Assembly: GCF_013280595.1 (NCBI RefSeq) | Contig: NZ_JAAATY010000003.1 | Span: 372,001-436,000, forward strand | DNA length: 64,000 bases | Reading direction: 5' to 3' | Origin: Kibdelosporangium persicum | Lineage (GTDB): Bacteria > Actinomycetota > Actinomycetes > Mycobacteriales > Pseudonocardiaceae | Shown: positions 1 through 64,000 of the stretch, one piece after another | Numbering within the stretch: the stretch's first letter is position 1 | Layout of the letters: the number at the start of each line of letters is the position of its first letter | Program-made: the position numbers and the translations under genes | Notes under the pieces: generated by a model | What the model was told of the DNA's origin: nothing | The model's input: the letters and a program-made list of their open reading frames with translations, nothing else | Database searches by the model: none

Positions 1-251
1 GCCTGGACGTGTTCAACGAACGCCGGATGCGCTGCCCGGACGACATCAGCCTGGTCGGCTTCAACGACATGCCGTTCGTCGATCGCCTGACGCCACCGTT
101 GAGCACCGTGCACGTGCCGCACTACCAGATCGGCGCGGAGGCGGCGCGCATGCTGCTCGACCGGCTCGCCAACCCGGACCTGCCGGCGAAGTCGATCACG
201 CTGCCCGCCACGCTGGTGCTGCGCGAGTCCACCGCGGCACCGGCCGTCTAG
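1..251 (+). CDS. LacI-family regulator, C-terminal fragment (5' end outside window)
   Basis: About 83 C-terminal residues of a LacI/GalR repressor are visible, in the frame that starts at base 3. The CPDDISLVGFND motif followed by LTPPLSTVHVP is the typical end of the sugar-binding, periplasmic-binding-protein-like domain of this family; the DNA-binding helix-turn-helix lies upstream of the window. The fragment finishes LVLRESTAAPAV, close to the normal family end. Its TAG stop is made of TA at 249-250 plus the first G of the inserted element that follows, so the original stop may have been displaced. The genes it controls cannot be told from this piece. Confidence 0.85.
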   Translation, partial: LDVFNERRMRCPDDISLVGFNDMPFVDRLTPPLSTVHVPHYQIGAEAARMLLDRLANPDLPAKSITLPATLVLRESTAAPAV

Positions 252-437
252 GCCGTGTTTCAAATGCCCGATCGCGATAGCCGGGCCGGATGCGGCCCCT
301 GACGCCACCGCGGGACCGCCCAAAGACAACCAGTATTCGCGGCGATCCCGCGGCGACGCCAGGAACCGCCCCACCGAGCCGATTCCGGCCTCCGGCCGGG
401 GCAGACTCTCATCGACCGGGACATTCGAAACACGACC
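251..437. mobile_element. MITE-like element with terminal inverted repeats, flanked by TA
   Basis: The ends are near-perfect inverted repeats. Left 249-266 reads TAGGCCGTGTTTCAAATG; the reverse complement of right 422-439 reads TAGGTCGTGTTTCGAATG, which differs at two of 18 positions. Each end is flanked by TA, as expected for a 2-bp target duplication, so the element itself would be 251-437 (187 bp). It has no credible ORF. GG(T/C)CGTGTTTC-like ends with TA duplications resemble IS5/IS427-group insertion sequences, so a non-autonomous derivative is a reasonable inference. It lies exactly between two convergent genes, and both take their TAG stop from the junction. Confidence 0.6.
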
Positions 438-1159
438 TAACCGTTCGGCTCCAAGGCACCCAGGTACAGCGACGCGATCTCGGGGTGGTCGGTGATCTCC
501 TCGGCCGTGCCGTGCAACCGGACGCGGCCGCCTTCCATGACCACACCGTGCGTGGACAGCGAAAGCCCGAGCCGCACGTTCTGCTCGACCAACAGGACTG
601 TCTTGCCGCGCTCGCGCATGCCGTTGATGAGCGCCGCGACCGCGGAGATGCTCCTGGGGTCCAGGCCTAGTGACGGCTCGTCCAGCAGGATCACCGACGG
701 GTCGAGCATCAGCGACCGGCCGATCTCGACCATCCGGCGTTGCCCACCGGACAGGTTGCCGGCGGGTGCGCCCGGTCGTTCCGCGATCAACGGGACCAGA
801 TCGGCCACGGCCGAATACCGCTCTTCCAGCAGCTTCCGTTGCCGCCGGATCAGATAACCGCCCATCAGCACGTTCTCGCGCACGCTCATCCGTGGGAACA
901 ACGCGCCCGTCTGCGGCACCTGAGCGATACCTTTGGACAGTACTTGTGGTGCCGTCAACCGGTCGATCCGTTCGCCGGCCAGCGACACGGTGCCCTGGCG
1001 GGGCTTGAGCAGACCGCTGACCACTCGCAACACCGTCGACTTCCCGGCGCCGTTCGGGCCGAGCACGCAGGTGACCGACTCCGGGACCACGCTCAGATCG
1101 AGGCCCTGCAACACATCGCCGCCGCCGTAACCGGCGTGGACGTCCTTCAGGGTCAACAT
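437..1159 (-). CDS. livF: Branched-chain amino-acid-type ABC transporter ATPase (LivF-like)
   Basis: A 240-residue ABC ATPase of the HAAT (branched-chain amino acid) type. Visible motifs are Walker A GPNGAGKST near residue 34, the signature LSGGQ near 136, Walker B VILLDEP and the switch-region histidine replaced by the Q of LLVEQN, which is usual for LivF. The N-terminal pattern MLTLKDVHAGYG is typical of LivF. It should hydrolyse ATP at the cytoplasmic face to drive import by LivH/LivM. It is the last gene of a four-gene operon; its ATG overlaps the stop of the livMG fusion by one base. Its own stop is formed at the edge of the MITE-like element. The true substrate (branched-chain amino acid, amide or urea) cannot be read from sequence. 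Confidence 0.92.
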   Translation of the reverse strand: MLTLKDVHAGYGGGDVLQGLDLSVVPESVTCVLGPNGAGKSTVLRVVSGLLKPRQGTVSLAGERIDRLTAPQVLSKGIAQVPQTGALFPRMSVRENVLMGGYLIRRQRKLLEERYSAVADLVPLIAERPGAPAGNLSGGQRRMVEIGRSLMLDPSVILLDEPSLGLDPRSISAVAALINGMRERGKTVLLVEQNVRLGLSLSTHGVVMEGGRVRLHGTAEEITDHPEIASLYLGALEPNG

Positions 1160-2925
1160 CAGGCGGTCACCTCGCCGAGGTACGCGTCCAGCACGGCCGG
1201 GTCATGACGGATCACGCCAGGCGGCCCCGACGCGATCACCTCGCCCCTGGCCAGCACGAAGACCGGATCGCACAAGTCAAGCACCATCGGGATGTTGTGC
1301 TCCACCACGAGGAAGGTGACGCCCTGCCGGTTGGCCGCCCTGATGATGCCGGCCATCCGGTCGACCAGGCCGGGATTGACGCCGCCCGCGGGCTCGTCGA
1401 GCAGGACCATCCGTGGCTCCAGCATCAGCACCTGCGCCAGTTCGACCAGTTTCTGCTGGCCGTAGGACAACGCACCGGCCCGCTCGTTCTCGAACCGTCC
1501 GAGACCGACGAACGACAGCAGGTCACGCGCGCGATCGGCCTCGTGCCCGGCGACGGCGCCGGACGCCAGCACCCGCGGCGAGAACGACTCCAACGGCGCG
1601 ACCACGTTCTCCAGCACTGTCATGCTCTTGAACAGCCTGGTGACCTGGAACGTCCGGCCAAGGCCGTGATGTGCCCGCAGCCACGGCGAAAGCCCGTCGA
1701 TGCGGTGCCCGTCGAACCAGATCTCGCCGGTGTGCGTGCCGCCGGTGCCGGTGATCAGGTTGAACAGCGTGGTCTTGCCGGAGCCGTTCGGGCCGATCAG
1801 CGCGGTGATCGAGCCCGCGGGGACCGCCAGGTCGACGCCGTTGACCGCTTTCAGGCCGCCGAACGCTTTGTGCACGTCGCGAAGTTCCAGCAACGGACCG
1901 GGTTGCGGCTTGATCGGCTCGCGGGTGCCGACTTCGGCCGGCCGGTGGTCCATCGCGCCCGCGTGATCGGTGTACTCGACCTCACGGCGCTTGGCCAACC
2001 GGCGTTGCAAGGTCGGCAGCAGACCGTCGGGCAGGAACAGCACGATGATCACGAGCGCCAGACCGAACAGCAGCAACCGGCTTTGCGAACCGCCGCCGTA
2101 CACGGTCGCGGCCTCGCTGGCGAACGAGACGATGAACGCGCCGACGACCGGCCCCCAGAGCGTTCCCCGGCCGCCGACGAGCGCGGCGAGCACGATCGTG
2201 ACGCTGGTCAGGATGTTGAAAGCGCCCAGCGGGTTGAGGAACGTCAGGAAGTACGCGTACACAGCGCCCGCTACGCCGATGAAGAACGCGCTGGCCGCGT
2301 ACGCCAGGTTCTTGTACAGCGTCGTCGGGATGCCGATGGCCGCGGCTTTTCCTTCGTCCTCACGGATCGCCACCAGGCCGGTGCCGAACTTGGTGCGCCG
2401 GATCCAGGCGCTGAAGCCGAACGTCACCACCATCAGGCCGAGGAACATGAAGTAGAACGGGATGTTGCCGACGTCCCGGCCCCACGCCGGCAGTTCGAGC
2501 GTGATGCCGTCGGAGCCGTTGGTCAGCTCCGGCAGGTTGATGGTGAGCACCTGGAACAGCAGCAGCATGGCGATTGTGATGATCACGAACGCGGGGCCTT
2601 TGGCTCGCAGCACGACACTGCCGACAAGTAGCGCTACAACGACTGCGACCACACCGGCCAGCGGCGCCAGCGCCAGCGGATGGACGTTCCACCTCGTGGA
2701 GAGGATTCCCGCGGTGTACGCGCCGATCCCCAGGAACACGCTGTGTCCCAGCGACACGTAGCCCGCGAAGCCGGAGATGATGTTCCAACTGATAGCTTGT
2801 ATCGCTACAAGGAACGCCAACAACAGCACGGTGTGCTCGTACGTGGCCGTTGGCGCGACAAACGGGAACGCGATCAACGCGACCAAAACAACGGCAGCGA
2901 CGGTTTGGGCTACCCGCGGGTTCAT
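1159..2925 (-). CDS. Fused ABC transporter permease-ATPase (LivM-LivG fusion)
   Basis: A 588-residue fusion. Residues 1-330 are a LivM-type permease with about ten hydrophobic segments and the typical GYVSLGHSVFLGIGAYTAG motif. After a short charged linker, residues 345-588 are a LivG-type ATPase with Walker A GPNGSGKTT at 378-386, signature LSYGQ, Walker B MVLLDEPAGG and the switch VVEHN. I chose the ATG at 2925 because it overlaps the livH stop as ATGA and starts the first membrane segment; the longer open frame upstream is out-of-frame livH sequence. The fusion fixes the permease:ATPase ratio. Such fusions are known in actinobacteria but are less common than separate genes. Confidence 0.9.
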   Translation of the reverse strand: MNPRVAQTVAAVVLVALIAFPFVAPTATYEHTVLLLAFLVAIQAISWNIISGFAGYVSLGHSVFLGIGAYTAGILSTRWNVHPLALAPLAGVVAVVVALLVGSVVLRAKGPAFVIITIAMLLLFQVLTINLPELTNGSDGITLELPAWGRDVGNIPFYFMFLGLMVVTFGFSAWIRRTKFGTGLVAIREDEGKAAAIGIPTTLYKNLAYAASAFFIGVAGAVYAYFLTFLNPLGAFNILTSVTIVLAALVGGRGTLWGPVVGAFIVSFASEAATVYGGGSQSRLLLFGLALVIIVLFLPDGLLPTLQRRLAKRREVEYTDHAGAMDHRPAEVGTREPIKPQPGPLLELRDVHKAFGGLKAVNGVDLAVPAGSITALIGPNGSGKTTLFNLITGTGGTHTGEIWFDGHRIDGLSPWLRAHHGLGRTFQVTRLFKSMTVLENVVAPLESFSPRVLASGAVAGHEADRARDLLSFVGLGRFENERAGALSYGQQKLVELAQVLMLEPRMVLLDEPAGGVNPGLVDRMAGIIRAANRQGVTFLVVEHNIPMVLDLCDPVFVLARGEVIASGPPGVIRHDPAVLDAYLGEVTA

Positions 2926-3803
2926 GTCGCGACGTCCTCTCGCAGCCGCGTGCCGAACAACCCGTGCGGACGGACGAGCAGCACGAGCAGGATCACCGCG
3001 TAGAACACCAATGTCGCCCAGCGAGGCGAACCGTACGTCGCGGTGATCGTCTCCGCGAGGCCGAGGATGATCGCGCCGACCCACGCGCCGCGCAGCGAGC
3101 CCATTCCGCCGAGCACGATGATGCCGAGCAGCCGCGCGATCCATTCGTAGTGCGACGCCGGGAAGAACGGGTAGAGCACCGACAGGATCGAACCGCCCGT
3201 GCCCGCGGTCGCCGTGCCTATCGCGAACGACAACGCGGCCACCGAGGACGCGCTGATGCCCACCAGCGCCGCACCGGACGGGTTCTGCGCGGTGGCACGG
3301 ATCGCACGGCCGGTCCACGTCCGGTTGAGCACCAGGTACAGCAACCCCAGCACGAGCAGCGCCGCTAGGCAGCCGTACACCTGCGCCTTGGGCAGGACGA
3401 TCGAGCCGATGTGGAACGACTGGGCGAAGTAGGACGGCGTGGCCGACCGGAAGTAGTTGCCCGCCGTGAGGTTCAGCAGGCCTTCGATGGTCAGCGCGAT
3501 GCCGAAGGTCAGCAGCATCGACATCGCCGGGGTCGTGCCACGGACCCGGACCACGACCAGCCGGTACAGCAGCCAGCCGAGGCCGAACATGAGCGGCGTC
3601 GTCGCCAGGGCGAGCAGGATCGGGTCGAGACCGGTGAGCTGCCAGGCCTTCCACGTCAGCATCGCGATGAGCACGAGGAACGCGCCCTGGGCGACGTTGA
3701 CGATGTTCATGATGCCGAAGACCAGGGTCAGCCCGGCCGCCATCAACGCGTAGACGCCCCCGATCAGCAAGCCCAATGCGATCGTTTGCAGCGCCTGGGT
3801 CAT
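2922..3803 (-). CDS. livH: Branched-chain amino-acid-type ABC transporter permease (LivH-like)
   Basis: A 293-residue integral membrane protein starting MTQALQTIALGLLIGGVY, with the LivH hallmark GLTLVFGIMNIVNVAQGAF and a C-terminal GLFG. It forms the membrane channel together with the LivM half of the downstream fusion. The ATG at 3803 is preferred because it overlaps the stop of the substrate-binding protein gene as ATGA, giving translational coupling; 26 codons of open frame further upstream lie inside the neighbour. The 3' end overlaps the next gene in the same way, so the four genes are surely one operon transcribed leftward. Confidence 0.92.
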   Translation of the reverse strand: MTQALQTIALGLLIGGVYALMAAGLTLVFGIMNIVNVAQGAFLVLIAMLTWKAWQLTGLDPILLALATTPLMFGLGWLLYRLVVVRVRGTTPAMSMLLTFGIALTIEGLLNLTAGNYFRSATPSYFAQSFHIGSIVLPKAQVYGCLAALLVLGLLYLVLNRTWTGRAIRATAQNPSGAALVGISASSVAALSFAIGTATAGTGGSILSVLYPFFPASHYEWIARLLGIIVLGGMGSLRGAWVGAIILGLAETITATYGSPRWATLVFYAVILLVLLVRPHGLFGTRLREDVAT

Positions 3804-5014
3804 GGCCACGCCGGCTTCGGGAACACGACCTTCTCGGTGGTCGCAGCCTCCTTGGGGGCCACCACCTCGACCTTGCCCGCCTGCCACTGGGCCAGCATGA
3901 AGTTGCCCTGCGGCTCACCGTTCGCAGCCCACCGCAGCCGGCCGAGGATGGTCTGCACCTCGTTGCCGCGCAGCCAGTCGGCGAGCGCCACCTGGTCGAT
4001 CCTGCCGACCTTGGTCACCGCCTCCTGCAGCACCTGGCCCGCCGCGAAGGCGTCGGCCGCGTCCTCGGTCGGCGGCGCGTTGAAGCGCTTGCGGTACTCC
4101 TGGGCGAACTCGTCGTTCAACGGCGTCTTGGCGTTCTCGCTCCAGCTCGTGCTGTAGAAGACGCCTTCGGTCGCGGCCTTGCCGACTCCGTCGCTGTACT
4201 GGTTGCCGTTGCCGGGCGCGTTGGTCTGGAACAGGACCTTCGGCGAGAACCCGACCTGCTGCAACGCCCGCACGGCACCGATCCCGTCTTCGAACTGCGC
4301 GCCCTGTGCCACGAGATCGGGTGCGCCCGCGGCGATCGCGCCGGCGATCGGCTGGAAGTTCGTCGTGTTGGCCGGATAGATCGTCGTGTACGTGGTCCGC
4401 AGCCCGGCTTCTTCCAGCTGCTTCTGCAGCGAGTCGATGGCCGGGCGGGTGAACGGGTCGTCCTGGGTGATGAACGCGGCCGTTTTGGGGCGCTGCGCCT
4501 CCGGCAGCGACTTGACCCACGCCGTGATGCCGTCGGCGTGGTGCGGCGCGGTCGCGGGCTGCGTGAAGAACAGCATCTTGAAGCCGCGCGTGAACATGTT
4601 GGGCGCGCCGCCCGCGGGCTCGACGTAGAGCATCTGGTTGCGCTCGGCCACGGCGGACGCGGCGTAGTTGAGCAGCGACGAGAAACTGCCGAGCAGCAGG
4701 TCCACCCGGTCCTGCGTAATCAGCTTGGTGTAGTCGGCGATGATCGTGTCCTGGTTGCTCGCGTCGTCGGTGACACGCAGGTCGATCTGCCTGCCGAGCA
4801 GGCCGCCGGTGCCGTTGACCTTGTCGCGCCAGATCTCGTAGCCACGCTTGGCCTCGCCGCCGGGCTGGGAGAACTGGCCGGTCAGCGGTAACGACGTGCC
4901 GATCACGATCGGGCCGCTGCCGCCGCCCTGGTTCGAACCGGTGCACCCGGCGACCAGCATGGCCACCGCGGCGACCAGAGCGGTCAGCCGCACCCTGGCG
5001 GGTTTGTCTCGCAT
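3800..5014 (-). CDS. livJ: ABC transporter substrate-binding lipoprotein (LivJ-like)
   Basis: A 404-residue precursor: charged start MRDKPARVRL, hydrophobic core and lipobox LVAGC with Cys24 as the lipid anchor. The mature part begins IVIGTSLPLTGQFSQPGGE, typical of periplasmic-binding fold type 1 proteins of the Leu/Ile/Val and amide family. It should capture substrate outside the membrane and deliver it to LivH/LivM. A GAGGAG ribosome site lies about seven bases before the ATG; a longer frame starting at 5146 lacks one. It is the first gene of the liv-type operon, so the promoter should lie in 5015-5204, where I see no clear operator. The exact ligand is unknown. Confidence 0.92.
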   Translation of the reverse strand: MRDKPARVRLTALVAAVAMLVAGCTGSNQGGGSGPIVIGTSLPLTGQFSQPGGEAKRGYEIWRDKVNGTGGLLGRQIDLRVTDDASNQDTIIADYTKLITQDRVDLLLGSFSSLLNYAASAVAERNQMLYVEPAGGAPNMFTRGFKMLFFTQPATAPHHADGITAWVKSLPEAQRPKTAAFITQDDPFTRPAIDSLQKQLEEAGLRTTYTTIYPANTTNFQPIAGAIAAGAPDLVAQGAQFEDGIGAVRALQQVGFSPKVLFQTNAPGNGNQYSDGVGKAATEGVFYSTSWSENAKTPLNDEFAQEYRKRFNAPPTEDAADAFAAGQVLQEAVTKVGRIDQVALADWLRGNEVQTILGRLRWAANGEPQGNFMLAQWQAGKVEVVAPKEAATTEKVVFPKPAWP

Positions 5015-5204
5015 CGCGGATCTCCTCGCCGTCGTCGTCGAACGCCAAGCGAACCACAGCAAACGATTGCAGCGCAGGTATCGTGCGCCGGTGCGTCGCG
5101 CTCTGTCAACACACGGGACTGTCCCGCGACCGCCGATCGGCACCATCCGCCAACCGCCAAGGCAGCAGGCCCGGCCAGGGACCGGTGACCGGCGAACGCC
5201 GAGT

Positions 5205-5594
5205 TCAGCGCTCCGCGAGGTACCGCGCGGCCAAACGTTTTCCGGCCCGGTCGAGCCAGGCCTCCGTGATCAGCTCGTCCAGTTCGGGCACGCCGATCTC
5301 GGCCAACCGGACGAGCACCGCCGGGTAACCGGCGAAGTGCGGCGTGGTGAAGTAGACGGCCGGATCATCGGCCACACAGGCCTCTTGCACGCCGACGTCG
5401 GCCACCCGGACCGCCAGGACCGGTCCAGTTGGCGCGTCGTCGCCCAGCGCGGCGAGATCAGCCTTGCGCAGCGGCCGTTCCCAGGCGAACAGCTTGTCCT
5501 TCACCCGCCACTCCAGCGTGCCTTCGCCCTTGATCGACTCGACGACCGACGGCAGCCCCATGGCGATGCGGCGGACGTCGTCCCACTCGGCCAT
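5205..5594 (-). CDS. MmcQ/YjbR family protein
   Basis: A 129-residue protein with the MmcQ/YjbR layout: an N-terminal WDDVRRIAMGLPSVVES, a central WRVKDKLFAWERP strand pair, then PHFAGYPAVLVRLAEI and a C-terminal EAWLDRAGKRLAARYL helix. Family members adopt a double-wing fold and are often called DNA-binding, but their role is not established. A GAGGA-type ribosome site precedes the ATG. The gene follows the dienelactone hydrolase gene by nine bases on the same strand, so the two are probably co-transcribed; no functional link between them is obvious. Confidence 0.85.
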   Translation of the reverse strand: MAEWDDVRRIAMGLPSVVESIKGEGTLEWRVKDKLFAWERPLRKADLAALGDDAPTGPVLAVRVADVGVQEACVADDPAVYFTTPHFAGYPAVLVRLAEIGVPELDELITEAWLDRAGKRLAARYLAER

Positions 5595-5603
5595 CGCTCA
5601 TCC

Positions 5604-6323
5604 TCACCGAAGGTGCTCGTCGAAGAAGGTCTCGATCCGCCGCCAGGCGTCCGCCGCGGCGGCGGGCTGCGGGCCCATGCCGGTGACCCGCATGATCACC
5701 CGCATCGGCCGGGGCCCGACCTCGGCGTCGTTGAGGAACGAGTGCCCAGCCGCCGGATACTGCTTGACGTCGTGCGGAATCCCCGCCTTCACCAGAGCGC
5801 GTTCCAGCTTGGCGGGCGCGCTGCGCAACGGCAGGTCCCTGCCGCCATAGCTGGCCACGATCGGGCACGCACCGGCCAGCACCGTGTCCAGATCACGCGG
5901 CAGGAACCCGTAGTTCACCGAGGACGCGGCAAAGCCGGCACCGGCGGTCATCAGGGCGAAACCGCCGCCCATGCAGAAACCGATCACGCCGACCTTGCCG
6001 GTGCACTCGCCGGAGGCGATCAGCCACTGGCGTGCGGACTCGATGTCGGCGAACGGACGGCCCTCGCCTTTTGACAGCGCGCGCATCGTCGGCACCAGGC
6101 ACCTGCGCACGCCACCCGCGCTGAACAGGTCGACGGCCAACGCCAGGAACCCGGCCTCGGCGAGCCGGTCGGCCTGCCTGCGGACGACGTCGTTGAGCCC
6201 GAGGGCCTCGTGGATGACCACGACGCCGGGCCACGGCCCGGCACCGGACGGCTTGGCCAGGTACCCGCCGAGCGGCCGGGAGCCGCCGTTCTTCCTCGCC
6301 GGCTCGCTCAGGTCGACGTCCAC
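5604..6323 (-). CDS. Dienelactone hydrolase family protein
   Basis: A 239-residue alpha/beta hydrolase. The nucleophile is Cys117 in GFCMGGG, the family-specific form of the nucleophile elbow; GGRDLPLR should carry the acid and AAGHSFLND the histidine, completing a Cys-Asp-His triad. The N-terminal [20 protein letters not shown] strand is standard for the family, which opens lactones and related esters in the cytoplasm. The start is a GTG at 6323 preceded by GAGAGGAG; an ATG two bases upstream is out of frame. It is the upstream partner of the YjbR gene. The natural substrate is unknown. Confidence 0.9.
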
Positions 6324-6424
6324 ATCGCACTCCTCTCGGATAACGATCCGACGGTAGTGGCCGGACAGAGATCACGCACTCCAGCGACACGCCGGTACTC
6401 TGCGCGGACCTGGGGAGGCCACTG

Positions 6425-7924
6425 ATGACTCTTGGTGTCGTGAACACTGCAACCGAGCCGTTGCCGAGACTCGCCTGGCGTCCGGTCGGGCTGGTCGCGG
6501 CGATTCAGATCGTCGTGCTGACCGCGTTGTCCGGGCGATACGGATTCCACCGTGACGAGCTGTATTTCGTCGCGGCGGGCAAGCATCTCGATTGGGGGTA
6601 TGCCGACCAGCCGCCGATCACGCCCGCGTTGGCCTGGCTGAGCACGACGCTCTTCGGCGAAACACCGTTCGGGCTGCGTGTCGTCGCGACTCTCGCGGCC
6701 GCCGCGACGGCCATCACGATCGCTTACGTGGCAAGGGAACTGGGCGGCGACAGGACCGTCCAATGGGTCTCGGCGGCGGTGGCCGCGCTCGGCCCGTTCT
6801 CCCTCGCGGTGTCCCACATGCTGTCCACCTCGACCACCGACATGCTGATCTGGGCGTTGCTCGGCCTGTTCGTGTTGCGGTTGCTGCGGACCGGCGACGG
6901 CCGGTGGTGGCCGGCCATCGGCGCGGTCATCGGTGCCGGCATGGCCAACAAGTGGCTGATCCTGCTGCTGGTCTTCGGTCTCGCGGCCGGTGTCCTGGTG
7001 TTCGGGCCGCGCGGCGTGCTGCGGACGTGGTGGCTGGCGGCCGGTGCGGCGGTGACGCTCGTGCTCGTCGCGCCGATCATGGTGTGGCAGGTGGCGAACG
7101 ACTTCCCGATGCTCACCGTCGCGTCCGGGATCAGCGAGGACGACGGCGCCGAGAACCGGATTTCGTTCGTTCCCTTGCAGTTGGTGTATTTGACGCCAGT
7201 CGGTGCGGTGGTGTGGATCGCCGGTCTCGTCCGGCTGTGGCGTGATCCTGGGCTGAGGTGGGCACGGGCGCTCGCGGTGAGCTATCCGGTCGTGTGCGTG
7301 GTGTTGCTGGCCGTCGGCGGAAAGCCCTATTACTCGGTGCCGTTGCTGTTGCTGCTGGTGCCGGCTGGTGTCCGGCCGGTGCTGACGTGGCTCACCACTG
7401 GACTGCGCCGGGCGGCGCTCGGTGTTCTGGCCGCGGTGGGCGTGGTGATGGCGGTGGTCACCGGGTTGCCCGTGCTTCCACCGCCTTTGCTGAACGGGCC
7501 GGTGCTGGCGATCAACAGGGAACCCGGCGAGCAGGTCGGCTGGCCGGAGCTGACCGCGAACGTCGCGCAGGTGTGGCGGCAGATCCCGGACGGTGCGCGG
7601 GCCGGATCGGTGATCCTCACCAGCAACTACGGTCAGGCCGGGGCGATCGAGCACTACGGGCCGCGGCACGAACTGCCCAAACCGTACTCCGGGCATATGT
7701 CCTATTGGGACTGGGGTCCGCCGTCGGACAGCATGACGGGTGCCGTGCTCGTCGTTGGCGGACAACCGGCACAATCGCCTCATCTGGCGGGATGCCGTGT
7801 CGTCGCGGAGAACGACAACGGCGCCGGCGTGGACAATGAGGAGCAAGGCACCCGGATCACGTTGTGCGACCGGACAACTGCGCCGTGGTCGCAGATCTGG
7901 CCAAGCCTGCGGCGGTTCTACTAG
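6425..7924 (+). CDS. Membrane glycosyltransferase, GT39/ArnT-like (GT-C fold)
   Basis: A 499-residue polytopic protein with about ten hydrophobic segments and the first-loop motif GYGFHRDELYFVAAGKHLDWGYADQPP. Acidic residues after the first helix (here DE) are characteristic of the GT-C superfamily, which uses polyprenyl-phosphate sugars at the outer face of the membrane. The C-terminal 120 residues are soluble and probably extracellular. A GGGGAGG ribosome site precedes the ATG. The stop overlaps that of the convergent EamA gene (CTAG serves both). The acceptor, protein or glycolipid, cannot be deduced; the family is often annotated dolichyl-phosphate-mannose-protein mannosyltransferase, which is probably over-specific. 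Confidence 0.88.
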   Translation: MTLGVVNTATEPLPRLAWRPVGLVAAIQIVVLTALSGRYGFHRDELYFVAAGKHLDWGYADQPPITPALAWLSTTLFGETPFGLRVVATLAAAATAITIAYVARELGGDRTVQWVSAAVAALGPFSLAVSHMLSTSTTDMLIWALLGLFVLRLLRTGDGRWWPAIGAVIGAGMANKWLILLLVFGLAAGVLVFGPRGVLRTWWLAAGAAVTLVLVAPIMVWQVANDFPMLTVASGISEDDGAENRISFVPLQLVYLTPVGAVVWIAGLVRLWRDPGLRWARALAVSYPVVCVVLLAVGGKPYYSVPLLLLLVPAGVRPVLTWLTTGLRRAALGVLAAVGVVMAVVTGLPVLPPPLLNGPVLAINREPGEQVGWPELTANVAQVWRQIPDGARAGSVILTSNYGQAGAIEHYGPRHELPKPYSGHMSYWDWGPPSDSMTGAVLVVGGQPAQSPHLAGCRVVAENDNGAGVDNEEQGTRITLCDRTTAPWSQIWPSLRRFY

Positions 7925-8790
7925 GTCGGTACGGGAACCCGTTGCTTCGCATGGGACGTCGCCAGCACCGATCCGCCAAGGATCAGGACGAACGCGACGA
8001 CCGTGACCGTGGTCAGCTGTTCGTCCAGCAGCAGCACGCCCGCGACCACCGCGACGAGCGGGTTCACGTACGTGATCACCAAGGCCTTCGACGGACCGAC
8101 CTCACGGATCAGCCGGAAGAACAACAGGAACGCGATCGCCGTGCACACCACGGCGAGCCCGCCGAGCGCGAAAAGCACGTCCTGCGACGGCATCCGCCGC
8201 GGCCAGGTCACGATCGCGGCGGGCAGGTAGATGATCGCCGCGACACCCAACGAGACCGTGGCCAGCACAAGCCCCGGAACCTCCTGGAGTTTCCGGGCGG
8301 CGATCACGGGCGCGATGGCGTACCCCACCACCACCAGCATGACCTCGACGATCGCCCACGCGTCACCGCCGCTGAGGTTCGGTCCCGCGAGCAGCGCGAC
8401 GCCGCCGAATCCGACGGCCAGGCCGATCCATTGTTTCGCGGCGAGGCGTTCACCACGCAGGCTCACCAGCAACGCGCCGATCGTCGGCACAGCCGCGACG
8501 AGCAGGCCGGTCATCGAGCTGGACAGCACGCGCTCGGCGTCCGACAGCAGATACCACGGCACGATGATCTCGGTCGCGGCGAACGCCAGAATCGGTTTCC
8601 AGTGCCCGCGCAGCACATCCCAGTCGATCCGGCGCAACGCGAGCGGCAGGAGCACCGCGGCGCCGATGGCCGTGCGGGCGAACACGATCATGGGTACGGA
8701 CACGCCGCCGACCGCCACCTTGATCATCAGGTACGGCAGCCCCCAGATCACGCCCATCAGGCCGAAGAGAATCCACCCGTTACGTGTCAC
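7921..8790 (-). CDS. EamA/DMT-family transporter
   Basis: A 289-residue membrane protein with ten predicted helices in two EamA repeats: the first opens WILFGLMGVIWGLPYLMIKVA and the second contains YAIAPVIAARKLQEVPG. The last repeat ends YVNPLVAVVAGVLLLDEQLT, a conserved feature of drug/metabolite exporters. It probably exports a small metabolite or amino acid across the cytoplasmic membrane. The GTG start lies inside the 3' end of the AraC regulator gene (11-base overlap), so the two form an operon and the regulator likely controls this exporter. Confidence 0.9.
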   Translation of the reverse strand: MTRNGWILFGLMGVIWGLPYLMIKVAVGGVSVPMIVFARTAIGAAVLLPLALRRIDWDVLRGHWKPILAFAATEIIVPWYLLSDAERVLSSSMTGLLVAAVPTIGALLVSLRGERLAAKQWIGLAVGFGGVALLAGPNLSGGDAWAIVEVMLVVVGYAIAPVIAARKLQEVPGLVLATVSLGVAAIIYLPAAIVTWPRRMPSQDVLFALGGLAVVCTAIAFLLFFRLIREVGPSKALVITYVNPLVAVVAGVLLLDEQLTTVTVVAFVLILGGSVLATSHAKQRVPVPT

Positions 8791-9616
8791 CGGCCAAGCC
8801 TCGCCGCCCGGAGGCGGTGATGTCTTGAACGCTGTTGCGGAAAGCCCCAGGTGTGACGCCGAAGACCCGCCGGAACCACCTGGTCAGGTGCGCCTGGTCG
8901 GCGAAGCCCGTCAACGCGGCCGCCTGCGCCGGCCGATGGCCCGCCTCCAGCAACGTGCGGGCCCTTGTCACGCGGTACTGCGAGAGCCACGCGTAGGGCG
9001 GCATGCCGACGGCGTCACGGAACGCCCGTAACACCTGGAACCGCGACAACCCGAGCTCCGCGGCGATCTCCTGCAACCCAGGCGGGTCAAGCATCCGATC
9101 GGCCAGCCGGTCCTTGGTGGCCAGCGCGACCCGGTCCCCCGCGCGGACCGGCCGGAAGTCCTTGGTGCCCACCGCGTGCCGCCGCACGAGCTTGGTCAGC
9201 ACCCAGGACAGGCGGGACTCGGCCTCGAGCGGATCGCGCCAGCGTGTGATCAGCTCGTGCGCGTGCTGGATTTGCGTGGCCAGTTGCGGATCACGGATGA
9301 TCGGCGCCGGGAAGTGCGGCACACCGGACTCGGCCAGGCTCGTCCACTGTGGATAGAGAACCCGGTAGGCGAACCCTTCGGGCACCGCGGCGGCGCCGGT
9401 ATGCGTCTCCCCCGGTTCGATCACCACGATGTCACCAGGCCCCGCGTAGTACGGCGTCGCGCCGACGCGGATCACCTCCACGCCCTCCGTGCAGGCCCCG
9501 ATGGAGAACTCCTCATGCGCGTGCGGGGCGAACACGTGCTCGACGAAGCGCGCCGTCATGAGGTTGAGCGGCGCCTCCTGCCCCGCGTCGACCCGCGTCC
9601 ACGTGGCCTGTTCCAT
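8780..9616 (-). CDS. AraC-family regulator with N-terminal cupin domain
   Basis: About 278 residues. The N-terminal half is an AraC-type sensing cupin (HAHEEFSIGACTEG, then GDIVVIEPGETHTG). The C-terminal half has two helix-turn-helix motifs, one at QEIAAELGLSRFQVLRAF and one at AAALTGFADQAHLTRWFRRVFGVTPG without its last residues, the usual AraC signature. I place the start at the ATG at 9616; a GTG at 9652 would add twelve residues, but neither has a good ribosome site, so the start is uncertain. It lies upstream of the EamA exporter and overlaps it, which suggests it senses the exported compound. Its operator should lie in the divergent region before the type VII cassette. Confidence 0.9.
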   Translation of the reverse strand: MEQATWTRVDAGQEAPLNLMTARFVEHVFAPHAHEEFSIGACTEGVEVIRVGATPYYAGPGDIVVIEPGETHTGAAAVPEGFAYRVLYPQWTSLAESGVPHFPAPIIRDPQLATQIQHAHELITRWRDPLEAESRLSWVLTKLVRRHAVGTKDFRPVRAGDRVALATKDRLADRMLDPPGLQEIAAELGLSRFQVLRAFRDAVGMPPYAWLSQYRVTRARTLLEAGHRPAQAAALTGFADQAHLTRWFRRVFGVTPGAFRNSVQDITASGRRGLAGDT

Positions 9617-9676
9617 GGCCGCGAATGTAGCCGCCGGGCCCTGACGTGTCACCCGGACAGCCCAACGCCATTCTCC

Positions 9677-9706
9677 TTGCTTTTGCTTCGAAATTGTGGT
9701 TATGGT
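9677..9706 (+). promoter_or_regulatory. Possible promoter of the type VII cassette
   Basis: TTGCTT at 9677-9682 and TATGGT at 9701-9706 are separated by 18 bases, within an unusually A+T-rich patch for this genome between the divergent AraC gene and the cassette. This fits a housekeeping sigma promoter for the operon starting at 9744. It is an inference from sequence pattern only. Confidence 0.35.
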
Positions 9707-9743
9707 TTTTGGCGGTGTTCAAACCTCGGGGGAGGTGTTTGGC

Positions 9744-10145
9744 GTGCCGGACGGTGGATCGTCACCGATCGAAATAATGATCGACAAAGCACTGCGCGCA
9801 GCCGCCAGCCTGTTCGGTTTCAACCAGGGTACGGGCAAATGGATGTTCACAGATGTACGCCAACTGGAGGCAGTCATCAGTGAATGGATCAACGCACGCG
9901 ACGCGATTGACGAACGCAACAAGCGGATCAACCGGACACGTCATCTCGTCAAAGCACCGGCCCCTGATGTCATGAGCGAGCTGCAGGCGCAGGCTTTCCA
10001 CGAATCGCTGGTCGCCCTGGAGACCCAGTCGAGGGCGATGTACCACTACGCCGAAGCCTATGTGCGGCGACTCGAGAAGGCACGAATCGCTTATCTGTTC
10101 TCCGACGAACGCGCGAAGACAGGGTTCAATGGCCCGCATGGTTGA
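9744..10145 (+). CDS. Helical type VII secretion-associated protein (PE-like position in the cassette)
   Basis: A 133-residue, mostly helical protein without cysteines or a signal peptide. A GGGGGAGG ribosome site at 9728-9735, eight bases before the GTG at 9744, selects this start over the open frame from 9696. Residues 117-121 read YLFSD, which matches the YxxxD/E export signal of ESX substrates, here just after a long C-terminal helix. It heads a four-gene unit with a DUF3558 lipoprotein, a PPE-like protein and an EspG-like chaperone, so it may be the partner of the PPE-like protein. I do not recognise a named family; the role is inferred from context. Confidence 0.75.
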   Translation: MPDGGSSPIEIMIDKALRAAASLFGFNQGTGKWMFTDVRQLEAVISEWINARDAIDERNKRINRTRHLVKAPAPDVMSELQAQAFHESLVALETQSRAMYHYAEAYVRRLEKARIAYLFSDERAKTGFNGPHG

Positions 10146-10758
10146 TCGACGACAACGTTCCCTGCCAGGAGCCTGCTGCGTTCTCACGGCAGGGTTGCTC
10201 GCATTCACCGGGTGCGCCGAGAAAACCCAGGGCACGGCCACCGCGGCCACGCAGCCGTCGACCAGCACTGTGGAACGTCATGGCGCACCGTCAGTGCGGC
10301 AGCCGTTGGACGTCACCAGGTTCCTGCCACAGCCCTGCACCATCCTTGCCGCCGCTCAGCTGCGGAAACTCGATCTGCCCGGCCCTGGCGTCCCTGACAC
10401 CGACAGCAGGAACGCGAAAGCAGTGGGCCCCAGCTGTACGTGGCGCAACAGCGGTGCGGCGAGCAGCCTGGGCGTCACCTTCGTCACCGCCAATACCAAC
10501 GGTCTCGCCGACCGGTACCGCGCTCATGCGGCCGGTCTCATCCCGGGTTACTGGCTGGAAACGACCGTCGACGGTTATCCAGCCGTCTACAACGACGACC
10601 TCGACGACCGCGCGAGAGGTCTCTGCATGATGGATCTCGGCGTGTCGGACCATCTCACCATGCTTGTCGATGTCCAGGACCGGAGCGGGGAGAAATCGTG
10701 CGACCGGGTCGCCGTGATCGCCTCGATGGTCATCAGCACGCTGCGAGGACAAAAGTGA
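10129..10758 (+). CDS. DUF3558-type lipoprotein
   Basis: A 209-residue precursor with a short basic N-terminus, hydrophobic stretch and lipobox FTGC (Cys29). The mature part has two spaced cysteine pairs and the pattern LPQPCTILAAAQLRKL, then CTWRN, typical of the DUF3558 family of actinobacterial secreted lipoproteins. Function is unknown; members recur beside ESX genes. AGGG precedes the ATG at 10129; a second ATG at 10138 is possible. The 5' end overlaps the preceding gene by 17 bases and the next gene starts two bases after its stop, so it is part of the operon. Confidence 0.85.
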   Translation: MARMVDRRQRSLPGACCVLTAGLLAFTGCAEKTQGTATAATQPSTSTVERHGAPSVRQPLDVTRFLPQPCTILAAAQLRKLDLPGPGVPDTDSRNAKAVGPSCTWRNSGAASSLGVTFVTANTNGLADRYRAHAAGLIPGYWLETTVDGYPAVYNDDLDDRARGLCMMDLGVSDHLTMLVDVQDRSGEKSCDRVAVIASMVISTLRGQK

Positions 10759-10759
10759 C

Positions 10760-11917
10760 ATGTTTCTGACAGGCGAACAGATTTATGACAACTTCACCAG
10801 GGCGGCCGGGCCTGGCGATCTGATCGCGGCCGCCGAGGAAGTGCGACACATCGCCAATGAGTGCGAGGCCCTGGGAATTGAGCTCCTCCGGCTGACCGAG
10901 AAAATGGAACAGGCGTGGCAGGGTGATTCGGCCGATGCCGCACGGCACGGTGCCCGTCCGCTCGCCGACGCGCACGCGGAAGCGTCACCGCTGATTTACC
11001 AGGCACAGGACCTTTCGGTCCGGCAGGCCGCCTCTTTTCACGACGCCAGAAACGCTGTCAAGCCTGTTCCGCCGATGCCCGAGCGGCCCGATCCGTGGGC
11101 GTTGATCTTCTCATGGGACGCGGGCAACACCTATGCCGCGCGCATCGCGGAGTACCGGGCGGCCGTCCAGCACAACGTCGACGTCATGACCGGCTACAGC
11201 AACGCGAGTGCCTTCAACACCGCGGGCCAGCCGACGTCTTTCGGCAGCATCCGTTTCATCGACGCGGACGTCGCGGTCGCCTCGCCACAAGGCCGGCCGG
11301 TGCCTGGTCCAGGTCCGCGACGGCTACCGGGTGGGGTGGTGCAAGGCCCGGAACGGCCAGTGCTACCGTCGGGCGGTCCGGAAGACGCGCTGACTGTTCC
11401 GCCCGACCCGGCGCAGCAGCAGCGATCCCAGCACGACGTCGTCAAGACAGCGGCGACGAACCTGCCCACTCCGGCCGCGAATCCGGTCGTGGGTCCGCAG
11501 GCACACGCACCATCCGGCACTGATCTGCCGTCCGCCCAAGGGGCACAGGCGGACGCGGTCCAGGCCGCGAGTCGATCGAGCACGAGTGCCTCAAACGCCA
11601 GTCGTGGCAGCCGCGTTCTGCCCCGGCTGGATGGCCGCGGTGACAGTGCCGCCAGTGGCGACAGCGTCGGCAGTGGCGGCACCGCCGCCCGGCCAGGTGG
11701 TGGCCGCCCGCTGGGCGGTGCCCTGCGTGGCGGCGCCGGTTCACTCCCCGACACGGCCGGCGCCCCACGCGGCGGGCCGCACTTTCCCTTCCTGTCACCG
11801 GGAAAGCCACGAAGTGCGGAGGACGAGGAACACCGGCGGCCGGAGTACCTGCGGGAGCGTGATCCGGAGTCCACGTTCGGCACGGACGAGCCCACCACGC
11901 CCCCGGTGATCGGGTAG
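10760..11917 (+). CDS. PPE-like type VII secretion substrate with disordered C-terminus
   Basis: A 385-residue protein. Residues 1-160 form a helical ESX-substrate domain with the turn motif AWQGDSADA (WQG at 53-55), equivalent to the WxG turn of WXG100/PPE proteins. From about residue 180 the chain is rich in Pro, Gly, Ala and Ser and likely disordered. This matches the PPE-like proteins of Pseudonocardiaceae rather than the long mycobacterial PPEs. The following EspG-like gene is expected to encode its chaperone, and the first gene of the cassette its helical partner. It should be exported through an ESX machine encoded elsewhere; no ESX core component is in this window. Confidence 0.82.
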   Translation: MFLTGEQIYDNFTRAAGPGDLIAAAEEVRHIANECEALGIELLRLTEKMEQAWQGDSADAARHGARPLADAHAEASPLIYQAQDLSVRQAASFHDARNAVKPVPPMPERPDPWALIFSWDAGNTYAARIAEYRAAVQHNVDVMTGYSNASAFNTAGQPTSFGSIRFIDADVAVASPQGRPVPGPGPRRLPGGVVQGPERPVLPSGGPEDALTVPPDPAQQQRSQHDVVKTAATNLPTPAANPVVGPQAHAPSGTDLPSAQGAQADAVQAASRSSTSASNASRGSRVLPRLDGRGDSAASGDSVGSGGTAARPGGGRPLGGALRGGAGSLPDTAGAPRGGPHFPFLSPGKPRSAEDEEHRRPEYLRERDPESTFGTDEPTTPPVIG

Positions 11918-11922
11918 CGACC

Positions 11923-12678
11923 ATGCTGCCTGGCCCGGCGCGGCTGTCGCTTGACGCGTTGGCGCGCCTCGTGCGCGCCGAGCAGATCGGCGAACTGCCG
12001 GATGTCCTTGCGCCACCGGCGGTATGGCAGCCCAGCGCGGACGAGGACGCCGCCGAAGACCGTGCCAAGGCGGAGATCGCACGACTGGGGTGGCGAGACC
12101 GGCGCGGCCGGCTGGAACCCGAGGTGGCGGCTTCGCTTGCCGTGCTGTGCCGGGCCACAGCCGAATTCTCCGGCTGGATCGGTGGTGGCACAGGGGTTCT
12201 GGCCGCGGCGAGTGGACGTGTGGCGGTCCTCGCGGTCGCGACGGGCCAGCAGGTGACGCTCAAACGCGCACCGCGTAAGCGATTACCCGAGGCACTGGTC
12301 GCGCAACTCCCCGACGTTCCACCGGGTCAGGGCACCGCGGTGTCCGTGCCGCTTGAGGAGATGCGGCAGGCGGCCAAGTGGCGCGGCCAAGAGGAAGGCG
12401 TGGTCACCGCACGCCCCCTCCCACGCGGTGACCTACGTCAGGCCTTGCACGTCTCCGAACTGCCGGTGCTCGACAGCGGCGAACTATGGGTCGCCGTGCG
12501 CGACGGCCTCGGCCGCAGGCGCCGGATTCCTTACCCGCTGTGCTACGCCGACACGGAGTCTGGCCGGTATTTCACCGTCGCCACGGTGTCCGACAACGGT
12601 GACGTCTGGGTGCTTGTCGCGCCGGCCGCTCCCGCCGCCCTGGTCGCGAAGCTGCGTGAGCTGCACCAGTCGCTCTGA
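11923..12678 (+). CDS. ESX secretion-associated protein EspG-family chaperone
   Basis: A 251-residue soluble protein. The N-terminal LSLDALARLVRAEQIGELPDVL, read here in two parts (LSLDALARLVRAEQ, then IGELPDVL), and the central mixed beta sheet, ending near FTVATVSDNGDVWVLVAPA, fit the EspG family. In mycobacteria EspG binds the PPE member of PE-PPE pairs in the cytosol and keeps it soluble for ESX export. It starts six bases after the PPE-like gene, the conserved gene order. It is the last gene of the cassette and converges on a gene on the other strand with only six bases between stops. Confidence 0.85.
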   Translation: MLPGPARLSLDALARLVRAEQIGELPDVLAPPAVWQPSADEDAAEDRAKAEIARLGWRDRRGRLEPEVAASLAVLCRATAEFSGWIGGGTGVLAAASGRVAVLAVATGQQVTLKRAPRKRLPEALVAQLPDVPPGQGTAVSVPLEEMRQAAKWRGQEEGVVTARPLPRGDLRQALHVSELPVLDSGELWVAVRDGLGRRRRIPYPLCYADTESGRYFTVATVSDNGDVWVLVAPAAPAALVAKLRELHQSL

Positions 12679-12684
12679 CTGGCG

Positions 12685-13107
12685 TTACCTGTATCCCCCG
12701 CCGTGCCGATCGCGGTGCCAGCCCCTGTCGCCGTACCGGTGGTAGCGCATCCAACGATTGTGGTCCCAATAGGACGGTGTGGCCGGTGCCATCCTCGGAG
12801 GCGTCGTCTTCGCGGGCGGTGGCGGTGGCGACGGCGGCGTCTTCTTCGGCTTCGGGGCCGGTTTGGGTGGCGAGGGCACCGTCGACGTCGCCGACGTCAC
12901 CGCCACCGGAGGCACGACCGGGATGAACACTGTCTCCGGTTGGCCCCGGTCGTGTCGCGGGAGGTGACCGTTCAGCTCTTCCGCCTGCGGGACAGTGATC
13001 TTCGTACGCCGCGGTTCCGAGTCGGGCGGTGTGTTCATCGTGGTCGCCACGATCACCGCCAGCACTCCGGACGTGCCCACGGCAGCCCAGCTGAGCCTGC
13101 GCCTCAC
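12685..13107 (-). CDS. Membrane-anchored proline-rich hypothetical protein
   Basis: A 140-residue protein with one N-terminal membrane segment (WAAVGTSGVLAVIVATTM), then a polar stretch and a proline/lysine-rich tract (PSPPKPAPKPKKTPPSPPPPP) that looks like a wall-spanning or disordered linker, and a His/Tyr/Arg-rich tail. It is likely anchored with the C-terminus outside the membrane. A GGGAGGAG site sets the GTG start at 13107; the longer frame to 13155 lacks one. I do not recognise a family. It faces the type VII cassette tail to tail. Confidence 0.65.
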   Translation of the reverse strand: MRRRLSWAAVGTSGVLAVIVATTMNTPPDSEPRRTKITVPQAEELNGHLPRHDRGQPETVFIPVVPPVAVTSATSTVPSPPKPAPKPKKTPPSPPPPPAKTTPPRMAPATPSYWDHNRWMRYHRYGDRGWHRDRHGGGYR

Positions 13108-13270
13108 CGAATCTCCTCCCGCACACTCCTGCGTGACCATGCGTAACGTGACCACAATGGATGGTCAAGAGGACATGTAGGCAAGGCATCGGGTTTTGTC
13201 GCCGGAGAACGCCGGACCGCCTCCGGCGCGATAGTGTGGGGACGGCACCACCAGGCTGACGGGAGCCCCG

Positions 13271-13369
13271 ATGCGGACACGAATCCTGGCAACGCCCAGC
13301 CCACGCGGGACGCGGCGGTCGCGGCCGACGAGGTCGGTGACGACCAGGGACGTCGTGGCCCACCCATGA
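13271..13369 (+). CDS. Possible 32-codon leader ORF overlapping the ABC ATPase start
   Basis: An ATG at 13271 preceded by GGGAG (13261-13265) opens a 32-codon frame rich in Arg, Thr and Ser that ends in a TGA overlapping the ATG of the downstream ATPase as ATGA (13366-13369). The ATPase start itself has no good ribosome site, so translation of this small frame could couple to it. Codon positions are high in GC but the peptide (starting MRTRILATPSPRGT) resembles no family I know. It could be a real leader peptide or chance. Confidence 0.35.
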   Translation: MRTRILATPSPRGTRRSRPTRSVTTRDVVAHP

Positions 13370-14106
13370 TCGAGATCGCCGGTGTGCGCAAGAGCTTCGG
13401 CGCTCTCGCCGCCCTCGACGGGATCACGCTTTCCGTCGCCGACAACGAGTTCGTCACGCTGATCGGCCGGTCGGGCTGTGGGAAGTCGACGTTGCTGCGG
13501 ATCGTCGCCGGCTTGCTGGCACCGACGGACGGCGCGGTGCGGATCGACGGCCGGACGGTGCGCAAACCCCGCCGGGATGTGTCCTTCATGTTCCAGCAGC
13601 CGGCTTTGCTGCCGTGGCGGTCGGTGCTCTCCAATGTGATGCTTCCGGTGGAGATCTTCGGGCTCGACAAGCGCGGCTACACCGGCCGGGCGCACGACCT
13701 GCTGGCCACGGTCGGCCTGGAGGGATTCGAGAAACGGCTGCCGCACGAACTGTCCGGCGGCATGCGCCAGCGGGTGTCGCTGTGCCGGTCGCTGATCCAG
13801 AACCCGAGGGTACTGCTGATGGACGAACCGTTCTCGGCGCTGGACGCGCTCACCCGGACCGAGCTTTCCCAGCTGCTGCAACAGATCCAACAGCAGTACG
13901 CGGCCACGATCGTGTTCGTGACGCACTCGATCGACGAAGCCGTCCTGCTGTCCGACCGGGTCGCGGTCATGACACCGAGACCAGGGCGGATCCACCGGAT
14001 CGTGGACGTCGGCATCCCCCGGCCGCGGTCGCTGGGCCGCCACGCCCATGCCGCCGACGTGGCCCGGCTCAGCAACGAACTGCACGACCTGCTGGCGCCG
14101 GCATGA
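13366..14106 (+). CDS. ABC transporter ATPase of the nitrate/taurine/sulfonate type (SsuB/TauB-like)
   Basis: A 246-residue ATPase. Walker A is GRSGCGKST, the Q-loop FMFQQPALLPWRSV carries the LPW motif typical of the SsuB/TauB/NrtD group, the signature is LSGGMRQR, and Walker B is VLLMDEPFSALD. The ATG at 13366 begins the domain exactly; a 44-codon upstream extension is open but lacks homology signs. The stop overlaps the permease ATG (ATGA). Substrate could be a sulfonate, taurine, nitrate, pyrimidine precursor or related small anion. The probable binding protein is 7.6 kb away at 21747. Confidence 0.9.
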   Translation: MIEIAGVRKSFGALAALDGITLSVADNEFVTLIGRSGCGKSTLLRIVAGLLAPTDGAVRIDGRTVRKPRRDVSFMFQQPALLPWRSVLSNVMLPVEIFGLDKRGYTGRAHDLLATVGLEGFEKRLPHELSGGMRQRVSLCRSLIQNPRVLLMDEPFSALDALTRTELSQLLQQIQQQYAATIVFVTHSIDEAVLLSDRVAVMTPRPGRIHRIVDVGIPRPRSLGRHAHAADVARLSNELHDLLAPA

Positions 14107-14849
14107 AGGTCGTGCTGCCGGTGATCGGCCTGGCCCTGGTGATCGGCCTGTGGTGGCTGGCCACGATCGTGTTCGGGATCGAGCGGTTCCTGGTGCCCAG
14201 CCCCAAGGACGTCGTCGACGCCTACCTGGCCCAGCAGGGGTTCCTGATCGAGCAGGCGGGCGTGACGCTGCTGGAGACCGTGCAGGGATTCCTGCTCGCG
14301 GTGGTCGCCGGGGTGCCGATCGCGCTGCTGATCGTGTCGTCGAAGATCCTCGAACGGATGATCTACCCGCTGCTGCTGGCGGTGAACGCGGTGCCGAAGA
14401 TCGCGATCGCGCCGATCCTGGTGGTGTGGCTGGGTTTCGGCATGCTGCCGAAGGTCGTCATGGTGTTGCTGGTGTGCTTCTTCCCGATCGTGATCTCGAC
14501 GGCCTCCGGGATGCGGTCGACCCCTGCCGAACTGGTCGAACTGCTGCGCTCGCTGGACTGCACCCGCTGGCAGGAGTTCTTCAAGCTGCGGCTGCGGTAC
14601 GCGATGCCGCAGGTGTTCGTCGGCATGAAGGTGGCGATCTCGCTCGCGGTGATCGGCGCGGTGATCGCCGAGTTCGTCGGCGCCAACGCAGGTCTCGGCT
14701 ACGTCATCGTCGTGTCCGGAGGCACCGCGGACACCGCATTGGCCTTCGCGGCAATGGCGTTGCTCGCGGTGCTGAGCATCGTGCTGTTCTACGGGCTGGT
14801 CATGCTGGAACGGTTCCTGCTGCCCTGGGCGGAAGGAACCAGGAACTGA
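14103..14849 (+). CDS. ABC transporter permease of the nitrate/taurine/sulfonate type (SsuC/TauC-like)
   Basis: A 248-residue membrane protein with about six helices. The EAA-loop region contains STPAELVELLRSLDCTRWQEFFKLRLR, cited here only to its first part ELVELLRSLDCTRWQEFFKL, which docks the ATPase. FLVPSPKDVVDAY after the first helix and AVIGAVIAEFVGANAGLGY are standard for the SsuC group. It is translationally coupled to the ATPase. No binding-protein gene follows; the next gene is convergent. Confidence 0.9.
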   Translation: MKVVLPVIGLALVIGLWWLATIVFGIERFLVPSPKDVVDAYLAQQGFLIEQAGVTLLETVQGFLLAVVAGVPIALLIVSSKILERMIYPLLLAVNAVPKIAIAPILVVWLGFGMLPKVVMVLLVCFFPIVISTASGMRSTPAELVELLRSLDCTRWQEFFKLRLRYAMPQVFVGMKVAISLAVIGAVIAEFVGANAGLGYVIVVSGGTADTALAFAAMALLAVLSIVLFYGLVMLERFLLPWAEGTRN

Positions 14850-14894
14850 CCGTGTGCGGCGGCCAGCCCGGCCACTCGCTGTTCCCAGGACCGG

Positions 14895-15302
14895 TCACTC
14901 GAGGACGGCTGTGGCCCCCACTTCCACCAGCAGATCCGGTTCGCCCAGTGCCGAGACGCCGAGCAGGGTGATGGGCTTGACCAGGTCGGCACGCAGTTTC
15001 TCGGCGGCTCGCGCGACCCCCTCGCCCAGCAGCGGCATCTTGTCGGGTGTCCAGTCCACGACGTAGACGGTCAGCTTCGCCACGTCGGCGAACGACCCGC
15101 CGATCTCGGTCAGTGCGGTGCCGATGTTCAGGTACGCCTGTTCGACCTGCGCGGCGAGATCTCCCGCGCCCACCGGCCGTCCTTCGGCGTCCCTGGCGAC
15201 CTGTCCCGCGAGGAACACCAGCTTCGAGCCGGTGGCGATGGACAACTGGCGGTACACGTCCGGCTTCGGCAACCCGTCCGGGTTCACAAGGTCGATGGCC
15301 AT
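14895..15302 (-). CDS. RidA family protein
   Basis: A 135-residue RidA/YjgF-type protein, starting MAIDLVNPDGLPKPDVYRQ, with FLAGQVARDAEGRPVGAGD and the strand KLTVYVVDWTPD. Archetypal RidA hydrolyses reactive enamine/imine intermediates in the cytosol; this sequence lacks the strongly conserved archetype ending with a clear catalytic arginine (NCRVEIE-type), so it is better placed in a RidA subfamily whose role is uncertain. It is divergent from a TetR gene only 40 bases away, suggesting control by that regulator. An alternative ATG lies four codons upstream. Confidence 0.85.
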   Translation of the reverse strand: MAIDLVNPDGLPKPDVYRQLSIATGSKLVFLAGQVARDAEGRPVGAGDLAAQVEQAYLNIGTALTEIGGSFADVAKLTVYVVDWTPDKMPLLGEGVARAAEKLRADLVKPITLLGVSALGEPDLLVEVGATAVLE

Positions 15303-15311
15303 GCGCCAAAC

Positions 15312-15326
15312 CATATCATCGCTATG
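15312..15326. promoter_or_regulatory. Candidate TetR operator between ridA-like and tetR genes
   Basis: CATA at 15312-15315 and TATG at 15323-15326 form a small imperfect dyad (CATATCATCGCTATG) in the only gap between the divergent RidA and TetR genes. TetR repressors commonly bind such dyads between themselves and a divergent target. The dyad is short, so this is tentative. Confidence 0.3.
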
Positions 15327-15341
15327 TATTGTGGAGCCGTG

Positions 15342-15950
15342 GTGAGGACGAAGGACCCCGCGGTCCGGTCGATGCTGATCGACCGTGCGGCCCGGATGCT
15401 GCGGGAACGCCAACCGATCACCCTGCGGTCCCTGGTGGCCGGCACCCAGGTGTCCACGATGGCCGTCTACACGTACTTCGGCGGGATGGACGGCCTGTGG
15501 AAAGCCGTGCGCCAGGAGGGATTCACCCGCCTGGGGGCCACACTCAGGACAGTCGGGACGACAGTCGACCCGGTACGGGACCTGGCCGCTCTCGGCGCCG
15601 CGTACCTGTCCAACGCCCTCGCGTGCCCGGATCTCTACCGGGTCATGTTCGACGCGAACTTCGACCTGGAGGACGCGGCAGCGGCCGACGAAACGCTGCA
15701 CTACCTGGTGCGCACCGTCGAACGAGCCAAGCGGCGCGGCAGGTTCCGCGCGGACGTCGACCCCCTGGAACTGGCGGCACAGAGCTGGACGGTCGGCCAC
15801 GGCCTGGCGTCCCTGGTGGTAGCCGGGCCGTTGCCGCGGGAATCCCTGTCCCGCGGCGTGCCCCTGCTGACCGCGCTGTTCACCAGCGCGGGTGACGAGC
15901 AGGACAGGTGCCGCCAGTCCGTCGAACGCGGCTGGCGGCTCGCTCAGTAA
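15342..15950 (+). CDS. TetR-family transcriptional regulator
   Basis: About 202 residues. The N-terminal DNA-binding domain shows ITLRSLVAGTQVSTMAVYTYF, cited as LRSLVAGTQVSTMAVYTYF, a TetR recognition helix with the hallmark YTYFGGMDGLW. The C-terminal helical domain contains PDLYRVMFD, seen in many effector-binding TetR proteins. I prefer the GTG at 15342, five bases after GGAG; the open frame extends to an ATG at 15324. It is divergent from the RidA gene and probably represses it and itself. Its 3' end overlaps that of the convergent gene by seven bases. Confidence 0.88.
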   Translation: MRTKDPAVRSMLIDRAARMLRERQPITLRSLVAGTQVSTMAVYTYFGGMDGLWKAVRQEGFTRLGATLRTVGTTVDPVRDLAALGAAYLSNALACPDLYRVMFDANFDLEDAAAADETLHYLVRTVERAKRRGRFRADVDPLELAAQSWTVGHGLASLVVAGPLPRESLSRGVPLLTALFTSAGDEQDRCRQSVERGWRLAQ

Positions 15951-16687
15951 GGCCGCTGTCCCGCCGCCATCGCCGCCAGCCTCTCCCGCAACTGGGCCTG
16001 GAGATGCCGGAACATCCCGGCCCCCAGGGAGATCCTGGCCAGTCCCAGCTCCGCCAGCCCGGCGAAGTCCGGGCCGTCCGGCAGGTAGAGCGCGTTCACC
16101 GCCGCCGGTGCGACGGCGTCGACGAACGCCTTCAGCACGTCCATGTCGCGCACGAGGATCGGGTAGACGCAGTCCGCCCCCGCCGCGAGGTAGGCACGGG
16201 CCCGTTCGATTCCCTCGTCCACCACGGCCTGCTGGTCCGCCGCGGTGATGAACACGTCCACCCTGGCGTTGATCACCAGGTCCGGGCCGGCGGCCCGGAG
16301 TGCCGCGATCCGGCCGGCCTGCCTGGCGACGTCGACCAGACCGCCGCCCGCGTCGTGGTCGCTGTCCTCGAAGTTGCAGCCGGCCGCGCCGGCTTCGGCG
16401 AGCCGCGCGGCCAGTTCCGCCTCGGGAAGGCCGTAGCCGCCCTCGACGTCCACGGTCACCGGCACGGACACCGCCCGGGTGATCCGGGCGAAGGCCGCGA
16501 ACGCCTCCCCGACCGGCGTGCCGTGCTGGTCGGGGTAGCCGAGGGATTCCGCGATCGCGGCCGAACCCGTGGCCACCACCGGAAAACCGGCTTGTTCGAC
16601 GAGTTTCGCCGACGCCGCGTCCCAGACGTTCGGCAGGATCAACGGCTTGCCGGGGACGTGCAGTGCGCGTAACGCCGCGGCGGTCAT
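15944..16687 (-). CDS. Isocitrate lyase/PEP mutase superfamily protein
   Basis: A 247-residue TIM-barrel protein: LILPNVWDAASAKLVEQAGFP at the first strands (given as LILPNVWDAASAKLVEQAG), VDVEGGYG binding the metal, GCNFEDS and VINARVDVFI. These mark the PEP mutase-like branch, which forms or breaks C-C or P-C bonds next to a carboxylate. The classic lyase KKCGH motif is absent, so it is not isocitrate lyase itself. It begins with an ATG that overlaps the stop of the AhpD-like gene (ATGA), so the two are coupled. The exact reaction is unknown. Confidence 0.87.
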   Translation of the reverse strand: MTAAALRALHVPGKPLILPNVWDAASAKLVEQAGFPVVATGSAAIAESLGYPDQHGTPVGEAFAAFARITRAVSVPVTVDVEGGYGLPEAELAARLAEAGAAGCNFEDSDHDAGGGLVDVARQAGRIAALRAAGPDLVINARVDVFITAADQQAVVDEGIERARAYLAAGADCVYPILVRDMDVLKAFVDAVAPAAVNALYLPDGPDFAGLAELGLARISLGAGMFRHLQAQLRERLAAMAAGQRPY

Positions 16688-17148
16688 GCGGCCTCCTCCG
16701 GGAGTTTCGGCCTGCCGGGCACGTTGACCCGGTTGAACGCGTTGATGACAACCGTCATCCACACGATCGCGTGATACTGCGCCTCGTTGAAGACCTTCAT
16801 CGCCCGTTCGTACACCTCGTCCGGCACGTCCTGGGTGTCCGTCAGGCGGGTGAGCACCTCGGTCAGCTCCAGCGCGACGCGCTCCTCCTCGGTGAACAGG
16901 TCGGTCTCGCGCCAGGCGTCGAGCAGGAACAGCCTGCGCGGGTTCTCGCCGTACTTGAGGGTGTCGCGGGTGTGCATGTCCAGGCAGAAGGCGCAGCCGT
17001 TGAGCTGCGAGGCGCGGATCTTGATCAGTTCGAGGAGCACCTGCTCCACGCCGGCCTCGCGGCCCGCCTGCTCCACCACCTGGCCCATCGCGACCAGGGA
17101 CTTGAACGCCTTCGGGATGCCCATGAGGTTCTGGATTCGCTGTGTCAT
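16684..17148 (-). CDS. AhpD-like carboxymuconolactone decarboxylase family protein
   Basis: A 154-residue helical protein with CAFCLDMHT: Cys52, Cys55 and His59 form the CxxC...H redox centre of AhpD-type alkylhydroperoxidases. The N-terminal region MTQRIQNLMGIPKAFKSLVA is typical of small AhpD-like proteins. It probably acts as a thiol-dependent peroxidase or disulfide reductase in the cytosol. The open frame extends far upstream, but the ATG at 17148 starts the homologous part. It is the first gene of a two-gene operon with the PEP-mutase-like enzyme. Confidence 0.88.
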   Translation of the reverse strand: MTQRIQNLMGIPKAFKSLVAMGQVVEQAGREAGVEQVLLELIKIRASQLNGCAFCLDMHTRDTLKYGENPRRLFLLDAWRETDLFTEEERVALELTEVLTRLTDTQDVPDEVYERAMKVFNEAQYHAIVWMTVVINAFNRVNVPGRPKLPEEAA

Positions 17149-17280
17149 GACGGCAACGCTATCCGGAACTTGTCCACGTTCGAGGTCCAGTTTCAGGCAG
17201 GGATCATGGTCCAGTTGTGTTGCCCGCCCCCGGGCCGTCTGCGACGATGCTGGCCTTTCCAGTGAGAGGGAGTGGTATCG

Positions 17281-17679
17281 ATGGCGTCCAGGCTCAACCC
17301 GTACATCAGCTTCAACGGCGACGCACGCCAGGCGATGGAGTTCTACGCGAGCGTTCTCGGAGGCGAACTCGACCTGAGGACGTTCGGCGAGTTCGGCATG
17401 GCGGACACGCCGCAGGCCGACCAGATCATGCACGGGCAGCTGGAGACGCCCAGCGGCTACACGCTGATGGCGTCCGACACCCCGCCCGGCATGGAGTACA
17501 ACCCCGGCACCAACGTCACCATCAGCCTCAGCGGTGACGACCCGGAGCTGCGGGAGTACTTCGCGAAGCTGGCCGAAGGCGGCACGGTGACCGTTCCGCT
17601 GGAGAAGCAGATGTGGGGCGACGAGTTCGGTTCGCTCGTGGACAGGTTCGGCATCAACTGGATGGTCAACATCGGTTGA
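17281..17679 (+). CDS. VOC family protein (PhnB/glyoxalase-like)
   Basis: A 132-residue VOC-fold protein starting ASRLNPYISFNGDARQAMEFY after the initiator, with GYTLMASDTPPGM and the C-terminal DRFGINWMVNIG. This is the PhnB-like subgroup often annotated as 3-demethylubiquinone-9 3-methyltransferase-like; metal-binding residues are only partly evident. GAGGGA precedes the ATG by about nine bases, favouring it over the GTG three codons upstream. The gene is followed 34 bases later by the first copy of the dispersed palindrome. Confidence 0.85.
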   Translation: MASRLNPYISFNGDARQAMEFYASVLGGELDLRTFGEFGMADTPQADQIMHGQLETPSGYTLMASDTPPGMEYNPGTNVTISLSGDDPELREYFAKLAEGGTVTVPLEKQMWGDEFGSLVDRFGINWMVNIG

Positions 17680-17712
17680 GCGGCGGCAACGGCAACGACA
17701 GGCCAGGCAGGC

Positions 17713-17758
17713 CTCGTGAGTGTTTATCGGTGTTCTAACCCTGATAAACACTCACGAG
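17713..17758. repeat. Dispersed 3'-end palindrome, copy 1
   Basis: Arms CTCGTGAGTGTTTATC (17713-17728) and its exact complement (17743-17758) enclose the centre GGTGTTCTAACCCT, itself partly self-complementary. It lies 34 bases after the VOC gene stop and 24 bases from the stop of the convergent DUF6221 gene. The same palindrome recurs at 42520, 48191, 55333 and 61658. Placement suggests a two-way transcription terminator carried by a dispersed repeat. Confidence 0.85.
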
Positions 17759-17781
17759 CAGGGTGGGTGCCGGCCCGCTGT

Positions 17782-18090
17782 TCAGTCGTCTCCGGGGTAG
17801 TCCGGGTGTGCCGCGTACACCGAGGCCACCAGTTTCAGCACGTCCGGGTCCTTCATCACGCTGGCCTCGGCGCGCAGGAACGCGACCTTGTCCGGGAACG
17901 GCACTGGGACGCGTTCCTCCGGGACCTCGACCGGATCGGCGGCGACCAGCAGGCCCTCACCGTCGGACGTGTACATGATCCGGATGCGGCCGTGTCTTTC
18001 CGCCTCGTCCAGGTGGGGCAGTTCACCGGCGTCGAACCGCCGCTCATCGTCGGCGAGACGGGCGAGCACGAACTGGCTGAGTCGTTCCAT
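17782..18090 (-). CDS. DUF6221-like small protein
   Basis: A 102-residue acidic protein starting MERLSQFVLARLADDERRF, given in part, with a C-terminal VLKLVASVYAAHPDYPGDD that fits the DUF6221 pattern of actinobacterial small proteins ending in a LA-YADHPDY-like motif. No catalytic motif is seen; it is probably a cytosolic accessory protein of unknown role. The family call is moderate, the coding call is firmer. A 55-codon extension upstream is open but reads into the divergent YccF gene. Confidence 0.7.
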   Translation of the reverse strand: MERLSQFVLARLADDERRFDAGELPHLDEAERHGRIRIMYTSDGEGLLVAADPVEVPEERVPVPFPDKVAFLRAEASVMKDPDVLKLVASVYAAHPDYPGDD

Positions 18091-18154
18091 ACCCCTGGAT
18101 AGCCGTTGCGCGCCGGGCTCAAGCCTCACCGCGACCCCATGCCAGACTGACGGT

Positions 18155-18529
18155 ATGCGAACGCTGCTGAACATCATCTGGCTGGTGCTGAGCGGGTTCT
18201 GGATGGCCGTCGGATACGTGGTCGCCGGAGTCGTGTGCTGCGTGCTGATCATCACGATCCCGTTCGGACTGGCGGCCTTCCGGATCGCGAACTACGCGTT
18301 GTGGCCGTTCGGGCGCCAGATCGAGCAGCGCAGGGAGGCCGGGGCGATGTCCGCCATCGGCAACGTCATCTGGATCATCTTCGCCGGCTGGTGGCTCGCG
18401 CTCGGCCACGTCGTCACCGGGTTCCTGCTGTGCGTCACGATCATCGGCATCCCGCTGGGCGTCGCCAACTTCAAGATGATCCCGATTTCCCTGGTCCCCC
18501 TGGGTTCGCGGATCGTCGAGACCGGGTGA
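18155..18529 (+). CDS. YccF domain-containing membrane protein
   Basis: A 124-residue protein with two copies of the YccF hairpin: IIWLVLSGFWMAVGYVVAGV and the later VIWIIFAGWWLALGHVVTGF, each followed by a second helix ending near IPFGLAAF / IPLGVANF. YccF proteins are small inner-membrane proteins of unknown function. The ATG at 18155 begins the first helix. The 3' end overlaps the convergent DUF6191 gene by 59 bases. Confidence 0.9.
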   Translation: MRTLLNIIWLVLSGFWMAVGYVVAGVVCCVLIITIPFGLAAFRIANYALWPFGRQIEQRREAGAMSAIGNVIWIIFAGWWLALGHVVTGFLLCVTIIGIPLGVANFKMIPISLVPLGSRIVETG

Positions 18530-18797
18530 CCGGCAGCACGACGGTGCCCTTGTCCAGGTCCACTCCCGAGGGCGGGGCGCCTTGGGCGTCCTCCTCCCGC
18601 ATCATCGACACCGTGTCGCGGTGTTCCAGCTCGTTGCGCTTCGTACCGTAGAACATCGCGGTGAACTCGTTGATGTACGTCTCGGCCAGCGGTGTCCCGC
18701 TCTGTTTGCGACGCTTCTGCCTGATCAGTTCCCAGGAGCCGACCAGCACGAGCAACAGCACTGCGGCCGGGCCGCTCAGCGCCAACGCGGTTTCCAC
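18471..18797 (-). CDS. DUF6191-like membrane-anchored protein
   Basis: A 108-residue protein with one N-terminal membrane helix (PAAVLLLVLVGSWELI), a basic stretch, and a conserved segment INEFTAMFYGTKRNELEHRD followed by GAPPSGVDLDKGTVVL, which fits the DUF6191 family of actinobacteria. Function unknown. It starts with GTG and has no obvious ribosome site. Its last 20 codons overlap the convergent YccF gene, so the reported C-terminus could be longer than the functional one. Confidence 0.72.
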   Translation of the reverse strand: METALALSGPAAVLLLVLVGSWELIRQKRRKQSGTPLAETYINEFTAMFYGTKRNELEHRDTVSMMREEDAQGAPPSGVDLDKGTVVLPVTRSRRSANPGGPGKSGSS

Positions 18798-18972
18798 ACG
18801 CGCTCAACGCCCCGGCCGCGGCTGCGGTTCCGGCACGCCGTAGCCGCTTCATAAACGACAGTGCGGACTCCTCGTCACCGACACGTCCGGTGACTACCCG
18901 ATCGGGTACTCGTCCGACAGGCCGAACGCCTCTACGGTGAGTGGTCGATTTTGTCACGACCGCGAGGAGCGG

Positions 18973-20322
18973 ATGTCCGTGAGTTCCCCCGGCACGCTGA
19001 GCCAGATGCCGGTCGCACCTGGACGCTGGCCCGTGCTCGGGCACACGCCTTCCCTGCTGCGGCACCGGTTCGGATTCACATCTTCGCTGGCCGGCCACGG
19101 TGACGTCGTCAAGGTGTACTTAGGCCCGCTGCCCGCGTACATGGTCACCAGCCCCCGGCTGATCCACCAGATCCTTGTCACCGACGGAAAGAAGTTCGAC
19201 AAGGGCATCATGTTCGACCGGTTCCGGCCGTTCTTCGGCAACGGGATCGCGATGTCCAACGGCCCGTTCCACGACCGGCAGCGCAGGCTCATGCTGCCGG
19301 CCTTCCACGTCAGCCGGATCGCGGACTACGCGACGGTGATGTCCGAGGTGGCCCAGGCGATCGCGGAGTCGTGGCAGGCCAACCAGGTCGTCGAGGTCGA
19401 CCAGGCCATGCTGCGGTTGTCCGTCACGGTCGCCGGACGGACCCTGTTCACCACCGAACTGGGCGCCGCCGCCATCGCCGAGGCGCAGCGCTCGATGCCC
19501 GTCGTGATCAGGCAGGGCATGGTTCGCGCGTTGTCGCCCGGCTTCGTCACCCACCTGCCGATCCCGGGCAACCGCCGGTTCGACCAGGCGATCCAGCGGT
19601 TGCGCGCGATCGTGCTCGCCGTCGTCGCCGAAGGCCGCGAACAGCCCGGGGACCGCGGTGACATCCTCTCGATGTTGCTGGCCGCACGGGATGAGGACAC
19701 CGGCGAGCCGATGACCGACCAGCAGGTCCACGACGAGGTCGTGACGCTGCTGACCGGCGGCATCGAGACCACCGCGCTGGCGTTGACCTGGTTCTTCCAC
19801 GAGATAGGCCGTCATCCGGGAATCGAGGAACGCTGGCACGCGGAGGTCGATCGGCTGCGCGGCCGTCCACTCACGTACCAGGACGTGGCGAAACTCCCGT
19901 ACACCAACCGGATCTGCAAGGAAGTGCTTCGCCGCTACCCGATCTGGCTGCTGATGCGGCGCACCAACACGGATGTCGATCTCGGCGGAACGCTCGTCCC
20001 ACCGGCGACCGAGGTCGCGTTCAGCCCGCACGCGCTGCACCACGACGAGCGGTTCTACCCCGATCCGTACCGCTTCGACCCGGATCGCTGGGACACCGCC
20101 AAGAACCCGCCGCCGCCGAAGGGCGCGTACGTGCCCTTCAGTGACGGATCGCGCAAGTGCATCGGCAACCACTTCGCCTTCGCCGAGATGGCCATCGCCA
20201 CGGCGACCATCGGCTCGCGGTGGCGGATGGTCCCGGTGCCGGACAGGCCGGTGCGGATCAAGGTCACCGGCGCCGCCTACCCCAGTCAACTGCCCATGAC
20301 GGCCGTCCCCCGGGCCGTCTGA
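18973..20322 (+). CDS. Cytochrome P450
   Basis: A 449-residue P450. Visible: I-helix GGIETT (about 262-267), K-helix ExxR at 317-320 (EVLR), and the haem loop FSDGSRKCIG with Cys396 as the iron ligand. The N-terminal VAPGRWPVLGHTPSLLR and the Glu in place of the usual Asp in the I-helix are like the terpene-oxidising bacterial P450s of the CYP183/CYP170 type, but no terpene synthase is nearby. GAGGAG lies just upstream of the ATG. It should need ferredoxin and reductase partners encoded elsewhere. The next gene, on the same strand 116 bases on, is a flavoenzyme. Confidence 0.93.
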   Translation: MSVSSPGTLSQMPVAPGRWPVLGHTPSLLRHRFGFTSSLAGHGDVVKVYLGPLPAYMVTSPRLIHQILVTDGKKFDKGIMFDRFRPFFGNGIAMSNGPFHDRQRRLMLPAFHVSRIADYATVMSEVAQAIAESWQANQVVEVDQAMLRLSVTVAGRTLFTTELGAAAIAEAQRSMPVVIRQGMVRALSPGFVTHLPIPGNRRFDQAIQRLRAIVLAVVAEGREQPGDRGDILSMLLAARDEDTGEPMTDQQVHDEVVTLLTGGIETTALALTWFFHEIGRHPGIEERWHAEVDRLRGRPLTYQDVAKLPYTNRICKEVLRRYPIWLLMRRTNTDVDLGGTLVPPATEVAFSPHALHHDERFYPDPYRFDPDRWDTAKNPPPPKGAYVPFSDGSRKCIGNHFAFAEMAIATATIGSRWRMVPVPDRPVRIKVTGAAYPSQLPMTAVPRAV

Positions 20323-20438
20323 CGGCTCAGTCCCGTTTCGCAGTCGTGCTGACCGGTCCCAGCCAGTGACAGCAGGGTTCGGCGTGTTCGTGTCACTATC
20401 ATCGCCGGCGGTCACGTCGAGCAGACGAGGGAGTCGCG

Positions 20439-21572
20439 ATGCATCCGCTTGGGCCGCCGCCGGAGGAACAGCACTGGGTGGACAAGGCGGCCGGGCTGGC
20501 GGTGGAGTTCGCCAAAACCGCGGCCGCGTACGACGAAAGCACCGAGGTGCCGCGCGCCAACCTCGAAGCGCTGCACACCAGTGGCCTGGACCAGGCCCTG
20601 CTGCCGAGGGAGTTCGGCGGCGAGGACCTCAGTTACCGCGCCTACGGCGAGATCGTGCGGCTCCTGGCCGCCGCGTGCCCGTCCACAGCGTGCATCTGGG
20701 TCATGCACGTCGGCGCCGCGACCGGCCTGGTGCAGCTGTCCGCGCCAGAGGCTGCCCGGTTCTACGCGGACGAGTACATCGCCGGACGCCGGTTCGCCAA
20801 CGCGCTGTCCGAGCCGAGCGGCGGCAACCTTTTCCTGTTGCCCCAGCAGCACGCGCGGCCGGTCGACGGCGGTTTCCGGCTGACCGGCGCGAAGCGGTTC
20901 ACCTCCGGCTGCGAGATCGCCGACCACTTCCTGGTCAACGTGCTGATCGACGACACACCGACGTTCTTCGGCGTCGCCGCGGACGAGACGATCGAGTACG
21001 TGCCGATCGGCGACACGATGGGCCTGCGCGCCAACGGAAGCCGCCTGGTCGACTTCCGCGGCACCGTGCTGCGCCCGGACCGTCGATGCCCGCCGTCGAC
21101 AGCGCACCGTCCGAACAGGATCGGCAGCGGGATCGCGTTCCTGTCGCTCGGAGTCGCCGACGCCGCGATCGCGGCGCTGATCGACCACGCACGCACCCGC
21201 ACCGTCCCCACCACCGGCGAACCGCTGGCGACGATGCAGTGGCTGCGGTTCGACCTGGCCGACGTGCACAGCCGCCTGGAAGCGGCGGCGATGTACGCCA
21301 AGCACATGACGTGGCTCGCCGACCAGAACGACCTGGAGTTCAACCCGGCGACGCTGCGCGCCAAACTGCTGGCCAACCAGGTCGCCGTGGACGCCGCCCA
21401 GTTGGCGCTCAAGGCCGGTGGCGGGTCGGGCTACCTGAGTACGTCCCCGATCCAACGGATCCTGCGGGATGCCTACGCGGGCTGGGTCATGGCGTATTCG
21501 GTGGAGGTGTGCCGCGACCGGCTCAGCGCGGAACTGTTCCAGCAGGCCGACGCATCACCTGACGCATCGTGA
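20439..21572 (+). CDS. Acyl-CoA dehydrogenase-fold flavoenzyme (DszC/HpaH-like)
   Basis: A 377-residue protein with the acyl-CoA dehydrogenase fold: an N-terminal helical domain (LLPREFGGEDLSYRAYGEIV), a middle beta domain (ALSEPSGGNLF, GAKRFTSGCEIADHF) and a C-terminal helical domain (SGYLSTSPIQRILRDAYAGWV, cited in part). It lacks the clear catalytic glutamate of true dehydrogenases. This and the GSGGN pattern fit the DszC/group D flavin-dependent monooxygenases that use reduced FMN from a partner reductase. It precedes a sulfonate-type binding protein, hinting at organosulfur use, but this is inference. GAGGGAG sets the ATG at 20439. Confidence 0.87.
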   Translation: MHPLGPPPEEQHWVDKAAGLAVEFAKTAAAYDESTEVPRANLEALHTSGLDQALLPREFGGEDLSYRAYGEIVRLLAAACPSTACIWVMHVGAATGLVQLSAPEAARFYADEYIAGRRFANALSEPSGGNLFLLPQQHARPVDGGFRLTGAKRFTSGCEIADHFLVNVLIDDTPTFFGVAADETIEYVPIGDTMGLRANGSRLVDFRGTVLRPDRRCPPSTAHRPNRIGSGIAFLSLGVADAAIAALIDHARTRTVPTTGEPLATMQWLRFDLADVHSRLEAAAMYAKHMTWLADQNDLEFNPATLRAKLLANQVAVDAAQLALKAGGGSGYLSTSPIQRILRDAYAGWVMAYSVEVCRDRLSAELFQQADASPDAS

Positions 21573-21655
21573 CGGCCAAACGCGCAGCGTAAGCCTGGTG
21601 GAACGGGCTCCGATCGGCTCGGTTGGGGAATAACCCGACAGGGGGAAACCCGGGG

Positions 21656-21684
21656 TTGTGGTCACGAAACAAGATCCCTAGAGT
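21656..21684 (+). promoter_or_regulatory. Candidate promoter of the binding-protein gene
   Basis: TTGTGG at 21656-21661 and TAGAGT at 21679-21684 are spaced by 17 bases, about 60 bases before the ATG at 21747. The match to the actinobacterial housekeeping consensus is fair. It would give the binding protein its own transcript, separate from the flavoenzyme gene. Confidence 0.45.
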
Positions 21685-21746
21685 GACCGGACGTACCCCC
21701 GGAGTAACCCGTCCGGGCTAGTCAACTTCCACTATCAGGAGAGGCA

Positions 21747-22778
21747 ATGTTGCGACGCTCCACGGTGACCGGGAGCCCTCGGCTGGTGGTACTGGCCATC
21801 GTGACCACCGTGCTCGCGACGCTGTCCGGCTGCGGCCTGCTCGGCGGCTCGTCCGGCGACGAGGGCGGCCCCACGGACAAGGTTGAGAAGTCCACGATCA
21901 GACTGGGCCTGCTGCCCGTCGTCGACGTGGCGTCCGTGCACCTGGCGATCAACGAGGGCTACTTCAAACAGGAGGGTCTCGACGTCAAACTGGTCAACAT
22001 CCAGGGCGCCGGCGCGGCCATCCCCAACCTGGTCAGCGACAAGTCCGACTTCGACATCGTCTTCGGCAACTACGTGTCGTTCTTCAACTCCGAGGCCAAG
22101 GGCATCGCCAAGGACGTCGAGGGCCTGAAGTTCGTCGCGGACGGCTACGTGGCCAAGCCGAACACCTGGATGGTGCTGGCCGGACCGAACTCGACGGCGA
22201 AGAAGATCACCGACCTGCCGGGCAAGAAGGTCGCGGTGACGACCAAGCAGAGCCTGGCCGAGGTCAGCATCCGGTCGGTGATGAAGGTCAACAGCGTCGA
22301 CGCCAACCAGGTGACGTTCGTCGAGATGCCGTACACCGACATGGGCGCCGCGCTGGCGGCGAACCGCGTCGACGCGGCACTGCTGGCCGAGCCGTTCATC
22401 ACCCAGGCCGCGAAGGAGTTCGGCGCGGTGCAGCTGTTCGACGCCGCCGCCGGGCCGACCGCCGAACTGCCGATCGCCGGATACGGCACGACAGGCAAGT
22501 TCGCCAGGGAGAACCCGAAGACGATCGCGGCCTTCCAGCGTGGCTTCGCCAAGGGCCAGGAGACCGCGGGCTCCGACCGGTCCAAGGTGGAGAAGTTGCT
22601 GCCCGGTTACGCCAAGATCGACCCGCAGACCGCGTCACTGGTGAACCTGGGCGGCTTCCCGACCCGGCTGGAAGCGAGCCGGTTGCAGCGCATCCCGGAC
22701 CTGATGCTGGAGTTCGGCATGCTGCAGCAGCGGATCGACGCCGGCAGCATGATCCTGCAGAACACTCCAGCCGGGTGA
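21747..22778 (+). CDS. ABC transporter substrate-binding lipoprotein, SsuA/NMT1-type
   Basis: A 343-residue precursor with lipobox LSGC (Cys29). The mature part opens TIRLGLLPVVDVASVHLAIN and continues EGYFKQEGLDVKLVNIQGAG, standard for the SsuA/TauA/NMT1 group that binds small anions or pyrimidines. AGGAGAGG precedes the ATG. It has no adjacent permease or ATPase; the only matching pair in the window is at 13366-14849, same strand. A strong hairpin terminator follows. Co-location with a DszC-like enzyme suggests sulfonate or other organosulfur substrates, not proven. Confidence 0.9.
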   Translation: MLRRSTVTGSPRLVVLAIVTTVLATLSGCGLLGGSSGDEGGPTDKVEKSTIRLGLLPVVDVASVHLAINEGYFKQEGLDVKLVNIQGAGAAIPNLVSDKSDFDIVFGNYVSFFNSEAKGIAKDVEGLKFVADGYVAKPNTWMVLAGPNSTAKKITDLPGKKVAVTTKQSLAEVSIRSVMKVNSVDANQVTFVEMPYTDMGAALAANRVDAALLAEPFITQAAKEFGAVQLFDAAAGPTAELPIAGYGTTGKFARENPKTIAAFQRGFAKGQETAGSDRSKVEKLLPGYAKIDPQTASLVNLGGFPTRLEASRLQRIPDLMLEFGMLQQRIDAGSMILQNTPAG

Positions 22779-22796
22779 GATCCTCGCCAGGCTGAA

Positions 22797-22833
22797 GGCG
22801 GCGGCGCGGACCTGACGGGTCCGCGCCGCCGCC
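22797..22833 (+). terminator. Intrinsic terminator after the binding-protein gene
   Basis: A perfect 16-bp GC-rich stem, GGCGGCGGCGCGGACC (22797-22812) with its complement at 22818-22833 and a five-base loop, lies 19 bases after the stop and is followed by ATTT. This is a typical actinobacterial terminator with a short T tract. Confidence 0.85.
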
Positions 22834-23131
22834 ATTTCCGGGGTCAGCCGGTGGGGCGATGCGCCGGATTGATGCGCGCTGTAGTTGCCGGGGCGGCGCG
22901 CGTTGTGCCTGCTTCGGCGCGCTTTGCGTTGGCGCGGCGCGAAGAAACCCGCAGAGACACGCGACATTTCGGCCAGTGGTATGTTTACCGCATGGTTGTC
23001 GCTGGTTCGGTGGTGTGGCGCGGCCCGTCCGAGTAGACGGTCCGTTCGTTCCCATCGAATCGAGCCGTCTTCGGACGGCCCGCGTGATCCCCTGACCGCC
23101 GAAGACGGCTCCCACTGGCTTGGGAGTCCAG
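22834..23131. other. Gene-free stretch with an inverted repeat before the methyltransferase
   Basis: I see no supported gene between the terminator and 23132. The notable feature is a perfect 13-bp inverted repeat, GAGCCGTCTTCGG (23062-23074) and CCGAAGACGGCTC (23099-23111), with a 24-base spacer. Its right arm ends 20 bases before the methyltransferase start and 10 bases before its ribosome site, so it could act as an operator or a leader hairpin. The rest of the stretch is GC-rich with no promoter I trust. Confidence 0.5.
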
Positions 23132-24145
23132 GTGGAGTACCTCATCGAGGTCGGCGACGAGCTCGCCGCGAAGGATGCCATCAAACTCGCCCGCGGCAAC
23201 CGGATTCTGTTGTGGCGCGGCGACTTCCGCAACGCACTTCAGCTACTCGCCGCGATGAAACGCAGGCTGCGCCGCGTTCCGCGTGGCACCAGTCCGGCCG
23301 ACACGTTCCGCAGGTATCGCCAGGCCACCACGGAAAGAAGCAGGATCCTCAGCCGGGTCCAAGTGGAGCTCGGCCCTGGCTACACACTCACGCTTCCGCA
23401 CGCCCCGGACATCACCCGCGCCTGCCGACTGGCTTTCGGAGACGCTTCCGACAACCGTATGCCTCTCACCGAAATCCTCGGCGCGCTGGGAGCCGACCGG
23501 TGGCGGACGAGAGGCGTGCACGTGCCCGCACTGCAAGCCAGGATCCATCCGCACTACGGCGTTTTCGCCCCCACCCGCCAGGAGTACGTCGACCTGGTCG
23601 CTGAAGCGCCCTGGCCCCGGCCGAGAACAGCGCTCGACATCGGAACCGGCACCGGAGTACTGGCGGCCGTTCTGGCCAAGCGCGGCGCCGGGCACGTCGA
23701 AGCCGTGGACATCGAACCGAGAGCCGTCGAGTGCGCGCGCGAAAACCTCGCCAGGCTCGGGCTTTCCGCCAGGACGACGGTGTCCCGGCACGATCTTCTC
23801 CCGGCAGGCAAGGCGGATCTCGTCGTGTGCAATCCGCCCTGGCTGCCCGGCCCGGCCGCCACACCACTGGACGCCGCGATCTACGACCCGGGTTCCCGGA
23901 TGCTGCGGGGGTTTCTGCGAAACCTCCCGCGGCACCTGTCCGGGCATGGCGAGGCCTGGCTGGTCCTGTCCGACCTCGCCGTGCGTCTCGGGCTGCGAGC
24001 CGGCACCGAGGCGCTGATCGCCGCCGCCGGTCTGCGTGTCCTGGACCGGCTCGACATCAGGCCACGGCACAAGGTGAGCCGTGACGACCCGCTCGCCGAG
24101 TACCGGGCCGCGGCGATCACGTCCCTGTGGCGGATCAGGGTTTGA
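23132..24145 (+). CDS. Class I SAM-dependent methyltransferase (PrmC/HemK-like core)
   Basis: A 337-residue protein. The N-terminal 160 residues are a family-specific domain (ARGNRILLWRGDFRNALQLL; RIHPHYGVFAPTRQEYVDLV). The C-terminal domain is a SAM-binding fold with LDIGTGTGVLAAVLA (motif I), AVDIEPRAVECA, and VVCNPPW, the NPP(Y/W) motif of enzymes that methylate planar nitrogen such as PrmC or N6-adenine methyltransferases. GGGAG five bases before the GTG at 23132 selects the start; a TTG at 23120 is possible. The 3' end overlaps the convergent alcohol dehydrogenase by 11 bases. The target is unknown. Confidence 0.85.
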   Translation: MEYLIEVGDELAAKDAIKLARGNRILLWRGDFRNALQLLAAMKRRLRRVPRGTSPADTFRRYRQATTERSRILSRVQVELGPGYTLTLPHAPDITRACRLAFGDASDNRMPLTEILGALGADRWRTRGVHVPALQARIHPHYGVFAPTRQEYVDLVAEAPWPRPRTALDIGTGTGVLAAVLAKRGAGHVEAVDIEPRAVECARENLARLGLSARTTVSRHDLLPAGKADLVVCNPPWLPGPAATPLDAAIYDPGSRMLRGFLRNLPRHLSGHGEAWLVLSDLAVRLGLRAGTEALIAAAGLRVLDRLDIRPRHKVSRDDPLAEYRAAAITSLWRIRV

Positions 24146-25310
24146 GGACGACCTTCTCGCAGTCGTCCTGCTTGTGCTTGAAGATCTCGTAGCCGCGCGG
24201 TGCCTCGTCGAGCGGGAACGTGTGGGTGATGATCCTGGTCGGGTCGATCTCGCCGCGTTCGATGCGTTGCAGCAACGGCTTCAGGTAGCGGTGCACGTGG
24301 CACTGGCCGGTGCGCAGCGTGAGCGACCGGTTCATCCACGCGCCCGCCGGGAACTTGTCGATCAGGCCGCCGTAGACCCCGACCACCGACACGATTCCGC
24401 CGCTGCGGCAGGACAGGATGGCCTGCCGCAGCGCGTGCGGCCGGTCCGTCTCCATCCGCAGCGTCTGCTTGGCCTTGTCGTAGAGGCGCACGTGCGGGCT
24501 GCCGTGGTCCGCCTCCAGCCCGACGGCGTCGACGCACTTGTCCGGGCCACGGCCCGCGGTCAGCTCAAGCAGCCGGGAACGCACATCGACCTCGTCGAAG
24601 TTGATGACCGTGTAACCGGCTTGTTCGGCCATCCGCAGGCGGTACGGCTCCTTGTCGATGGCGATCACGTGCGCGGCGCCGAGCACGCGCGCGCTGTCCA
24701 TCGCGAGCTGCCCGATCGGCCCCGCGCCCCACACCGCGACCACGTCCGTCGGCTGGATGTCGCACATCTCCGCGCCCATGTAGGCGGTCGGCAGGACGTC
24801 GGTCAGGAACAGCACCTGCTCGTCGGTCAGATCCGACTCGATCCGCAACGGGCCGACGTCGGCGAACGGCACCCGGACGTACTGCGCCTGTCCACCGGCG
24901 AACCCGCCGGTCAGGTGCGAATAGCCGAAGATGCCCGCCGTCGGGTGACCGAACAGCTTCTCCGCCATGCCCGCGTTGGGATTGCTGTTCTCACAACACG
25001 AGTACAGCTCCGCCGCGCACGCGTTGCACGCACCGCAGGCGATCGGGAACGGCACGATCACCCGATCGCCCACGCTCAGCCTGGCCGGGTCGACACCCGG
25101 GCCGACCTCGACCACCTCGCCCATGAACTCGTGGCCCATCACGTCGCCGTCCTGCATGGTCGGCACGTAGCCGTTCAGCAGGTGCAGGTCCGATCCGCAG
25201 ATCGCGGTCGAGGTGACCCGCACGATCGCGTCCCGGCTGTTGAGCATGACCGGGTCGGGGACGTCACGGACTTCGACCGTGTTGCGGCCCGCCCACGTGA
25301 CCGCCCTCAT
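24135..25310 (-). CDS. Zinc-dependent alcohol dehydrogenase (MDR family)
   Basis: A 391-residue medium-chain dehydrogenase. The catalytic zinc site is in STAICGSDLHL (Cys38) and MGHEFMGEV (His60-Glu61); the structural zinc cysteines are in PIACGACNACAAELYSCCEN. The NAD site is VWGAGPIGQLA. The glutathione-independent formaldehyde dehydrogenase-like subgroup, with a long insertion around AILSCRSGGIVSVVGVYGG, fits best. The ATG overlaps the upstream SRPBCC stop (ATGA), so they are one operon. Likely oxidises an alcohol or aldehyde adduct with NAD; substrate unknown. Confidence 0.92.
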   Translation of the reverse strand: MRAVTWAGRNTVEVRDVPDPVMLNSRDAIVRVTSTAICGSDLHLLNGYVPTMQDGDVMGHEFMGEVVEVGPGVDPARLSVGDRVIVPFPIACGACNACAAELYSCCENSNPNAGMAEKLFGHPTAGIFGYSHLTGGFAGGQAQYVRVPFADVGPLRIESDLTDEQVLFLTDVLPTAYMGAEMCDIQPTDVVAVWGAGPIGQLAMDSARVLGAAHVIAIDKEPYRLRMAEQAGYTVINFDEVDVRSRLLELTAGRGPDKCVDAVGLEADHGSPHVRLYDKAKQTLRMETDRPHALRQAILSCRSGGIVSVVGVYGGLIDKFPAGAWMNRSLTLRTGQCHVHRYLKPLLQRIERGEIDPTRIITHTFPLDEAPRGYEIFKHKQDDCEKVVLKP

Positions 25311-26242
25311 ACCAGCGCTCCTTTCGGCTCGATCTGGTCGAGTTCCTCGCGGGTCAGCGGCTGCGCCGGCCGCTGCGGGAACTCGTGCCGCGCCCGCTTG
25401 CCCCACGGCGCGCCGTCGGAGCGGACGACCTCGCCGGTCTCCATCACCTGCTTGAACCGCCTGAGGTCGTCGTCGAGCTGCTGGTGCGGCTCCTCGCCGA
25501 AGTACCTCGCGAGCAGCTTGCCGAGCCCGCCCGCGGGCAGCTCGTACGTCATCCGGACGCGCACCTCGGTGCTCACGCCGTCCGGTGCGGGCGTGAACCG
25601 CACTTCACCCCGGTTCGGGACGTCCGCGCCGGGCAACGAGCGCCAGGCGATGCGGTCGCCCGGGACCTCGTCGACGATCTCCGCGTCCCATTCGACCGTC
25701 CGGTCGAACGGCGCGGTGGCCACCCAGTGGCTCGTCCGGTCGGAGGTGACGCGCACTTCGTCGAGGTGCGCCATGAAGTTCGGGAGATTGTCCAGCCGTC
25801 GCCAGAACGCGTACACGTCCGGCGGCGGCTTGCGGACCGTTGTCGCCGCTGTCAGTTCCATAGTTCCGCCTTGAGTCGTCCGAAGTGCGGTGCGCACGTC
25901 CGCGACAGTGATGCCGACGACGGCGCCCGTCACTGCCAGCAGCCGCATCCGCCGCTGCCCATGACGGTGCGCGAGTGCCACGCCGAGGCTGAACAGGTCC
26001 ATCGCGTCGCCGGCTACCCGTGTCCACGCCCATGGCCCGGTCCGTTTGCCTGCCAGCAGCCCTGCCGCGTGCACCAGTTCGCGTGCGCCCACCAACGGCA
26101 CCATCACCTTGGATGTTCGCGAGTCGCCGACGCCGCTGAGCCTGCGCACCGCTTTCGGTGCCACCAGTTGCGCCACGCCGAGGCCGAGACTCACCCAGCC
26201 CAGAGCTCTGGCTCTGGGTCGTTCCGCCGTTCCAGAGGTCAT
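25307..26242 (-). CDS. SRPBCC (polyketide cyclase/START-like) protein with N-terminal membrane segments
   Basis: A 311-residue protein. Residues 1-120 contain hydrophobic helices (LGWVSLGLGVAQLVAP; LLAVTGAVVGITVADV). Residues 130-270 are a START-like domain beginning ATTVRKPPPDVYAFWRRLDN, with WDAEIVDEVPGDRIAWRSL, the SRPBCC cyclase/dehydrase pattern. A conserved tail follows. GGAAGG sets the ATG at 26242. It is translationally coupled to the zinc alcohol dehydrogenase, a pairing seen in other actinobacteria; its ligand is unknown. Confidence 0.88.
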   Translation of the reverse strand: MTSGTAERPRARALGWVSLGLGVAQLVAPKAVRRLSGVGDSRTSKVMVPLVGARELVHAAGLLAGKRTGPWAWTRVAGDAMDLFSLGVALAHRHGQRRMRLLAVTGAVVGITVADVRTALRTTQGGTMELTAATTVRKPPPDVYAFWRRLDNLPNFMAHLDEVRVTSDRTSHWVATAPFDRTVEWDAEIVDEVPGDRIAWRSLPGADVPNRGEVRFTPAPDGVSTEVRVRMTYELPAGGLGKLLARYFGEEPHQQLDDDLRRFKQVMETGEVVRSDGAPWGKRARHEFPQRPAQPLTREELDQIEPKGALV

Positions 26243-26792
26243 GACCACCTTCCCAAAGACCGCCCGAACATGCGGGCTACCACGTCAGCGCGCCAATACA
26301 CGCACCAGTCGGGCGACGTTTGACGCGGCGCGGGCCGGGAACGGGAAAATGATGATCAACAGGGCGGTGCCGGGCCGGGAGGGTGACCGGTGACCGCCGA
26401 CGACCTGGCTCGGCGGTGGATCACCCCCGCAGCGGTCCGGTGACATCGGCGAGGAGGAGATCCGCCGGGGACCGTCGTCGCCATGCGTAGCGGTGCCGCC
26501 GACATCCCGACAACCGACATCGTCGACGACCACACCCCGCCGCACGACCCGACTGATCAACCAGCTGCTCGACGCGGCGGGCACGCTCAGCTTCCAGTCG
26601 TACGTCAAAGGCCGTCCGTCCACTGAGGAACGGCGGCCTGGGTGACCGGCGCCACAGCCGTCCACAAAGGAACACGCACTAGCAGAATCGCCGCGAGAAT
26701 GCGAATCCCTTCCGAAGCGTGGAACGATTTGGCTCCCGACGTCGTGATTGGCGAAAGTGACTGCCGGATGCACCGACCAGGGGAAGGCAGTC
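26243..26792. other. Long intergenic region; possible decayed coding remnant
   Basis: No complete gene is supported in this 550-base gap. Two short frames look protein-like: a GTG at 26390 with GGGAGGG before it reads 17 codons (VTADDLARRWITPAAVR) and stops, and another frame ending at 26645 reads TTRLINQLLDAAGTLSFQS near its end. They could be pieces of a frameshifted old gene, but I recognise no family. The last 150 bases presumably hold the metQNI promoter; I see no SAM-type riboswitch there. Confidence 0.3.
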
Positions 26793-27734
26793 ATGGCAGA
26801 GCAGAACACGGTCCCAGGGCTTCCGGAGCGGCCCAAGCGCAACCGGGGCTGGCTGATCGGGATCGCGATCGTCGTGGTCGTCGCGATCGCCGCGGTGGTT
26901 GTGCTGTTCGCCACACGGGATTCCGGCACCGCGGCGGACGGCCGCACCACGGTCCGGATCGGCACCACCGAGGCGGGCGCCGAGTACTGGAGCACCTTCC
27001 GGGATCTGGCCGGGCAGCAGGGCATCGACCTGCAGGTGGTCAGCTTCAGTGACTACACGCAGGCCAACCCGGCGTTGTCGCAGGGCCGCGTCGACCTGAA
27101 CCTGTTCCAGCACTTGCTGTTCCTGACCAACTACAACGTGGCGAACAACGACACGCTGACGCCGATCGCGTCGACGTACATCGTTCCGCTGTCGCTGTAC
27201 TCGCGTAAGCACACGGATGTGGCCGGTATTCCGGCCGGCGGCACGATCGCGATCCCGAACGATCCGACGAACCAGGCGCGGGCGCTGCTCGTGCTGCGGA
27301 AGGCGAACCTGATCGTGCTCAAGGGCGGCGGGAACGTGCTGTCCACGCCCGCCGAGATCGACCGGGAGCGTTCCAAGGTCAGCGTCACACCGGTGGACGC
27401 CGCGCAGACCGTCGCGTCACTGCCCTCTGTGGACGGTGCGGTGGTGAACAACAACTTCGCGCTCAACGGTGGTCTGGACCCGTCGACGGCGTTGTTCGCC
27501 GACGACCCGGCCGACCCGGCCGCCGAGCCGTACATCAACGCGATCGTCGCCCGTGCCGCCGACAAGGACAACGCGGTCTACGCCAAGGTCGCGCGGATCT
27601 ACAAGGACCCGCGCGTGGCCGACAAGGTCAGGGCCGAGTCGAAGAACACCGCGGTCCTGGTCGACCGGCCCGCCGGTGACCTGACCGCGATCACCGCCCG
27701 GCTGTCCGAGACGATCCGCGCCGGCCGCTCGTGA
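26793..27734 (+). CDS. metQ: Methionine ABC transporter substrate-binding protein, membrane-anchored
   Basis: A 313-residue MetQ-family (NlpA) protein: VRIGTTEAGAEYWSTFRDLA, ANPALSQGRVDLNLFQHLLF, IAIPNDPTNQARALLVL and the late GAVVNNNFALNGGLDP. Instead of the usual lipobox it has an N-terminal membrane helix (GWLIGIAIVVVVAIAAVVVL), so it is tethered by that helix. AGGGGAAGG precedes the ATG. It heads metQNI, with a GTGA overlap to metN. Methionine is the usual ligand of the family, but not proven here. Confidence 0.92.
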   Translation: MAEQNTVPGLPERPKRNRGWLIGIAIVVVVAIAAVVVLFATRDSGTAADGRTTVRIGTTEAGAEYWSTFRDLAGQQGIDLQVVSFSDYTQANPALSQGRVDLNLFQHLLFLTNYNVANNDTLTPIASTYIVPLSLYSRKHTDVAGIPAGGTIAIPNDPTNQARALLVLRKANLIVLKGGGNVLSTPAEIDRERSKVSVTPVDAAQTVASLPSVDGAVVNNNFALNGGLDPSTALFADDPADPAAEPYINAIVARAADKDNAVYAKVARIYKDPRVADKVRAESKNTAVLVDRPAGDLTAITARLSETIRAGRS

Positions 27735-28741
27735 GCCCGATCATCGAGTTCCGCGGCGCCGGCAAGACCTTCGGCGACGTGACCGCGCTCGCCGGCGTCG
27801 ATCTGAGCATCGACGCCGGCGAGATCTACGCGGTCATCGGCCACTCCGGCGCCGGCAAGAGCACACTGGTCCGGCTGATCAACGCCCTGGAACGCGCCAC
27901 GTCCGGCGAGGTGCTGGTGGACGGCGTGGACATCACCAAGCTGCCCGAGCGGCGGCTGCGGGAGGTACGGCTGGGCATCGGCATGGTGTTCCAGCAGTTC
28001 AACCTGATGCGCTCGCGCACGGTGTTCGGCAACGTGGCGTATCCGCTGAAGATCGCGGGCTGGGCGAAGGCCGACCGGGAACGCCGGGTCGCGGAACTGC
28101 TGCGGTTCGTCGGGATCGCCGAGAAGGCGTGGCAGTACCCGGACCAGCTGTCGGGCGGGCAGAAGCAGCGGGTCGGCATCGCGCGTGCGCTGGCGACCAA
28201 CCCGAAGATCCTGCTGGCCGACGAGTCGACCAGCGCGCTGGACCCGGAGACCACCGGTGAGGTCCTGCGCCTGCTCAAACGGGTGAACAGCGAGTTCGGC
28301 GTGACGATCGTGGTGATCACGCACGAGATGGAGGTCGTGCGGGAGATCGCCGACCGCGTCGCCGTGCTCAAGGACGGCAAGGTGATCGAGCACGGCACCG
28401 TGCGTGAGGTCTTCGCGTCGCCGCAGGAGCCGACCACCAGGAAGTTCGTCGAGACGGTGCTGCGGGCACGGCCCGGCTCGGCCGATCTGGCCCGGATCCG
28501 GCAACGCCACCCCGGACGCCTGGTCATCGCCAGGATCAGCGACGACCGGCGGATCGGCACCGTGCTGTCGGAGGCGACCAGCCGCTACGACGTGCGCTTC
28601 GAAGTGGTGCACGGCGGCGTGAAGGAGCTCGGCAGCACATCCTTCGGCAGCCTCACGCTGGAGCTGACCGGTGCCGACGCGGCCGTCGACAAGCTGATCG
28701 CCGACCTGCGGACCACCACGGACGTGGAGGAACTGGCCTGA
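27731..28741 (+). CDS. metN: Methionine ABC transporter ATPase with C-terminal NIL domain
   Basis: A 336-residue MetN. Walker A is GHSGAGKST, Q-loop MVFQQFNLMRSRTV, signature LSGGQKQR, Walker B ILLADESTSALD, and switch VITHEME. The last 90 residues form a NIL domain (VRFEVVHGGVKELGSTSFGS), which binds methionine and inhibits transport when the cell has enough. The GTG start overlaps the metQ stop and its own stop overlaps metI by one base. It forms the importer with MetI and MetQ. Confidence 0.95.
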   Translation: MSPIIEFRGAGKTFGDVTALAGVDLSIDAGEIYAVIGHSGAGKSTLVRLINALERATSGEVLVDGVDITKLPERRLREVRLGIGMVFQQFNLMRSRTVFGNVAYPLKIAGWAKADRERRVAELLRFVGIAEKAWQYPDQLSGGQKQRVGIARALATNPKILLADESTSALDPETTGEVLRLLKRVNSEFGVTIVVITHEMEVVREIADRVAVLKDGKVIEHGTVREVFASPQEPTTRKFVETVLRARPGSADLARIRQRHPGRLVIARISDDRRIGTVLSEATSRYDVRFEVVHGGVKELGSTSFGSLTLELTGADAAVDKLIADLRTTTDVEELA

Positions 28742-29403
28742 TGGGCACCAACTGGGACACCCTGCGGCCGATCCTGCTCGACGCGATCGGCCAGACCCTG
28801 TGGATGGTCACCGCGACCATGGTCGCCGGTGGTTTCCTCGGCCTGCTGCTGGGCATCGCGCTCTACAGCACCCGGCCGGGCGGAATCCTGGCCAACCGGC
28901 CGGTGCACACGGTGCTCAACGTGGTGGTGAACATCGTCCGGCCGATCCCGTTCATCATCTTCATCACCGCGATCGGCCCGGTGACGATCGCGGTGGTCGG
29001 CACCCAGCTGGGCACCGGCGCGGCCACGTTCGCGCTGATCGCCGCGGCCACGTTCGGCATCTCCCGGATCGTCGAGCAGAACCTGGTCACCATCGACCCC
29101 GGCGTGATCGAGGCGGCCCGCGCGATGGGCGCGAGCCCGTGGCGGATCATCACGACCCTGCTGGTGCCGGAGGCACTGGGCCCGCTGATCCTCGGCTACA
29201 CGTTCGTGTTCGTGGCCGTGGTCGACATGTCCGCGGTCGCGGGCGCGATCGGTGGCGGCGGCCTCGGCGACTTCGCCATCGTCTACGGCTACCAACGCTT
29301 CGACTGGGCTGTCACGGCGGTCGCCGTGGTGATCATCATCGTGCTGGTCCAGGTCGCCCAGTTCGCGGGCAACCGGCTGGCCCGGCGGGTGCTGCGCCGG
29401 TGA
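28741..29403 (+). CDS. metI: Methionine ABC transporter permease
   Basis: A 220-residue permease with five predicted helices. MetI hallmarks are ALYSTRPGGILANRPVHTVL, VNIVRPIPFIIFITAIGP and the EAA loop EAARAMGASPWRIITTLLVPEA (quoted in part), which contacts MetN. It is the last gene of the met operon; the stop is followed by a 132-base gap before the tungstate-type system. No separate terminator is obvious in that gap. Confidence 0.95.
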   Translation: MGTNWDTLRPILLDAIGQTLWMVTATMVAGGFLGLLLGIALYSTRPGGILANRPVHTVLNVVVNIVRPIPFIIFITAIGPVTIAVVGTQLGTGAATFALIAAATFGISRIVEQNLVTIDPGVIEAARAMGASPWRIITTLLVPEALGPLILGYTFVFVAVVDMSAVAGAIGGGGLGDFAIVYGYQRFDWAVTAVAVVIIIVLVQVAQFAGNRLARRVLRR

Positions 29404-29535
29404 CCCCGGGCGGATAAGGTCGGTGTCCTGACCACAGGGTGTCGCATGACCTGGTACGTCCGGCTGGTCAGCCGGGTTGGTCGCGGACAGCCGTTCCGCG
29501 CCCGAGCCGGCATGGCCGCCCGGAAAGGAACACCG

Positions 29536-30363
29536 GTGATCCGACGCGTACTGGCCGCCGTTGCCGCCCTGGCGCTGGCGGCGGGATGCGGCACTGACCA
29601 AGCCGCCGCCCCGGCCGGCAAGGAGCTGATCCTCGCCACCACCACGAGCACCCAGGACTCCGGCCTGCTCGACGACCTGCTGCCCGAGTTCACCCGGGAC
29701 ACCGGCTGGCGGGTCAAGTCCCTCGCCGTCGGCAGTGGTCAGGCGATCGAGCTGGGCAGGCGGGGCGAGGCCGACGTCCTGCTGGTGCACTCGCCCGAAG
29801 CCGAGGTCAGGTTCGTGGCCGAAGGCAGTGCCGGGCCGCGGCGGCTGGTCATGCACAACGACTTCGTCCTGGCCGGGCCGGCCGGCGACCCGGCGGGCAC
29901 CAGGAACCAGCCCGCCGTCGAGGCGATGCGGAAGATCGCCTCGACCGGCGCGGGTTTCGTGTCCCGTGGCGACGAGTCCGGGACGCACGCCCGGGAGAAG
30001 CAGCTCTGGCACCAAGCCGGGGTCACGCCGTCCGGGGGCTGGTACCGCTCGACCGGGCAGGGCATGGGCGCGACCTTGCGGGTCGCCAGTGAGACGTCGG
30101 CGTACACGCTGACCGACCGGGCCACGTACCTCACCCAGAAACCGCCGCTCGAGGTGCTCAACGAGGGCGACAAGGCCCTGCTGAACATCTACCACGTGAT
30201 CGAGATGACCAGGAAGGCCGGCGACCGGGTGCAGCCGGAGGGCGCGAAGGCGTTCGCCGACTGGATCGTCGGCGCCAAGGCACAGGGCATGATCGGCGCG
30301 TTCGGTGAGGGCAAGCTGTTCGTGCCGGACGCGGGCAAGGACGAAGCGGCCCTGGGCAGCTGA
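29536..30363 (+). CDS. tupA: Tungstate-type ABC transporter substrate-binding lipoprotein
   Basis: A 275-residue precursor with lipobox LAAGC (Cys18). Residues 35-43 read TTTSTQDSG, the oxyanion-binding signature of TupA, followed by SGQAIELGRRGEADVLLVHS and SRGDESGTHAREKQLW, both conserved TupA motifs. It should bind tungstate, possibly molybdate, outside the membrane. AAGGA sets the GTG at 29536; 30 codons of open frame upstream contain no homologous sequence. It is coupled to tupB (TGATG). The leader contains a hairpin at 29460-29475 of unknown meaning. Confidence 0.92.
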   Translation: MIRRVLAAVAALALAAGCGTDQAAAPAGKELILATTTSTQDSGLLDDLLPEFTRDTGWRVKSLAVGSGQAIELGRRGEADVLLVHSPEAEVRFVAEGSAGPRRLVMHNDFVLAGPAGDPAGTRNQPAVEAMRKIASTGAGFVSRGDESGTHAREKQLWHQAGVTPSGGWYRSTGQGMGATLRVASETSAYTLTDRATYLTQKPPLEVLNEGDKALLNIYHVIEMTRKAGDRVQPEGAKAFADWIVGAKAQGMIGAFGEGKLFVPDAGKDEAALGS

Positions 30364-31064
30364 TGGACGTACTCGGCGACGGCCTGGTCGAGGCAGTGCG
30401 GCTGCTGCTGACCGGTGACCAGGACACCTGGGCGATCACCGGGCTGACGTTGCGTGTCTCGCTCACGGCCACCGTCATCGCGTTGCTCATCGGTGTCCCG
30501 CTGGGCGCCGTGCTGGCTCTCGGCCGGTTTCGCGGGCGAAGAGTGCTGCTCGCGATCGCCAACACCGGTATGGGCCTGCCGCCGGTCGTCGTCGGGTTGT
30601 TCGTCACAGTATTGCTATGGCGTAGCGGTCCGTTGGGCGCGCTCGGTCTGCTGTACACGCCCACGGCGATGGTCATCGCGCAAGCCGGGATCGCCACGCC
30701 GATCGTGGTCGCGCTGACGGCGGCGGCCCTGCACCAGGTCGACCCGGACTTCCTGCTGCAGATGCGCGGCCTCGGCGCCACGCGCGTCCGTGCCCTCGGT
30801 GCGTTGCTGACGGAGGCGAAACTGCCGTTGCTGGCCGTCGGAATGGCCGGTTTCGGCGCCGTGGTGAGCGAAGTCGGGGCCGCGCAGATGGTCGGCGGCA
30901 ACCTCGCGGGCGAGACACGGGTGCTCACCACGGCGGCTGTCCTGGCCACAAGCCGTGGGCAGTTCGCCTTGGCCATCGCCTTCGGCCTGGTCCTGCTGGC
31001 CATCGCGTTCGCGGTCAACCTGGCGGTCACGTTCGCCCAGCACCGGCAGACGGCCACCCGGTGA
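30363..31064 (+). CDS. tupB: Tungstate-type ABC transporter permease
   Basis: A 233-residue permease with about five helices. It shows SLTATVIALLIGVPLGAVLAL, NTGMGLPPVVVGLFVTVLLW and ATRVRALGALLTEAKLPLLA, the TupB version of the ATPase-docking loop (each quoted in part), plus FGAVVSEVGAAQMVGGN. It forms the channel with TupC. The ATG overlaps the tupA stop and its stop overlaps the GTG of tupC, so the three genes are translated together. Confidence 0.92.
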   Translation: MDVLGDGLVEAVRLLLTGDQDTWAITGLTLRVSLTATVIALLIGVPLGAVLALGRFRGRRVLLAIANTGMGLPPVVVGLFVTVLLWRSGPLGALGLLYTPTAMVIAQAGIATPIVVALTAAALHQVDPDFLLQMRGLGATRVRALGALLTEAKLPLLAVGMAGFGAVVSEVGAAQMVGGNLAGETRVLTTAAVLATSRGQFALAIAFGLVLLAIAFAVNLAVTFAQHRQTATR

Positions 31065-32038
31065 GCATCGGCTGCCGTGACCTCCGGGTGACCGCGGGCG
31101 GGCGAACGCTCGTCTCGGTGGCCGCCCTCGACATCGACGACGGCGAAACCGTTGCCATCCTCGGCCCCAACGGCGCTGGTAAGTCCACTTTGTTGCGTGC
31201 GCTCGTCCACCTGACGCAGTCCTCTGGCACGGTGCTGCTCGACGGTCAGCCCGCCACGACAACCGCCCTACGGCACGCCGTCGCCGCCGTCCTGCAGCGG
31301 CCCGTGCTGCAACGTGCGACCGTGCTCGACAACGCCGCCGCCGGGCTCAGACTGCGTGGTGTGCGGCGAGCCGAAGCGCGTCGCCGTGCAGAGCCGTGGC
31401 TGGACGCTTTGGGCGTGGCGCACCTCGCCCCTCGCCACGCGCGGACGTTGTCCGGCGGCGAGGCGCAACGTGTCGCGATCGCGCGTGCCCTGGCCGTCGC
31501 ACCGCGTGTGTTGGTGCTCGACGAACCGTTCTCCGGTCTCGACGCGACGACCCGTACGGATCTGCTTGCCGACCTCCGCGCCGCGCTCGACCGGCTCAGC
31601 GCGTCTGTCCTGCTGGTCACGCACGACCGCGCGGAGGCGCATGCGCTCGCGCAACGCACCGCTCTACTGGTCGACGGCGAGATCCGTCAGATCGGCAAGA
31701 CGAGCTCGGTGCTCGACGAGCCCGCCGATCCGGAGTGCGCGACGCTGCTCGGGTTCACGACGCACCTCCCGCCCGCACTCACCGGCCGGGATGTGCTGCT
31801 GGTCGCCCGTCCCGAACGCTGCACGCCACTCGGCGACACCACGCCCGATCCACCGGATTCCCTGGTGTTCGAGGGCGTTCTCCGTCGCGTCGTCCCGCTC
31901 GGCGGCGCTGTCCGGCTCGACGTCGACACCGGGCACGGCTTGGCCGCCTCGGTGACCACGGCGGACATCACGGCCGCCCCCGGCAGCCCGATCAGGCTGG
32001 CGGTCAACGTCGACGACCTCCGCGCGTGTGGCCGCTAG
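31061..32038 (+). CDS. tupC: Tungstate-type ABC transporter ATPase with C-terminal extension
   Basis: A 325-residue ATPase. Walker A is GPNGAGKST, signature LSGGEAQRV, Walker B VLVLDEPFSGLD, switch LVTHDRAEA. After residue 240 a beta-rich extension (VLLVARPERCTPLGD; FEGVLRRVVPLGGAVRLDVD) resembles a TOBE/MopI-like regulatory domain that may sense the oxyanion. Tungstate-type TupC proteins are often shorter, so the extension is a point of difference. Tungstate would serve molybdopterin-type enzymes, none of which is in this window. Confidence 0.9.
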   Translation: MSIGCRDLRVTAGGRTLVSVAALDIDDGETVAILGPNGAGKSTLLRALVHLTQSSGTVLLDGQPATTTALRHAVAAVLQRPVLQRATVLDNAAAGLRLRGVRRAEARRRAEPWLDALGVAHLAPRHARTLSGGEAQRVAIARALAVAPRVLVLDEPFSGLDATTRTDLLADLRAALDRLSASVLLVTHDRAEAHALAQRTALLVDGEIRQIGKTSSVLDEPADPECATLLGFTTHLPPALTGRDVLLVARPERCTPLGDTTPDPPDSLVFEGVLRRVVPLGGAVRLDVDTGHGLAASVTTADITAAPGSPIRLAVNVDDLRACGR

Positions 32039-32115
32039 CGTGGGCGGCCACGGCCATCGTGTACGGGACGACTAAGGTCGGCGTGACGTTTGTGCTGCTC
32101 GTGGCGTGGTAGCCG

Positions 32116-32283
32116 ATGAGCATGCTTGAGCACCCGATTCCTCCTGGGCCGGACCCGGGCGGGCCGCCGCAGCCGCCGCCGGGACCCGGGCCGATCCCGC
32201 CGAACCCCGAGCCCAGCCCGATCCCGCCGCTGCCACCCGACCCCAGCCCGGCACCGCCCGAACCGCCGTTGCCGACGACCTGA
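32116..32283 (+). CDS. Small proline-rich hypothetical protein (55 residues)
   Basis: An ATG at 32116 opens a 55-codon frame with nearly half proline, made of repeats such as PPGPDPGGPPQPPPGPGPIP and PPLPPDPSPAPPEPPLP. The frame has strong third-position G/C and ends shortly before the convergent oxidoreductase gene. There is no clear ribosome site and no signal peptide. It may be a real disordered small protein; chance is also possible because the stretch is very C-rich. Confidence 0.45.
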   Translation: MSMLEHPIPPGPDPGGPPQPPPGPGPIPPNPEPSPIPPLPPDPSPAPPEPPLPTT

Positions 32284-32302
32284 CCGGGCCGGTCAGCCGG
32301 GC

Positions 32303-33346
32303 TCACGCGTGCCGCAGGGCGAACACCGTCCACCGGACGACCCTTTCCTTGATCAGCGCACCGAGCCGTCCCGTGACGATCGTGTCCTTCGGCGAGTCGT
32401 CCGCGTTCACGAACTGGAACAGGCCGTTGTCCCGGCCAAGGCTCACGCACTGCGCGTAGTACCGGAACGACAACGGCCTGGGTTCCCGGCCGCGCAGCTC
32501 CAGCGCGATGTTCTTCCCGGCTCGTGAGCCCACGGGAAGGGCGGCGGCACAAGCCATCCGCAGCGGCCCGGCGGTCTCGGTCCGTGCGCCCGCCGCGTCA
32601 CCGACCGCGTAGATGTCCGGATAGGACACCGACCGCAGCGTGGCGTCCACCGCGACGCGGCCGTCACTGTCCAACGCGATCCCGGCCTCGGCCGCGAGCT
32701 CGGTGTTCGGTGTCATCGAGGCAGCCCACAGGACCACGTCGCTGTCGATCTCCTCGGGCGTGACGGTCTGGCCCTCCCGCACAGCGATCCCCAGCTCGGC
32801 GAAGACGGACCGGACGTGCGCCCGGCCCTTGGCCGACAGGGACGGCCCGAGCTCGCCCGCCGTCACCATCCGCACCCGCCAGTCCCGCGCGGCCGACGCC
32901 AGCTCACTGGCCATCTCGATGCCGGTCAGGCTGCCGCCGACCACGGTCAGTGTCCCCGGGCCGTCATCCAGCCGTTTGCGCAGGTAGCTCGCGTTCTCCG
33001 AGGTGAAGACCCGGCCGCAGCCGCGGTAGCCCTTGGTACGGCTGCCGAGCGCGTAGACAAGTCGATCGTACGAATACGTTCCGCCGTCGTCAGTACGAAC
33101 CTCACGACGGACCGGGTCGATCGTCGTGGCCCGCGCCGCCACGTGCGTCACGGGCTTGTTCCGGATGAACGTGGACAACGGGTGCGTGATGTCGGGACGC
33201 CCGGCCGCCAGCTCGTGCTCGCGCACCCGCTCGGTGAAGCGGGAACTGGGCGCGATCAACGTGACTTCTGCCTGGTCAGCGGCACGAAGCGCGGCCATCA
33301 GGCCGCCGTACCCGGCGCCGAGGACAACAACACTGTGCTTGGTCAT
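32303..33346 (-). CDS. NAD(P)/FAD-dependent oxidoreductase (NDH-2-like)
   Basis: A 347-residue flavoprotein. The FAD site is VVVLGAGYGGLMAALRA; the NAD site is LTVVGGSLTGIEMASELA; the second FAD motif is YPDIYAVGDAAGA. The layout and length fit small NDH-2-like pyridine nucleotide disulfide-type oxidoreductases without a long membrane-binding C-terminal tail. The ATG at 33346 starts the dinucleotide fold; an earlier start at 33382 is open. It lies downstream of the BlaI gene on the same strand, separated by 55 bases. Electron acceptor unknown, possibly menaquinone. Confidence 0.88.
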   Translation of the reverse strand: MTKHSVVVLGAGYGGLMAALRAADQAEVTLIAPSSRFTERVREHELAAGRPDITHPLSTFIRNKPVTHVAARATTIDPVRREVRTDDGGTYSYDRLVYALGSRTKGYRGCGRVFTSENASYLRKRLDDGPGTLTVVGGSLTGIEMASELASAARDWRVRMVTAGELGPSLSAKGRAHVRSVFAELGIAVREGQTVTPEEIDSDVVLWAASMTPNTELAAEAGIALDSDGRVAVDATLRSVSYPDIYAVGDAAGARTETAGPLRMACAAALPVGSRAGKNIALELRGREPRPLSFRYYAQCVSLGRDNGLFQFVNADDSPKDTIVTGRLGALIKERVVRWTVFALRHA

Positions 33347-33401
33347 GCCATGAAGACGCAACCGCACCGTGTTGTGTGACATCCGGCCACACCCGTCGTG
33401 C

Positions 33402-33767
33402 TCACTTCTTTCGCTTGCGGCGCTTGCGCGCCAGCGCCTCGCTGAGCACCTCGGATTCCGGGCCGCTCACCGACCGGGCGAACTGGGTCAGCGCCGCGGC
33501 CCGGTCGTCGGTCAGCGACAACGCTTCCAGCATCAGCTGGGCGACATAGCTTTCCCGGCTCTCGGCCGGCCGGTAGTGCCACGCCCTGCCTTCCAGGTGC
33601 CGGTGGACGAACCCCTTCTTGGCCAGCCTGTCCAGCACCGTCATCACCGTGGTGTACGCCAGATCGCGCTCTGCCAGCGCACGGGCGACGTCCCGGACCG
33701 CCATCGGTTCGGTGCGCTGCCAGAGGATTTCCATCACGGCACGTTCGAGTTCGCCCAGTGTGTTCAT
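33402..33767 (-). CDS. BlaI/MecI/CopY-family transcriptional repressor
   Basis: A 121-residue repressor starting MNTLGELERAVMEILWQ, with TVMTVLDRLAKKGFVHRHLE as the recognition helix and wing, then a C-terminal dimerisation helix and a very basic tail (ARKRRKRKK). The family represses beta-lactam or copper genes; no BlaR1-type sensor protease lies beside it. It is downstream of two small membrane-protein genes on the same strand, and a BlaI-like operator lies before them at 34630. Actinobacterial homologues are known to control respiratory genes as well, which fits the neighbouring NDH-2 genes. Confidence 0.9.
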   Translation of the reverse strand: MNTLGELERAVMEILWQRTEPMAVRDVARALAERDLAYTTVMTVLDRLAKKGFVHRHLEGRAWHYRPAESRESYVAQLMLEALSLTDDRAAALTQFARSVSGPESEVLSEALARKRRKRKK

Positions 33768-33802
33768 CAGTTCACCCTGACTACGTGCTGGTGAACAGCC
33801 AG

Positions 33803-34213
33803 TCATTGAGCCACGGCACGGCCCGACACCCTGATCCACCAGAGACCCAGAATCGGCAGCACCACCGGCACGAATCCGTAGCCACGGCCGTAGCACGACC
33901 ACACCGTGGCGTCCGGGAACAGCTGTGGCGCGAACAGACTGACCGTGCCGACGACGAGAACCCCGACCAGCTCGACCACGCACGAGATCACGACGATCCG
34001 GCGGGACGTCCTGCTTCCCTTGACCAGACACACCAACGCGACGATGTAGATCACCGCGGCCACGGCGGAGAGCACGTACGCGAGCGGCGCGCGGTCGAAT
34101 CTCGTGGCGATCTGGACCGCCGACCGGGCCGTCGCGGCGATCACGAAGACCGCGTACACGGCGATCAACAGCCGGCCGGGCCCGGACCTGGTCGTCTCCC
34201 GCAGGTCAGCCAT
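33803..34213 (-). CDS. Small integral membrane protein
   Basis: A 136-residue protein with four predicted helices (LLIAVYAVFVIAATARSAVQ; LSAVAAVIYIVALVCLV; VVISCVVELVGVLVVGTVSL; GFVPVVLPILGLWWI). The loop LFAPQLFPDATVWSCYGRGY before the last helix is distinctive. No known family is recognised beyond actinobacterial integral membrane proteins. Its start overlaps the preceding membrane-protein gene by eight bases, and BlaI follows 35 bases after its stop, so all three probably form an operon. Confidence 0.8.
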   Translation of the reverse strand: MADLRETTRSGPGRLLIAVYAVFVIAATARSAVQIATRFDRAPLAYVLSAVAAVIYIVALVCLVKGSRTSRRIVVISCVVELVGVLVVGTVSLFAPQLFPDATVWSCYGRGYGFVPVVLPILGLWWIRVSGRAVAQ

Positions 34214-34586
34214 GTCCGTCCCAGATCTGCCGCAACCGGAGGATGAGCACCGGGACGGTGAGGCAGCCGATCACCAGAACCGCTGGGCCCCAACGGGTGC
34301 GCTCGGCGGCGGCCCAGAAACCGGCCAGCGGCACGATGAGCACCGGCCCGGCCAGATACCCGGCGAACGTCCACTGGTCGACGACGCGGTCGGTGGTGAA
34401 CAGGTTGACCAGACCGGTGACCAGCTGCACGAGCAGCCCCAGTTCCAACAACAACACCGCGCCCGCCAACGCGAGCCCGTACGGCCGGTTCAGCGCGAAC
34501 CGCCGATTGATCACTACCAGCACCAGTCCCCACACCGCCACCCCGATCGCGGCGAAGGTCAGCACTGTGGCGAGAACGTCGACCAT
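34206..34586 (-). CDS. Small integral membrane protein, first gene of the blaI operon
   Basis: A 126-residue protein with four predicted helices, starting MVDVLATVLTFAAIGVAVWG and including LAGAVLLLELGLLVQLVTGL and a late VLVIGCLTVPVLILRLRQIW. GAGGGA eight bases before the ATG at 34586 fixes the start; a longer version from 34610 is open. Function unknown. It is divergent from the NDH-2 gene, with a BlaI-like operator between them, so both may answer to the BlaI repressor encoded two genes downstream. Confidence 0.8.
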   Translation of the reverse strand: MVDVLATVLTFAAIGVAVWGLVLVVINRRFALNRPYGLALAGAVLLLELGLLVQLVTGLVNLFTTDRVVDQWTFAGYLAGPVLIVPLAGFWAAAERTRWGPAVLVIGCLTVPVLILRLRQIWDGHG

Positions 34587-34629
34587 CCAGCCAATCCCTC
34601 TGCTCGGCACCTGACCGGCCTCAGCGTAC

Positions 34630-34646
34630 TACTACGGTTTGTAGGA
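34630..34646. promoter_or_regulatory. Candidate BlaI operator
   Basis: TACTACGGTTTGTAGGA (34630-34646) is a dyad close to the BlaI/MecI operator pattern TACTAC...GTAGTA; 12 of the outer bases fit with one change in the right half. It lies between the divergent blaI operon (start 34586) and the NDH-2 gene (start 34772), where a repressor could control both. Confidence 0.5.
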
Positions 34647-34771
34647 TTACGCGCGGTCGTAGGAAGCGGCCCGCCGTGCGCGAAATGCCGAGTGAGCAGC
34701 GCCACCCGGGGACCTGTCACGACTGGGACGGCTGTCCCGTCTACCTGGTGAACCGAGGAGATGAGGACGTC

Positions 34772-36079
34772 ATGCGCAAGATCCTGGTGGTCGGCGGTGG
34801 CTACGCCGGTTTCTACACGGCTTGGAAACTCGAGAAGAAGCTGCGCCGCGACGAGGCGGAACTGATCCTGGTCGACCCGCGGCCGTACATGACCTACCAG
34901 CCGTTCCTGCCGGAGGTCACGGCCGGTTCGGTCGAGGCACGGCACGCCGCGGTGTCGCTGCGCAGACACCTGCGCCGCACCAAGGTCGTCGCGGGCAGGG
35001 TGACCGTGATCGACCACGCGCGCCGCGCGGTCACCGTCCGCCCGGCCGACGGGCCCGAGTTCGAGATCGGCTACGACGTCATCGCGGTCACCGCCGGTGC
35101 GGTCACCCGGAAGTTCCCGGTGCCGGGCATCGTCGAGAACGCGATCGGCATGAAACACATCGAGGAAGCGGTGGCCATCCGCGACCGCCTGCTCACCTCG
35201 TTCGACCGCGCGGCCGTGCTGCCGCCCGGACCGGCCCGGCGGCGCCTGCTCACGGTCACCTTCGTCGGTGGCGGTTTCTCGGGCGTCGAAGGCTTCGGCG
35301 AGGTCATGTCGCTGGCACACGCCTTGGTCAGGCGCTATCCCGAACTGGACCCGTCGGAGCCGAAGTTCCACCTCGTCGAGGCGACCGGACGGATCCTGCC
35401 CGAGGTCACCGGCCGCCCCGGCCGGTGGGTCGTGCGCTCGTTGGAGAAACGCGGCGCGACCGTCCACCTGAACACCACGGTGAAGTCCGCTGTGGACGGT
35501 CACGTCGTGCTGTCGACCGGCGAGGAGTACGACTCGGGCCTGATCGTCTGGACCACCGGGAACGCGGCGAACCCGGTGGTGCACAAGCACACCGACCTGC
35601 CGATCGACCAGGCCGGACGGATCGTGGTCCGGCCGGACCTGAGAATCGGCACGGACAGCGAGCCGATCCCGGACGCGTGGGCCGCCGGTGACGACGCCGC
35701 TGTGCCTGACCTGGCGTCGGACGTGCCGGGGGCGCTCACCGTTCCCAACGCGCAGCACGCGTACCGCCAAGGCAAGCTGCTGGCCAAGAACATCGCGGCG
35801 AGCCTGCGCGGCCGCCCGGCCAAGAACTACGTGCACCACAGCCTCGGCGCGGTGGCGACGCTGGGCCTTGGCCGCGGCATCTTCCAGTACCGGCGACTGG
35901 TGATCAAGGGCTTCCCGGCGTGGTTGATGCACCGGGGCTACCACGTGCTCGCCGTCCCCAGCTGGGAACGCAAGATCCGGGTGCTGGCCGTGTGGATCAC
36001 CGCGGTGTTCCACGGCCGCGACATCGTGTCGCTGGCGTCGGTGGAGCACCCCCGGGACGCCTTCGTCACCGGGGAGTGA
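34772..36079 (+). CDS. ndh: Type II NADH dehydrogenase (NDH-2)
   Basis: A 435-residue flavoprotein. Motifs are KILVVGGGYAGFYTAWKLEK (FAD), TVTFVGGGFSGVEGFGE (NADH), and AWAAGDDAAVPD. The C-terminal part, from YVHHSLGAVATLGLGRGIF to WITAVFHGRDIVSL, is the amphipathic membrane-binding tail of NDH-2. It should pass electrons from NADH to menaquinone without pumping protons. GAGGAGATGAGG precedes the ATG at 34772. A BlaI-like operator lies upstream. The stop touches that of the convergent PfpI-like gene with no spacer. Confidence 0.92.
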   Translation: MRKILVVGGGYAGFYTAWKLEKKLRRDEAELILVDPRPYMTYQPFLPEVTAGSVEARHAAVSLRRHLRRTKVVAGRVTVIDHARRAVTVRPADGPEFEIGYDVIAVTAGAVTRKFPVPGIVENAIGMKHIEEAVAIRDRLLTSFDRAAVLPPGPARRRLLTVTFVGGGFSGVEGFGEVMSLAHALVRRYPELDPSEPKFHLVEATGRILPEVTGRPGRWVVRSLEKRGATVHLNTTVKSAVDGHVVLSTGEEYDSGLIVWTTGNAANPVVHKHTDLPIDQAGRIVVRPDLRIGTDSEPIPDAWAAGDDAAVPDLASDVPGALTVPNAQHAYRQGKLLAKNIAASLRGRPAKNYVHHSLGAVATLGLGRGIFQYRRLVIKGFPAWLMHRGYHVLAVPSWERKIRVLAVWITAVFHGRDIVSLASVEHPRDAFVTGE

Positions 36080-36763
36080 TCATGACCGCCAGACGGTGCC
36101 GCGCCGCTCGTATTCCATGATCGTCTCGATCCGGGTGGCCAGTTGCGCGCCGAGGAACCGTTCGACCATCCAGAGTGCGCCGTCCAGACCGGACGTGATG
36201 CCGCCACAGGTGATCAGGTCGCCGTCGTCCACCACGCGCGCGTTGATCACCGTGGCGCCCTGCGCGGCGAGTTCCGCCTTGGCGTTCGCGTGCGTGGTGG
36301 CCGGTCTGCCACGGGTGAATCCCGCCGCCGACAACGCCATCACACCGGTGCACACGCCGACCTTGATCGCCTTGACGTCCGCGAGGCGCCGCATGAACCC
36401 CTTGTCCGAGAGCAACTTGTGCAGGCCGGAGCCCGGCTTGGTGAAGCCGCCTCCCGGCACCACGAGCACGTCCGCGTCCTGCGGTGACCACCCGTGCGGC
36501 ACTTCCACCCGCATGCCTTTCGAGGTGGTGATGGTCGTCGGCTTGTCCGGCGAGACAAGAGTCGTCCGGACAGCGTTACTCAGGTAGGCCGCCATGGACA
36601 TCACGTCGAACGGGGCGACGAAGTCCAGCGACTCGACCCCTTCGTAGGCCAGGAACTGCACGCGCAACGGCGCCTTCGCCGAGGCGGCGGGCGCGCTCGT
36701 TGCCATGGCCCCGGCCGAAACAGCGGAAACAGCGGATGCGCGCAGGAAAGTACGGCGTTCCAA
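36080..36763 (-). CDS. DJ-1/PfpI family protein with N-terminal export signal
   Basis: A 227-residue protein. It starts ERRTFLRASAVSAVSAGAMA after a TTG initiator; the RRTFL motif and Ala-rich core suggest a Tat signal ending near ASA. The mature domain is DJ-1/PfpI-like with VLVVPGGGFTKPG and the nucleophile Cys138 in KVGVCTGVMALSAAG, then ATTHANAKAELAAQG. This fits the AraC-associated/isonitrile hydratase-like branch. GGGAGG six bases upstream supports the TTG. Export of this fold is unusual but seen in actinobacteria. Activity unknown. Confidence 0.87.
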   Translation of the reverse strand: MERRTFLRASAVSAVSAGAMATSAPAASAKAPLRVQFLAYEGVESLDFVAPFDVMSMAAYLSNAVRTTLVSPDKPTTITTSKGMRVEVPHGWSPQDADVLVVPGGGFTKPGSGLHKLLSDKGFMRRLADVKAIKVGVCTGVMALSAAGFTRGRPATTHANAKAELAAQGATVINARVVDDGDLITCGGITSGLDGALWMVERFLGAQLATRIETIMEYERRGTVWRS

Positions 36764-36852
36764 CGGTTACCTCCCGGTGAGAGTCCTCAGCCGAGTAGTC
36801 GTGCGGGACCCACCGATGAGTTCCCGGCGGATTTCGCGGGTACTCCCCTGCC

Positions 36853-37224
36853 ATGCCACGGTTGACCTTGACAGCAACGGTCCTGGACGCACCGGACGCC
36901 GGGGAACTGGCGAACTTCTACCGCGCGCTGCTCGGCTGGCAGGTCCGCGAACTGGAGCCGGACTGGGTGACGATCGGGCCGCCGGACGGCGGCCCCGGGC
37001 TGTCGTTCCAGACAGAACCGCTGTACGAGCGGCCGACCTGGCCCGCCGCCCAGGGTTTGCAGCAGATGCAGTCGCACCTGGACATCGAGGTCGACGACCT
37101 CGAAGCCGCCTGCGCGCACGCCCTGGCCGCCGGTGCGGTCATGGCGGACTTCCAGCCGCAGCAGAACGTGCGCGTGTTCTACGACCCGGTCGGGCATCCC
37201 TTCTGCCTGTACGTTCCCGACTGA
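36853..37224 (+). CDS. VOC family protein (glyoxalase-like domain)
   Basis: A 123-residue VOC protein: TATVLDAPDAGELANFYRAL at the start, WVTIGPPDGGPGLSFQTEP in the middle, HLDIEVDDLEAA and the end DPVGHPFCLYVP. His and Glu residues at the metal positions are partly kept. Such small proteins bind or modify small molecules; some give drug tolerance. It is a single gene between two convergent or divergent neighbours. Confidence 0.88.
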   Translation: MPRLTLTATVLDAPDAGELANFYRALLGWQVRELEPDWVTIGPPDGGPGLSFQTEPLYERPTWPAAQGLQQMQSHLDIEVDDLEAACAHALAAGAVMADFQPQQNVRVFYDPVGHPFCLYVPD

Positions 37225-37242
37225 GAAGTGCCGGGCGGCCGG

Positions 37243-37668
37243 CTAGCGCTTGCTCTGGTCGTTGCTCAGCCACTTCTCGGGCCGCATGCGGACCAGGACC
37301 GACCGCGGGCTCAGCGACTGCCTGACGTACGCCGCGGCTTCCTCGGCGGGCAGGTACCGGCCGGCGATCCTGAGCGCCTGCTCCTCGGTGGGCGGCGTGT
37401 CCTTGCTGATGACCGGGCCCTCGGCGGTGACGTACTTGTACGGCAGGGTCTCGGTGTGCACGGCGAAGCTGAACGTGCCGGCCGCCGTGAGCACCTTGTC
37501 CTTCACCGAGCCGCCGTCGATCCAGATGAGCAGGTCACCGCCTGGTTCGTAGTCGTACCAGACCGGTACGGCCAGCGGCGCGCGTCCGTCCCGGCCGACC
37601 GCGAGCACCCCGATGCGCGGCTCGGCCAGGAAGGCCATCCGCTCCTCTGCCGTCATCACGAAGGACAT
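37243..37668 (-). CDS. Pyridoxamine 5'-phosphate oxidase family protein
   Basis: A 141-residue split-barrel flavin-binding type protein. It starts MSFVMTAEERMAFLAEPRIG and contains APLAVPVWYDYEPGGDLLIW and VTAEGPVISKDTPP. This layout fits the actinobacterial F420- or FMN-binding PPOX-class proteins of unknown reaction. The ATG at 37668 matches the family start; the open frame runs much further upstream through the tandem repeat, which is unlikely to be coding. Confidence 0.82.
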   Translation of the reverse strand: MSFVMTAEERMAFLAEPRIGVLAVGRDGRAPLAVPVWYDYEPGGDLLIWIDGGSVKDKVLTAAGTFSFAVHTETLPYKYVTAEGPVISKDTPPTEEQALRIAGRYLPAEEAAAYVRQSLSPRSVLVRMRPEKWLSNDQSKR

Positions 37669-37734
37669 GTCCAGGCCAACGCGGAACCGGTCCTGATCGT
37701 TCCCCGCGGCGGATCGGACTGGCCGCCGAGGCGC

Positions 37735-37813
37735 ACTCCGGCACCCCGTGTCCACCTTTCCGGCACCCCGAAACACACTTTCCGGCACCCTGAAACGCAC
37801 TTTCCGGCACCCG
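37735..37813. repeat. Tandem 22-bp repeat (three full units, one partial)
   Basis: Units TTTCCGGCACCCCGAAACACAC (37757-37778) and TTTCCGGCACCCTGAAACGCAC (37779-37800), cited here by their shared core TTTCCGGCACCC and GAAAC, follow a diverged unit at 37735-37756 and precede a partial unit at 37801-37813. The array fills most of the 158-base gap between the PPOX-type gene and the end of the XRE-cupin gene. Function unknown. Confidence 0.75.
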
Positions 37814-37826
37814 GCCCGCCGGACGG

Positions 37827-38414
37827 CTACCGCTCGCCGCGAGATCCCGACGAGCCCAGGTGAACGCGCTCGCCCTGCGGTCCGAAGAGGATCAGCAGTT
37901 CGACCGGCCGGTCGTCCGCCGAGACGAGGAGGTGCGGGACGCGCGTGTCGAACTCCGCCACCTCCCCCGCCTTGAACACGTGATCGTGGTCCGCGAGCAC
38001 CAGGCGCAACCGGCCGTCCAGGACGTAGATCCACTCGTAGCCCTCGTGCGTCTTCAACTCCGGCGTGACGTCCGTCCGGCTCGGCGGGATGACGAGCTTG
38101 AACGCCTGCATGCCACCGGGCCGCCGGCTCAGCGGCACGTACGTCATCCCGTGCCGCCGGACCGGCCGCAGGTGCACTCGCGGGTCGCCGATGGGCGGCG
38201 CGCCGACCAACTCGTCGAGCGGCACGCCGTAGGCCCGCGCCAGCGGGAGGAGCAGTTCGAGGTTCGGGCGCCTGCTGCCGCTCTCCAGCCGGGACAGCGT
38301 GCTTTCCGAGATGCCCGTGGTCCGCGCCAGGTCCGCGAGCGTCACCCCGCGCTGTTTGCGCAGCCCACGCAGTTTCGGGCCGACGGAGTCCAGTACGTCG
38401 CGTAGGTCGTCCAT
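37827..38414 (-). CDS. XRE-family regulator with C-terminal cupin domain
   Basis: A 195-residue regulator. Helix-turn-helix: LRGLRKQRGVTLADLARTTG followed by ISESTLSRLESG. The C-terminal cupin shows THEGYEWIYVLDGRLRLVL and GEVAEFDTRVPHLLVS. Family members sense small ligands and control adjacent catabolic or resistance genes. The ATG at 38414 follows GGGGGA directly, so a start at 38438 or leaderless translation is possible. It is divergent from a methyltransferase gene with repeated GCAAGTG sites between them. Confidence 0.88.
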   Translation of the reverse strand: MDDLRDVLDSVGPKLRGLRKQRGVTLADLARTTGISESTLSRLESGSRRPNLELLLPLARAYGVPLDELVGAPPIGDPRVHLRPVRRHGMTYVPLSRRPGGMQAFKLVIPPSRTDVTPELKTHEGYEWIYVLDGRLRLVLADHDHVFKAGEVAEFDTRVPHLLVSADDRPVELLILFGPQGERVHLGSSGSRGER

Positions 38415-38421
38415 TCCCCCA

Positions 38422-38463
38422 ACTTGCCGGATCGGCATGAAAGTTTGCAAGTGTGGCAAGTGG
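38422..38463. promoter_or_regulatory. Candidate operator with repeated GCAAGTG/ACTTGC sites
   Basis: In the 66-base gap between the XRE-cupin and methyltransferase genes lie GCAAGTGT (38447-38454) and GCAAGTGG (38456-38463), nine bases apart in direct order, plus an inverted ACTTGCC at 38422-38428. Repeats spaced by about one turn are plausible binding sites for the XRE regulator. Inference only. Confidence 0.4.
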
Positions 38464-38480
38464 TGGGTCATCGTCGGCTC

Positions 38481-39095
38481 ATGACGACAGCACAGGAGTT
38501 CTGGGAGAACCGGTACCACGGCGACCAGCGGATCTGGAAGGGCACTCCCAACGCCCTTCTCGTCGAAACCGTCTCGGCGATCCGTCCCGGGCGCGCGCTG
38601 GACCTCGGCTGTGGCGAAGGAGGTGACGCGGTGTGGCTGGCCGCGCAGGGATGGGAGGTGACAGCCGTCGACATCGCGGCGTCGGCGTTGCGCCGCACCG
38701 CCGACCTGGCCGAGTCGGCGGGCGTGAAGATCACCACGGAACAACACGACCTGGCCGAGAGCTTTCCCGGCGGGACGTTCGACCTGATCAACGCGCAGTA
38801 CCTGCAGACACCGTTCGACCTGGACCGGACGGCGCTGTTTCGCACCGCTGCCAACGCTTTGGCACCGGACGGGGTGCTGCTGATCGTCGACCACGGGTCG
38901 TTGCACCCATGGTCCACAGCGGACCCCGACACGTATTTCCCGTCAGCACAGGAGATCTATGCCGGGCTCGAACTCGACCCGTCGCGGTGGCGAGCCGACC
39001 GCCTGGACGCTCCACAGCGCGAAGCCAAGAGCCCGGACGGACAGATCGCCACCGTGACGGACACGGTCATCCTGGTGGTGCGATCAAGGGCTTGA
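38481..39095 (+). CDS. Class I SAM-dependent methyltransferase (tellurite-resistance-like)
   Basis: A 204-residue methyltransferase. It starts MTTAQEFWENRYHGDQRIWK, a start typical of the TehB/thiopurine-like group, then has motif I ALDLGCGEGGDAVWLAAQGW, AVDIAASALRR, and LINAQYLQTPF. It should transfer a methyl group from SAM to a small molecule. No strong ribosome site is seen before the ATG at 38481. It is divergent from the XRE-cupin regulator, a common pair. Its last 12 bases overlap the end of the LPMO gene. Confidence 0.88.
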   Translation: MTTAQEFWENRYHGDQRIWKGTPNALLVETVSAIRPGRALDLGCGEGGDAVWLAAQGWEVTAVDIAASALRRTADLAESAGVKITTEQHDLAESFPGGTFDLINAQYLQTPFDLDRTALFRTAANALAPDGVLLIVDHGSLHPWSTADPDTYFPSAQEIYAGLELDPSRWRADRLDAPQREAKSPDGQIATVTDTVILVVRSRA

Positions 39096-40115
39096 ACAGG
39101 TCAACGCCCCACCGGGATCGTTGTTGCCACTGGAGTTCGCGGACACGCCGAACGTGGCCTGCCCGTTCGCGGCCACGGTTCTGTTCCAGTCGGTGTTCTT
39201 GACTGTGACAGGTGATCCCGTGCCGACCCGGACACCATTCCAGACGCTCGTGACCGTCTGGCCGTCCGCGGTCGGCCAGGACACCGTCCAGCCGGACATC
39301 TCGGTCGTGCCGGTGTTGCGGACGGCCACCTCGGCCTGGAACCCGCCCGACCAGGCGTTGGTGACCCGGTAGGTGGCGGAACAGGCACCCGGGTTGCCGC
39401 CACCCGGTGGCGTGCCGGGCTCGCCGATGCCGGTGACCTCGCCGTTCCCGCCGTCGAAGGTCACGTCCGAGCAGCCGTAGAAGGTCTCCTTGCTGTCCGA
39501 GCGCTTCCACACCGAGTAGATGATGTGCTTGCCGCTCTTCCCCGAGGGGAAGCGGCCGCGCCAGCTGTACTGGGCGTCGACGCTGCCGACCTGGCCGGAC
39601 AGCGGCGGGTGGTCGACCGAGAGGAAGGGCTGCTCCTCGAGGTCGTTCCAGGTCAGCCGCCGCGTCGGGCTCCAGCTGTCCTTCGTGACGTACATGTAGA
39701 ACCAGCCCGGGTGCGCGGCCCATGCGTTGTAGGACCACGAGAAGTCCGCGCCCGCGGTGATGTGGGTCTGCGGCCAGTTGTCGTGAGGCAGGTTCCAGCC
39801 GTCGAACGTCTGGTTGCCACCACTGCACAGCTGACCGTCGGGGATGAAGCCGCGGGTGCGGCCGTCACCGTCGGACCTGAGCACGCTGAACCAGTTGTAC
39901 AGCGGGTTCGTCCCGCTGACGCCCGCCGCGGCGGCGCAGGCGGGATTGACGGGGACGATGTTGCCGTTCTGGGTCAGCCCGTCCTTCCAGCAGAAGAACG
40001 TCCGGCTACCGGGTTTCATCATCGCGCCATGAGCCAGCGCGGGGGTGCCGCCAAGCACTACGACCACTGTGGACAGTGCCATCGCCATGGCGGCGAGCAG
40101 GGCGAGTCGCTTCAT
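39084..40115 (-). CDS. Lytic polysaccharide monooxygenase, AA10, with C-terminal CBM2
   Basis: A 343-residue precursor. The signal peptide MKRLALLAAMAMALSTVVVV...ALA is cleaved before His29, which becomes the N-terminal histidine of the copper brace (HGAMMKPGS); the second brace histidine is His135 in NAWAAHPGW. Residues 29-222 are the AA10 domain, then a Gly/Pro linker, then a CBM2 (about 240-343; ATYRVTNAWSGGFQAEVAVR) that binds cellulose. It should cleave crystalline cellulose oxidatively outside the cell. GGAAGGAG precedes the ATG at 40115; the longer frame is not coding. A CebR box lies 25 bases upstream. Divergent from the GH6 gene. Confidence 0.95.
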   Translation of the reverse strand: MKRLALLAAMAMALSTVVVVLGGTPALAHGAMMKPGSRTFFCWKDGLTQNGNIVPVNPACAAAAGVSGTNPLYNWFSVLRSDGDGRTRGFIPDGQLCSGGNQTFDGWNLPHDNWPQTHITAGADFSWSYNAWAAHPGWFYMYVTKDSWSPTRRLTWNDLEEQPFLSVDHPPLSGQVGSVDAQYSWRGRFPSGKSGKHIIYSVWKRSDSKETFYGCSDVTFDGGNGEVTGIGEPGTPPGGGNPGACSATYRVTNAWSGGFQAEVAVRNTGTTEMSGWTVSWPTADGQTVTSVWNGVRVGTGSPVTVKNTDWNRTVAANGQATFGVSANSSGNNDPGGALTCSSP

Positions 40116-40139
40116 TGCGCTCCTTCCGGTGAACTGCTC

Positions 40140-40153
40140 TGGGAGCGTTCCCA
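40140..40153. promoter_or_regulatory. CebR operator before the LPMO gene
   Basis: TGGGAGCGTTCCCA differs at one base from the CebR palindrome TGGGAGCGCTCCCA known from Streptomyces. It overlaps the proposed -10 region of the LPMO promoter, so binding of CebR would block transcription until cello-oligosaccharides are present. Confidence 0.85.
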
Positions 40154-40204
40154 GAATCCGGCTACCCCAAGTCCTTGTCAAGAGACGGAGGGTGAGGCTA
40201 CGGT
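40153..40204. promoter_or_regulatory. Back-to-back promoters of the LPMO and GH6 genes sharing a -35 region
   Basis: TTGTCAA at 40175-40181 reads as TTGTCA on the plus strand and TTGACA on the minus strand. On the minus strand, a 17-base spacer leads to GATTCT (40158-40153) as -10. On the plus strand, an 18-base spacer leads to TACGGT (40199-40204). Each predicted transcription start then falls at or just before a CebR box. Inferred from spacing and consensus only. Confidence 0.45.
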
Positions 40205-40208
40205 CGAT

Positions 40209-40222
40209 TGGGAGCGCTCCCA
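40209..40222. promoter_or_regulatory. CebR operator before the GH6 gene
   Basis: A perfect TGGGAGCGCTCCCA, 31 bases before the GH6 start and just downstream of the proposed -10. This is the canonical CebR binding site, so the GH6 gene should be repressed by CebR and induced by cellobiose. Confidence 0.92.
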
Positions 40223-40253
40223 GAATCTGGCTCTGCACGCAAGGAGGCGATGC

Positions 40254-41945
40254 ATGAGGCTCCAAGCAGCACTGGGTGTCACAACCCTGCTAGCAGCGAC
40301 AACCGCCGCTGCTCTGACCGCCCCGGCTGCCAGCGCGGCGCCCGGGTGTAAAGTCGACTACACCATCACCAACCAGTGGAACACTGGTTTCGGCGCGACC
40401 GTGGCGATCACCAACCTCGGCGACTCGATCTCCGGCGGTTGGACTCTCGAATGGGAGTTCCCCGGCGACCAACAGGTCGGGCAAGGCTGGAACGGGCAGT
40501 TCAGCCAGCAAGCGAACCGCGTGACAGTGAGCAACCCCCCTTGGGGTGCGTCGCTGGCGACGGGCGCGACCGTGTCACCCGGCTTCAACGGGACCTTCAC
40601 GGGGACCAACGACAAGCCGGCCACGTTCAAGCTCAACGGGGTCACGTGCAACGGCACCACGACACCGCCGACCGACCCGCCGCCCGGCAACGGTGCCAGG
40701 GTGGACAATCCATATGTCGGCGCCAAGGTGTACGTGAACCCGGACTGGTCGGCGAGGGCAGCCGCCGAACCCGGCGGCAGCGCGATCGCCAACCAGCCGA
40801 CCGGTGTCTGGATGGACCGCATCGCGGCCATCAACGGCACCACCGGCGCACGTGGCCTGCGGGCACACCTGGACGAGGCCGTCCAGCAAGCCGGCGGCAG
40901 CCCGCTCGTGTTCCAGGTCGTGATCTACAACCTGCCCGGCCGTGACTGCTCGGCGCTGGCGTCCAACGGCGAGCTCAAGGCCGACGAGTTGCCCAGGTAC
41001 AAGACCGAGTACATCGACCCGATCGCGGCGATCCTGGGCGACAGCAAGTACGCCGACCTGCGGATCGTGACGATCATCGAGATCGACTCGCTGCCCAACC
41101 TGATCACCAACGTCACGCCGCGGCCGACCGCCGTCCCCCAGTGCGACACCATGAAGGCCAACGGCAACTACGTCAACGGTGTCGGGTACGCGCTCGCCAA
41201 GCTGGGTGCGATTCCGAATGTGTACAACTACGTCGACGCAGGCCACCACGGCTGGCTCGGCTGGGACGACAACTTCAGCGCGTCGGCCCAGATCATGGCC
41301 CAGGCGGCTCGTGCGTCGGGTAGCACGGTGAACAACGTGCACGGCTTCATCGCCAACACGGCGAACTACAGTGCGCTGCGGGAGCCGTACTTCACGATCA
41401 ACGACAACGTCAACGGCCAGTCGGTCCGGCAGTCGAAGTGGGTGGACTGGAACCGCTACACCGACGAACTGTCGTACGCCAAGGCATTCCGCGAGGAGAC
41501 CGTGCGGGCCGGGTTCCCGTCGAACGTGGGCATGCTGATCGACACCTCCCGCAACGGCTGGGGCGGTTCGGCGCGGCCGACCGGCCCTGGACCGACGACC
41601 AGTGTGGACGCGTACGTCAACGGTGGCAGGGTGGACCGCCGTATCCATCTCGGCAACTGGTGCAACCAGGCCGGTGCCGGGCTGGGTGAACGACCGAAGG
41701 CCGCGCCGGAAGCAGGGATCGACGCATACGTCTGGATCAAGCCGCCAGGTGAGTCAGACGGTTCCAGCAAGGAGATCGCGAACGAGGAAGGCAAGGGCTT
41801 CGACCGGATGTGCGACCCGACGTACACCGGCAACCCGCGGAACAACAACAACATGTCCGGCGCGAAGGCTGACGCACCGCTGTCCGGGCATTGGTTCTCG
41901 GCCCAGTTCCAGGAACTGCTCCGCAACGCCTATCCCCCGCTCTAA
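40254..41945 (+). CDS. Secreted GH6 cellulase (cellobiohydrolase-type) with N-terminal CBM2
   Basis: A 563-residue precursor. A signal peptide of about 28 residues ends in PAASA; CBM2 (about 30-130, CKVDYTITNQWNTGFGATV) is followed by a Thr/Pro linker (TTTPPTDPPPG) and a GH6 domain from about 145. VIYNLPGRDCSALASNGE is the GH6 signature; IIEIDSLPNL and GWLGWDDN carry catalytic-site residues. Inverting cellobiose release from non-reducing ends is typical of bacterial GH6 exoenzymes with these long loops; an endo mode cannot be excluded. AAGGAGG sets the ATG at 40254. A perfect CebR box lies upstream. Confidence 0.94.
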   Translation: MRLQAALGVTTLLAATTAAALTAPAASAAPGCKVDYTITNQWNTGFGATVAITNLGDSISGGWTLEWEFPGDQQVGQGWNGQFSQQANRVTVSNPPWGASLATGATVSPGFNGTFTGTNDKPATFKLNGVTCNGTTTPPTDPPPGNGARVDNPYVGAKVYVNPDWSARAAAEPGGSAIANQPTGVWMDRIAAINGTTGARGLRAHLDEAVQQAGGSPLVFQVVIYNLPGRDCSALASNGELKADELPRYKTEYIDPIAAILGDSKYADLRIVTIIEIDSLPNLITNVTPRPTAVPQCDTMKANGNYVNGVGYALAKLGAIPNVYNYVDAGHHGWLGWDDNFSASAQIMAQAARASGSTVNNVHGFIANTANYSALREPYFTINDNVNGQSVRQSKWVDWNRYTDELSYAKAFREETVRAGFPSNVGMLIDTSRNGWGGSARPTGPGPTTSVDAYVNGGRVDRRIHLGNWCNQAGAGLGERPKAAPEAGIDAYVWIKPPGESDGSSKEIANEEGKGFDRMCDPTYTGNPRNNNNMSGAKADAPLSGHWFSAQFQELLRNAYPPL

Positions 41946-41981
41946 CCAACCAACGCCGTCGTAGTCAACCGGGAGAAGATC

Positions 41982-42509
41982 ATGGCTGGCCGAGTCCTCG
42001 TCGCGGTGTCGGTGGTGCTGGCATTGACGGCATGTTCAGCGCCACCACCGGCACCGTCCGGCAACGGACTCGGCCAGCCAGTCGCATCCATCACGGAACT
42101 GGCCGATCTGGTGAAGCAGCGCGCGGGCGCGTGCAACGACGTGAAGCCCGAGACCCACGAGTACTTCACGAGTTTCGTGGGCGCACAGCAGGCGGAGTTG
42201 TACAAGCCCTTCCTCGACGAGTGGGCCACCTGCTTCGTCTCACCGGACTTCCCGAAAGTCGGCCTGGTGTTGTTCCGTGACTTCAAGGAGTTCCAGGCTT
42301 CGTGGCGGGACGCGATGACGGCCGGGCGTGTCAGCGACGCGCCCGCCTTCGGCTTCGGCAACGGATTCGCGGTCACACAAGGATATCTGGCCACGGCCAA
42401 GCTGGGCCTGTTCTTCCTGCGGTGTCACTACGACGACCCGAAGGTCCACCAGGTACCGGCCGATGTGGACGGATGTGTCTTCGCGAACCCCGAGCACCGT
42501 CACCATTAG
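41982..42509 (+). CDS. Putative secreted lipoprotein of unknown function
   Basis: A 175-residue precursor with a clear lipobox LTAC (Cys18), followed by a Pro-rich stretch and a compact domain with three further cysteines (GACNDVK, WATCFVSPDF, FLRCHYDD). I recognise no family. GGGAGAAG precedes the ATG at 41982, 37 bases after the GH6 gene, so it may be transcribed from the same CebR-controlled promoter. The second dispersed palindrome begins 11 bases after its stop. Confidence 0.78.
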   Translation: MAGRVLVAVSVVLALTACSAPPPAPSGNGLGQPVASITELADLVKQRAGACNDVKPETHEYFTSFVGAQQAELYKPFLDEWATCFVSPDFPKVGLVLFRDFKEFQASWRDAMTAGRVSDAPAFGFGNGFAVTQGYLATAKLGLFFLRCHYDDPKVHQVPADVDGCVFANPEHRHH

Positions 42510-42519
42510 CCCAGCTCCC

Positions 42520-42569
42520 CCCTCGTGAGTGTTTATCCGGGTTAGAACACGGATAAACACTCACGAGGG
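42520..42569. repeat. Dispersed 3'-end palindrome, copy 2
   Basis: Perfect 20-bp arms: CCCTCGTGAGTGTTTATCCG (42520-42539) and its complement (42550-42569), around the 10-base centre GGTTAGAACA. It sits 11 bases after the lipoprotein stop and only three bases from the cebR stop, so it can end both convergent transcripts. Confidence 0.9.
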
Positions 42570-42571
42570 TT

Positions 42572-43603
42572 TCAGGCGGACTGGCGGGTGGTCAGGGAGA
42601 CCGGGAGCACCAGGCGCTGCACCGCGGGCTCCTCGCCGGCCAGCAACTGCAGCAGCATCCGGATCATCTCGCCGACCTGCTCGGCGGGATCCTGGTGCAC
42701 GGTCGTCAACGGAGGCTCGAGCGTCGGAGCCAGGCGCGGGTTGTCGTCGAAGCCCACCACGGCGACGTCGTCGGGAACTCGCCGTCCGGCGGACTTGAGC
42801 GCTCGCAGGGCTCCGGCCGCCATCGGGTCACAGGCCGCGAACACCGCGTCCAGATCCGGCACGCGCTCCAGCAGGCGGCGCATAGCCATCTCCCCGCCGT
42901 GCAACGTGAAGTCCGCGACCTCGGCCATCCCGGTGGGATCGATCCGGGCCGACTTCAGCGTCGCCTCCCACCCGGCCAGCCGGTCCCGGGCCGAACGCTG
43001 GTCCTGCGGCCCGCCCACGGTCACGATTCGCCTGCGGCCCTGGGAAAGCAGGTACTCGACCGCTTGGCAGGCACCGGACTTGTTGTCGTAGTCCACGGTG
43101 TACAGACCCTTGCCGTTGGTGATCGACGAGCCCGCGAACACCACTGGCACCCGGAGCAGACGCAACGCCGTCGCCAGCGGGTCGCCGATGTGCGGCGCGA
43201 ACACCAGCACGCCGTCGACGTGGCCACCGTCAAGGAATTTCATGGTGCGGGGGATGTCGTCGCGGTTGTCCACGAACATCACCAGCATCTGGCTGCCCAG
43301 CTTCGCCAGTGCCCGGAACGCCGCCCGCATCACGATCAGGTAGTACGGATCGTCGAGGACCATGGATTCGGGCTCGGACAACACCAGCGCGACCGCGCCT
43401 GTCCGTTTTGTCACCAGTGAGCGGGCTGCCTGGTTCGGTGAGTAGCCGAGGTCGCGAGCGGCCGCCAGCACCGCCTCCCGTGCACGAGGGCTGACGTAGA
43501 TCTCCTCGTTCAACGCTCTCGACGCCGTCGAACGGGAAACACCCGCGTAGGCCGCGACGTCCTCCAACGTCGGCCGCCCGCCCTGGTCCGGTACTGCCAC
43601 CAC
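42572..43603 (-). CDS. cebR: LacI-family repressor of cellulose genes (CebR)
   Basis: A 343-residue LacI protein. The N-terminal helix-turn-helix is TLEDVAAYAGVSRSTASRAL, with the hinge YSPNQAARSLVTKRTG; the effector domain includes FAGSSITNGKGLYTVDYDN and VAVVGFDDNPRLAPTLEPPL. It is divergent from cebEFG-bglC. In Streptomyces, CebR binds TGGGAGCGCTCCCA and releases it with cellobiose or cellotriose. That exact palindrome occurs here at three promoters plus one-base and two-base variants, which supports the name. GTG start with AGGAGGG. Its 3' end abuts palindrome copy 2. Confidence 0.93.
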   Translation of the reverse strand: MVAVPDQGGRPTLEDVAAYAGVSRSTASRALNEEIYVSPRAREAVLAAARDLGYSPNQAARSLVTKRTGAVALVLSEPESMVLDDPYYLIVMRAAFRALAKLGSQMLVMFVDNRDDIPRTMKFLDGGHVDGVLVFAPHIGDPLATALRLLRVPVVFAGSSITNGKGLYTVDYDNKSGACQAVEYLLSQGRRRIVTVGGPQDQRSARDRLAGWEATLKSARIDPTGMAEVADFTLHGGEMAMRRLLERVPDLDAVFAACDPMAAGALRALKSAGRRVPDDVAVVGFDDNPRLAPTLEPPLTTVHQDPAEQVGEMIRMLLQLLAGEEPAVQRLVLPVSLTTRQSA

Positions 43604-43660
43604 CCCGCGCCCTCCTGTCTGCCTGGCATCAGCCTATGGCCAACGCGCCGCGATCCGCCA

Positions 43661-43674
43661 TGGGAGCGCTCTCG
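43661..43674. promoter_or_regulatory. Weak CebR-like box before cebR
   Basis: TGGGAGCGCTCTCG matches 12 of 14 bases of the CebR palindrome and lies 58 bases upstream of the cebR start. It may give weak self-control, with lower affinity than the perfect box at 43727. Confidence 0.6.
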
Positions 43675-43686
43675 GATGTCCCGGCC

Positions 43687-43715
43687 TTGACATGTGACGT
43701 AACAAAGGACACACT
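43687..43715 (+). promoter_or_regulatory. Candidate promoter of cebEFG-bglC
   Basis: A perfect TTGACA at 43687-43692 is followed after 17 bases by CACACT at 43710-43715. A start site about seven bases later would place the perfect CebR box at 43727-43740 right at the beginning of the transcript, a good roadblock position. Confidence 0.5.
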
Positions 43716-43726
43716 CGCCACACGTC

Positions 43727-43740
43727 TGGGAGCGCTCCCA
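43727..43740. promoter_or_regulatory. CebR operator before cebE
   Basis: A perfect TGGGAGCGCTCCCA, 26 bases before the GTG of cebE and downstream of the proposed promoter. This is the same position as in Streptomyces ceb operons. Confidence 0.93.
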
Positions 43741-43766
43741 GAATGCCGTCCAATGAGGGGCACGAA

Positions 43767-45053
43767 GTGCGAAGAATTCTCACCAGCGCCGCCGCCATCG
43801 GCCTGTTAGCCGGCATGACCGCGTGCGGCGGTTCGAGCGAAACGCCGTCCGGCGAAGGTCAGGCGCCGAGCGGCCCGATCGAGCTGACGATCGCCACGTT
43901 CACCGAGTTCGGCTACGAGGACCTGATCAAGGAGTACGAGGCCGGCCACCCGAACATCAAGATCACCCACCGGAAGACCGGTCAGGGCGGGCCTCACCAC
44001 CAGGACATGCTCACCAAGCTGACGGCCGGATCCGGCCTCGCCGACGTGCATGCCCTGGAAGAGGGCCACATCTCGACGTTCATCGACAAGGCCGACAAGT
44101 TCAACGATCTCAACGAGATCGGGCCGAAGGACCTCCAGTCCCGCTGGCTGCCGTGGAAGTACGACGGCGGCAAGGCCAAGGACGGCAAGCTGATCGGGTA
44201 CGGCACCGACATCGGCCCGCTGGCCATGTGCGTGCGCACCGACCTGCTCCAGGCGGCCAACATGCCGACCGATCCGGCGTCGCTCAAGACGATGCTGGCG
44301 ACGTGGGACTCGTACTTCGCCGCGGGCGACCAGTTCACCAGGGCGACCGGCAAGGCGTGGTTCGACTCGTCCTCGCAGATCTTCAACGCGATGGTCAACC
44401 AGCTCGACACCGGCTACATCAACCGGGACGACAGCCTGGCCATCGAGTCCAACACGAAGATCAAGCAGGCTTGGGACAAGGTGACCGGCGCCGCCAAGCG
44501 TGGCCAGACCGCCAAGCTGACCGCGTTCTCCAACGAGTGGAACAGCGGCTTCAAGCAGGGGGCGTTCGCCACCAAGACGTGCCCGTCCTGGATGCTCGGC
44601 GTGGTCAAGAAGCAGGCGGGCCCGGAGAACGCGGGCAAGTGGGCAGTGGTGGAGGCATTCCCGGAGGGCGGGGGCAACTGGGGCGGTTCGTACCTGACGG
44701 TGCCCAAGCAGAGCAAGCACCCGAAGGAGGCCGCCGAGCTCGCGGCCTGGCTGACCGCGCCGGAGCAGCAGCTCAAGGCGTTCAAGACGACCGGCAACTT
44801 CCCCAGCCAGGTCAAGGCCATGGAGTCGCCCGAACTGCTGGCGTACACCGACGAGTACTTCGGCACGACCAAGGTCGGCGAGCTGTTCGCCAACCAGGCC
44901 AGGAAGGTCACCAAGGCGCAGTACAAGGGCCCGCGTGACGGACAGATCCAGGAGAACGTGACCAGCCCGGCGCTTGCCGCCGTCGAGCAGGGCGCGTCGC
45001 CGGAAGACGGCTGGAAGCAGGCGGTCGACGGCGCGAAGAAGCTGGTCAGGTAG
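43767..45053 (+). CDS. cebE: Cello-oligosaccharide ABC transporter substrate-binding lipoprotein (CebE)
   Basis: A 428-residue precursor starting VRRILTSAAAIGLLAGMTAC, with Cys20 as lipid anchor. The mature protein is a family 1 sugar-binding protein: IELTIATFTEFGYEDLIKEY, GLADVHALEEGHISTF, KYDGGKAKDGKLIGYGTDIG and the C-terminal PSQVKAMESPELLAYTDEYF. GAGGGG six bases before GTG 43767 sets the start; the ATG at 43743 would lie three bases from the CebR box without a ribosome site. It should bind cellobiose and cellotriose outside the cell and feed CebFG. Confidence 0.94.
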   Translation: MRRILTSAAAIGLLAGMTACGGSSETPSGEGQAPSGPIELTIATFTEFGYEDLIKEYEAGHPNIKITHRKTGQGGPHHQDMLTKLTAGSGLADVHALEEGHISTFIDKADKFNDLNEIGPKDLQSRWLPWKYDGGKAKDGKLIGYGTDIGPLAMCVRTDLLQAANMPTDPASLKTMLATWDSYFAAGDQFTRATGKAWFDSSSQIFNAMVNQLDTGYINRDDSLAIESNTKIKQAWDKVTGAAKRGQTAKLTAFSNEWNSGFKQGAFATKTCPSWMLGVVKKQAGPENAGKWAVVEAFPEGGGNWGGSYLTVPKQSKHPKEAAELAAWLTAPEQQLKAFKTTGNFPSQVKAMESPELLAYTDEYFGTTKVGELFANQARKVTKAQYKGPRDGQIQENVTSPALAAVEQGASPEDGWKQAVDGAKKLVR

Positions 45054-45055
45054 CG

Positions 45056-46030
45056 ATGTCACAGACGACGGCGCGGTCAGCACCGTCCAAATCAGACATC
45101 GCGGTCGTCCCGCCGCGGCGCCCTTCGCCGTGGCGGGACCGGCTCTCGCGATTGGACGTCAAAGCATCACCGTACCTGTACATCGCGCCGTTCTTCCTCG
45201 TGTTCGGCGTCGTCGGGCTGTTCCCGTTGTTGTACACAGGTTACGTCTCGTTGTTCGACTGGGAGCTCGGTGACGACAACCCGGTGTTCATCGGGTTCGA
45301 CAACTACGTCGAGTTGTTCGGCGACGACCAGTTCTACAAGACGCTCACCAACACGGTGAGCATCTTCTTGTTGTCCAGCGGACCGCAGATCGTGATCGCT
45401 GTCCTGCTGGCGGCGCTGCTGAACGCGCGGCTGCGAATGCCGACGGCCTGGCGAGTGGGTGTGCTGCTGCCGTACGCGGCCTCGCTCGTCGCGATCGGCA
45501 TCATCTTCGCCAACCTGTTCGGGCCCAACTACGGACTGGTCAACTCGGTGTTCGAGCTGCTGGGCCTGGACCGGGTCGACTGGCAGGCCAACCGGTTCGC
45601 CAGCCACATCGCCATCGCGATCATGGTCAACTGGCGGTGGACCGGGTACAACGCGTTGATCATCCTGGCCGCCATGAAGGCCATTCCCCGCGAGATCTAC
45701 GAGGCCGCCTGGGTGGACGGCGCCTCGCCGATGCGCCGGTTCTTCTCGATCACCCTGCCGCTGCTGCGGCCGACGCTGATCTTCGTCGTGGTCACGTCGA
45801 CCATCGGTGGTCTGCAGATCTTCACCGAGCCCAAGCTGTTCGACGCCATGCCCGGCTCGAACAACGGCGGTTCGACCAACCAGTTCCAGACGGTGACGCT
45901 GTACATGTACCAGACAGCCTTCGAAGGCCAGCACTTCGGCTACGCCTCGGCGACCGCATGGGTGCTGTTCCTGGTGATCCTGGTGATCGCCTCGCTCAAC
46001 TTCCTGCTCACCAGGCGGCTGGTGCGATGA
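45056..46030 (+). CDS. cebF: Cello-oligosaccharide ABC transporter permease (CebF)
   Basis: A 324-residue MalF-type permease with about six helices. A polar N-terminus precedes YLYIAPFFLVFGVVGLFPLL; the ATPase-docking EAA loop reads EIYEAAWVDGASPMRRFFSI; IGGLQIFTEPKLF follows. It pairs with CebG. The ATG at 45056 is two bases after the cebE stop, and the stop overlaps the cebG ATG. No ATPase gene is in the operon, as in Streptomyces, where the shared MsiK ATPase powers CebEFG. Confidence 0.95.
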   Translation: MSQTTARSAPSKSDIAVVPPRRPSPWRDRLSRLDVKASPYLYIAPFFLVFGVVGLFPLLYTGYVSLFDWELGDDNPVFIGFDNYVELFGDDQFYKTLTNTVSIFLLSSGPQIVIAVLLAALLNARLRMPTAWRVGVLLPYAASLVAIGIIFANLFGPNYGLVNSVFELLGLDRVDWQANRFASHIAIAIMVNWRWTGYNALIILAAMKAIPREIYEAAWVDGASPMRRFFSITLPLLRPTLIFVVVTSTIGGLQIFTEPKLFDAMPGSNNGGSTNQFQTVTLYMYQTAFEGQHFGYASATAWVLFLVILVIASLNFLLTRRLVR

Positions 46031-46842
46031 GGCGGGCCGGATTCTGGATCTACGGACTGCTCGGCGCCTTCGTGCTGGGCTCGGCTTTCCCGTTCTACTG
46101 GTCGTACCTGGTCGCCAGCCGGGACAGCGGCATGCTCACCGAGCGCATCCCGCCGCTGATCCCCGGTGGCAACTTCTGGGCCAACGCGCAACGCGTGTTC
46201 GACTCGGTGGAGTTCTGGAAAGCGTTGGTCAACAGCGTGATCGTGGCGGGGGCGGTCACCTTCTCCACCGTGCTGTTCTCCACGCTGGCCGGGTTCGCGT
46301 TCGCCAAACTGCGGTTCCGCGGCCGTGATCCGCTGTTCCTGTTCATCGTGGCCACGCTGGCCGTGCCGACGCAGCTGGGCATCATCCCGCTGTACATGTC
46401 GATGGCCGACTTCGGCTGGGTGGGCGGGCTCTGGGCGGTGATGGTGCCCAACCTGGTCACCGCGCTCGGCGTGTTCTGGATGCGTCAGTACACACTGGAC
46501 GCTGTGCCGTTCGAACTCGTCGAGGCGGCGCGGATGGACGGCTGCAGCATGATCCGGGTCTACTGGCACGTCTGCCTGCCCGCGGTCCGGCCGGCCGCCG
46601 CGTTCCTCGCCATGTTCACGTTCATGACGTCGTGGAACGACTTCATGTGGCCGCTGATCGTGCTGGACGCGGGCAACCCGACCGTCCAGGTGGCCCTGGA
46701 GAAGCTGCAGAGCGGCTACTACATCGACTACTCCTTGGTGCTCGCCGGGACGACGCTGGCGACCATCCCGATCCTGATCGTTTTTGTCGCGCTCGGCAGG
46801 CAGATCGTCGCCGGGATCATGCAGGGTGCCGTGAAGGGATGA
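46027..46842 (+). CDS. cebG: Cello-oligosaccharide ABC transporter permease (CebG)
   Basis: A 271-residue MalG-type permease with six predicted helices: IYGLLGAFVLGSAFPFYWSY first, the EAA loop ELVEAARMDGCSMIRVYWHV, then FLAMFTFMTSWNDFMWPLIV. The ATG at 46027 overlaps the cebF stop (ATGA); the longer open frame upstream is out-of-frame cebF. It forms the channel with CebF. The beta-glucosidase gene starts four bases after its stop. Confidence 0.95.
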   Translation: MRRAGFWIYGLLGAFVLGSAFPFYWSYLVASRDSGMLTERIPPLIPGGNFWANAQRVFDSVEFWKALVNSVIVAGAVTFSTVLFSTLAGFAFAKLRFRGRDPLFLFIVATLAVPTQLGIIPLYMSMADFGWVGGLWAVMVPNLVTALGVFWMRQYTLDAVPFELVEAARMDGCSMIRVYWHVCLPAVRPAAAFLAMFTFMTSWNDFMWPLIVLDAGNPTVQVALEKLQSGYYIDYSLVLAGTTLATIPILIVFVALGRQIVAGIMQGAVKG

Positions 46843-46846
46843 GGCC

Positions 46847-48142
46847 GTGACGTTTCCTGAGGGATTCGTGTGGGGTGCCGCGACCGCGGCATATCAGATC
46901 GAGGGATCCAGTACAGCCGACGGCCGTGTGCCGTCGATCTGGGACACGTTCTGCCGTGTGCCCGGGGCTGTGTACAACGGTGACACCGGCGATGTGGCCG
47001 CCGACCACTACCAGTTGATGGAGCAGGACGTCCGGCTGATGTCCGAACTGGGCCTGCAGGCGTACCGGTTCTCCATCGCCTGGCCGCGGCTCGGTGACCT
47101 CAGCTTCTACGACCGGCTGGTGGACACGTTGCTGGCCAACGGCATCGCGCCGTGGGCCACGCTGTACCACTGGGATCTGCCGCAGTCGCTGGAGGAAACC
47201 GGTGGCTGGGCCAACCGGGACACCGCGTACCTCTTCGGGGAGTACGCGGAGGCCGTGGTGCGCAGGATCGGTGACCGGGTGTCGAACTGGATCACCTTGA
47301 ACGAGCCGTGGTGCGCGGCTTTCCTGGGCTACGCGGCCGGTATCCACGCGCCGGGGCGTACCGAGCCGAACGCGGCCGTGGCGGCGGCGCACCACCTGTT
47401 GCTGGGACACGGAATCGCGATGCACGCGATCCGTTCGTTCGCGCCGCACGCACAGGCAGGCATCACGCTGAACCTGTTCCCCGTGCACGCGGCGGACCCG
47501 GACGACGACGCCGTCAGGCGGATCGACGGCCTGCAGAACCGGATGTTCCTCGATCCGGTCGTGCACGGCTCGTACCCCGAGGACGTGCTGACCGACCTGG
47601 CGCCGTACGGCCTGCCGGAGACGATCAAGCCGGGCGATCTGGCCGTGATCAACCAGCCGACCGACATGCTGGGCATCAACTACTACCGCGACTACTTCGT
47701 CGAGTCCGGTACCGACCCGGTGTTCCCGTCGCCATGGGTGGGTTCCGAGCACGTGCTGTTCCCCGACCGCGGGCTGCCGAAGACCGACAGCGGCTGGGAC
47801 ATCACGCCGTCCGGTCTCACCGACCTGTTGCTGCGGCTGGACCGGGACTACCCGGGGCTGCCGCTGTACATCACGGAGAACGGCGCGGCGTTCGACGGCA
47901 TCGACGACACCAGCCGGGTGGAGTTCCTCGACTCCCACCTGCGGGCGTCGCTGTCGGCGATCCAGCAGGGAGCCGACCTGCGTGGGTACTTCCTCTGGTC
48001 GCTCGTGGACAACTTCGAGTGGGCCGAGGGGTACGCGAAGCGGTTCGGCATGGTGCACGTCGACTTCGAGACCCAGGTGCGGACCGCCAAGACCAGTGCG
48101 CACTGGTACGCCCAGGTGATCGCGGCCAACGCGCTTCCTTGA
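46847..48142 (+). CDS. bglC: Intracellular GH1 beta-glucosidase
   Basis: A 431-residue GH1 enzyme without a signal peptide: FPEGFVWGAATAAYQIEGS, acid/base Glu153 in TLNEPW and nucleophile Glu344 in YITENGAA. It should split imported cellobiose and cellotriose to glucose in the cytosol, and by removing the inducer also reset CebR. The segment after RFSIAWPRL goes straight to GDLSFYDRL, about ten residues shorter than usual GH1 sequences, where a PxGxGxxN loop is normal. GTG start with GGGATGAGG. Last gene of the ceb operon; a terminator and palindrome copy 3 follow. Confidence 0.94.
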   Translation: MTFPEGFVWGAATAAYQIEGSSTADGRVPSIWDTFCRVPGAVYNGDTGDVAADHYQLMEQDVRLMSELGLQAYRFSIAWPRLGDLSFYDRLVDTLLANGIAPWATLYHWDLPQSLEETGGWANRDTAYLFGEYAEAVVRRIGDRVSNWITLNEPWCAAFLGYAAGIHAPGRTEPNAAVAAAHHLLLGHGIAMHAIRSFAPHAQAGITLNLFPVHAADPDDDAVRRIDGLQNRMFLDPVVHGSYPEDVLTDLAPYGLPETIKPGDLAVINQPTDMLGINYYRDYFVESGTDPVFPSPWVGSEHVLFPDRGLPKTDSGWDITPSGLTDLLLRLDRDYPGLPLYITENGAAFDGIDDTSRVEFLDSHLRASLSAIQQGADLRGYFLWSLVDNFEWAEGYAKRFGMVHVDFETQVRTAKTSAHWYAQVIAANALP

Positions 48143-48152
48143 CAAGGGGAGG

Positions 48153-48188
48153 AAAGCGGGGCGGGTCTGCGCCAGCCCGCCCCGCTTT
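48153..48188 (+). terminator. Intrinsic terminator of the ceb operon
   Basis: A perfect 13-bp stem AAAGCGGGGCGGG (48153-48165) and CCCGCCCCGCTTT (48176-48188) with a 10-base loop lies 11 bases after the bglC stop. The A-rich and T-rich stem ends suit termination in both directions. Palindrome copy 3 starts only two bases later. Confidence 0.88.
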
Positions 48189-48190
48189 GA

Positions 48191-48258
48191 CCAGCTCACC
48201 CCTCGTGAGTGTTTATCCGTGTTCTAACCCTGATAAACACTCACGAGGGGTGAGCTGG
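48191..48258. repeat. Dispersed 3'-end palindrome, copy 3 (longest arms)
   Basis: The arms are 27 bp and perfect: the common 16-bp core plus a further 11 bp outward (left CCAGCTCACCC, 48191-48201). The centre is CGTGTTCTAACCCT (48218-48231). It lies between convergent bglC and the GH48 gene, directly after the ceb terminator. Confidence 0.9.
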
Positions 48259-48312
48259 GTTTATGCGGGGCTGAAGGGCTGATGCCGATGACAAGCCGTT
48301 GGCACAAAGGAA

Positions 48313-48338
48313 CTGGGCGGGCCGGTTGGCCCGCCCAG
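48313..48338 (-). terminator. Intrinsic terminator of the GH48 gene
   Basis: CTGGGCGGGCC (48313-48323) and its complement (48328-48338) with a GGTT loop form a perfect 11-bp stem 15 bases after the GH48 stop. On the minus strand it is followed by TTCCTTTG, a weak T tract. Confidence 0.82.
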
Positions 48339-48353
48339 TCGCGTGTCCGGGGC

Positions 48354-51251
48354 TTAGCCGAACAGTTCCACGTGCAGTGAGAACGCCGTGGCGATCTCGG
48401 CCTGCGCCCAGAACCTGTGATACGTGAACGTCGGCGCGGCCCCACCGGCGAGGTAGTCCGCCACCTTGTTCCACTGCGGGTCCGAACGGTAGAACGAACG
48501 GATCGACAAGAACGTGCTGCTCTGGTTGATCGCGTCGCCGTTCGGCATCTTGCCGGTCCAGCCCGGCGGGACGTAGACGCCCTCACCGGTCGACGAGTTG
48601 TACGTGTCGTCGAACCGGCCGTAGTCCGTACGGGTCTCCTGCGTCGCGATTCCGACCGAGTCGGTGTGCTGAAGCATCGCGTTCAGCAGACCCTCACCGG
48701 TCGTCTTCGCGGCCGTGTCGCCGGACTTCGCCGCGTAGTTCAGCAGGACCTTGGCGTAGGAGGCGGCCACGCCGACGTCCTGGCTGTGGTTGAGCACCCG
48801 GACGTGCAGCCCGTTGTTGGCACCGGGGCTGCTCGGGTTCCACGTGTCGGGCGCGCCCGTCCACTCCATGTCGGACGGGATCCGCCAGTTCGCGCCGATC
48901 GTGGTGTTGGCGATGGCCCACGGCACCCACTTGTCCAGGATCTTCTTGGCCCTGGCGTCACCGGTGATCTGGTAGAGCGACGCGAGCCGCTCGAGGCCCC
49001 AGACCTGGAACCCGAACCAGCGGTTGCTGGGCGGGTCACGCCACACCGGGTGCGCGTCGTAGAACATGCCGTAGAAGGTCGGCGTGCCCGCGGGCGGGCT
49101 GCCGTACTGACCTTCCCAGGTGTTCGTGACGCCGCCGGCGATGCCGCCTTCGCTGGACTGCAGCCACTGCAACAGTTCCAGCTGCCGCTCCAGGCTCTTG
49201 GCCCAGTCCGCGGCACCCGTGGCCGATGCGGGCTTCAGGGCCGGGTCGTTCGCCATCGCGTACGCCGCCAACGGGTTCTGGTAACCCTGGTGGCTGGCGC
49301 CGTCACCGATCCGCCATGCCCAGCCGGCGGACGTGTCCGTCGCGCCACCCCACGCGTAGTACCACGACATCAGGTAGTGCGCGCTGTCCTTGCCGGTGCC
49401 ACCGGGGCAGCTCGACGGGCTGGTGCAGTTGCCGATCCGCTTGAAGTACTTGTCGAACATGGCGTACCGCAGGTAGTCGCCCATCTTCGACGCCTTCTTC
49501 ACGACCGCGCTGACGTCCGCGCCCTTGCCCTGCGCGGTTGCCCACTTGTCCGCCAGGAAGGCCACCTGGACGGCCCGCGCGTCCGCGTCAGGCGCGTTGG
49601 TGTACTTCCACTGCTTGGCGTACGAGGCGTCCTTGGTGAACAGGTCAAGGTATCCGTTCGGACCGCCGTGCACGAAGGTGTCACAGGACGGCTGCGGGAT
49701 CGTCTCCCAGACCGACTCGGACGAACCCCGCTGATAGGTGTTCATGTACGCGGGCGCGGTGGTTCCGTCGCCGCACCGGCCGAACTTGTACGTGTTGTCG
49801 ACGTCCAGCATCCAGTGCATGCCGTAGATGTCGTCAGTGCCGTACGCGGCCTTGAGCTCGCCCGCGATGGGGTCCTGACCGACCGGGGTGTTGCTGTCCA
49901 GCACGGCCGGGTACCGGTCCATTCTCGGGTGTTCCGGTGCGTACGTGGCGGGTTTGGCCGGGTTGTACTTGTTGTTGGTCGGCTGGTCGGCGTTCGACGG
50001 GATGATGAACTTCTCCATCGAGGCCCACGCCGCGTTGAACGGCGCCCAGTCGCCCTGGAGCTGGCCGTAGGCGGCTTCCAGCCAGAGGTAGTAGCTGAAC
50101 GCCTCGGACGTGGTCTGGTGCCCGTGGTCCGGCGCCTCGACCAGCAGGGTCTCGATCGAGTGGTACGGCACCAGCAGATCACCGAACTTGCGGAAGTATC
50201 CGCTGTTCGGGTCCTTGATCTTGTTGTACTGGGTGAGGAACGCGGTCTTGAACTCCGGCGTCGACGCGTCGAGCTCGTTCACCGTGAAGGACGCCGCGGT
50301 GTACCCCGTCGCGCTGGCGGTGAAGGTGGCCGATGTGAGCTCGCCGCCGTTCGCCGCCGACGTGATCGTGACGGGCTTGGCCGTGTTCCAGTCGGTGGTC
50401 GAGAAGGACAGTTGCGCCGGGGACACGGTTAGGTCCGCGCTTCCGGTCTTCGCGATGGCCACGGTGACCGGGCCGGTCGGCTGGGTGGCCAGCTTCAGGT
50501 CCACTGTGGCCGATCCGCCCTGGCGGACGTTGACAGTGCCGGGCGTGGCGAGAATCGTCGGCGCACTGAGGACTCGGACGGCCACCGGGCTGGAGATGGT
50601 GGCCAGGCCCTTGTCGTCGTACGCCCTCGCCGTGACCGAGTACTGCCCGGCCGCGGCACCGGTCCAGCTGGCCTCGTACGGGCTTGTCGTGTCGGTGCCG
50701 ACCAGGGTCGTGCCCGCGTAGAACTCGACCTTGCTGATCGATCCGTCGGTGTCGCTTGCCGTGGCGGCCAACGGAATCGCGGTTTGCAGGGCATAGCTGG
50801 AGTTGTCCACCGGACTGGTCAGCTGTACCGAGGGCGCCGCGTTCGGGCCGACGCACGCGGTCCCGTTCACCGCGAAGTCGGTCGGCTTGCCGTTCGCGGT
50901 GCCCTTGCTCCCGTTGAAGCCGAACTGAACCTGGCTTCCACCGGCGATGGCCCGGTTGTAGCTCACGTTGCGGACCGACACGGCGGGCCCGGTCAGGCTG
51001 GCAGTCGCGTTCCACACCTGGGTGATGCGCTGGTTGTCGGGAAACGTCCAGGTCAGATCCCACCCGTCGATCGGGTCGGAGCCGACGTTCTTGATGGTCA
51101 CGGCGGCGCCGAAACCCGTGTTCCACTCATTGGTGACGCTGTATTCGACACTGCAGGACACGGCCGCCGCGGCGGGCTGAGCTGCGACGATCATTGTCGT
51201 CGAGATCAGCCCTGCCGCTACTAAAGCGGGCAGGGCGCGTCTGCGTCTCAT
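48354..51251 (-). CDS. Secreted GH48 exocellulase with CBM2 and two Ig-like modules
   Basis: A 965-residue precursor. After a 29-residue signal peptide come CBM2 (about 30-133, CSVEYSVTNEWNTGFGAAV), an Ig-like module (about 140-228, APSVQLTSPVDNSSYAL), a second beta module (about 232-325) and a GH48 domain from about 330 (EFKTAFLTQYNKIKDPNSGY). GHQTTSEAFSYYLWLEAAYG holds the likely general-acid glutamate. GH48 enzymes release cellobiose processively from reducing ends and act with GH6 and LPMO. A CebR box and promoter lie upstream. The ATG at 51251 follows GAGGAGGATCC. Confidence 0.95.
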   Translation of the reverse strand: MRRRRALPALVAAGLISTTMIVAAQPAAAAVSCSVEYSVTNEWNTGFGAAVTIKNVGSDPIDGWDLTWTFPDNQRITQVWNATASLTGPAVSVRNVSYNRAIAGGSQVQFGFNGSKGTANGKPTDFAVNGTACVGPNAAPSVQLTSPVDNSSYALQTAIPLAATASDTDGSISKVEFYAGTTLVGTDTTSPYEASWTGAAAGQYSVTARAYDDKGLATISSPVAVRVLSAPTILATPGTVNVRQGGSATVDLKLATQPTGPVTVAIAKTGSADLTVSPAQLSFSTTDWNTAKPVTITSAANGGELTSATFTASATGYTAASFTVNELDASTPEFKTAFLTQYNKIKDPNSGYFRKFGDLLVPYHSIETLLVEAPDHGHQTTSEAFSYYLWLEAAYGQLQGDWAPFNAAWASMEKFIIPSNADQPTNNKYNPAKPATYAPEHPRMDRYPAVLDSNTPVGQDPIAGELKAAYGTDDIYGMHWMLDVDNTYKFGRCGDGTTAPAYMNTYQRGSSESVWETIPQPSCDTFVHGGPNGYLDLFTKDASYAKQWKYTNAPDADARAVQVAFLADKWATAQGKGADVSAVVKKASKMGDYLRYAMFDKYFKRIGNCTSPSSCPGGTGKDSAHYLMSWYYAWGGATDTSAGWAWRIGDGASHQGYQNPLAAYAMANDPALKPASATGAADWAKSLERQLELLQWLQSSEGGIAGGVTNTWEGQYGSPPAGTPTFYGMFYDAHPVWRDPPSNRWFGFQVWGLERLASLYQITGDARAKKILDKWVPWAIANTTIGANWRIPSDMEWTGAPDTWNPSSPGANNGLHVRVLNHSQDVGVAASYAKVLLNYAAKSGDTAAKTTGEGLLNAMLQHTDSVGIATQETRTDYGRFDDTYNSSTGEGVYVPPGWTGKMPNGDAINQSSTFLSIRSFYRSDPQWNKVADYLAGGAAPTFTYHRFWAQAEIATAFSLHVELFG

Positions 51252-51279
51252 GGATCCTCCTCTGGCCGTCGTTGGCGTC

Positions 51280-51293
51280 TGGGAGCGCTCCCA
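51280..51293. promoter_or_regulatory. CebR operator before the GH48 gene
   Basis: A perfect TGGGAGCGCTCCCA, 29 bases upstream of the GH48 start codon and four bases after the proposed -10, so CebR would cover the transcription start. Confidence 0.93.
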
Positions 51294-51297
51294 GACG

Positions 51298-51326
51298 ACT
51301 GTAACGGTCCCGAAACAGTCTGTGAA
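51298..51326 (-). promoter_or_regulatory. Candidate promoter of the GH48 gene
   Basis: On the minus strand TTCACA (51326-51321) is followed after 17 bases by TACAGT (51303-51298). The spacing is ideal and the start would fall inside the CebR box. The same geometry occurs at the other cellulose promoters of the window. Confidence 0.6.
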
Positions 51327-51352
51327 GCCCAGTTGGTTGCTACGTTCGGCCG

Positions 51353-52045
51353 GTGTGGTGGAAGAAGCGTGAACCCGTCAAGCCGACAACCGATCAATTG
51401 ATCAGCGCTCTGGGCAGCCCTGACGAGTCAGTGCGCTTCAGGGCAGCCCGCGAGCTGCGTGACCCGGCGGCGGTGAGACCGTTGTGCACAGCGCTGGACC
51501 GAGAGGAACGGTCCGTGGGATTCCCTGGCCCCACTGTGCCTCTGCTGGTCGAAGCACTGGCGCAGATCGGCGGCCAGCAGGCGGAGCGCCACCTGACTTC
51601 CCTGCTGCTGAGAGAAAGGTACTGGCGGCGTGAACAGGGAGACCTCGACTGGTCCCCCGCGACAGACTGGGTCATGCCCGCGCTGGTGGAACTGGGCGGA
51701 GCGGAACTGTTGCTGCGCGCGCTGCTCAACGCGTTGACGGATTCGTGGCCCGACATCAGAAAGCACGCCGCCGACGAGTTCGCGAACATCGCCTTCCGCG
51801 CCACCGACGACGAGGGCTGGACCGGCTTCGACAACGAGCCGATCACCGAACTCCACCGGGCCGCGATGGTGGACGCGCTGTGCCTGAGCCTCAACGACAC
51901 GGATTCCCGAGTCCGGTATTCCGCCGCACTGGCGCTGGGCGACCTTGGCGACGTCCGCGCGATAGAACCACTCCGTCAACGCAGTGACGACCCCGAGATC
52001 TGGCGGCCGGTCCAAGAAGCACTGAGCAAGCTGACACAACGGTGA
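51353..52045 (+). CDS. HEAT-repeat protein
   Basis: A 230-residue soluble protein with HEAT repeats: LISALGSPDESVRFRAAREL near the N-terminus and LCLSLNDTDSRVRYSAALAL near the C-terminus, plus PDIRKHAADEFANIAF between them. Such alpha-solenoids mediate protein contacts; PBS-lyase-type HEAT proteins are similar. The GTG at 51353 has no strong ribosome site. It is divergent from the GH48 gene but carries no sign of a role in cellulose use. Confidence 0.83.
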   Translation: MWWKKREPVKPTTDQLISALGSPDESVRFRAARELRDPAAVRPLCTALDREERSVGFPGPTVPLLVEALAQIGGQQAERHLTSLLLRERYWRREQGDLDWSPATDWVMPALVELGGAELLLRALLNALTDSWPDIRKHAADEFANIAFRATDDEGWTGFDNEPITELHRAAMVDALCLSLNDTDSRVRYSAALALGDLGDVRAIEPLRQRSDDPEIWRPVQEALSKLTQR

Positions 52046-52159
52046 TCGCCAGTCGACGGCCGGTGCTTACTCAAGAAAACGATCGCTGTTGCCGACAACT
52101 GACGTGGGCGAACAGCCCGGATGTGCGGTGGACCAGGACCGGCGGCTCAGGAGTACGGC

Positions 52160-53377
52160 GTGGCGCAACGAAGGGAAGGTCTCGCCGCTCGTCGCGCGGT
52201 GCTCGGCTACAGTCAGGAAGCACTCGCGACGGAAGTGGGCGTCGACTTCACCACGGTCGGGCGCTGGGAGCGCGGAACTCTGACGCCGGCACCGTCGCGG
52301 CGCCCCGCGCTTGCCAAGGTCCTCCGGGTCTCGCTGGACGAGCTGGACACACTCCTGACCCCGGCGAACACGCCGGCGCATGCGGGCAAAGCCTTCTCCA
52401 CCAGGCGTGAAGTGATGATCGATGCTGCCAAGGCAACAGGCGCGGCAATGACGACCCGCATGTTCAATGACGAACACGCCATCGCATCGTCCAGGTTGGC
52501 GGCACCCAACGCCTTGGTCGTCCGGGTCCATCAGGACTACCAAGCCGCTCGGTACAGCGAAGTCGCCCGAGCCCTGCCGTGGGCTGTCGGCTCAGTCGAC
52601 TCGCTGATCGAGGAATGCTCTGGCACCAGGCAACGTGAGGCGTATCGGCTGCGGTACAGCCTCGCGATCGCGCAGGCCAAGCTGGCGAACAAGATCGGCG
52701 ACACCGAAGCCGCCGTACAGGCCGCTGTGACCGCAAGGTCTGCCGCGGAATCGGCGGGAGCGGAGTTCGGCCACGCGGCGGCGGCTTATCAGGAATCGTG
52801 CTCCTTGCTCAACGCGGGTGAACTCCACGAAGCCGACGAACTCTCGATGTCAGCGGCGGATCGCATAGATCCGCGAGAGCCGCAAGGTCTGAGCTGGCGT
52901 GGGGCACTCGTCCTGCTCAGCGCGATCATCGCGGCCCGGCGCGGCGATTCTGCCGAATCCGGACGTCGGCTCGACCATGCCGAGGAGTTGGCCCGCCGGC
53001 TCGGCGCCGACGCGAACATCGGCTGGACCGCGTTCGGCCCGACCAACGTCCTGATCCACAGGCTGTCCGCGGCTGTGGCCTTGGACGACCCGCACACGGC
53101 CCGGACATTCGTCGATCGCATCGATGTCACAGCGATGCCCGCGGGACTGCATGGGAGGCAGGCTCGATATCACCTCGACAGCGCATGGGCCCATGCGTGT
53201 CGCGGCGAAGACCTTCAGGCCGTGATTCATCTGCTCGAGACCGAGCGGGTCGCCCATGAACTGGTGCGTACCAACCCGAATGCTCGTGCTTTGATCGGGG
53301 AGATGCTCGGGCGTGAGCGTCGCGGCGCCGTCCCTGGGCTGCGTGCACTCGCACTCCGCACCGGGGTGATCGTGTGA
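52160..53377 (+). CDS. XRE-family regulator with TPR-like helical domain
   Basis: A 405-residue protein. The N-terminal helix-turn-helix is RRAVLGYSQEALATEVGVDF followed by TTVGRWERGTLTP; the rest is helical with TPR-like repeats (YRLRYSLAIAQAKLANKIGD; GAEFGHAAAAYQESCSLLNA). AGGAG seven bases before the GTG at 52160 sets the start. It is coupled by GTGA overlap to a flavoprotein gene, a gene pair frequent in actinobacteria; the regulator probably controls the pair, but the signal is unknown. Confidence 0.87.
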   Translation: MAQRREGLAARRAVLGYSQEALATEVGVDFTTVGRWERGTLTPAPSRRPALAKVLRVSLDELDTLLTPANTPAHAGKAFSTRREVMIDAAKATGAAMTTRMFNDEHAIASSRLAAPNALVVRVHQDYQAARYSEVARALPWAVGSVDSLIEECSGTRQREAYRLRYSLAIAQAKLANKIGDTEAAVQAAVTARSAAESAGAEFGHAAAAYQESCSLLNAGELHEADELSMSAADRIDPREPQGLSWRGALVLLSAIIAARRGDSAESGRRLDHAEELARRLGADANIGWTAFGPTNVLIHRLSAAVALDDPHTARTFVDRIDVTAMPAGLHGRQARYHLDSAWAHACRGEDLQAVIHLLETERVAHELVRTNPNARALIGEMLGRERRGAVPGLRALALRTGVIV

Positions 53378-53901
53378 GTGATCCGGCTCCTTGGCTTTAC
53401 GTCGTGTCTTCCGCCGCGCCGCCGGTTCTTCGCATCTCGGAGTTCATCACTCAGCTGCAAGCCAAGGGCTGGCAGTGCTGTCTGATCGCGACACCCACCG
53501 CGGCGTCCTGGATCGACCTCGACGAAGTGTCAACGACCACTGGGTGCCTGACACGCGTTCACCCCGGCAGACCGCACCAGCCAGACTCGCTTCCTCGCGC
53601 CGAAGCGGTTGTGGCGGCGCCGATGACCTTCAACTCCATCAACAAATGGGCCGCAGGTGTCAGTGACACGCTTGCTCTCGGTGTGCTCAACGAGATGCTG
53701 GGTGTCGAAATACCCATCATCGTTGCCCCGTGTGTCAAGGCGTCACTGCGGAGTCATCCGGCGTATCAGGAAAGTGTTGCGAGGCTGGCAAAAGCCGGTG
53801 TGTCGATGATCGATCCGGAAACTGTCACCGATCGCGATGCCAACGGGCTCGCGGTCTTCGACTGGCCGCGGATCGTGGATCTGCTGGGCGACCACCGGTG
53901 A
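53374..53901 (+). CDS. Flavoprotein (phosphopantothenoylcysteine decarboxylase-like fold)
   Basis: A 175-residue protein of the flavoprotein superfamily that includes CoaC and lantibiotic decarboxylases: WLYVVSSAAPPVLRISEFIT, AEAVVAAPMTFNSINKWAAG, the PxMxxxxN motif that binds FMN, and IPIIVAPCVKASLRSHPAYQ. It probably binds FMN; its substrate is unknown. The GTG overlaps the stop of the XRE regulator, so they are translated together. Confidence 0.87.
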   Translation: MSDPAPWLYVVSSAAPPVLRISEFITQLQAKGWQCCLIATPTAASWIDLDEVSTTTGCLTRVHPGRPHQPDSLPRAEAVVAAPMTFNSINKWAAGVSDTLALGVLNEMLGVEIPIIVAPCVKASLRSHPAYQESVARLAKAGVSMIDPETVTDRDANGLAVFDWPRIVDLLGDHR

Positions 53902-54063
53902 CCGGTGATTCACACAATCGGGTAGATCACCGCCGTAGACCCATCCGTGCTGGTCAGGTCCCATCACGCCGCATCCACGCCGCTTCGTCGCCCTGGTAAC
54001 GCCACTGTTCGGTCTGGTTGGTTGACAGGCGTTCCGATTCACCAACCTGCCAGGAGATGAACC

Positions 54064-54342
54064 TTGTCCACTGTCGACGAAGCAGACTTCGCCAAGGATG
54101 TGGCCGAGATGGTCGCGGATCACGCGCCACGGCTGTTCGCCATCGTGCTCGAGTACGGAACCCAGGTCGACGCACGCATAGCTGCGTGGGGCATGGAGCT
54201 CGACGAAGGCGCCTACATGACAACAGTCGACGGCAGGAGGCAGTACGCCCTCGCTGACGCGGAAGGAGCCCTGCGATACATCCGCGGCAACCCGGACACG
54301 ACACCACGTCTCGTCTGGGTCGAGGCACCGACACATGGGTGA
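54064..54342 (+). CDS. Small hypothetical protein
   Basis: A 92-residue acidic protein starting STVDEADFAKDVAEMVADHA after a TTG initiator, with AIVLEYGTQVDARIAAWGME and a C-terminal PRLVWVEAPTHG. AGGAG at 54052-54056, seven bases before the TTG, supports the start; an ATG at 54057 is in another frame. Codon bias supports coding. No family is recognised; it looks like a small cytosolic protein. A bidirectional terminator overlaps its stop. Confidence 0.65.
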   Translation: MSTVDEADFAKDVAEMVADHAPRLFAIVLEYGTQVDARIAAWGMELDEGAYMTTVDGRRQYALADAEGALRYIRGNPDTTPRLVWVEAPTHG

Positions 54343-54382
54343 GCCTGTCCCTGGCAGGGGGTGTTGCGCCAGAGACAGGCTC
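54341..54382. terminator. Two-way terminator between convergent genes
   Basis: GAGCCTGTCCCTGGC (54341-54355) pairs with GCCAGAGACAGGCTC (54368-54382) with a single mismatch and a 12-base loop. It begins inside the stop of the small protein gene and ends 19 bases from the end of the convergent DUF4394 gene, so it can serve both. Confidence 0.8.
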
Positions 54383-54400
54383 GCTCAGTGGGTCAGCCGG

Positions 54401-55264
54401 TCAGTGGGCGTCGAGTTGCACCGCGACGTCCGTGACGGGCAGACCGGGCAACGGGAAGTCGCCGACCTTGGTCGCGGCCCCGGTCAGGATCTCGAAGGTG
54501 TAGAACGACCCGAGGCTGCTGCCGGACATCCGGCCTGCGAGGAACCCGGTGTTGGTCAACGTCTTGCCACCGTTCAGATCGCTGTAGATGTCGGCGCCCA
54601 GGTCCGCCTCGAAGGGGACGCCGAACTTCCCGACCGGTGTCAGCACCCCGTCGTTCGGGGGCAGCTGGATGACCAGTTGGTCGTTCGTCGTGTCGCCGTC
54701 GAACAGCAGCGTTCCGGTGTCGGCGTTCAGATCGTTGTTCGTGTACGCGGCAGCCGTCACCCCGTGCAGTGTCAGTGCCTTGTCCTGGGTCGTGACTCCG
54801 CCGACGACGTCGTGGCGGAGGTTCTGCCCGGTGTCGCTGACGATCCGCAGGCGGTCGGCGACCGGGTTGAAGTCGACGCCGAACTTGTTGCCCTGCAGGG
54901 CGTACTGCAGCTGCGACACCTTCGTGAGGGTCGGCAGCGTGGGATCACTGGCGCCGGTCGGGATCTTGACCGTGTAGACGCCACCGCCGCCACCGACCAC
55001 GTACAACTTCCCGTCCTGCACCCGCATGTCGATGCCGACGGCGAACTTGTCGTTGCCGGTGAAACCGGCGATCTGCCTGACCCAGTCGAGTTGCCCTGGT
55101 GTGTTGGTCTTGAACGCGGCCATGACCGTGCCGTCAGACAGAATCCCGAACGCAGGCAGGCTCGGCACCGGCGCCGCGATACTGCTCGCGGGCAGACCGA
55201 CCGCGATCGCTCCGGCGGCCGTCACCGCGACGGCCGCGGCGGCCACCCGCTTCTTGAAACCCAT
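54401..55264 (-). CDS. Secreted DUF4394 protein
   Basis: A 287-residue precursor with an Ala-rich signal peptide (VAAAAVAVTAAGAIAVGLPA). The mature part has DUF4394 features: GILSDGTVMAAFKTNTPGQL, FGVDFNPVADRLRIVSDTGQ and TNNDLNADTGTLLFDGDTTN, consistent with a beta-propeller-like secreted protein. Function unknown. Palindrome copy 4 lies about 69 bases upstream of it, but this serves the gene before it, the RTX-type protein. Confidence 0.88.
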   Translation of the reverse strand: MGFKKRVAAAAVAVTAAGAIAVGLPASSIAAPVPSLPAFGILSDGTVMAAFKTNTPGQLDWVRQIAGFTGNDKFAVGIDMRVQDGKLYVVGGGGGVYTVKIPTGASDPTLPTLTKVSQLQYALQGNKFGVDFNPVADRLRIVSDTGQNLRHDVVGGVTTQDKALTLHGVTAAAYTNNDLNADTGTLLFDGDTTNDQLVIQLPPNDGVLTPVGKFGVPFEADLGADIYSDLNGGKTLTNTGFLAGRMSGSSLGSFYTFEILTGAATKVGDFPLPGLPVTDVAVQLDAH

Positions 55265-55332
55265 TGAGTTGCTCCCCTCATGGTGGATCCGAGGGGTGAA
55301 AAGCTATGCGTCCGTACTGGACATAAGCTGAA

Positions 55333-55378
55333 CTCGTGAGTGTTTGTCAGTGTTCTAACACGGATAAACACTCACGAG
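55333..55378. repeat. Dispersed 3'-end palindrome, copy 4
   Basis: CTCGTGAGTGTTTGTC (55333-55348) and GATAAACACTCACGAG (55363-55378) pair except for one G-T position, which is a wobble on plus-strand RNA. The centre AGTGTTCTAACACG is itself a hairpin with a two-base loop. It lies eight bases after the stop of the leftward RTX-like gene; the next gene is tandem, not convergent. Confidence 0.85.
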
Positions 55379-55385
55379 GGCTGAC

Positions 55386-55874
55386 TCAGAAGGTGAACTC
55401 GCAGTTGTACGTCACTTCCGCGTGGCAGCGGTCGATTCCCTCGCCGCCGTCGACGATGTCGTGGCCCGGGCCACCGACGAGCGTGTCGTTGTCGCCCTCG
55501 CCGTGCAGGACGTCGTTGCCGGCGCCGCCGACGATGTTGTCGTTGCCGGGACCGCCGAGCACGCCGTAACGCCCGGGCGAGTACTCGACGGGGTTGCTGT
55601 GCCCGAAACTGTCGGCGCCCGGTCCCAGGCACGCGACCGCACGACCCGGGCTGGCCTCGGAGAAGATCCAGTCGTCGCCTTCCCGGGCGTCCACCACGTC
55701 CGCCAGGCCCGTCCAGTAGATGTCGTTGCCTTCCGATCCGGTGAACCGCACCGAGAACGGCACGCCGGTCACCGGGTCCAGGCAGGTGCTGCTGCCCGGT
55801 GTCTCCGCTGACGCGGCCGGTGTCACGAGCGCCGTCAGGGCGGCGGCGGTGATCATGACGAACGAGAGTCTCAC
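55386..55874 (-). CDS. Secreted RTX-type calcium-binding repeat protein
   Basis: A 162-residue precursor with a signal peptide (FVMITAAALTALVTPAASA). Repeats of the form GGxGxDxLxG occur: GGPGNDNIVGGAGNDVLHGE, then GDNDTLVGGPGHDIVDGGEG. These bind calcium in a parallel beta roll. Four cysteines suggest disulfides. It is much shorter than toxins or proteases with RTX arrays and carries no catalytic domain. GGAGGAGGAG precedes the GTG. Role unknown, perhaps surface or matrix binding. Confidence 0.88.
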   Translation of the reverse strand: MRLSFVMITAAALTALVTPAASAETPGSSTCLDPVTGVPFSVRFTGSEGNDIYWTGLADVVDAREGDDWIFSEASPGRAVACLGPGADSFGHSNPVEYSPGRYGVLGGPGNDNIVGGAGNDVLHGEGDNDTLVGGPGHDIVDGGEGIDRCHAEVTYNCEFTF

Positions 55875-56042
55875 TGCGGTTCTCCTCCTCCGAATGGCGG
55901 AAACACAATCCGGCCGAACACCGCCGGTATTTCCGTTCCCCTTGCCACGGTCACGGTGTCCTCATACCGTCGCCACCACAGATTGGTCATCGCGACTGGA
56001 TGAGATCTGAACGGCGACTGGACGCGGTGGAGGTGGGGGTGC

Positions 56043-58943
56043 GTGCGGGTCCAGGTGCTGGGGCCGGTCCGGGCGTGGCACGACAACGGTGACCCGGTCG
56101 ACCTCGGTCCGGTGGGTCAGCGTGCGGTGCTGGGACTGCTCGCGCTCAACGGCGGGCAGGGTTTGTCGCGCGCCGACCTGATCGACGCCGCATGGGGCCA
56201 GCGCCCGCCCGCGAGCGCCGTGAACATCCTGCAGACCAGGGTGAAACACCTGCGGCGGCTGCTGGAACCCGGCCGTCCGCCACGGGCGGGAAGCAGTGTT
56301 CTGCCACGCGTCGGCGACGGTTACGCCTTACGGCTCAGCACCGACCTGACCCGCTTCCGCAAGCTGGCAGCGGCTTCCGATCCGCTGCTGCTCAAGGAAG
56401 CACTGGACCTGTGGCACGGCGCGCCGCTCGCGGACATCCCGACGCTGGCCAACCACCCGGCGGTGCTCGCGGTCGCGAAGGAGCGGCAGACCACGATCGC
56501 CCGGTACGGCGAGATGATGATCTCGCAGGGCGCCGCGGCCGAGGCACTGCCCGTCCTGGAGGAGGCCGCGGCGGAACACCCGCTGGACGAGGCCGTGCAG
56601 GCCCGGCTGATCCGGGCGTACCAGGCCGCCGGGCGGCGCGCGCAGGCGTTCGAGGCGTTCCACTCGATCCGCAGGCGGCTCGCGGACGAACTGGGGGTCG
56701 CCCCAGGGCCCGAACTGACCGAGGCGCATCAGGGCGTGCTGCTCGACCAGCCCGAATACACCCGGGCCACGGTGGTCCGGCCGGTCGGAAACCAGCTGCC
56801 CGCCGACGTGCCCGGCTTCACCGGCCGCGGCCCCGAGCTGTCTCAAATGGACAGCGAGCTCGCCGCGCCGGGCATGCCGATCTGCGTGGTCTCCGGGACG
56901 GCGGGGGTCGGCAAGACCGCGTTGGCCATCCACTGCGCCCACCGCGTCCGCAAGCGCTTCCCGGACGGCCAGTTGTACATCGACCTTCAGGGTTACGCTC
57001 CCGGCCGTCCCGTCACCCCGTTGGACGCGCTCGGCCGGTTCCTCAACGCGCTGGGTGTTCCGGGTGCGGAGGTCTCCCTGGACCTGGCCGACCGTGCTTC
57101 GCGGCTGCGCACCGAGCTCGCCGGACGCCGTGTGCTCCTTGTGCTGGACAACGCCAACTCCGTCGAGCAGATCCGGCCGTTGTTGCCTGGCACGGAGTCC
57201 TGCGCGGTCATCGTGACCAGCCGAGACAGCCTGGCCGGCCTGGTCGCGTTGCACGGCGCCCATCGGCTGGACCTGGACCTGTTGCCCGCGGCTGAGGCCC
57301 AGCAACTGCTGCGCTCGCTGATCGGCGAGGACTCCGAGTCGATCGCCGTCCTCGCCGAGCAGTGCGCCAGGTTGCCGCTGGCGCTGCGGGTGGCGGCCGA
57401 GCTGGCCATCAGCCGGTCGAGTCCGTTGCGGGAACTGGTGGAAGAACTGGCGGACCAGCAGCGCAGGCTGGAGATCCTGGACGCGGGCGGCGATGACCGG
57501 GCGGCCGTCCGGGTGGTGTTCTCGCGGTCGTACGAACACCTGCCGGCGGACTCCGCGCGTGCGTTCCGGCTGATCGGCATTCATCCCGGGACGCGCGTCG
57601 ATCCGTACGTTCTCGCGGCACTCGCCGGAAGCGCACTGGACGACGCCCGCCGGACGCTGGACCAGTTGGCCCGAGCCCATCTGACGCAATCCGACGGGTC
57701 AACTCACGACCTGCTCAAGGCGTACGCGATGCAACTGGCGGAACAGCACGACTCCGGAACCGACCGCGACGCCGCCCTAGTCCGGGTCTTCGACTACTAC
57801 CTGACCACGACCAAGGCCGCGATGCACGTCCTGCACGCGATGAACCAGGACGATCCCGGCCCCTATGGCCGGCCGATGCCGGACGCCGAAACGGCACGGG
57901 AATGGCTGGACGCCGAGTTGCCCACGCTGATCGCGCTGACCGCGTACGGCTGGCCCTCGTACACCGCCAAGCTGGCCACGACTCTGCACCGGTACCTCGA
58001 AGGCGGCCGGTACGCGGAAGCGCTTGTCATCCACGGCCACGCGCTCGAAGCCGCGGCCGACCCGGCCGATCGCGCGCACGCGTTGACCAACCTCGGAACG
58101 GTCCTGTGGCGGGCGGGCCGCTACTCCTCCTCCGCCGACCATCTCAACCAAGCGCTTGTGCTGTACCGCGAGCGGGACGACCTGAACGGCGAAGCGCGGG
58201 CACTGGCGAACCTGGGGATCGTCGACGAGCGGCTCAGCCGGTACGACCAGGCCGAGGATCATCAACGCCGGGCGCTGGCCATCTACCAGCGGATCGGTGA
58301 CCGGCTCGGGGAGGTGCAGACGCACGTGAGCCTGGGAATCATCGACGAGCGGCGCGGCAAGTTCTCGTCCGCCGCCGAGCACCTGGGCGACGCGTTGGAG
58401 CTGTGCCGCAAAATCGGCTACACGTCCGGCGAGGCGTACGCCCTGCTCAACCTCGGTTACGTCGACAAGAGGCTGGATCACCACACCGCGGCGGGCGAGC
58501 ACTTCGAGAAGGCCATGGACCTGTTCCAGCAAATGGGCGAACGGCGTGGAGAGGCGTACGCGTTGACCAACTTGGGTGAACTCGACGTGCGACGCGGCGA
58601 GCCACAGCCCGCCATCAGCAGGCATCTGGCGGCGATCGCGTTGTTCCACGAAGTCGGCGAGCAGCGAGGTCTCGCCGTGGCGCTCAACGGGCTGGGCGAA
58701 GCGTTGTCCGCAACCGGCCGTGCCACAGACGCCCGTGCCCGGCACAACGCGGCGCTCGCGCTGGCCGTCGAGACCGGCGACGAGGACGACGAAGCACGCG
58801 CCCACAACGGCCTGGCCCGTACGTTCCAGCTGGCCGGTGACGTGGACCAGGCGCGTCAGCACTGGGAGAAGGCGCTCGAGCTGTACACCAAGATGGACGA
58901 CCCGCAGGCCGAGAGCGTCCGAGCGGAACTGGCCAAGCTGTGA
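56043..58943 (+). CDS. AfsR/SARP-family regulator with NB-ARC and TPR domains (first of pair)
   Basis: A 966-residue regulator. Order: OmpR-type DNA-binding domain (1-95, RVQVLGPVRAWHDNGDPVDL), BTAD helical domain (100-240), NB-ARC ATPase with Walker A GTAGVGKT at 285-292 and Walker B RRVLLVLDNANS near 362-373, then TPR repeats (EARALANLGIVDERLSRYDQ) to the end. AfsR-type proteins activate secondary metabolism or development and respond to nucleotides and phosphorylation. GGAGG nine bases before the GTG sets the start. It overlaps a second, similar gene (GTGA). No biosynthetic cluster is adjacent. Confidence 0.93.
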   Translation: MRVQVLGPVRAWHDNGDPVDLGPVGQRAVLGLLALNGGQGLSRADLIDAAWGQRPPASAVNILQTRVKHLRRLLEPGRPPRAGSSVLPRVGDGYALRLSTDLTRFRKLAAASDPLLLKEALDLWHGAPLADIPTLANHPAVLAVAKERQTTIARYGEMMISQGAAAEALPVLEEAAAEHPLDEAVQARLIRAYQAAGRRAQAFEAFHSIRRRLADELGVAPGPELTEAHQGVLLDQPEYTRATVVRPVGNQLPADVPGFTGRGPELSQMDSELAAPGMPICVVSGTAGVGKTALAIHCAHRVRKRFPDGQLYIDLQGYAPGRPVTPLDALGRFLNALGVPGAEVSLDLADRASRLRTELAGRRVLLVLDNANSVEQIRPLLPGTESCAVIVTSRDSLAGLVALHGAHRLDLDLLPAAEAQQLLRSLIGEDSESIAVLAEQCARLPLALRVAAELAISRSSPLRELVEELADQQRRLEILDAGGDDRAAVRVVFSRSYEHLPADSARAFRLIGIHPGTRVDPYVLAALAGSALDDARRTLDQLARAHLTQSDGSTHDLLKAYAMQLAEQHDSGTDRDAALVRVFDYYLTTTKAAMHVLHAMNQDDPGPYGRPMPDAETAREWLDAELPTLIALTAYGWPSYTAKLATTLHRYLEGGRYAEALVIHGHALEAAADPADRAHALTNLGTVLWRAGRYSSSADHLNQALVLYRERDDLNGEARALANLGIVDERLSRYDQAEDHQRRALAIYQRIGDRLGEVQTHVSLGIIDERRGKFSSAAEHLGDALELCRKIGYTSGEAYALLNLGYVDKRLDHHTAAGEHFEKAMDLFQQMGERRGEAYALTNLGELDVRRGEPQPAISRHLAAIALFHEVGEQRGLAVALNGLGEALSATGRATDARARHNAALALAVETGDEDDEARAHNGLARTFQLAGDVDQARQHWEKALELYTKMDDPQAESVRAELAKL

Positions 58944-61693
58944 TCAGGATCCAGGTACTCGGGCCGTTGCGCGTCTGGCGGGACGGCGCTTTGCTGGACC
59001 TCGGATCAGCCGGGGTGCGTGCGCTGCTCGGCCTGCTCGCGCTCAACGGCGGGCAGCCCACTTCGCGCGCGGACATCGTCGAAGCGTTGTGGCACGACCA
59101 GCCGCCGCCCAGTGCGTCCAATGTGATCCAGACATACATCCGGAGCCTGCGGCGAATCCTGGAACCCGGCCGGCGCGCGTACGGCCACAGTTCCTACCTG
59201 CCTCGCATTGGCGACGGATACGCGTTGCGCGCGCCGGACATCGATCTCATCCGGTTCAAGCAACTGCTGGCCGCGCGGCAGGACGCCGACAAACTCGGTG
59301 CGGCTCTGCGGTTGTGGCGCGGTTCTCCGCTCGCCGACGTGCCCGCTCTGGCCGGGCACAAGAAGGTACTGGCGTTGACCGAGCAACGCCGGGCCGCGCT
59401 CGCCCGTTACGGCGACTTGAAGATCACGGCGGGAGCGGCGCACGAGGTCGTCACGCTGCTCGAGGACGCGGCCGCCGACCAGCCGCTCGACGAGGCCGCG
59501 CTGGCCCGGCTGATCCGCGCGTACCAGGCTGTGGGACGCCGGAGCGAGGCGTTCGGCACGTACCACGCGGCCTGCCGGAGGCTCGCCGACGAGCTCGGCG
59601 TCGACCCCGGCCCGGAACTCGCGAACGCTTACGCCGCACTGGTGAAGCCCTCGGCCGGCCAGCCCGCGCCGGCACAGCTGCCTGCCGATGTCGGCGGATT
59701 CACCGGCCGGACGGCGGAGCTGCGCGGGCTGGAGAACGCCCTGACCAGTCACGGGCCGTCCGGTCTGGTGTGTGTCGTGTCCGGCAGCGCGGGGGTCGGC
59801 AAGACGGCGTTGACGGTCCGATTCGGACACCAGGTCCGTGACCGTTTTCCCGGCGGTCAGCTGTACATCGACCTGCGCGGCTTCGACTCCGAGCAGCCGT
59901 TGTCCGCCGGTGACGCGCTCGTCCGGCTGCTCGGCGCGCTCGGCATCGCCGGGAACGTGCCCGACAAAGCGCGAAGGCTGTCCGACGAGATCACCGGCAA
60001 ACGCTTGCTCCTGGTGCTGGACAACGTGAACTCGGTCGACCAGATCGCACCGCTGCTGCCGTGCCCGCCTTCTTGCGCGATCCTGGTGACCAGCCGCGAC
60101 ACGCTGCCCGAGTTGCCCGCGCAGCACCGCGTCGAACTCCAGGTGCTGTCCCGGCAGGACGCCGTCAGCCTGATGAACACGATGATCGGCGCCCGGGCGC
60201 AGTCGGAACCCGAGGCGGCGCAAGCGCTTGCCGAGCAATGCGCCCGCCTGCCGTTGGCGTTGCGGGTGGCCGCGGAACTGGTCGTCGCGCGCGCGGCCAC
60301 TCCCCTGTCCACTTTGGTCGCCGAGTTGGCCGACCGCGGCCGGAGGCTGATGTTGCTCGACGGCGGGGGCGACCACCGGGCCGCGGTCCGCGAGGTGTTC
60401 TCGTGGTCGTACCGGCACCTCCGCCCGGACGTCGCACGCGCGTTCCGCCTGCTGGGGCTGCATCCCGGTCCCGACGTCGACACCACCGCCGCGGCGGCGC
60501 TGTTCGACACCGAGATCGCCGACGCTTCGCTCCTGCTCGAAGTTCTCAGCCGAGCGCACCTGGTGCACAGCACGGCACCTGGCCGGTGGGGCATGCACGA
60601 TCTGTTGCACGCGTTCGCCGCCGACCTCGCGAAGGACGACGAAGCCCGCGGGCGTCTCTTCGACCATTACGTCGACACGGCAATCGTTATGGCCGGTTCC
60701 ATCGACAGCGCGGCGAACCGGTCATGGCTGGACGCCGAACTGCCGAACCTGACGGCCGTCTGTCCACAGTTGCCACCGGTGCGGATCGTGCGGCTCGCCA
60801 CGGCCCTCTACCGGTACCTCGACGGAGGCAGGTACGCCGAAGCGTTCACCATCCACACGCATGCCGAACGGGCGGCCGTGCAGGTGAATGATTTGTCGGC
60901 GCAAGCGCATGCCGTGACCAATCTCGGTTCGGTCCACTGGCAGTCAGGGCGTTACGACGAGGCCGCTTCGCACTATCAGCGGGCCCTCGATCTTTCGCTG
61001 CGGGCTTCCGATCAGGCCGGCGCCGCCAGGGCCCTGACCAGGCTGGGAAGCGTGGAGGAGCAGACCGGCCAGTACGAACAGGCCGCTGTCCACCACGCGC
61101 AAGCGTTGGCGTATGCCCGCGCGGCCGGTCACGTCATCGGTGTGGCCCGGGCGCTGACGAACCTCGGCATCGTCAACGAACGGCTCGGCGACCTCTCGGC
61201 CGCGGCCGAGTTGCACGAACGAGCGCTTGAACTTTTCCTGCGGGCGGCCGACTGGGTCGGCGAAGCGGTGGCACGGACCCGGCTCGGCATGATCGCGATG
61301 CGCTCGGGCGCTTACGACCGGGCCATGGCGGAACACGAACGCGCCCTCGCCATCGCCCGCGATTCGGGGCATCTCCGTGGCGAGGCGCACTCGTTGATCA
61401 ACATCGGCGACGTGCGCCGCAACCAGGGCATGTACACCGAAGCCGCGACGAACTACTCGCACGCGCTGGCCCTCTGCGAAAGAACAGGCCACGAGTACGG
61501 CAAGGCGACCGCGCTCAACGGACTCGGCGACGCCCTCGGCTGCACAGGGATGACTGCCGAGGCGCGTCACCACTACACCGACGCCTTGGCGGTCGCCGTC
61601 AAGATCGGCGACCTCGACGAACAGGCCCGCGCCCACACCGGCCTCGCCCAAGGAAAACCTCGTGAGTGTTTATCAGGGTTAGAACACGGATAA
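58940..61693 (+). CDS. AfsR/SARP-family regulator with NB-ARC and TPR domains (second of pair)
   Basis: A 917-residue paralogue of the preceding protein with the same domain order: DNA-binding (IQVLGPLRVWRDGALLDLGS), BTAD, NB-ARC with GSAGVGKTAL and LLLVLDNVNS, and TPR repeats (ALTNLGIVNERLGDLSAAAE). The GTG overlaps the stop of the first gene. Its reading frame runs into palindrome copy 5: the last ten codons (RECLSGLEHG) and the TAA are repeat sequence, so the native C-terminus has probably been replaced by the insertion, ending just after the TPR region. It may act with the first as a pair. Confidence 0.92.
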   Translation: MIRIQVLGPLRVWRDGALLDLGSAGVRALLGLLALNGGQPTSRADIVEALWHDQPPPSASNVIQTYIRSLRRILEPGRRAYGHSSYLPRIGDGYALRAPDIDLIRFKQLLAARQDADKLGAALRLWRGSPLADVPALAGHKKVLALTEQRRAALARYGDLKITAGAAHEVVTLLEDAAADQPLDEAALARLIRAYQAVGRRSEAFGTYHAACRRLADELGVDPGPELANAYAALVKPSAGQPAPAQLPADVGGFTGRTAELRGLENALTSHGPSGLVCVVSGSAGVGKTALTVRFGHQVRDRFPGGQLYIDLRGFDSEQPLSAGDALVRLLGALGIAGNVPDKARRLSDEITGKRLLLVLDNVNSVDQIAPLLPCPPSCAILVTSRDTLPELPAQHRVELQVLSRQDAVSLMNTMIGARAQSEPEAAQALAEQCARLPLALRVAAELVVARAATPLSTLVAELADRGRRLMLLDGGGDHRAAVREVFSWSYRHLRPDVARAFRLLGLHPGPDVDTTAAAALFDTEIADASLLLEVLSRAHLVHSTAPGRWGMHDLLHAFAADLAKDDEARGRLFDHYVDTAIVMAGSIDSAANRSWLDAELPNLTAVCPQLPPVRIVRLATALYRYLDGGRYAEAFTIHTHAERAAVQVNDLSAQAHAVTNLGSVHWQSGRYDEAASHYQRALDLSLRASDQAGAARALTRLGSVEEQTGQYEQAAVHHAQALAYARAAGHVIGVARALTNLGIVNERLGDLSAAAELHERALELFLRAADWVGEAVARTRLGMIAMRSGAYDRAMAEHERALAIARDSGHLRGEAHSLINIGDVRRNQGMYTEAATNYSHALALCERTGHEYGKATALNGLGDALGCTGMTAEARHHYTDALAVAVKIGDLDEQARAHTGLAQGKPRECLSGLEHG

Positions 61694-61705
61694 ACACTCA
61701 CGAGG
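61658..61705. repeat. Dispersed 3'-end palindrome, copy 5, containing a gene's stop codon
   Basis: Arms CCTCGTGAGTGTTTATC (61658-61674) and complement (61689-61705) around AGGGTTAGAACACG. It contains the stop codon of the second SARP gene (TAA at 61691-61693) and ends three bases before the stop of the convergent sugar-binding protein gene. Confidence 0.9.
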
Positions 61706-61707
61706 GG

Positions 61708-63312
61708 TTACTGGGTGCGCATGGCTTCTTCGAACTCCTTGCGGACCTGGTCGCCGCCGGTGGACCGCCACTGCTTGACCACGTCGTCCCAGGTGGACAC
61801 CGGTTTGCGGCCGCTGAGGATGTCGTTCTGGGCGTCGTTGATGATCGTGCCCAGCTGGCCCTGCTTGCGGGACCACGTGTCGGAGAACAGGCTCAGCGTC
61901 GGGTCGGCCACGGCGGTCGGGATGATGGACGCCTGGTATTCGTACGACTGACGAGTCGCATTGGGGTTTCCCGGGATGAAGATCACGTCCGGGGAGTCCA
62001 CAATGTACCGGACGCCCAGCACCGTCTGGGTGACGCCGGCCTGGGTCTGCTGGGGACCGCCGTCCTTCATCACGTAGTGCACGCCGGCGACACCGTACTT
62101 GCGGAACAGGTACTCCTCGGTGCCGAACGGTGCCGCCAGCCAGTTGCACAGCCGCAGCAGTTCCCGCACCCGGCCGGGTTCCGACTTCTTCATCACCGTG
62201 AAGTTGTTGGTCGCCTGGGCCTGCCAGGTCGCCGCGAATCCCCCGCCGTCGTACTTCGGCGGGCGCATGCCGGAGATGGCGAAGCCGGGACCGGCGATGT
62301 TCTCGGCGTAGAACTGGGGCCACGCGGTGTACCGGTCGGTGATGAGCACGGTCGTGCCCGCGTTGAACCACTTCTTCACCGGCGCGTTGTTGGTGAAGCT
62401 GTCCGGATGCACGGCGCCCTGCTGCACCAGCTGGGCGGCGTCCGAGAGGGCCTGCTTGAACTCCTCGTACTCGTACCGGGACTTCAGCGAGCCGCCTTCG
62501 TCCTTCCAGCGGAACGGCAGGCCGAGCATCTGCGAGATGAAGTCCGTCGGCGCCTGGGACAGCGCCCACCGGCCGGGGCCGCTGACCGTCTTGCAGAGGT
62601 CACGGAACTCCGCGAAGCTCCCCGGGTTCGGGTTGACGCCGAACTCCGCCAGCAGGTCGTCGCGCCGGAACATCAGGCTGCCACCGACACCACGGGCCAC
62701 CGGCAGGCCGTAGATCCCGCCGTTGTACCGGCAGTCCTTCCACGCCGACGTCGGCAGGTTCGCCAGGAACGGGTACTCCTTGACCGCGTCACCCGACAGG
62801 AACGGCGTCAGGTCCTGGCACTTGCTGGCCATCCACGCGGGCAGGTTGGCGACACCGGCGGGCAGTCCGTTGGGAGTGTAGAGCGCGGGCACGATCAGGT
62901 CGGGCAGGTCGTCACCGGCCACGAGGGTGGCGAACTTCGTGGCCATGTCGGCGTTCGGCACGATCGTCAGCCGCAAGTCGGTGCCCAGCCGCCGGTTGAG
63001 CTCCTGCCAGTACGGGTTCTGGTCGACCGCGGGCGGAACGGGCGAGCTCGTCAGCACGAACGCGGACACCGAGCCGCCGTTCATCGGTGGTGCGTTGACC
63101 GCCTTCACCGGCGGGTCGGGGTACTTCAGGAACGCGTCGAGCAGGCCCTGGGCGTTGCCCTTGAGGTCCGGCTGGACGCCGGGATACGGCGTGTACGTCG
63201 GCAGGTTGATGCCGCTGACGGTCTGGGTGGGATTGCTCGTCGTCCCGCTGCTGCACCCGGCGACGGCCGTCGCCAGCGCACCGGTCAGGAATAAGCGGCG
63301 GTTCACGGACAT
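61708..63312 (-). CDS. Sugar ABC transporter substrate-binding lipoprotein (LplA-like)
   Basis: A 534-residue precursor: SVNRRLFLTGALATAVAGC, with Arg-Arg and lipobox Cys20, so export may be by Tat. The mature protein is a long family 1 sugar-binding protein of the LplA/YtcQ type: VPNADMATKFATLVAGDDLP, DLIVPALYTPNGLPAGVANL, GGIYGLPVARGVGGSLMFRR. AAGGAGA six bases before the ATG at 63312 sets the start. It follows a LplC-like permease by 29 bases. Such systems import oligosaccharides, often plant polymers; the sugar is unknown. Confidence 0.9.
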   Translation of the reverse strand: MSVNRRLFLTGALATAVAGCSSGTTSNPTQTVSGINLPTYTPYPGVQPDLKGNAQGLLDAFLKYPDPPVKAVNAPPMNGGSVSAFVLTSSPVPPAVDQNPYWQELNRRLGTDLRLTIVPNADMATKFATLVAGDDLPDLIVPALYTPNGLPAGVANLPAWMASKCQDLTPFLSGDAVKEYPFLANLPTSAWKDCRYNGGIYGLPVARGVGGSLMFRRDDLLAEFGVNPNPGSFAEFRDLCKTVSGPGRWALSQAPTDFISQMLGLPFRWKDEGGSLKSRYEYEEFKQALSDAAQLVQQGAVHPDSFTNNAPVKKWFNAGTTVLITDRYTAWPQFYAENIAGPGFAISGMRPPKYDGGGFAATWQAQATNNFTVMKKSEPGRVRELLRLCNWLAAPFGTEEYLFRKYGVAGVHYVMKDGGPQQTQAGVTQTVLGVRYIVDSPDVIFIPGNPNATRQSYEYQASIIPTAVADPTLSLFSDTWSRKQGQLGTIINDAQNDILSGRKPVSTWDDVVKQWRSTGGDQVRKEFEEAMRTQ

Positions 63313-63341
63313 CGTTGTCTCCTTCTGCTTGGCAAGACCAG

Positions 63342-64000
63342 TCAGCCCTTCACGGCACCGACCAGCACCCCCTTGGTGAAATGGCGTTGCACGAACGGGT
63401 ACACGAGCAGGATCGGGATGATCGACAACACCAGGATGGCCATCTGCACGGCCTCCCGCGGCGGCAGTTCGGTCCCGCCGAGCTGGTCGACGCCGAGTTC
63501 GGCCTGGTTCACCACATACGTCCGCAGCACCAGTTGCAGCGGCCACTTCGCGGTGTCGTTGATGTACAGCAAGGCGTTGAAGAACGAGTTCCAGTACGCT
63601 ACCGCGTAGAACAACGCGATCACGGCCAGGACCGCCTTGCTCATTGGCAGGACGATCCGCCACAGCACGGTGAAGTCGCCCGCGCCGTCGATCCGCGCGC
63701 TGTCCATGACTTCCTGCGGCAGTTCCATGAAGAACGCCCGCAGCACGATCACGTTGAAGGCGTTGACCACCACCGGCAGGATCAGCGACCAGTAGGTGTC
63801 CAGCAGCCCGAGGTACTTCACGATCAGGTAGCTCGGGATGATGCCGGGCGTGAACAGCAGCGGCAGCAACACGATCGCCAGCATCGGCCGGTGCAGCAGT
63901 GTCCCGCGCCTGCTCAGGCCGTACGCCAGCAACGTCGTCGCCACCAGGCTCAACGCTGTGCCCACCAGCGTGATGAGCAGGCTGACCACGGTCGCCCGGG
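63342..64000 (-). CDS. Sugar ABC transporter permease (LplC-like), N-terminus outside window
   Basis: The last 219 codons of a LplC/MalG-type permease: MLAIVLLPLLFTPGIIPSYL, the EAA loop QEVMDSARIDGAGDFTVLWR, and the family end RHFTKGVLVGAVKG. Family members have about 290 residues, so 70 or so N-terminal residues lie beyond the window edge; the GTG at 63989 is probably internal. It belongs to one operon with the downstream binding protein, and the second permease should lie further right. Confidence 0.9.
   Translation of the reverse strand, partial: RATVVSLLITLVGTALSLVATTLLAYGLSRRGTLLHRPMLAIVLLPLLFTPGIIPSYLIVKYLGLLDTYWSLILPVVVNAFNVIVLRAFFMELPQEVMDSARIDGAGDFTVLWRIVLPMSKAVLAVIALFYAVAYWNSFFNALLYINDTAKWPLQLVLRTYVVNQAELGVDQLGGTELPPREAVQMAILVLSIIPILLVYPFVQRHFTKGVLVGAVKG

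Follow-up and report, generated by a model that had tools for sequence, protein, structure and literature searches.

The window, a 64-kb stretch of the genome of the soil bacterium Kibdelosporangium persicum, carries five copies of a palindrome close to gene ends, which raises the question of what this repeat does there and how it came to be dispersed. The sequence-only reading had proposed five copies, each forming one long hairpin around a conserved centre. We re-found all five at their coordinates, the folds agree for every copy, and the centre reads GTT-CT-AAC or its reverse complement throughout. When up to three mismatches were allowed, the 16-bp arm matched ten times in the window, far above the 0.21 matches in 100 shuffles (largest 2). 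Screening the 64-kb window against Rfam gave no match at gathering score.

Gene calls from our own home-made gene caller agree that four of the five copies lie between convergent genes. Copy 1 (17713..17758, +, apex CT) is flanked by a glyoxalase-like gene (17281-17679, +) and by 17782-18090 (-), whose DUF6221 match falls under the curated cut-off; measured from the 46-bp core, the closest stop that faces it is 23 nt away and that on the other side 33 nt. Copy 2 (42520..42569, -; core 42522-42567, AG apex on the plus strand) separates 41982-42509 (+), a gene with no Pfam match, from a LacI-type regulator gene (42572-43603, -), with facing stops 4 and 12 nt from the core. Copy 3 (48191..48258, +) is the longest form, with 68 bp in which the core at 48202-48247 is enclosed by the outer arms CCAGCTCACCC/GGGTGAGCTGG. 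It lies between a GH1 gene (46868-48142, +) and a GH48 gene (48354-51194, -), and the nearest facing stop is 59 nt from the core, or 48 nt counted from the longer boundary at 48191. Copy 5 (61658..61705, -; core 61659-61704, AG apex on the plus strand) contains the stop codon TAA (61691-61693) of 58940-61693 (+), and the convergent gene 61708-63312 (-), for which Pfam gave no match, ends 3 nt beyond the palindrome. Copy 4 (55333..55378, +, apex CT), which has one mismatch in the arm 55333-55348, is the exception, since it sits in a co-directional pair: 55386-55874 (-) has its stop codon 7 nt before the copy, and 54401-55264 (-) starts 68 nt after it. Because the next co-directional gene starts so close downstream, the earlier claim that no copy lies in a promoter cannot be extended to this copy.

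To describe the family on a larger scale, we combined the window with 800 kb of another contig, C1, giving 864 kb with 58 copies. All follow one design of near-fixed length, 46 bp, composed of the foot CTCGTGAG, a variable but complementary mid-stem and the apex GTT-CT-AAC (or AG). The mid-stem varies widely among copies and species with complementarity retained, and its pairs are complementary in 588 of 738 cases compared with 316 after shuffling. Foot and apex are almost unchanging, and stem positions 17 and 19 form Watson-Crick pairs in only 18 and 27 of the 58 copies, respectively, being otherwise unpaired. A plain hairpin needs neither feature, and both would suit an operator of a sequence-specific DNA-binding protein, such as a nucleoid, segregation or insulation factor. 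Such a protein would not need a mid-stem that is diverse and still complementary, and we consider an operator unlikely. The flanks of the 58 copies show a C-rich bias and contain no GTAG or CGTC tag.

The earlier expectation of a dispersed element with hundreds of genomic copies was borne out. In the K. persicum genome, requiring exact identity of both arms gives 167 palindromes and requiring it of the feet gives 361, and the 58 copies in 864 kb extrapolate to about 690 genome-wide. On the 800 kb of C1 the smallest distance between two copies is 1,014 bp, so that the palindromes occur singly and not in pairs or clusters (BIME). The palindrome was present in 131 of 390 genomes of the family (control 2), and K. 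persicum was the sole carrier among 296 genomes across the phylum. The exact-arm pattern had no match in viral contigs, nor did the 68-bp copy 3 in plasmids and phages. As far as sampled, the hairpin family is specific to Pseudonocardiaceae. The foot is common to 15 genera with the mid-stem free, and copy number is patchy between species, ranging from 0 to 361 within this one family, which speaks against an operator.

Mapping the copies against stop codons revealed a strong 3'-end bias. By midpoint, 51 of the 53 C1 copies are intergenic, and 25 of these 51 are in a convergent setting (8.1 expected, p = 4e-8). A facing stop lies inside the palindrome or at most 50 nt away for 42 of 53 copies, compared with 31% of 2000 random intergenic points, and in 16 of 53 a stop codon falls within the palindrome. 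The statement that copies occur only at gene 3' ends was nevertheless too strong, as nine of the 51 intergenic copies are divergent (20.3 expected, p = 9e-4), two of them depending on doubtful small gene calls. An operator would explain the 3' placement as mere avoidance of genes and promoters. Among the 17 co-directional C1 copies, the apex takes either orientation irrespective of which way the genes run (7 against 10) and thus gives no positive sign of a role in RNA.

The stable fold and the short distance downstream of stop codons provide the hairpin feature of intrinsic terminators, and the second feature, a U-tract after the stem, is missing. TTTT occurs within 10 nt in 6 of the 106 flanks of C1 copies, and a terminator scan of positions 42000-61999 reported none at the four copies in that range (copy 1 lies outside it). 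The proposed two-way terminator therefore lacks its T-tract and gains its support indirectly, from other strong hairpins found at several orthologous 3' ends. Since such hairpins occupy these gene ends in congeners, the sequence data make terminator duty of the palindrome likely despite the absent T-tract. Intrinsic terminators without a U-tract form a known class, with which the palindrome shares a strong hairpin near the stop codon, a convergent preference and exchange at some orthologous 3' ends. One would not expect ordinary terminators of the same genome to have a common sequence, whereas the palindrome is one sequence design dispersed hundreds of times.

Comparison of orthologous sites among congeners revealed presence and absence of the palindrome. 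At C1:245171 of K. persicum, the palindrome is matched by a canonical hairpin with T-tract at the orthologous site of three congeners (G213, G215, and G217). Hairpins without a clear T-tract replace it at 418311, 32818, G215:268550, G215:32688, and G217:182842. These exchanges also argue against an operator. Empty orthologous sites reached a fold z ≤ -2 in 16 of 32 comparisons, corresponding to 10 of 17 loci as grouped by hand, both being raw counts from loci of the element alone; the other seven of the 17 loci have no hairpin at this threshold. The exchange at 305293 is weak, and that at 288542 (G213) may represent an outer-arm remnant instead of an unrelated hairpin. The latter locus, C1:288542 compared with G213, had given rise to the idea that the palindrome is always inserted into a terminator loop. 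The flanks of the 58 copies pair no better with each other than the same flanks do after shuffling (z of -1.1 and -1.5; p = 0.50 in the anchored test), and loop insertion is thus retained for single loci only.

Orthologous copies have a similarity of 0.73, compared with 0.72 for random copies of the same two species and 0.83 within a genome, and in 9 of 18 orthologous pairs the two apices face opposite ways. Copies at one site follow the species type, not the site. Values barely above random together with inverted apices indicate that the site is kept while the sequence is replaced. Species-wide cores would also fit an operator, where they would change together following the protein.

Under quasi-palindrome template switching, arms should match and spacers should turn up inverted (PMC8604942, PMC8794818, in excerpts), and our copies show both; in yeast, the excerpted PMC8604942 describes arm homogenisation and spacer inversion by this route. 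In our palindromes, switching from arm to arm would keep the arms matched and flip the apex. It accounts for change within a copy but for neither dispersal nor the species-wide core type.

What disperses the copies was sought in the genomes themselves. The proposal of a REP transposase acting as spreader draws on resemblance, since the element is, like REPs, short, palindromic, present in many copies and extragenic. The excerpts of PMC3733652 describe REPs of 20-40 bp as well as CGTC-tagged repeats that have no dedicated transposase; like both, our palindromes are short, numerous and extragenic with proposed terminator roles, and like the latter they come without a dedicated transposase. Compared with the REPs of these excerpts, they are longer (46 bp), have symmetric feet and lack a terminal tag and a Y1 transposase; they also differ from REPs in being single on C1 and in combining one foot in 15 genera with a free mid-stem. 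No Y1_Tnp domain was detected in the K. persicum genome, only one of 22 element-rich relatives (G217) has one, and the partial matches fall in all three element-poor congeners (G213, G214, and G219). A RAYT carrier was therefore rejected as far as tested, and a REP origin is very improbable. Amycolatopsis, Kibdelosporangium and Streptomyces go unmentioned in the main text of a REP survey, in excerpt (PMC12306157), and we found no description of this hairpin family in open-licence PMC papers.

The DNA uptake sequences of Neisseria and Pasteurellaceae occur in inverted pairs that act as terminators, and the arm resembles them in that a recurring word stands in inverted pairs where genes end. Solitary copies are too few, which contradicts this reading. 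The solitary 10-bp foot CTCGTGAGTG occurs twice in 800 kb of C1, both times as a half-copy cut by an insertion sequence, and the 8-bp foot outside copies shows a mild excess (raw count 15, Markov estimate 9.1). Near-fixed length and a conserved apex are likewise not expected, and we rejected an uptake sequence as scarcely credible.

A further reading is a minute MITE-like element of about 72 bp including the outer arms, which a DDE transposase would mobilise in trans with target duplications and which would terminate only incidentally. At C1:267446, a 72-74 bp unit CCAGC..GCTGG lies between 15-17 bp direct repeats that are single in G213, G216, and G217. G215:183205, G215:302741, and G215:363014 are insertions of 70-87 bp relative to G213 without leftover target, and the C-rich outer arms appear in the flank counts. 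G215:302741 is the same locus as C1:267446. However, at G217:61692 and G217:6855 the difference is about 46 bp, with no duplication, and a clear target duplication was found at C1:267446 alone among the sites compared. Nor was a longer element bounded by the same ends, searched by its 10-bp foot, seen in the 800 kb of C1, where the few foot matches outside copies also weigh somewhat against a MITE. We consider a MITE rather improbable. In the seven pairs of C1 copies separated by under 3.5 kb, the enclosed genes look ordinary from their translations, with no obvious transposase.

We favor, with some confidence and from sequence comparison, the reading that these are non-autonomous 46-bp hairpin repeats serving mainly as two-way hairpin terminators at gene 3' ends. 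On either strand, the 22-bp stem would stop RNA polymerase or allow the transcript to be trimmed. A trans-acting factor, as far as tested no Y1/RAYT transposase, may spread the copies, and cores would be swapped for the current species type, whether by ectopic conversion or by insertions that recur at the same positions. A bolder and distinctly tentative version sees homing-like, self-renewing terminators: a dedicated, putative hairpin-acting enzyme would write the genome's present type, in either orientation, over the copies that reside at fixed gene ends. Repeated overwriting of this kind would make terminator sequence evolve in concert genome-wide.

Pseudonocardiaceae are known for antibiotic producers. 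In this family, the palindrome provides a natural example of a likely terminator sequence that is at the same time a dispersed repeat, and the search for a non-RAYT mover becomes a bounded one. Replicate sites in several species make terminator gain, loss and exchange observable, and because orthologous copies follow the species and not the site, one can test directly whether a bacterial regulatory repeat evolves in concert.

All five palindromes that the sequence-only reading had described in the window are present, with ten 16-bp arms compared to 0.21 in shuffled sequences. Its expectation of hundreds of copies was borne out by a search of the Kibdelosporangium persicum genome (10.35 Mb in 89 contigs), which returned 167 copies when both 16-bp arms were exact and 361 copies when both 8-bp feet were exact with 30 bases between them. 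With up to four mismatches per arm, we detected 53 copies on the 800 kb read of another contig, C1 (to which sites without a genome label refer), and 5 in the window, which spans positions 372001-436000 of contig C3. Extrapolation of this density of about 67 per Mb gives roughly 690 elements genome-wide. All 58 copies are 46 bp long (search range 36 to 61), and a second finder, which accepted feet with one mismatch and lengths of 44-48 bp, revealed 54 copies on C1, one of them of another length. Other lengths occur in relatives of the same genus: the G218 copy at site 288542 is 44 nt long as judged by eye, and G213 has two worn copies, of 45 and 44 nt.

In the orientation that puts CT at the centre, the copies have the consensus CTCGTGAGTGTTTATC-(C/G)-G-T-GTT-CT-AAC-C-C-(T/G)-GATAAACACTCACGAG. 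The 58 copies, selected on arm likeness and not on the centre, do not vary on either side at foot positions 2-6 and 8, at positions 18 and 20-22 or at the two central bases. Mispairing is usual at stem positions 17 and 19 (Watson-Crick in 18/58 and 27/58). When 82 distinct copies were picked solely on the apex and a foot of 10 bp, 588 of 738 cells of the free mid-stem were paired, compared to 316 when shuffled (largest 352). Outside the foot, a C-rich bias is seen at -1 to -3 and -10 to -12. Some copies have perfect outer arms, such as copy 3 of the window (48191-48258; I1 stem of 33 nt, 94% complementarity), but flanks in general pair no better than shuffled flanks. A fixed foot and apex, a near-fixed length and a free stem are unusual features of this family.

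Using our own gene caller (733 genes on C1, 91% coding), we placed 51 of the 53 C1 copies between genes by midpoint. Convergent gaps hold 25 of these 51, compared to 8.1 expected by base pairs, co-directional gaps 17 (22.6 expected) and divergent gaps 9 (20.3 expected), of which two depend on doubtful small gene calls. In 16 of the 53 copies, a neighbouring gene has its stop codon inside the element, and 21 further copies lie 0-15 nt, 5 copies 16-50 nt and 1 copy 51-150 nt from a facing stop, with 10 farther away or facing none. These orientations and distances show a 3' bias that is strong but not exclusive; the word "only" in the earlier claim of placement at gene 3' ends goes too far. The stop codon of a large BTAD/NB-ARC/TPR regulator (window 58940-61693) falls within copy 5 (61658-61705), so that the last residues of the regulator are encoded by the palindrome.

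The exact-arm form is almost private to K. persicum; of 390 Pseudonocardiaceae genomes 3 contain it, two of them as a single copy. The wider design TGAGTGTT-N8-36-AACACTCA was found in 100/390 genomes (control 1/390), although a few of the listed places represent a different low-copy palindrome. This type, TGAGTGTTCACTCACC..GGTGAGTGAACACTCA, has one listed place each in G001, G089, G093, G094, and G105 and may be an ordinary operator. The form CTCGTGAG-N30-CTCACGAG occurs in 131/390 genomes and 15/46 genera (control 2/390), and in K. persicum only in a phylum-wide draw of 296 genomes. Named carriers among the matches listed include Amycolatopsis, Prauserella, Qaidamihabitans, and an Actinophytocola MAG. 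Copy number is patchy within the window's genus (361, 298, 91, 84, 39, 6, 4, and 2), in which the search tool also placed G215 and G217; in genus g30, G322 has 97 copies and the next highest genome 17. G217 appears to be the JOAA01 assembly (L119, L120, L130, L145), whose label, Rhodococcus rhodnii NRRL B-16535, is probably wrong. Among the matches listed for genus g5 (G022-G039), 46-bp palindromes keep the foot CTCGTGAG, often with the apex GCTATAGC and a CACT.. mid-stem, and those with this apex perhaps form a sister subfamily.

Orthologous sites in the genus were compared using 700-bp flanks on both sides. Comparable sites were few (of 54), and the element was present at 0/10 in G213, which has one half-foot match, 5/10 in G215, 3/5 in G216, and 2/6 in G217; in the reverse direction, K. 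persicum has it at 6 of 13 G215 sites. Several sites that lack the element carry a different strong hairpin at the 3' end. At 245171, GCCTCGTGG..CCACGAGGCTTTTCTT stands instead in G213 and G217, with a close form in G215, and other hairpins without a clear T-tract were seen at 418311, 32818, G215:268550, G215:32688, and G217:182842; the replacement at 305293 is weak. A fold at z <= -2 was found in 16 of 32 empty-site comparisons (gap of 12-160 bp), covering 10 of 17 distinct loci by our grouping, with 60 shuffles each as the baseline. No such fold was found at 341928, 506017, 281692, and 24149. Taken together, the placement, the stop codons within the element and the other hairpins in its place suggest that the element is probably a two-way terminator; no T-tract accompanies it.

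Individual loci show gain or loss. The element at 288542 is present in G215-G218 and absent from G213, a genome that is sister to G217 (90-95% across the flanks compared) and retains a plain hairpin, CCCCTGGCCAAC-GCC-GTTGGCCAGGGG, that may be a leftover of the outer arms. G215:132005 compared with G213 looks like a microhomology deletion leaving CACTCACGAG. At G217:61692, the element is found in G215, G216, and G217, with no trace in K. persicum or G213. Site 267446, shared with G215, is a 72-74 bp unit flanked by 15-17 bp direct repeats, and the repeat is single in G213, G216, and G217. Several further presence/absence differences measure about 46 bp, without duplication.

The sequence-only reading had proposed spread by a REP transposase acting in trans; the REP-associated transposase (RAYT) is excluded as carrier as far as tested. 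Two half-copies, L016:264-330 and C1:91965-92035, keep the right half, which in both adjoins the same insertion-sequence end, the break falling after position 17 in each. We take this insertion sequence to be IS1380-like; a transposase tail at the beginning of a contig matches DDE_Tnp_1_4 with E 4e-5, which falls short of the curated cut-off. From these junctions, the palindrome seems to be an insertion-sequence target. As a separate observation, G217 has two near full-length matches to Y1_Tnp, the RAYT domain (L261 and L265, on C45 and C43), and partial matches occur in G213, G214, and G219.

Core sequences were scored for 18 orthologous pairs (11 loci by our grouping), taking the better of two orientations. 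Mean core identity was 0.731 for orthologues, 0.718 for non-orthologous copies across species and 0.829 within genomes. Orthologues fell below the paralogue mean in 15/18 pairs and exceeded the cross-species mean in 13/18, so the site still leaves a weak trace. A CCGG-centred core is found in 4/4 copies of G216, 5/5 of G217, 4/25 of G215, and 0/53 in K. persicum. In 9/18 pairs, which are not independent, and at 5/11 loci, one copy has the centre (CT or AG) inverted relative to the other. G215:293613 and G217:61692 have in common the unusual right foot CTCACAAG and differ in core and centre; this single case argues for replacement within a resident copy and not for a new insertion. Elsewhere, repeated insertion at the same spots is possible.

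Template switching between arms would produce matched arms and apex flips without an enzyme. A yeast study describes it as a source of arm homogenisation as well as of spacer inversion (PMC8604942), and a second source proposes it for RNA stems (PMC8794818). Dispersal and the shared species type are not explained by template switching.

The elements are a real, large, and patchily distributed family of dispersed hairpins, a variant of the known interspersed palindromes and new as far as literature searches show. What also sets the family apart is conservation of the site with species-wide replacement of the core.
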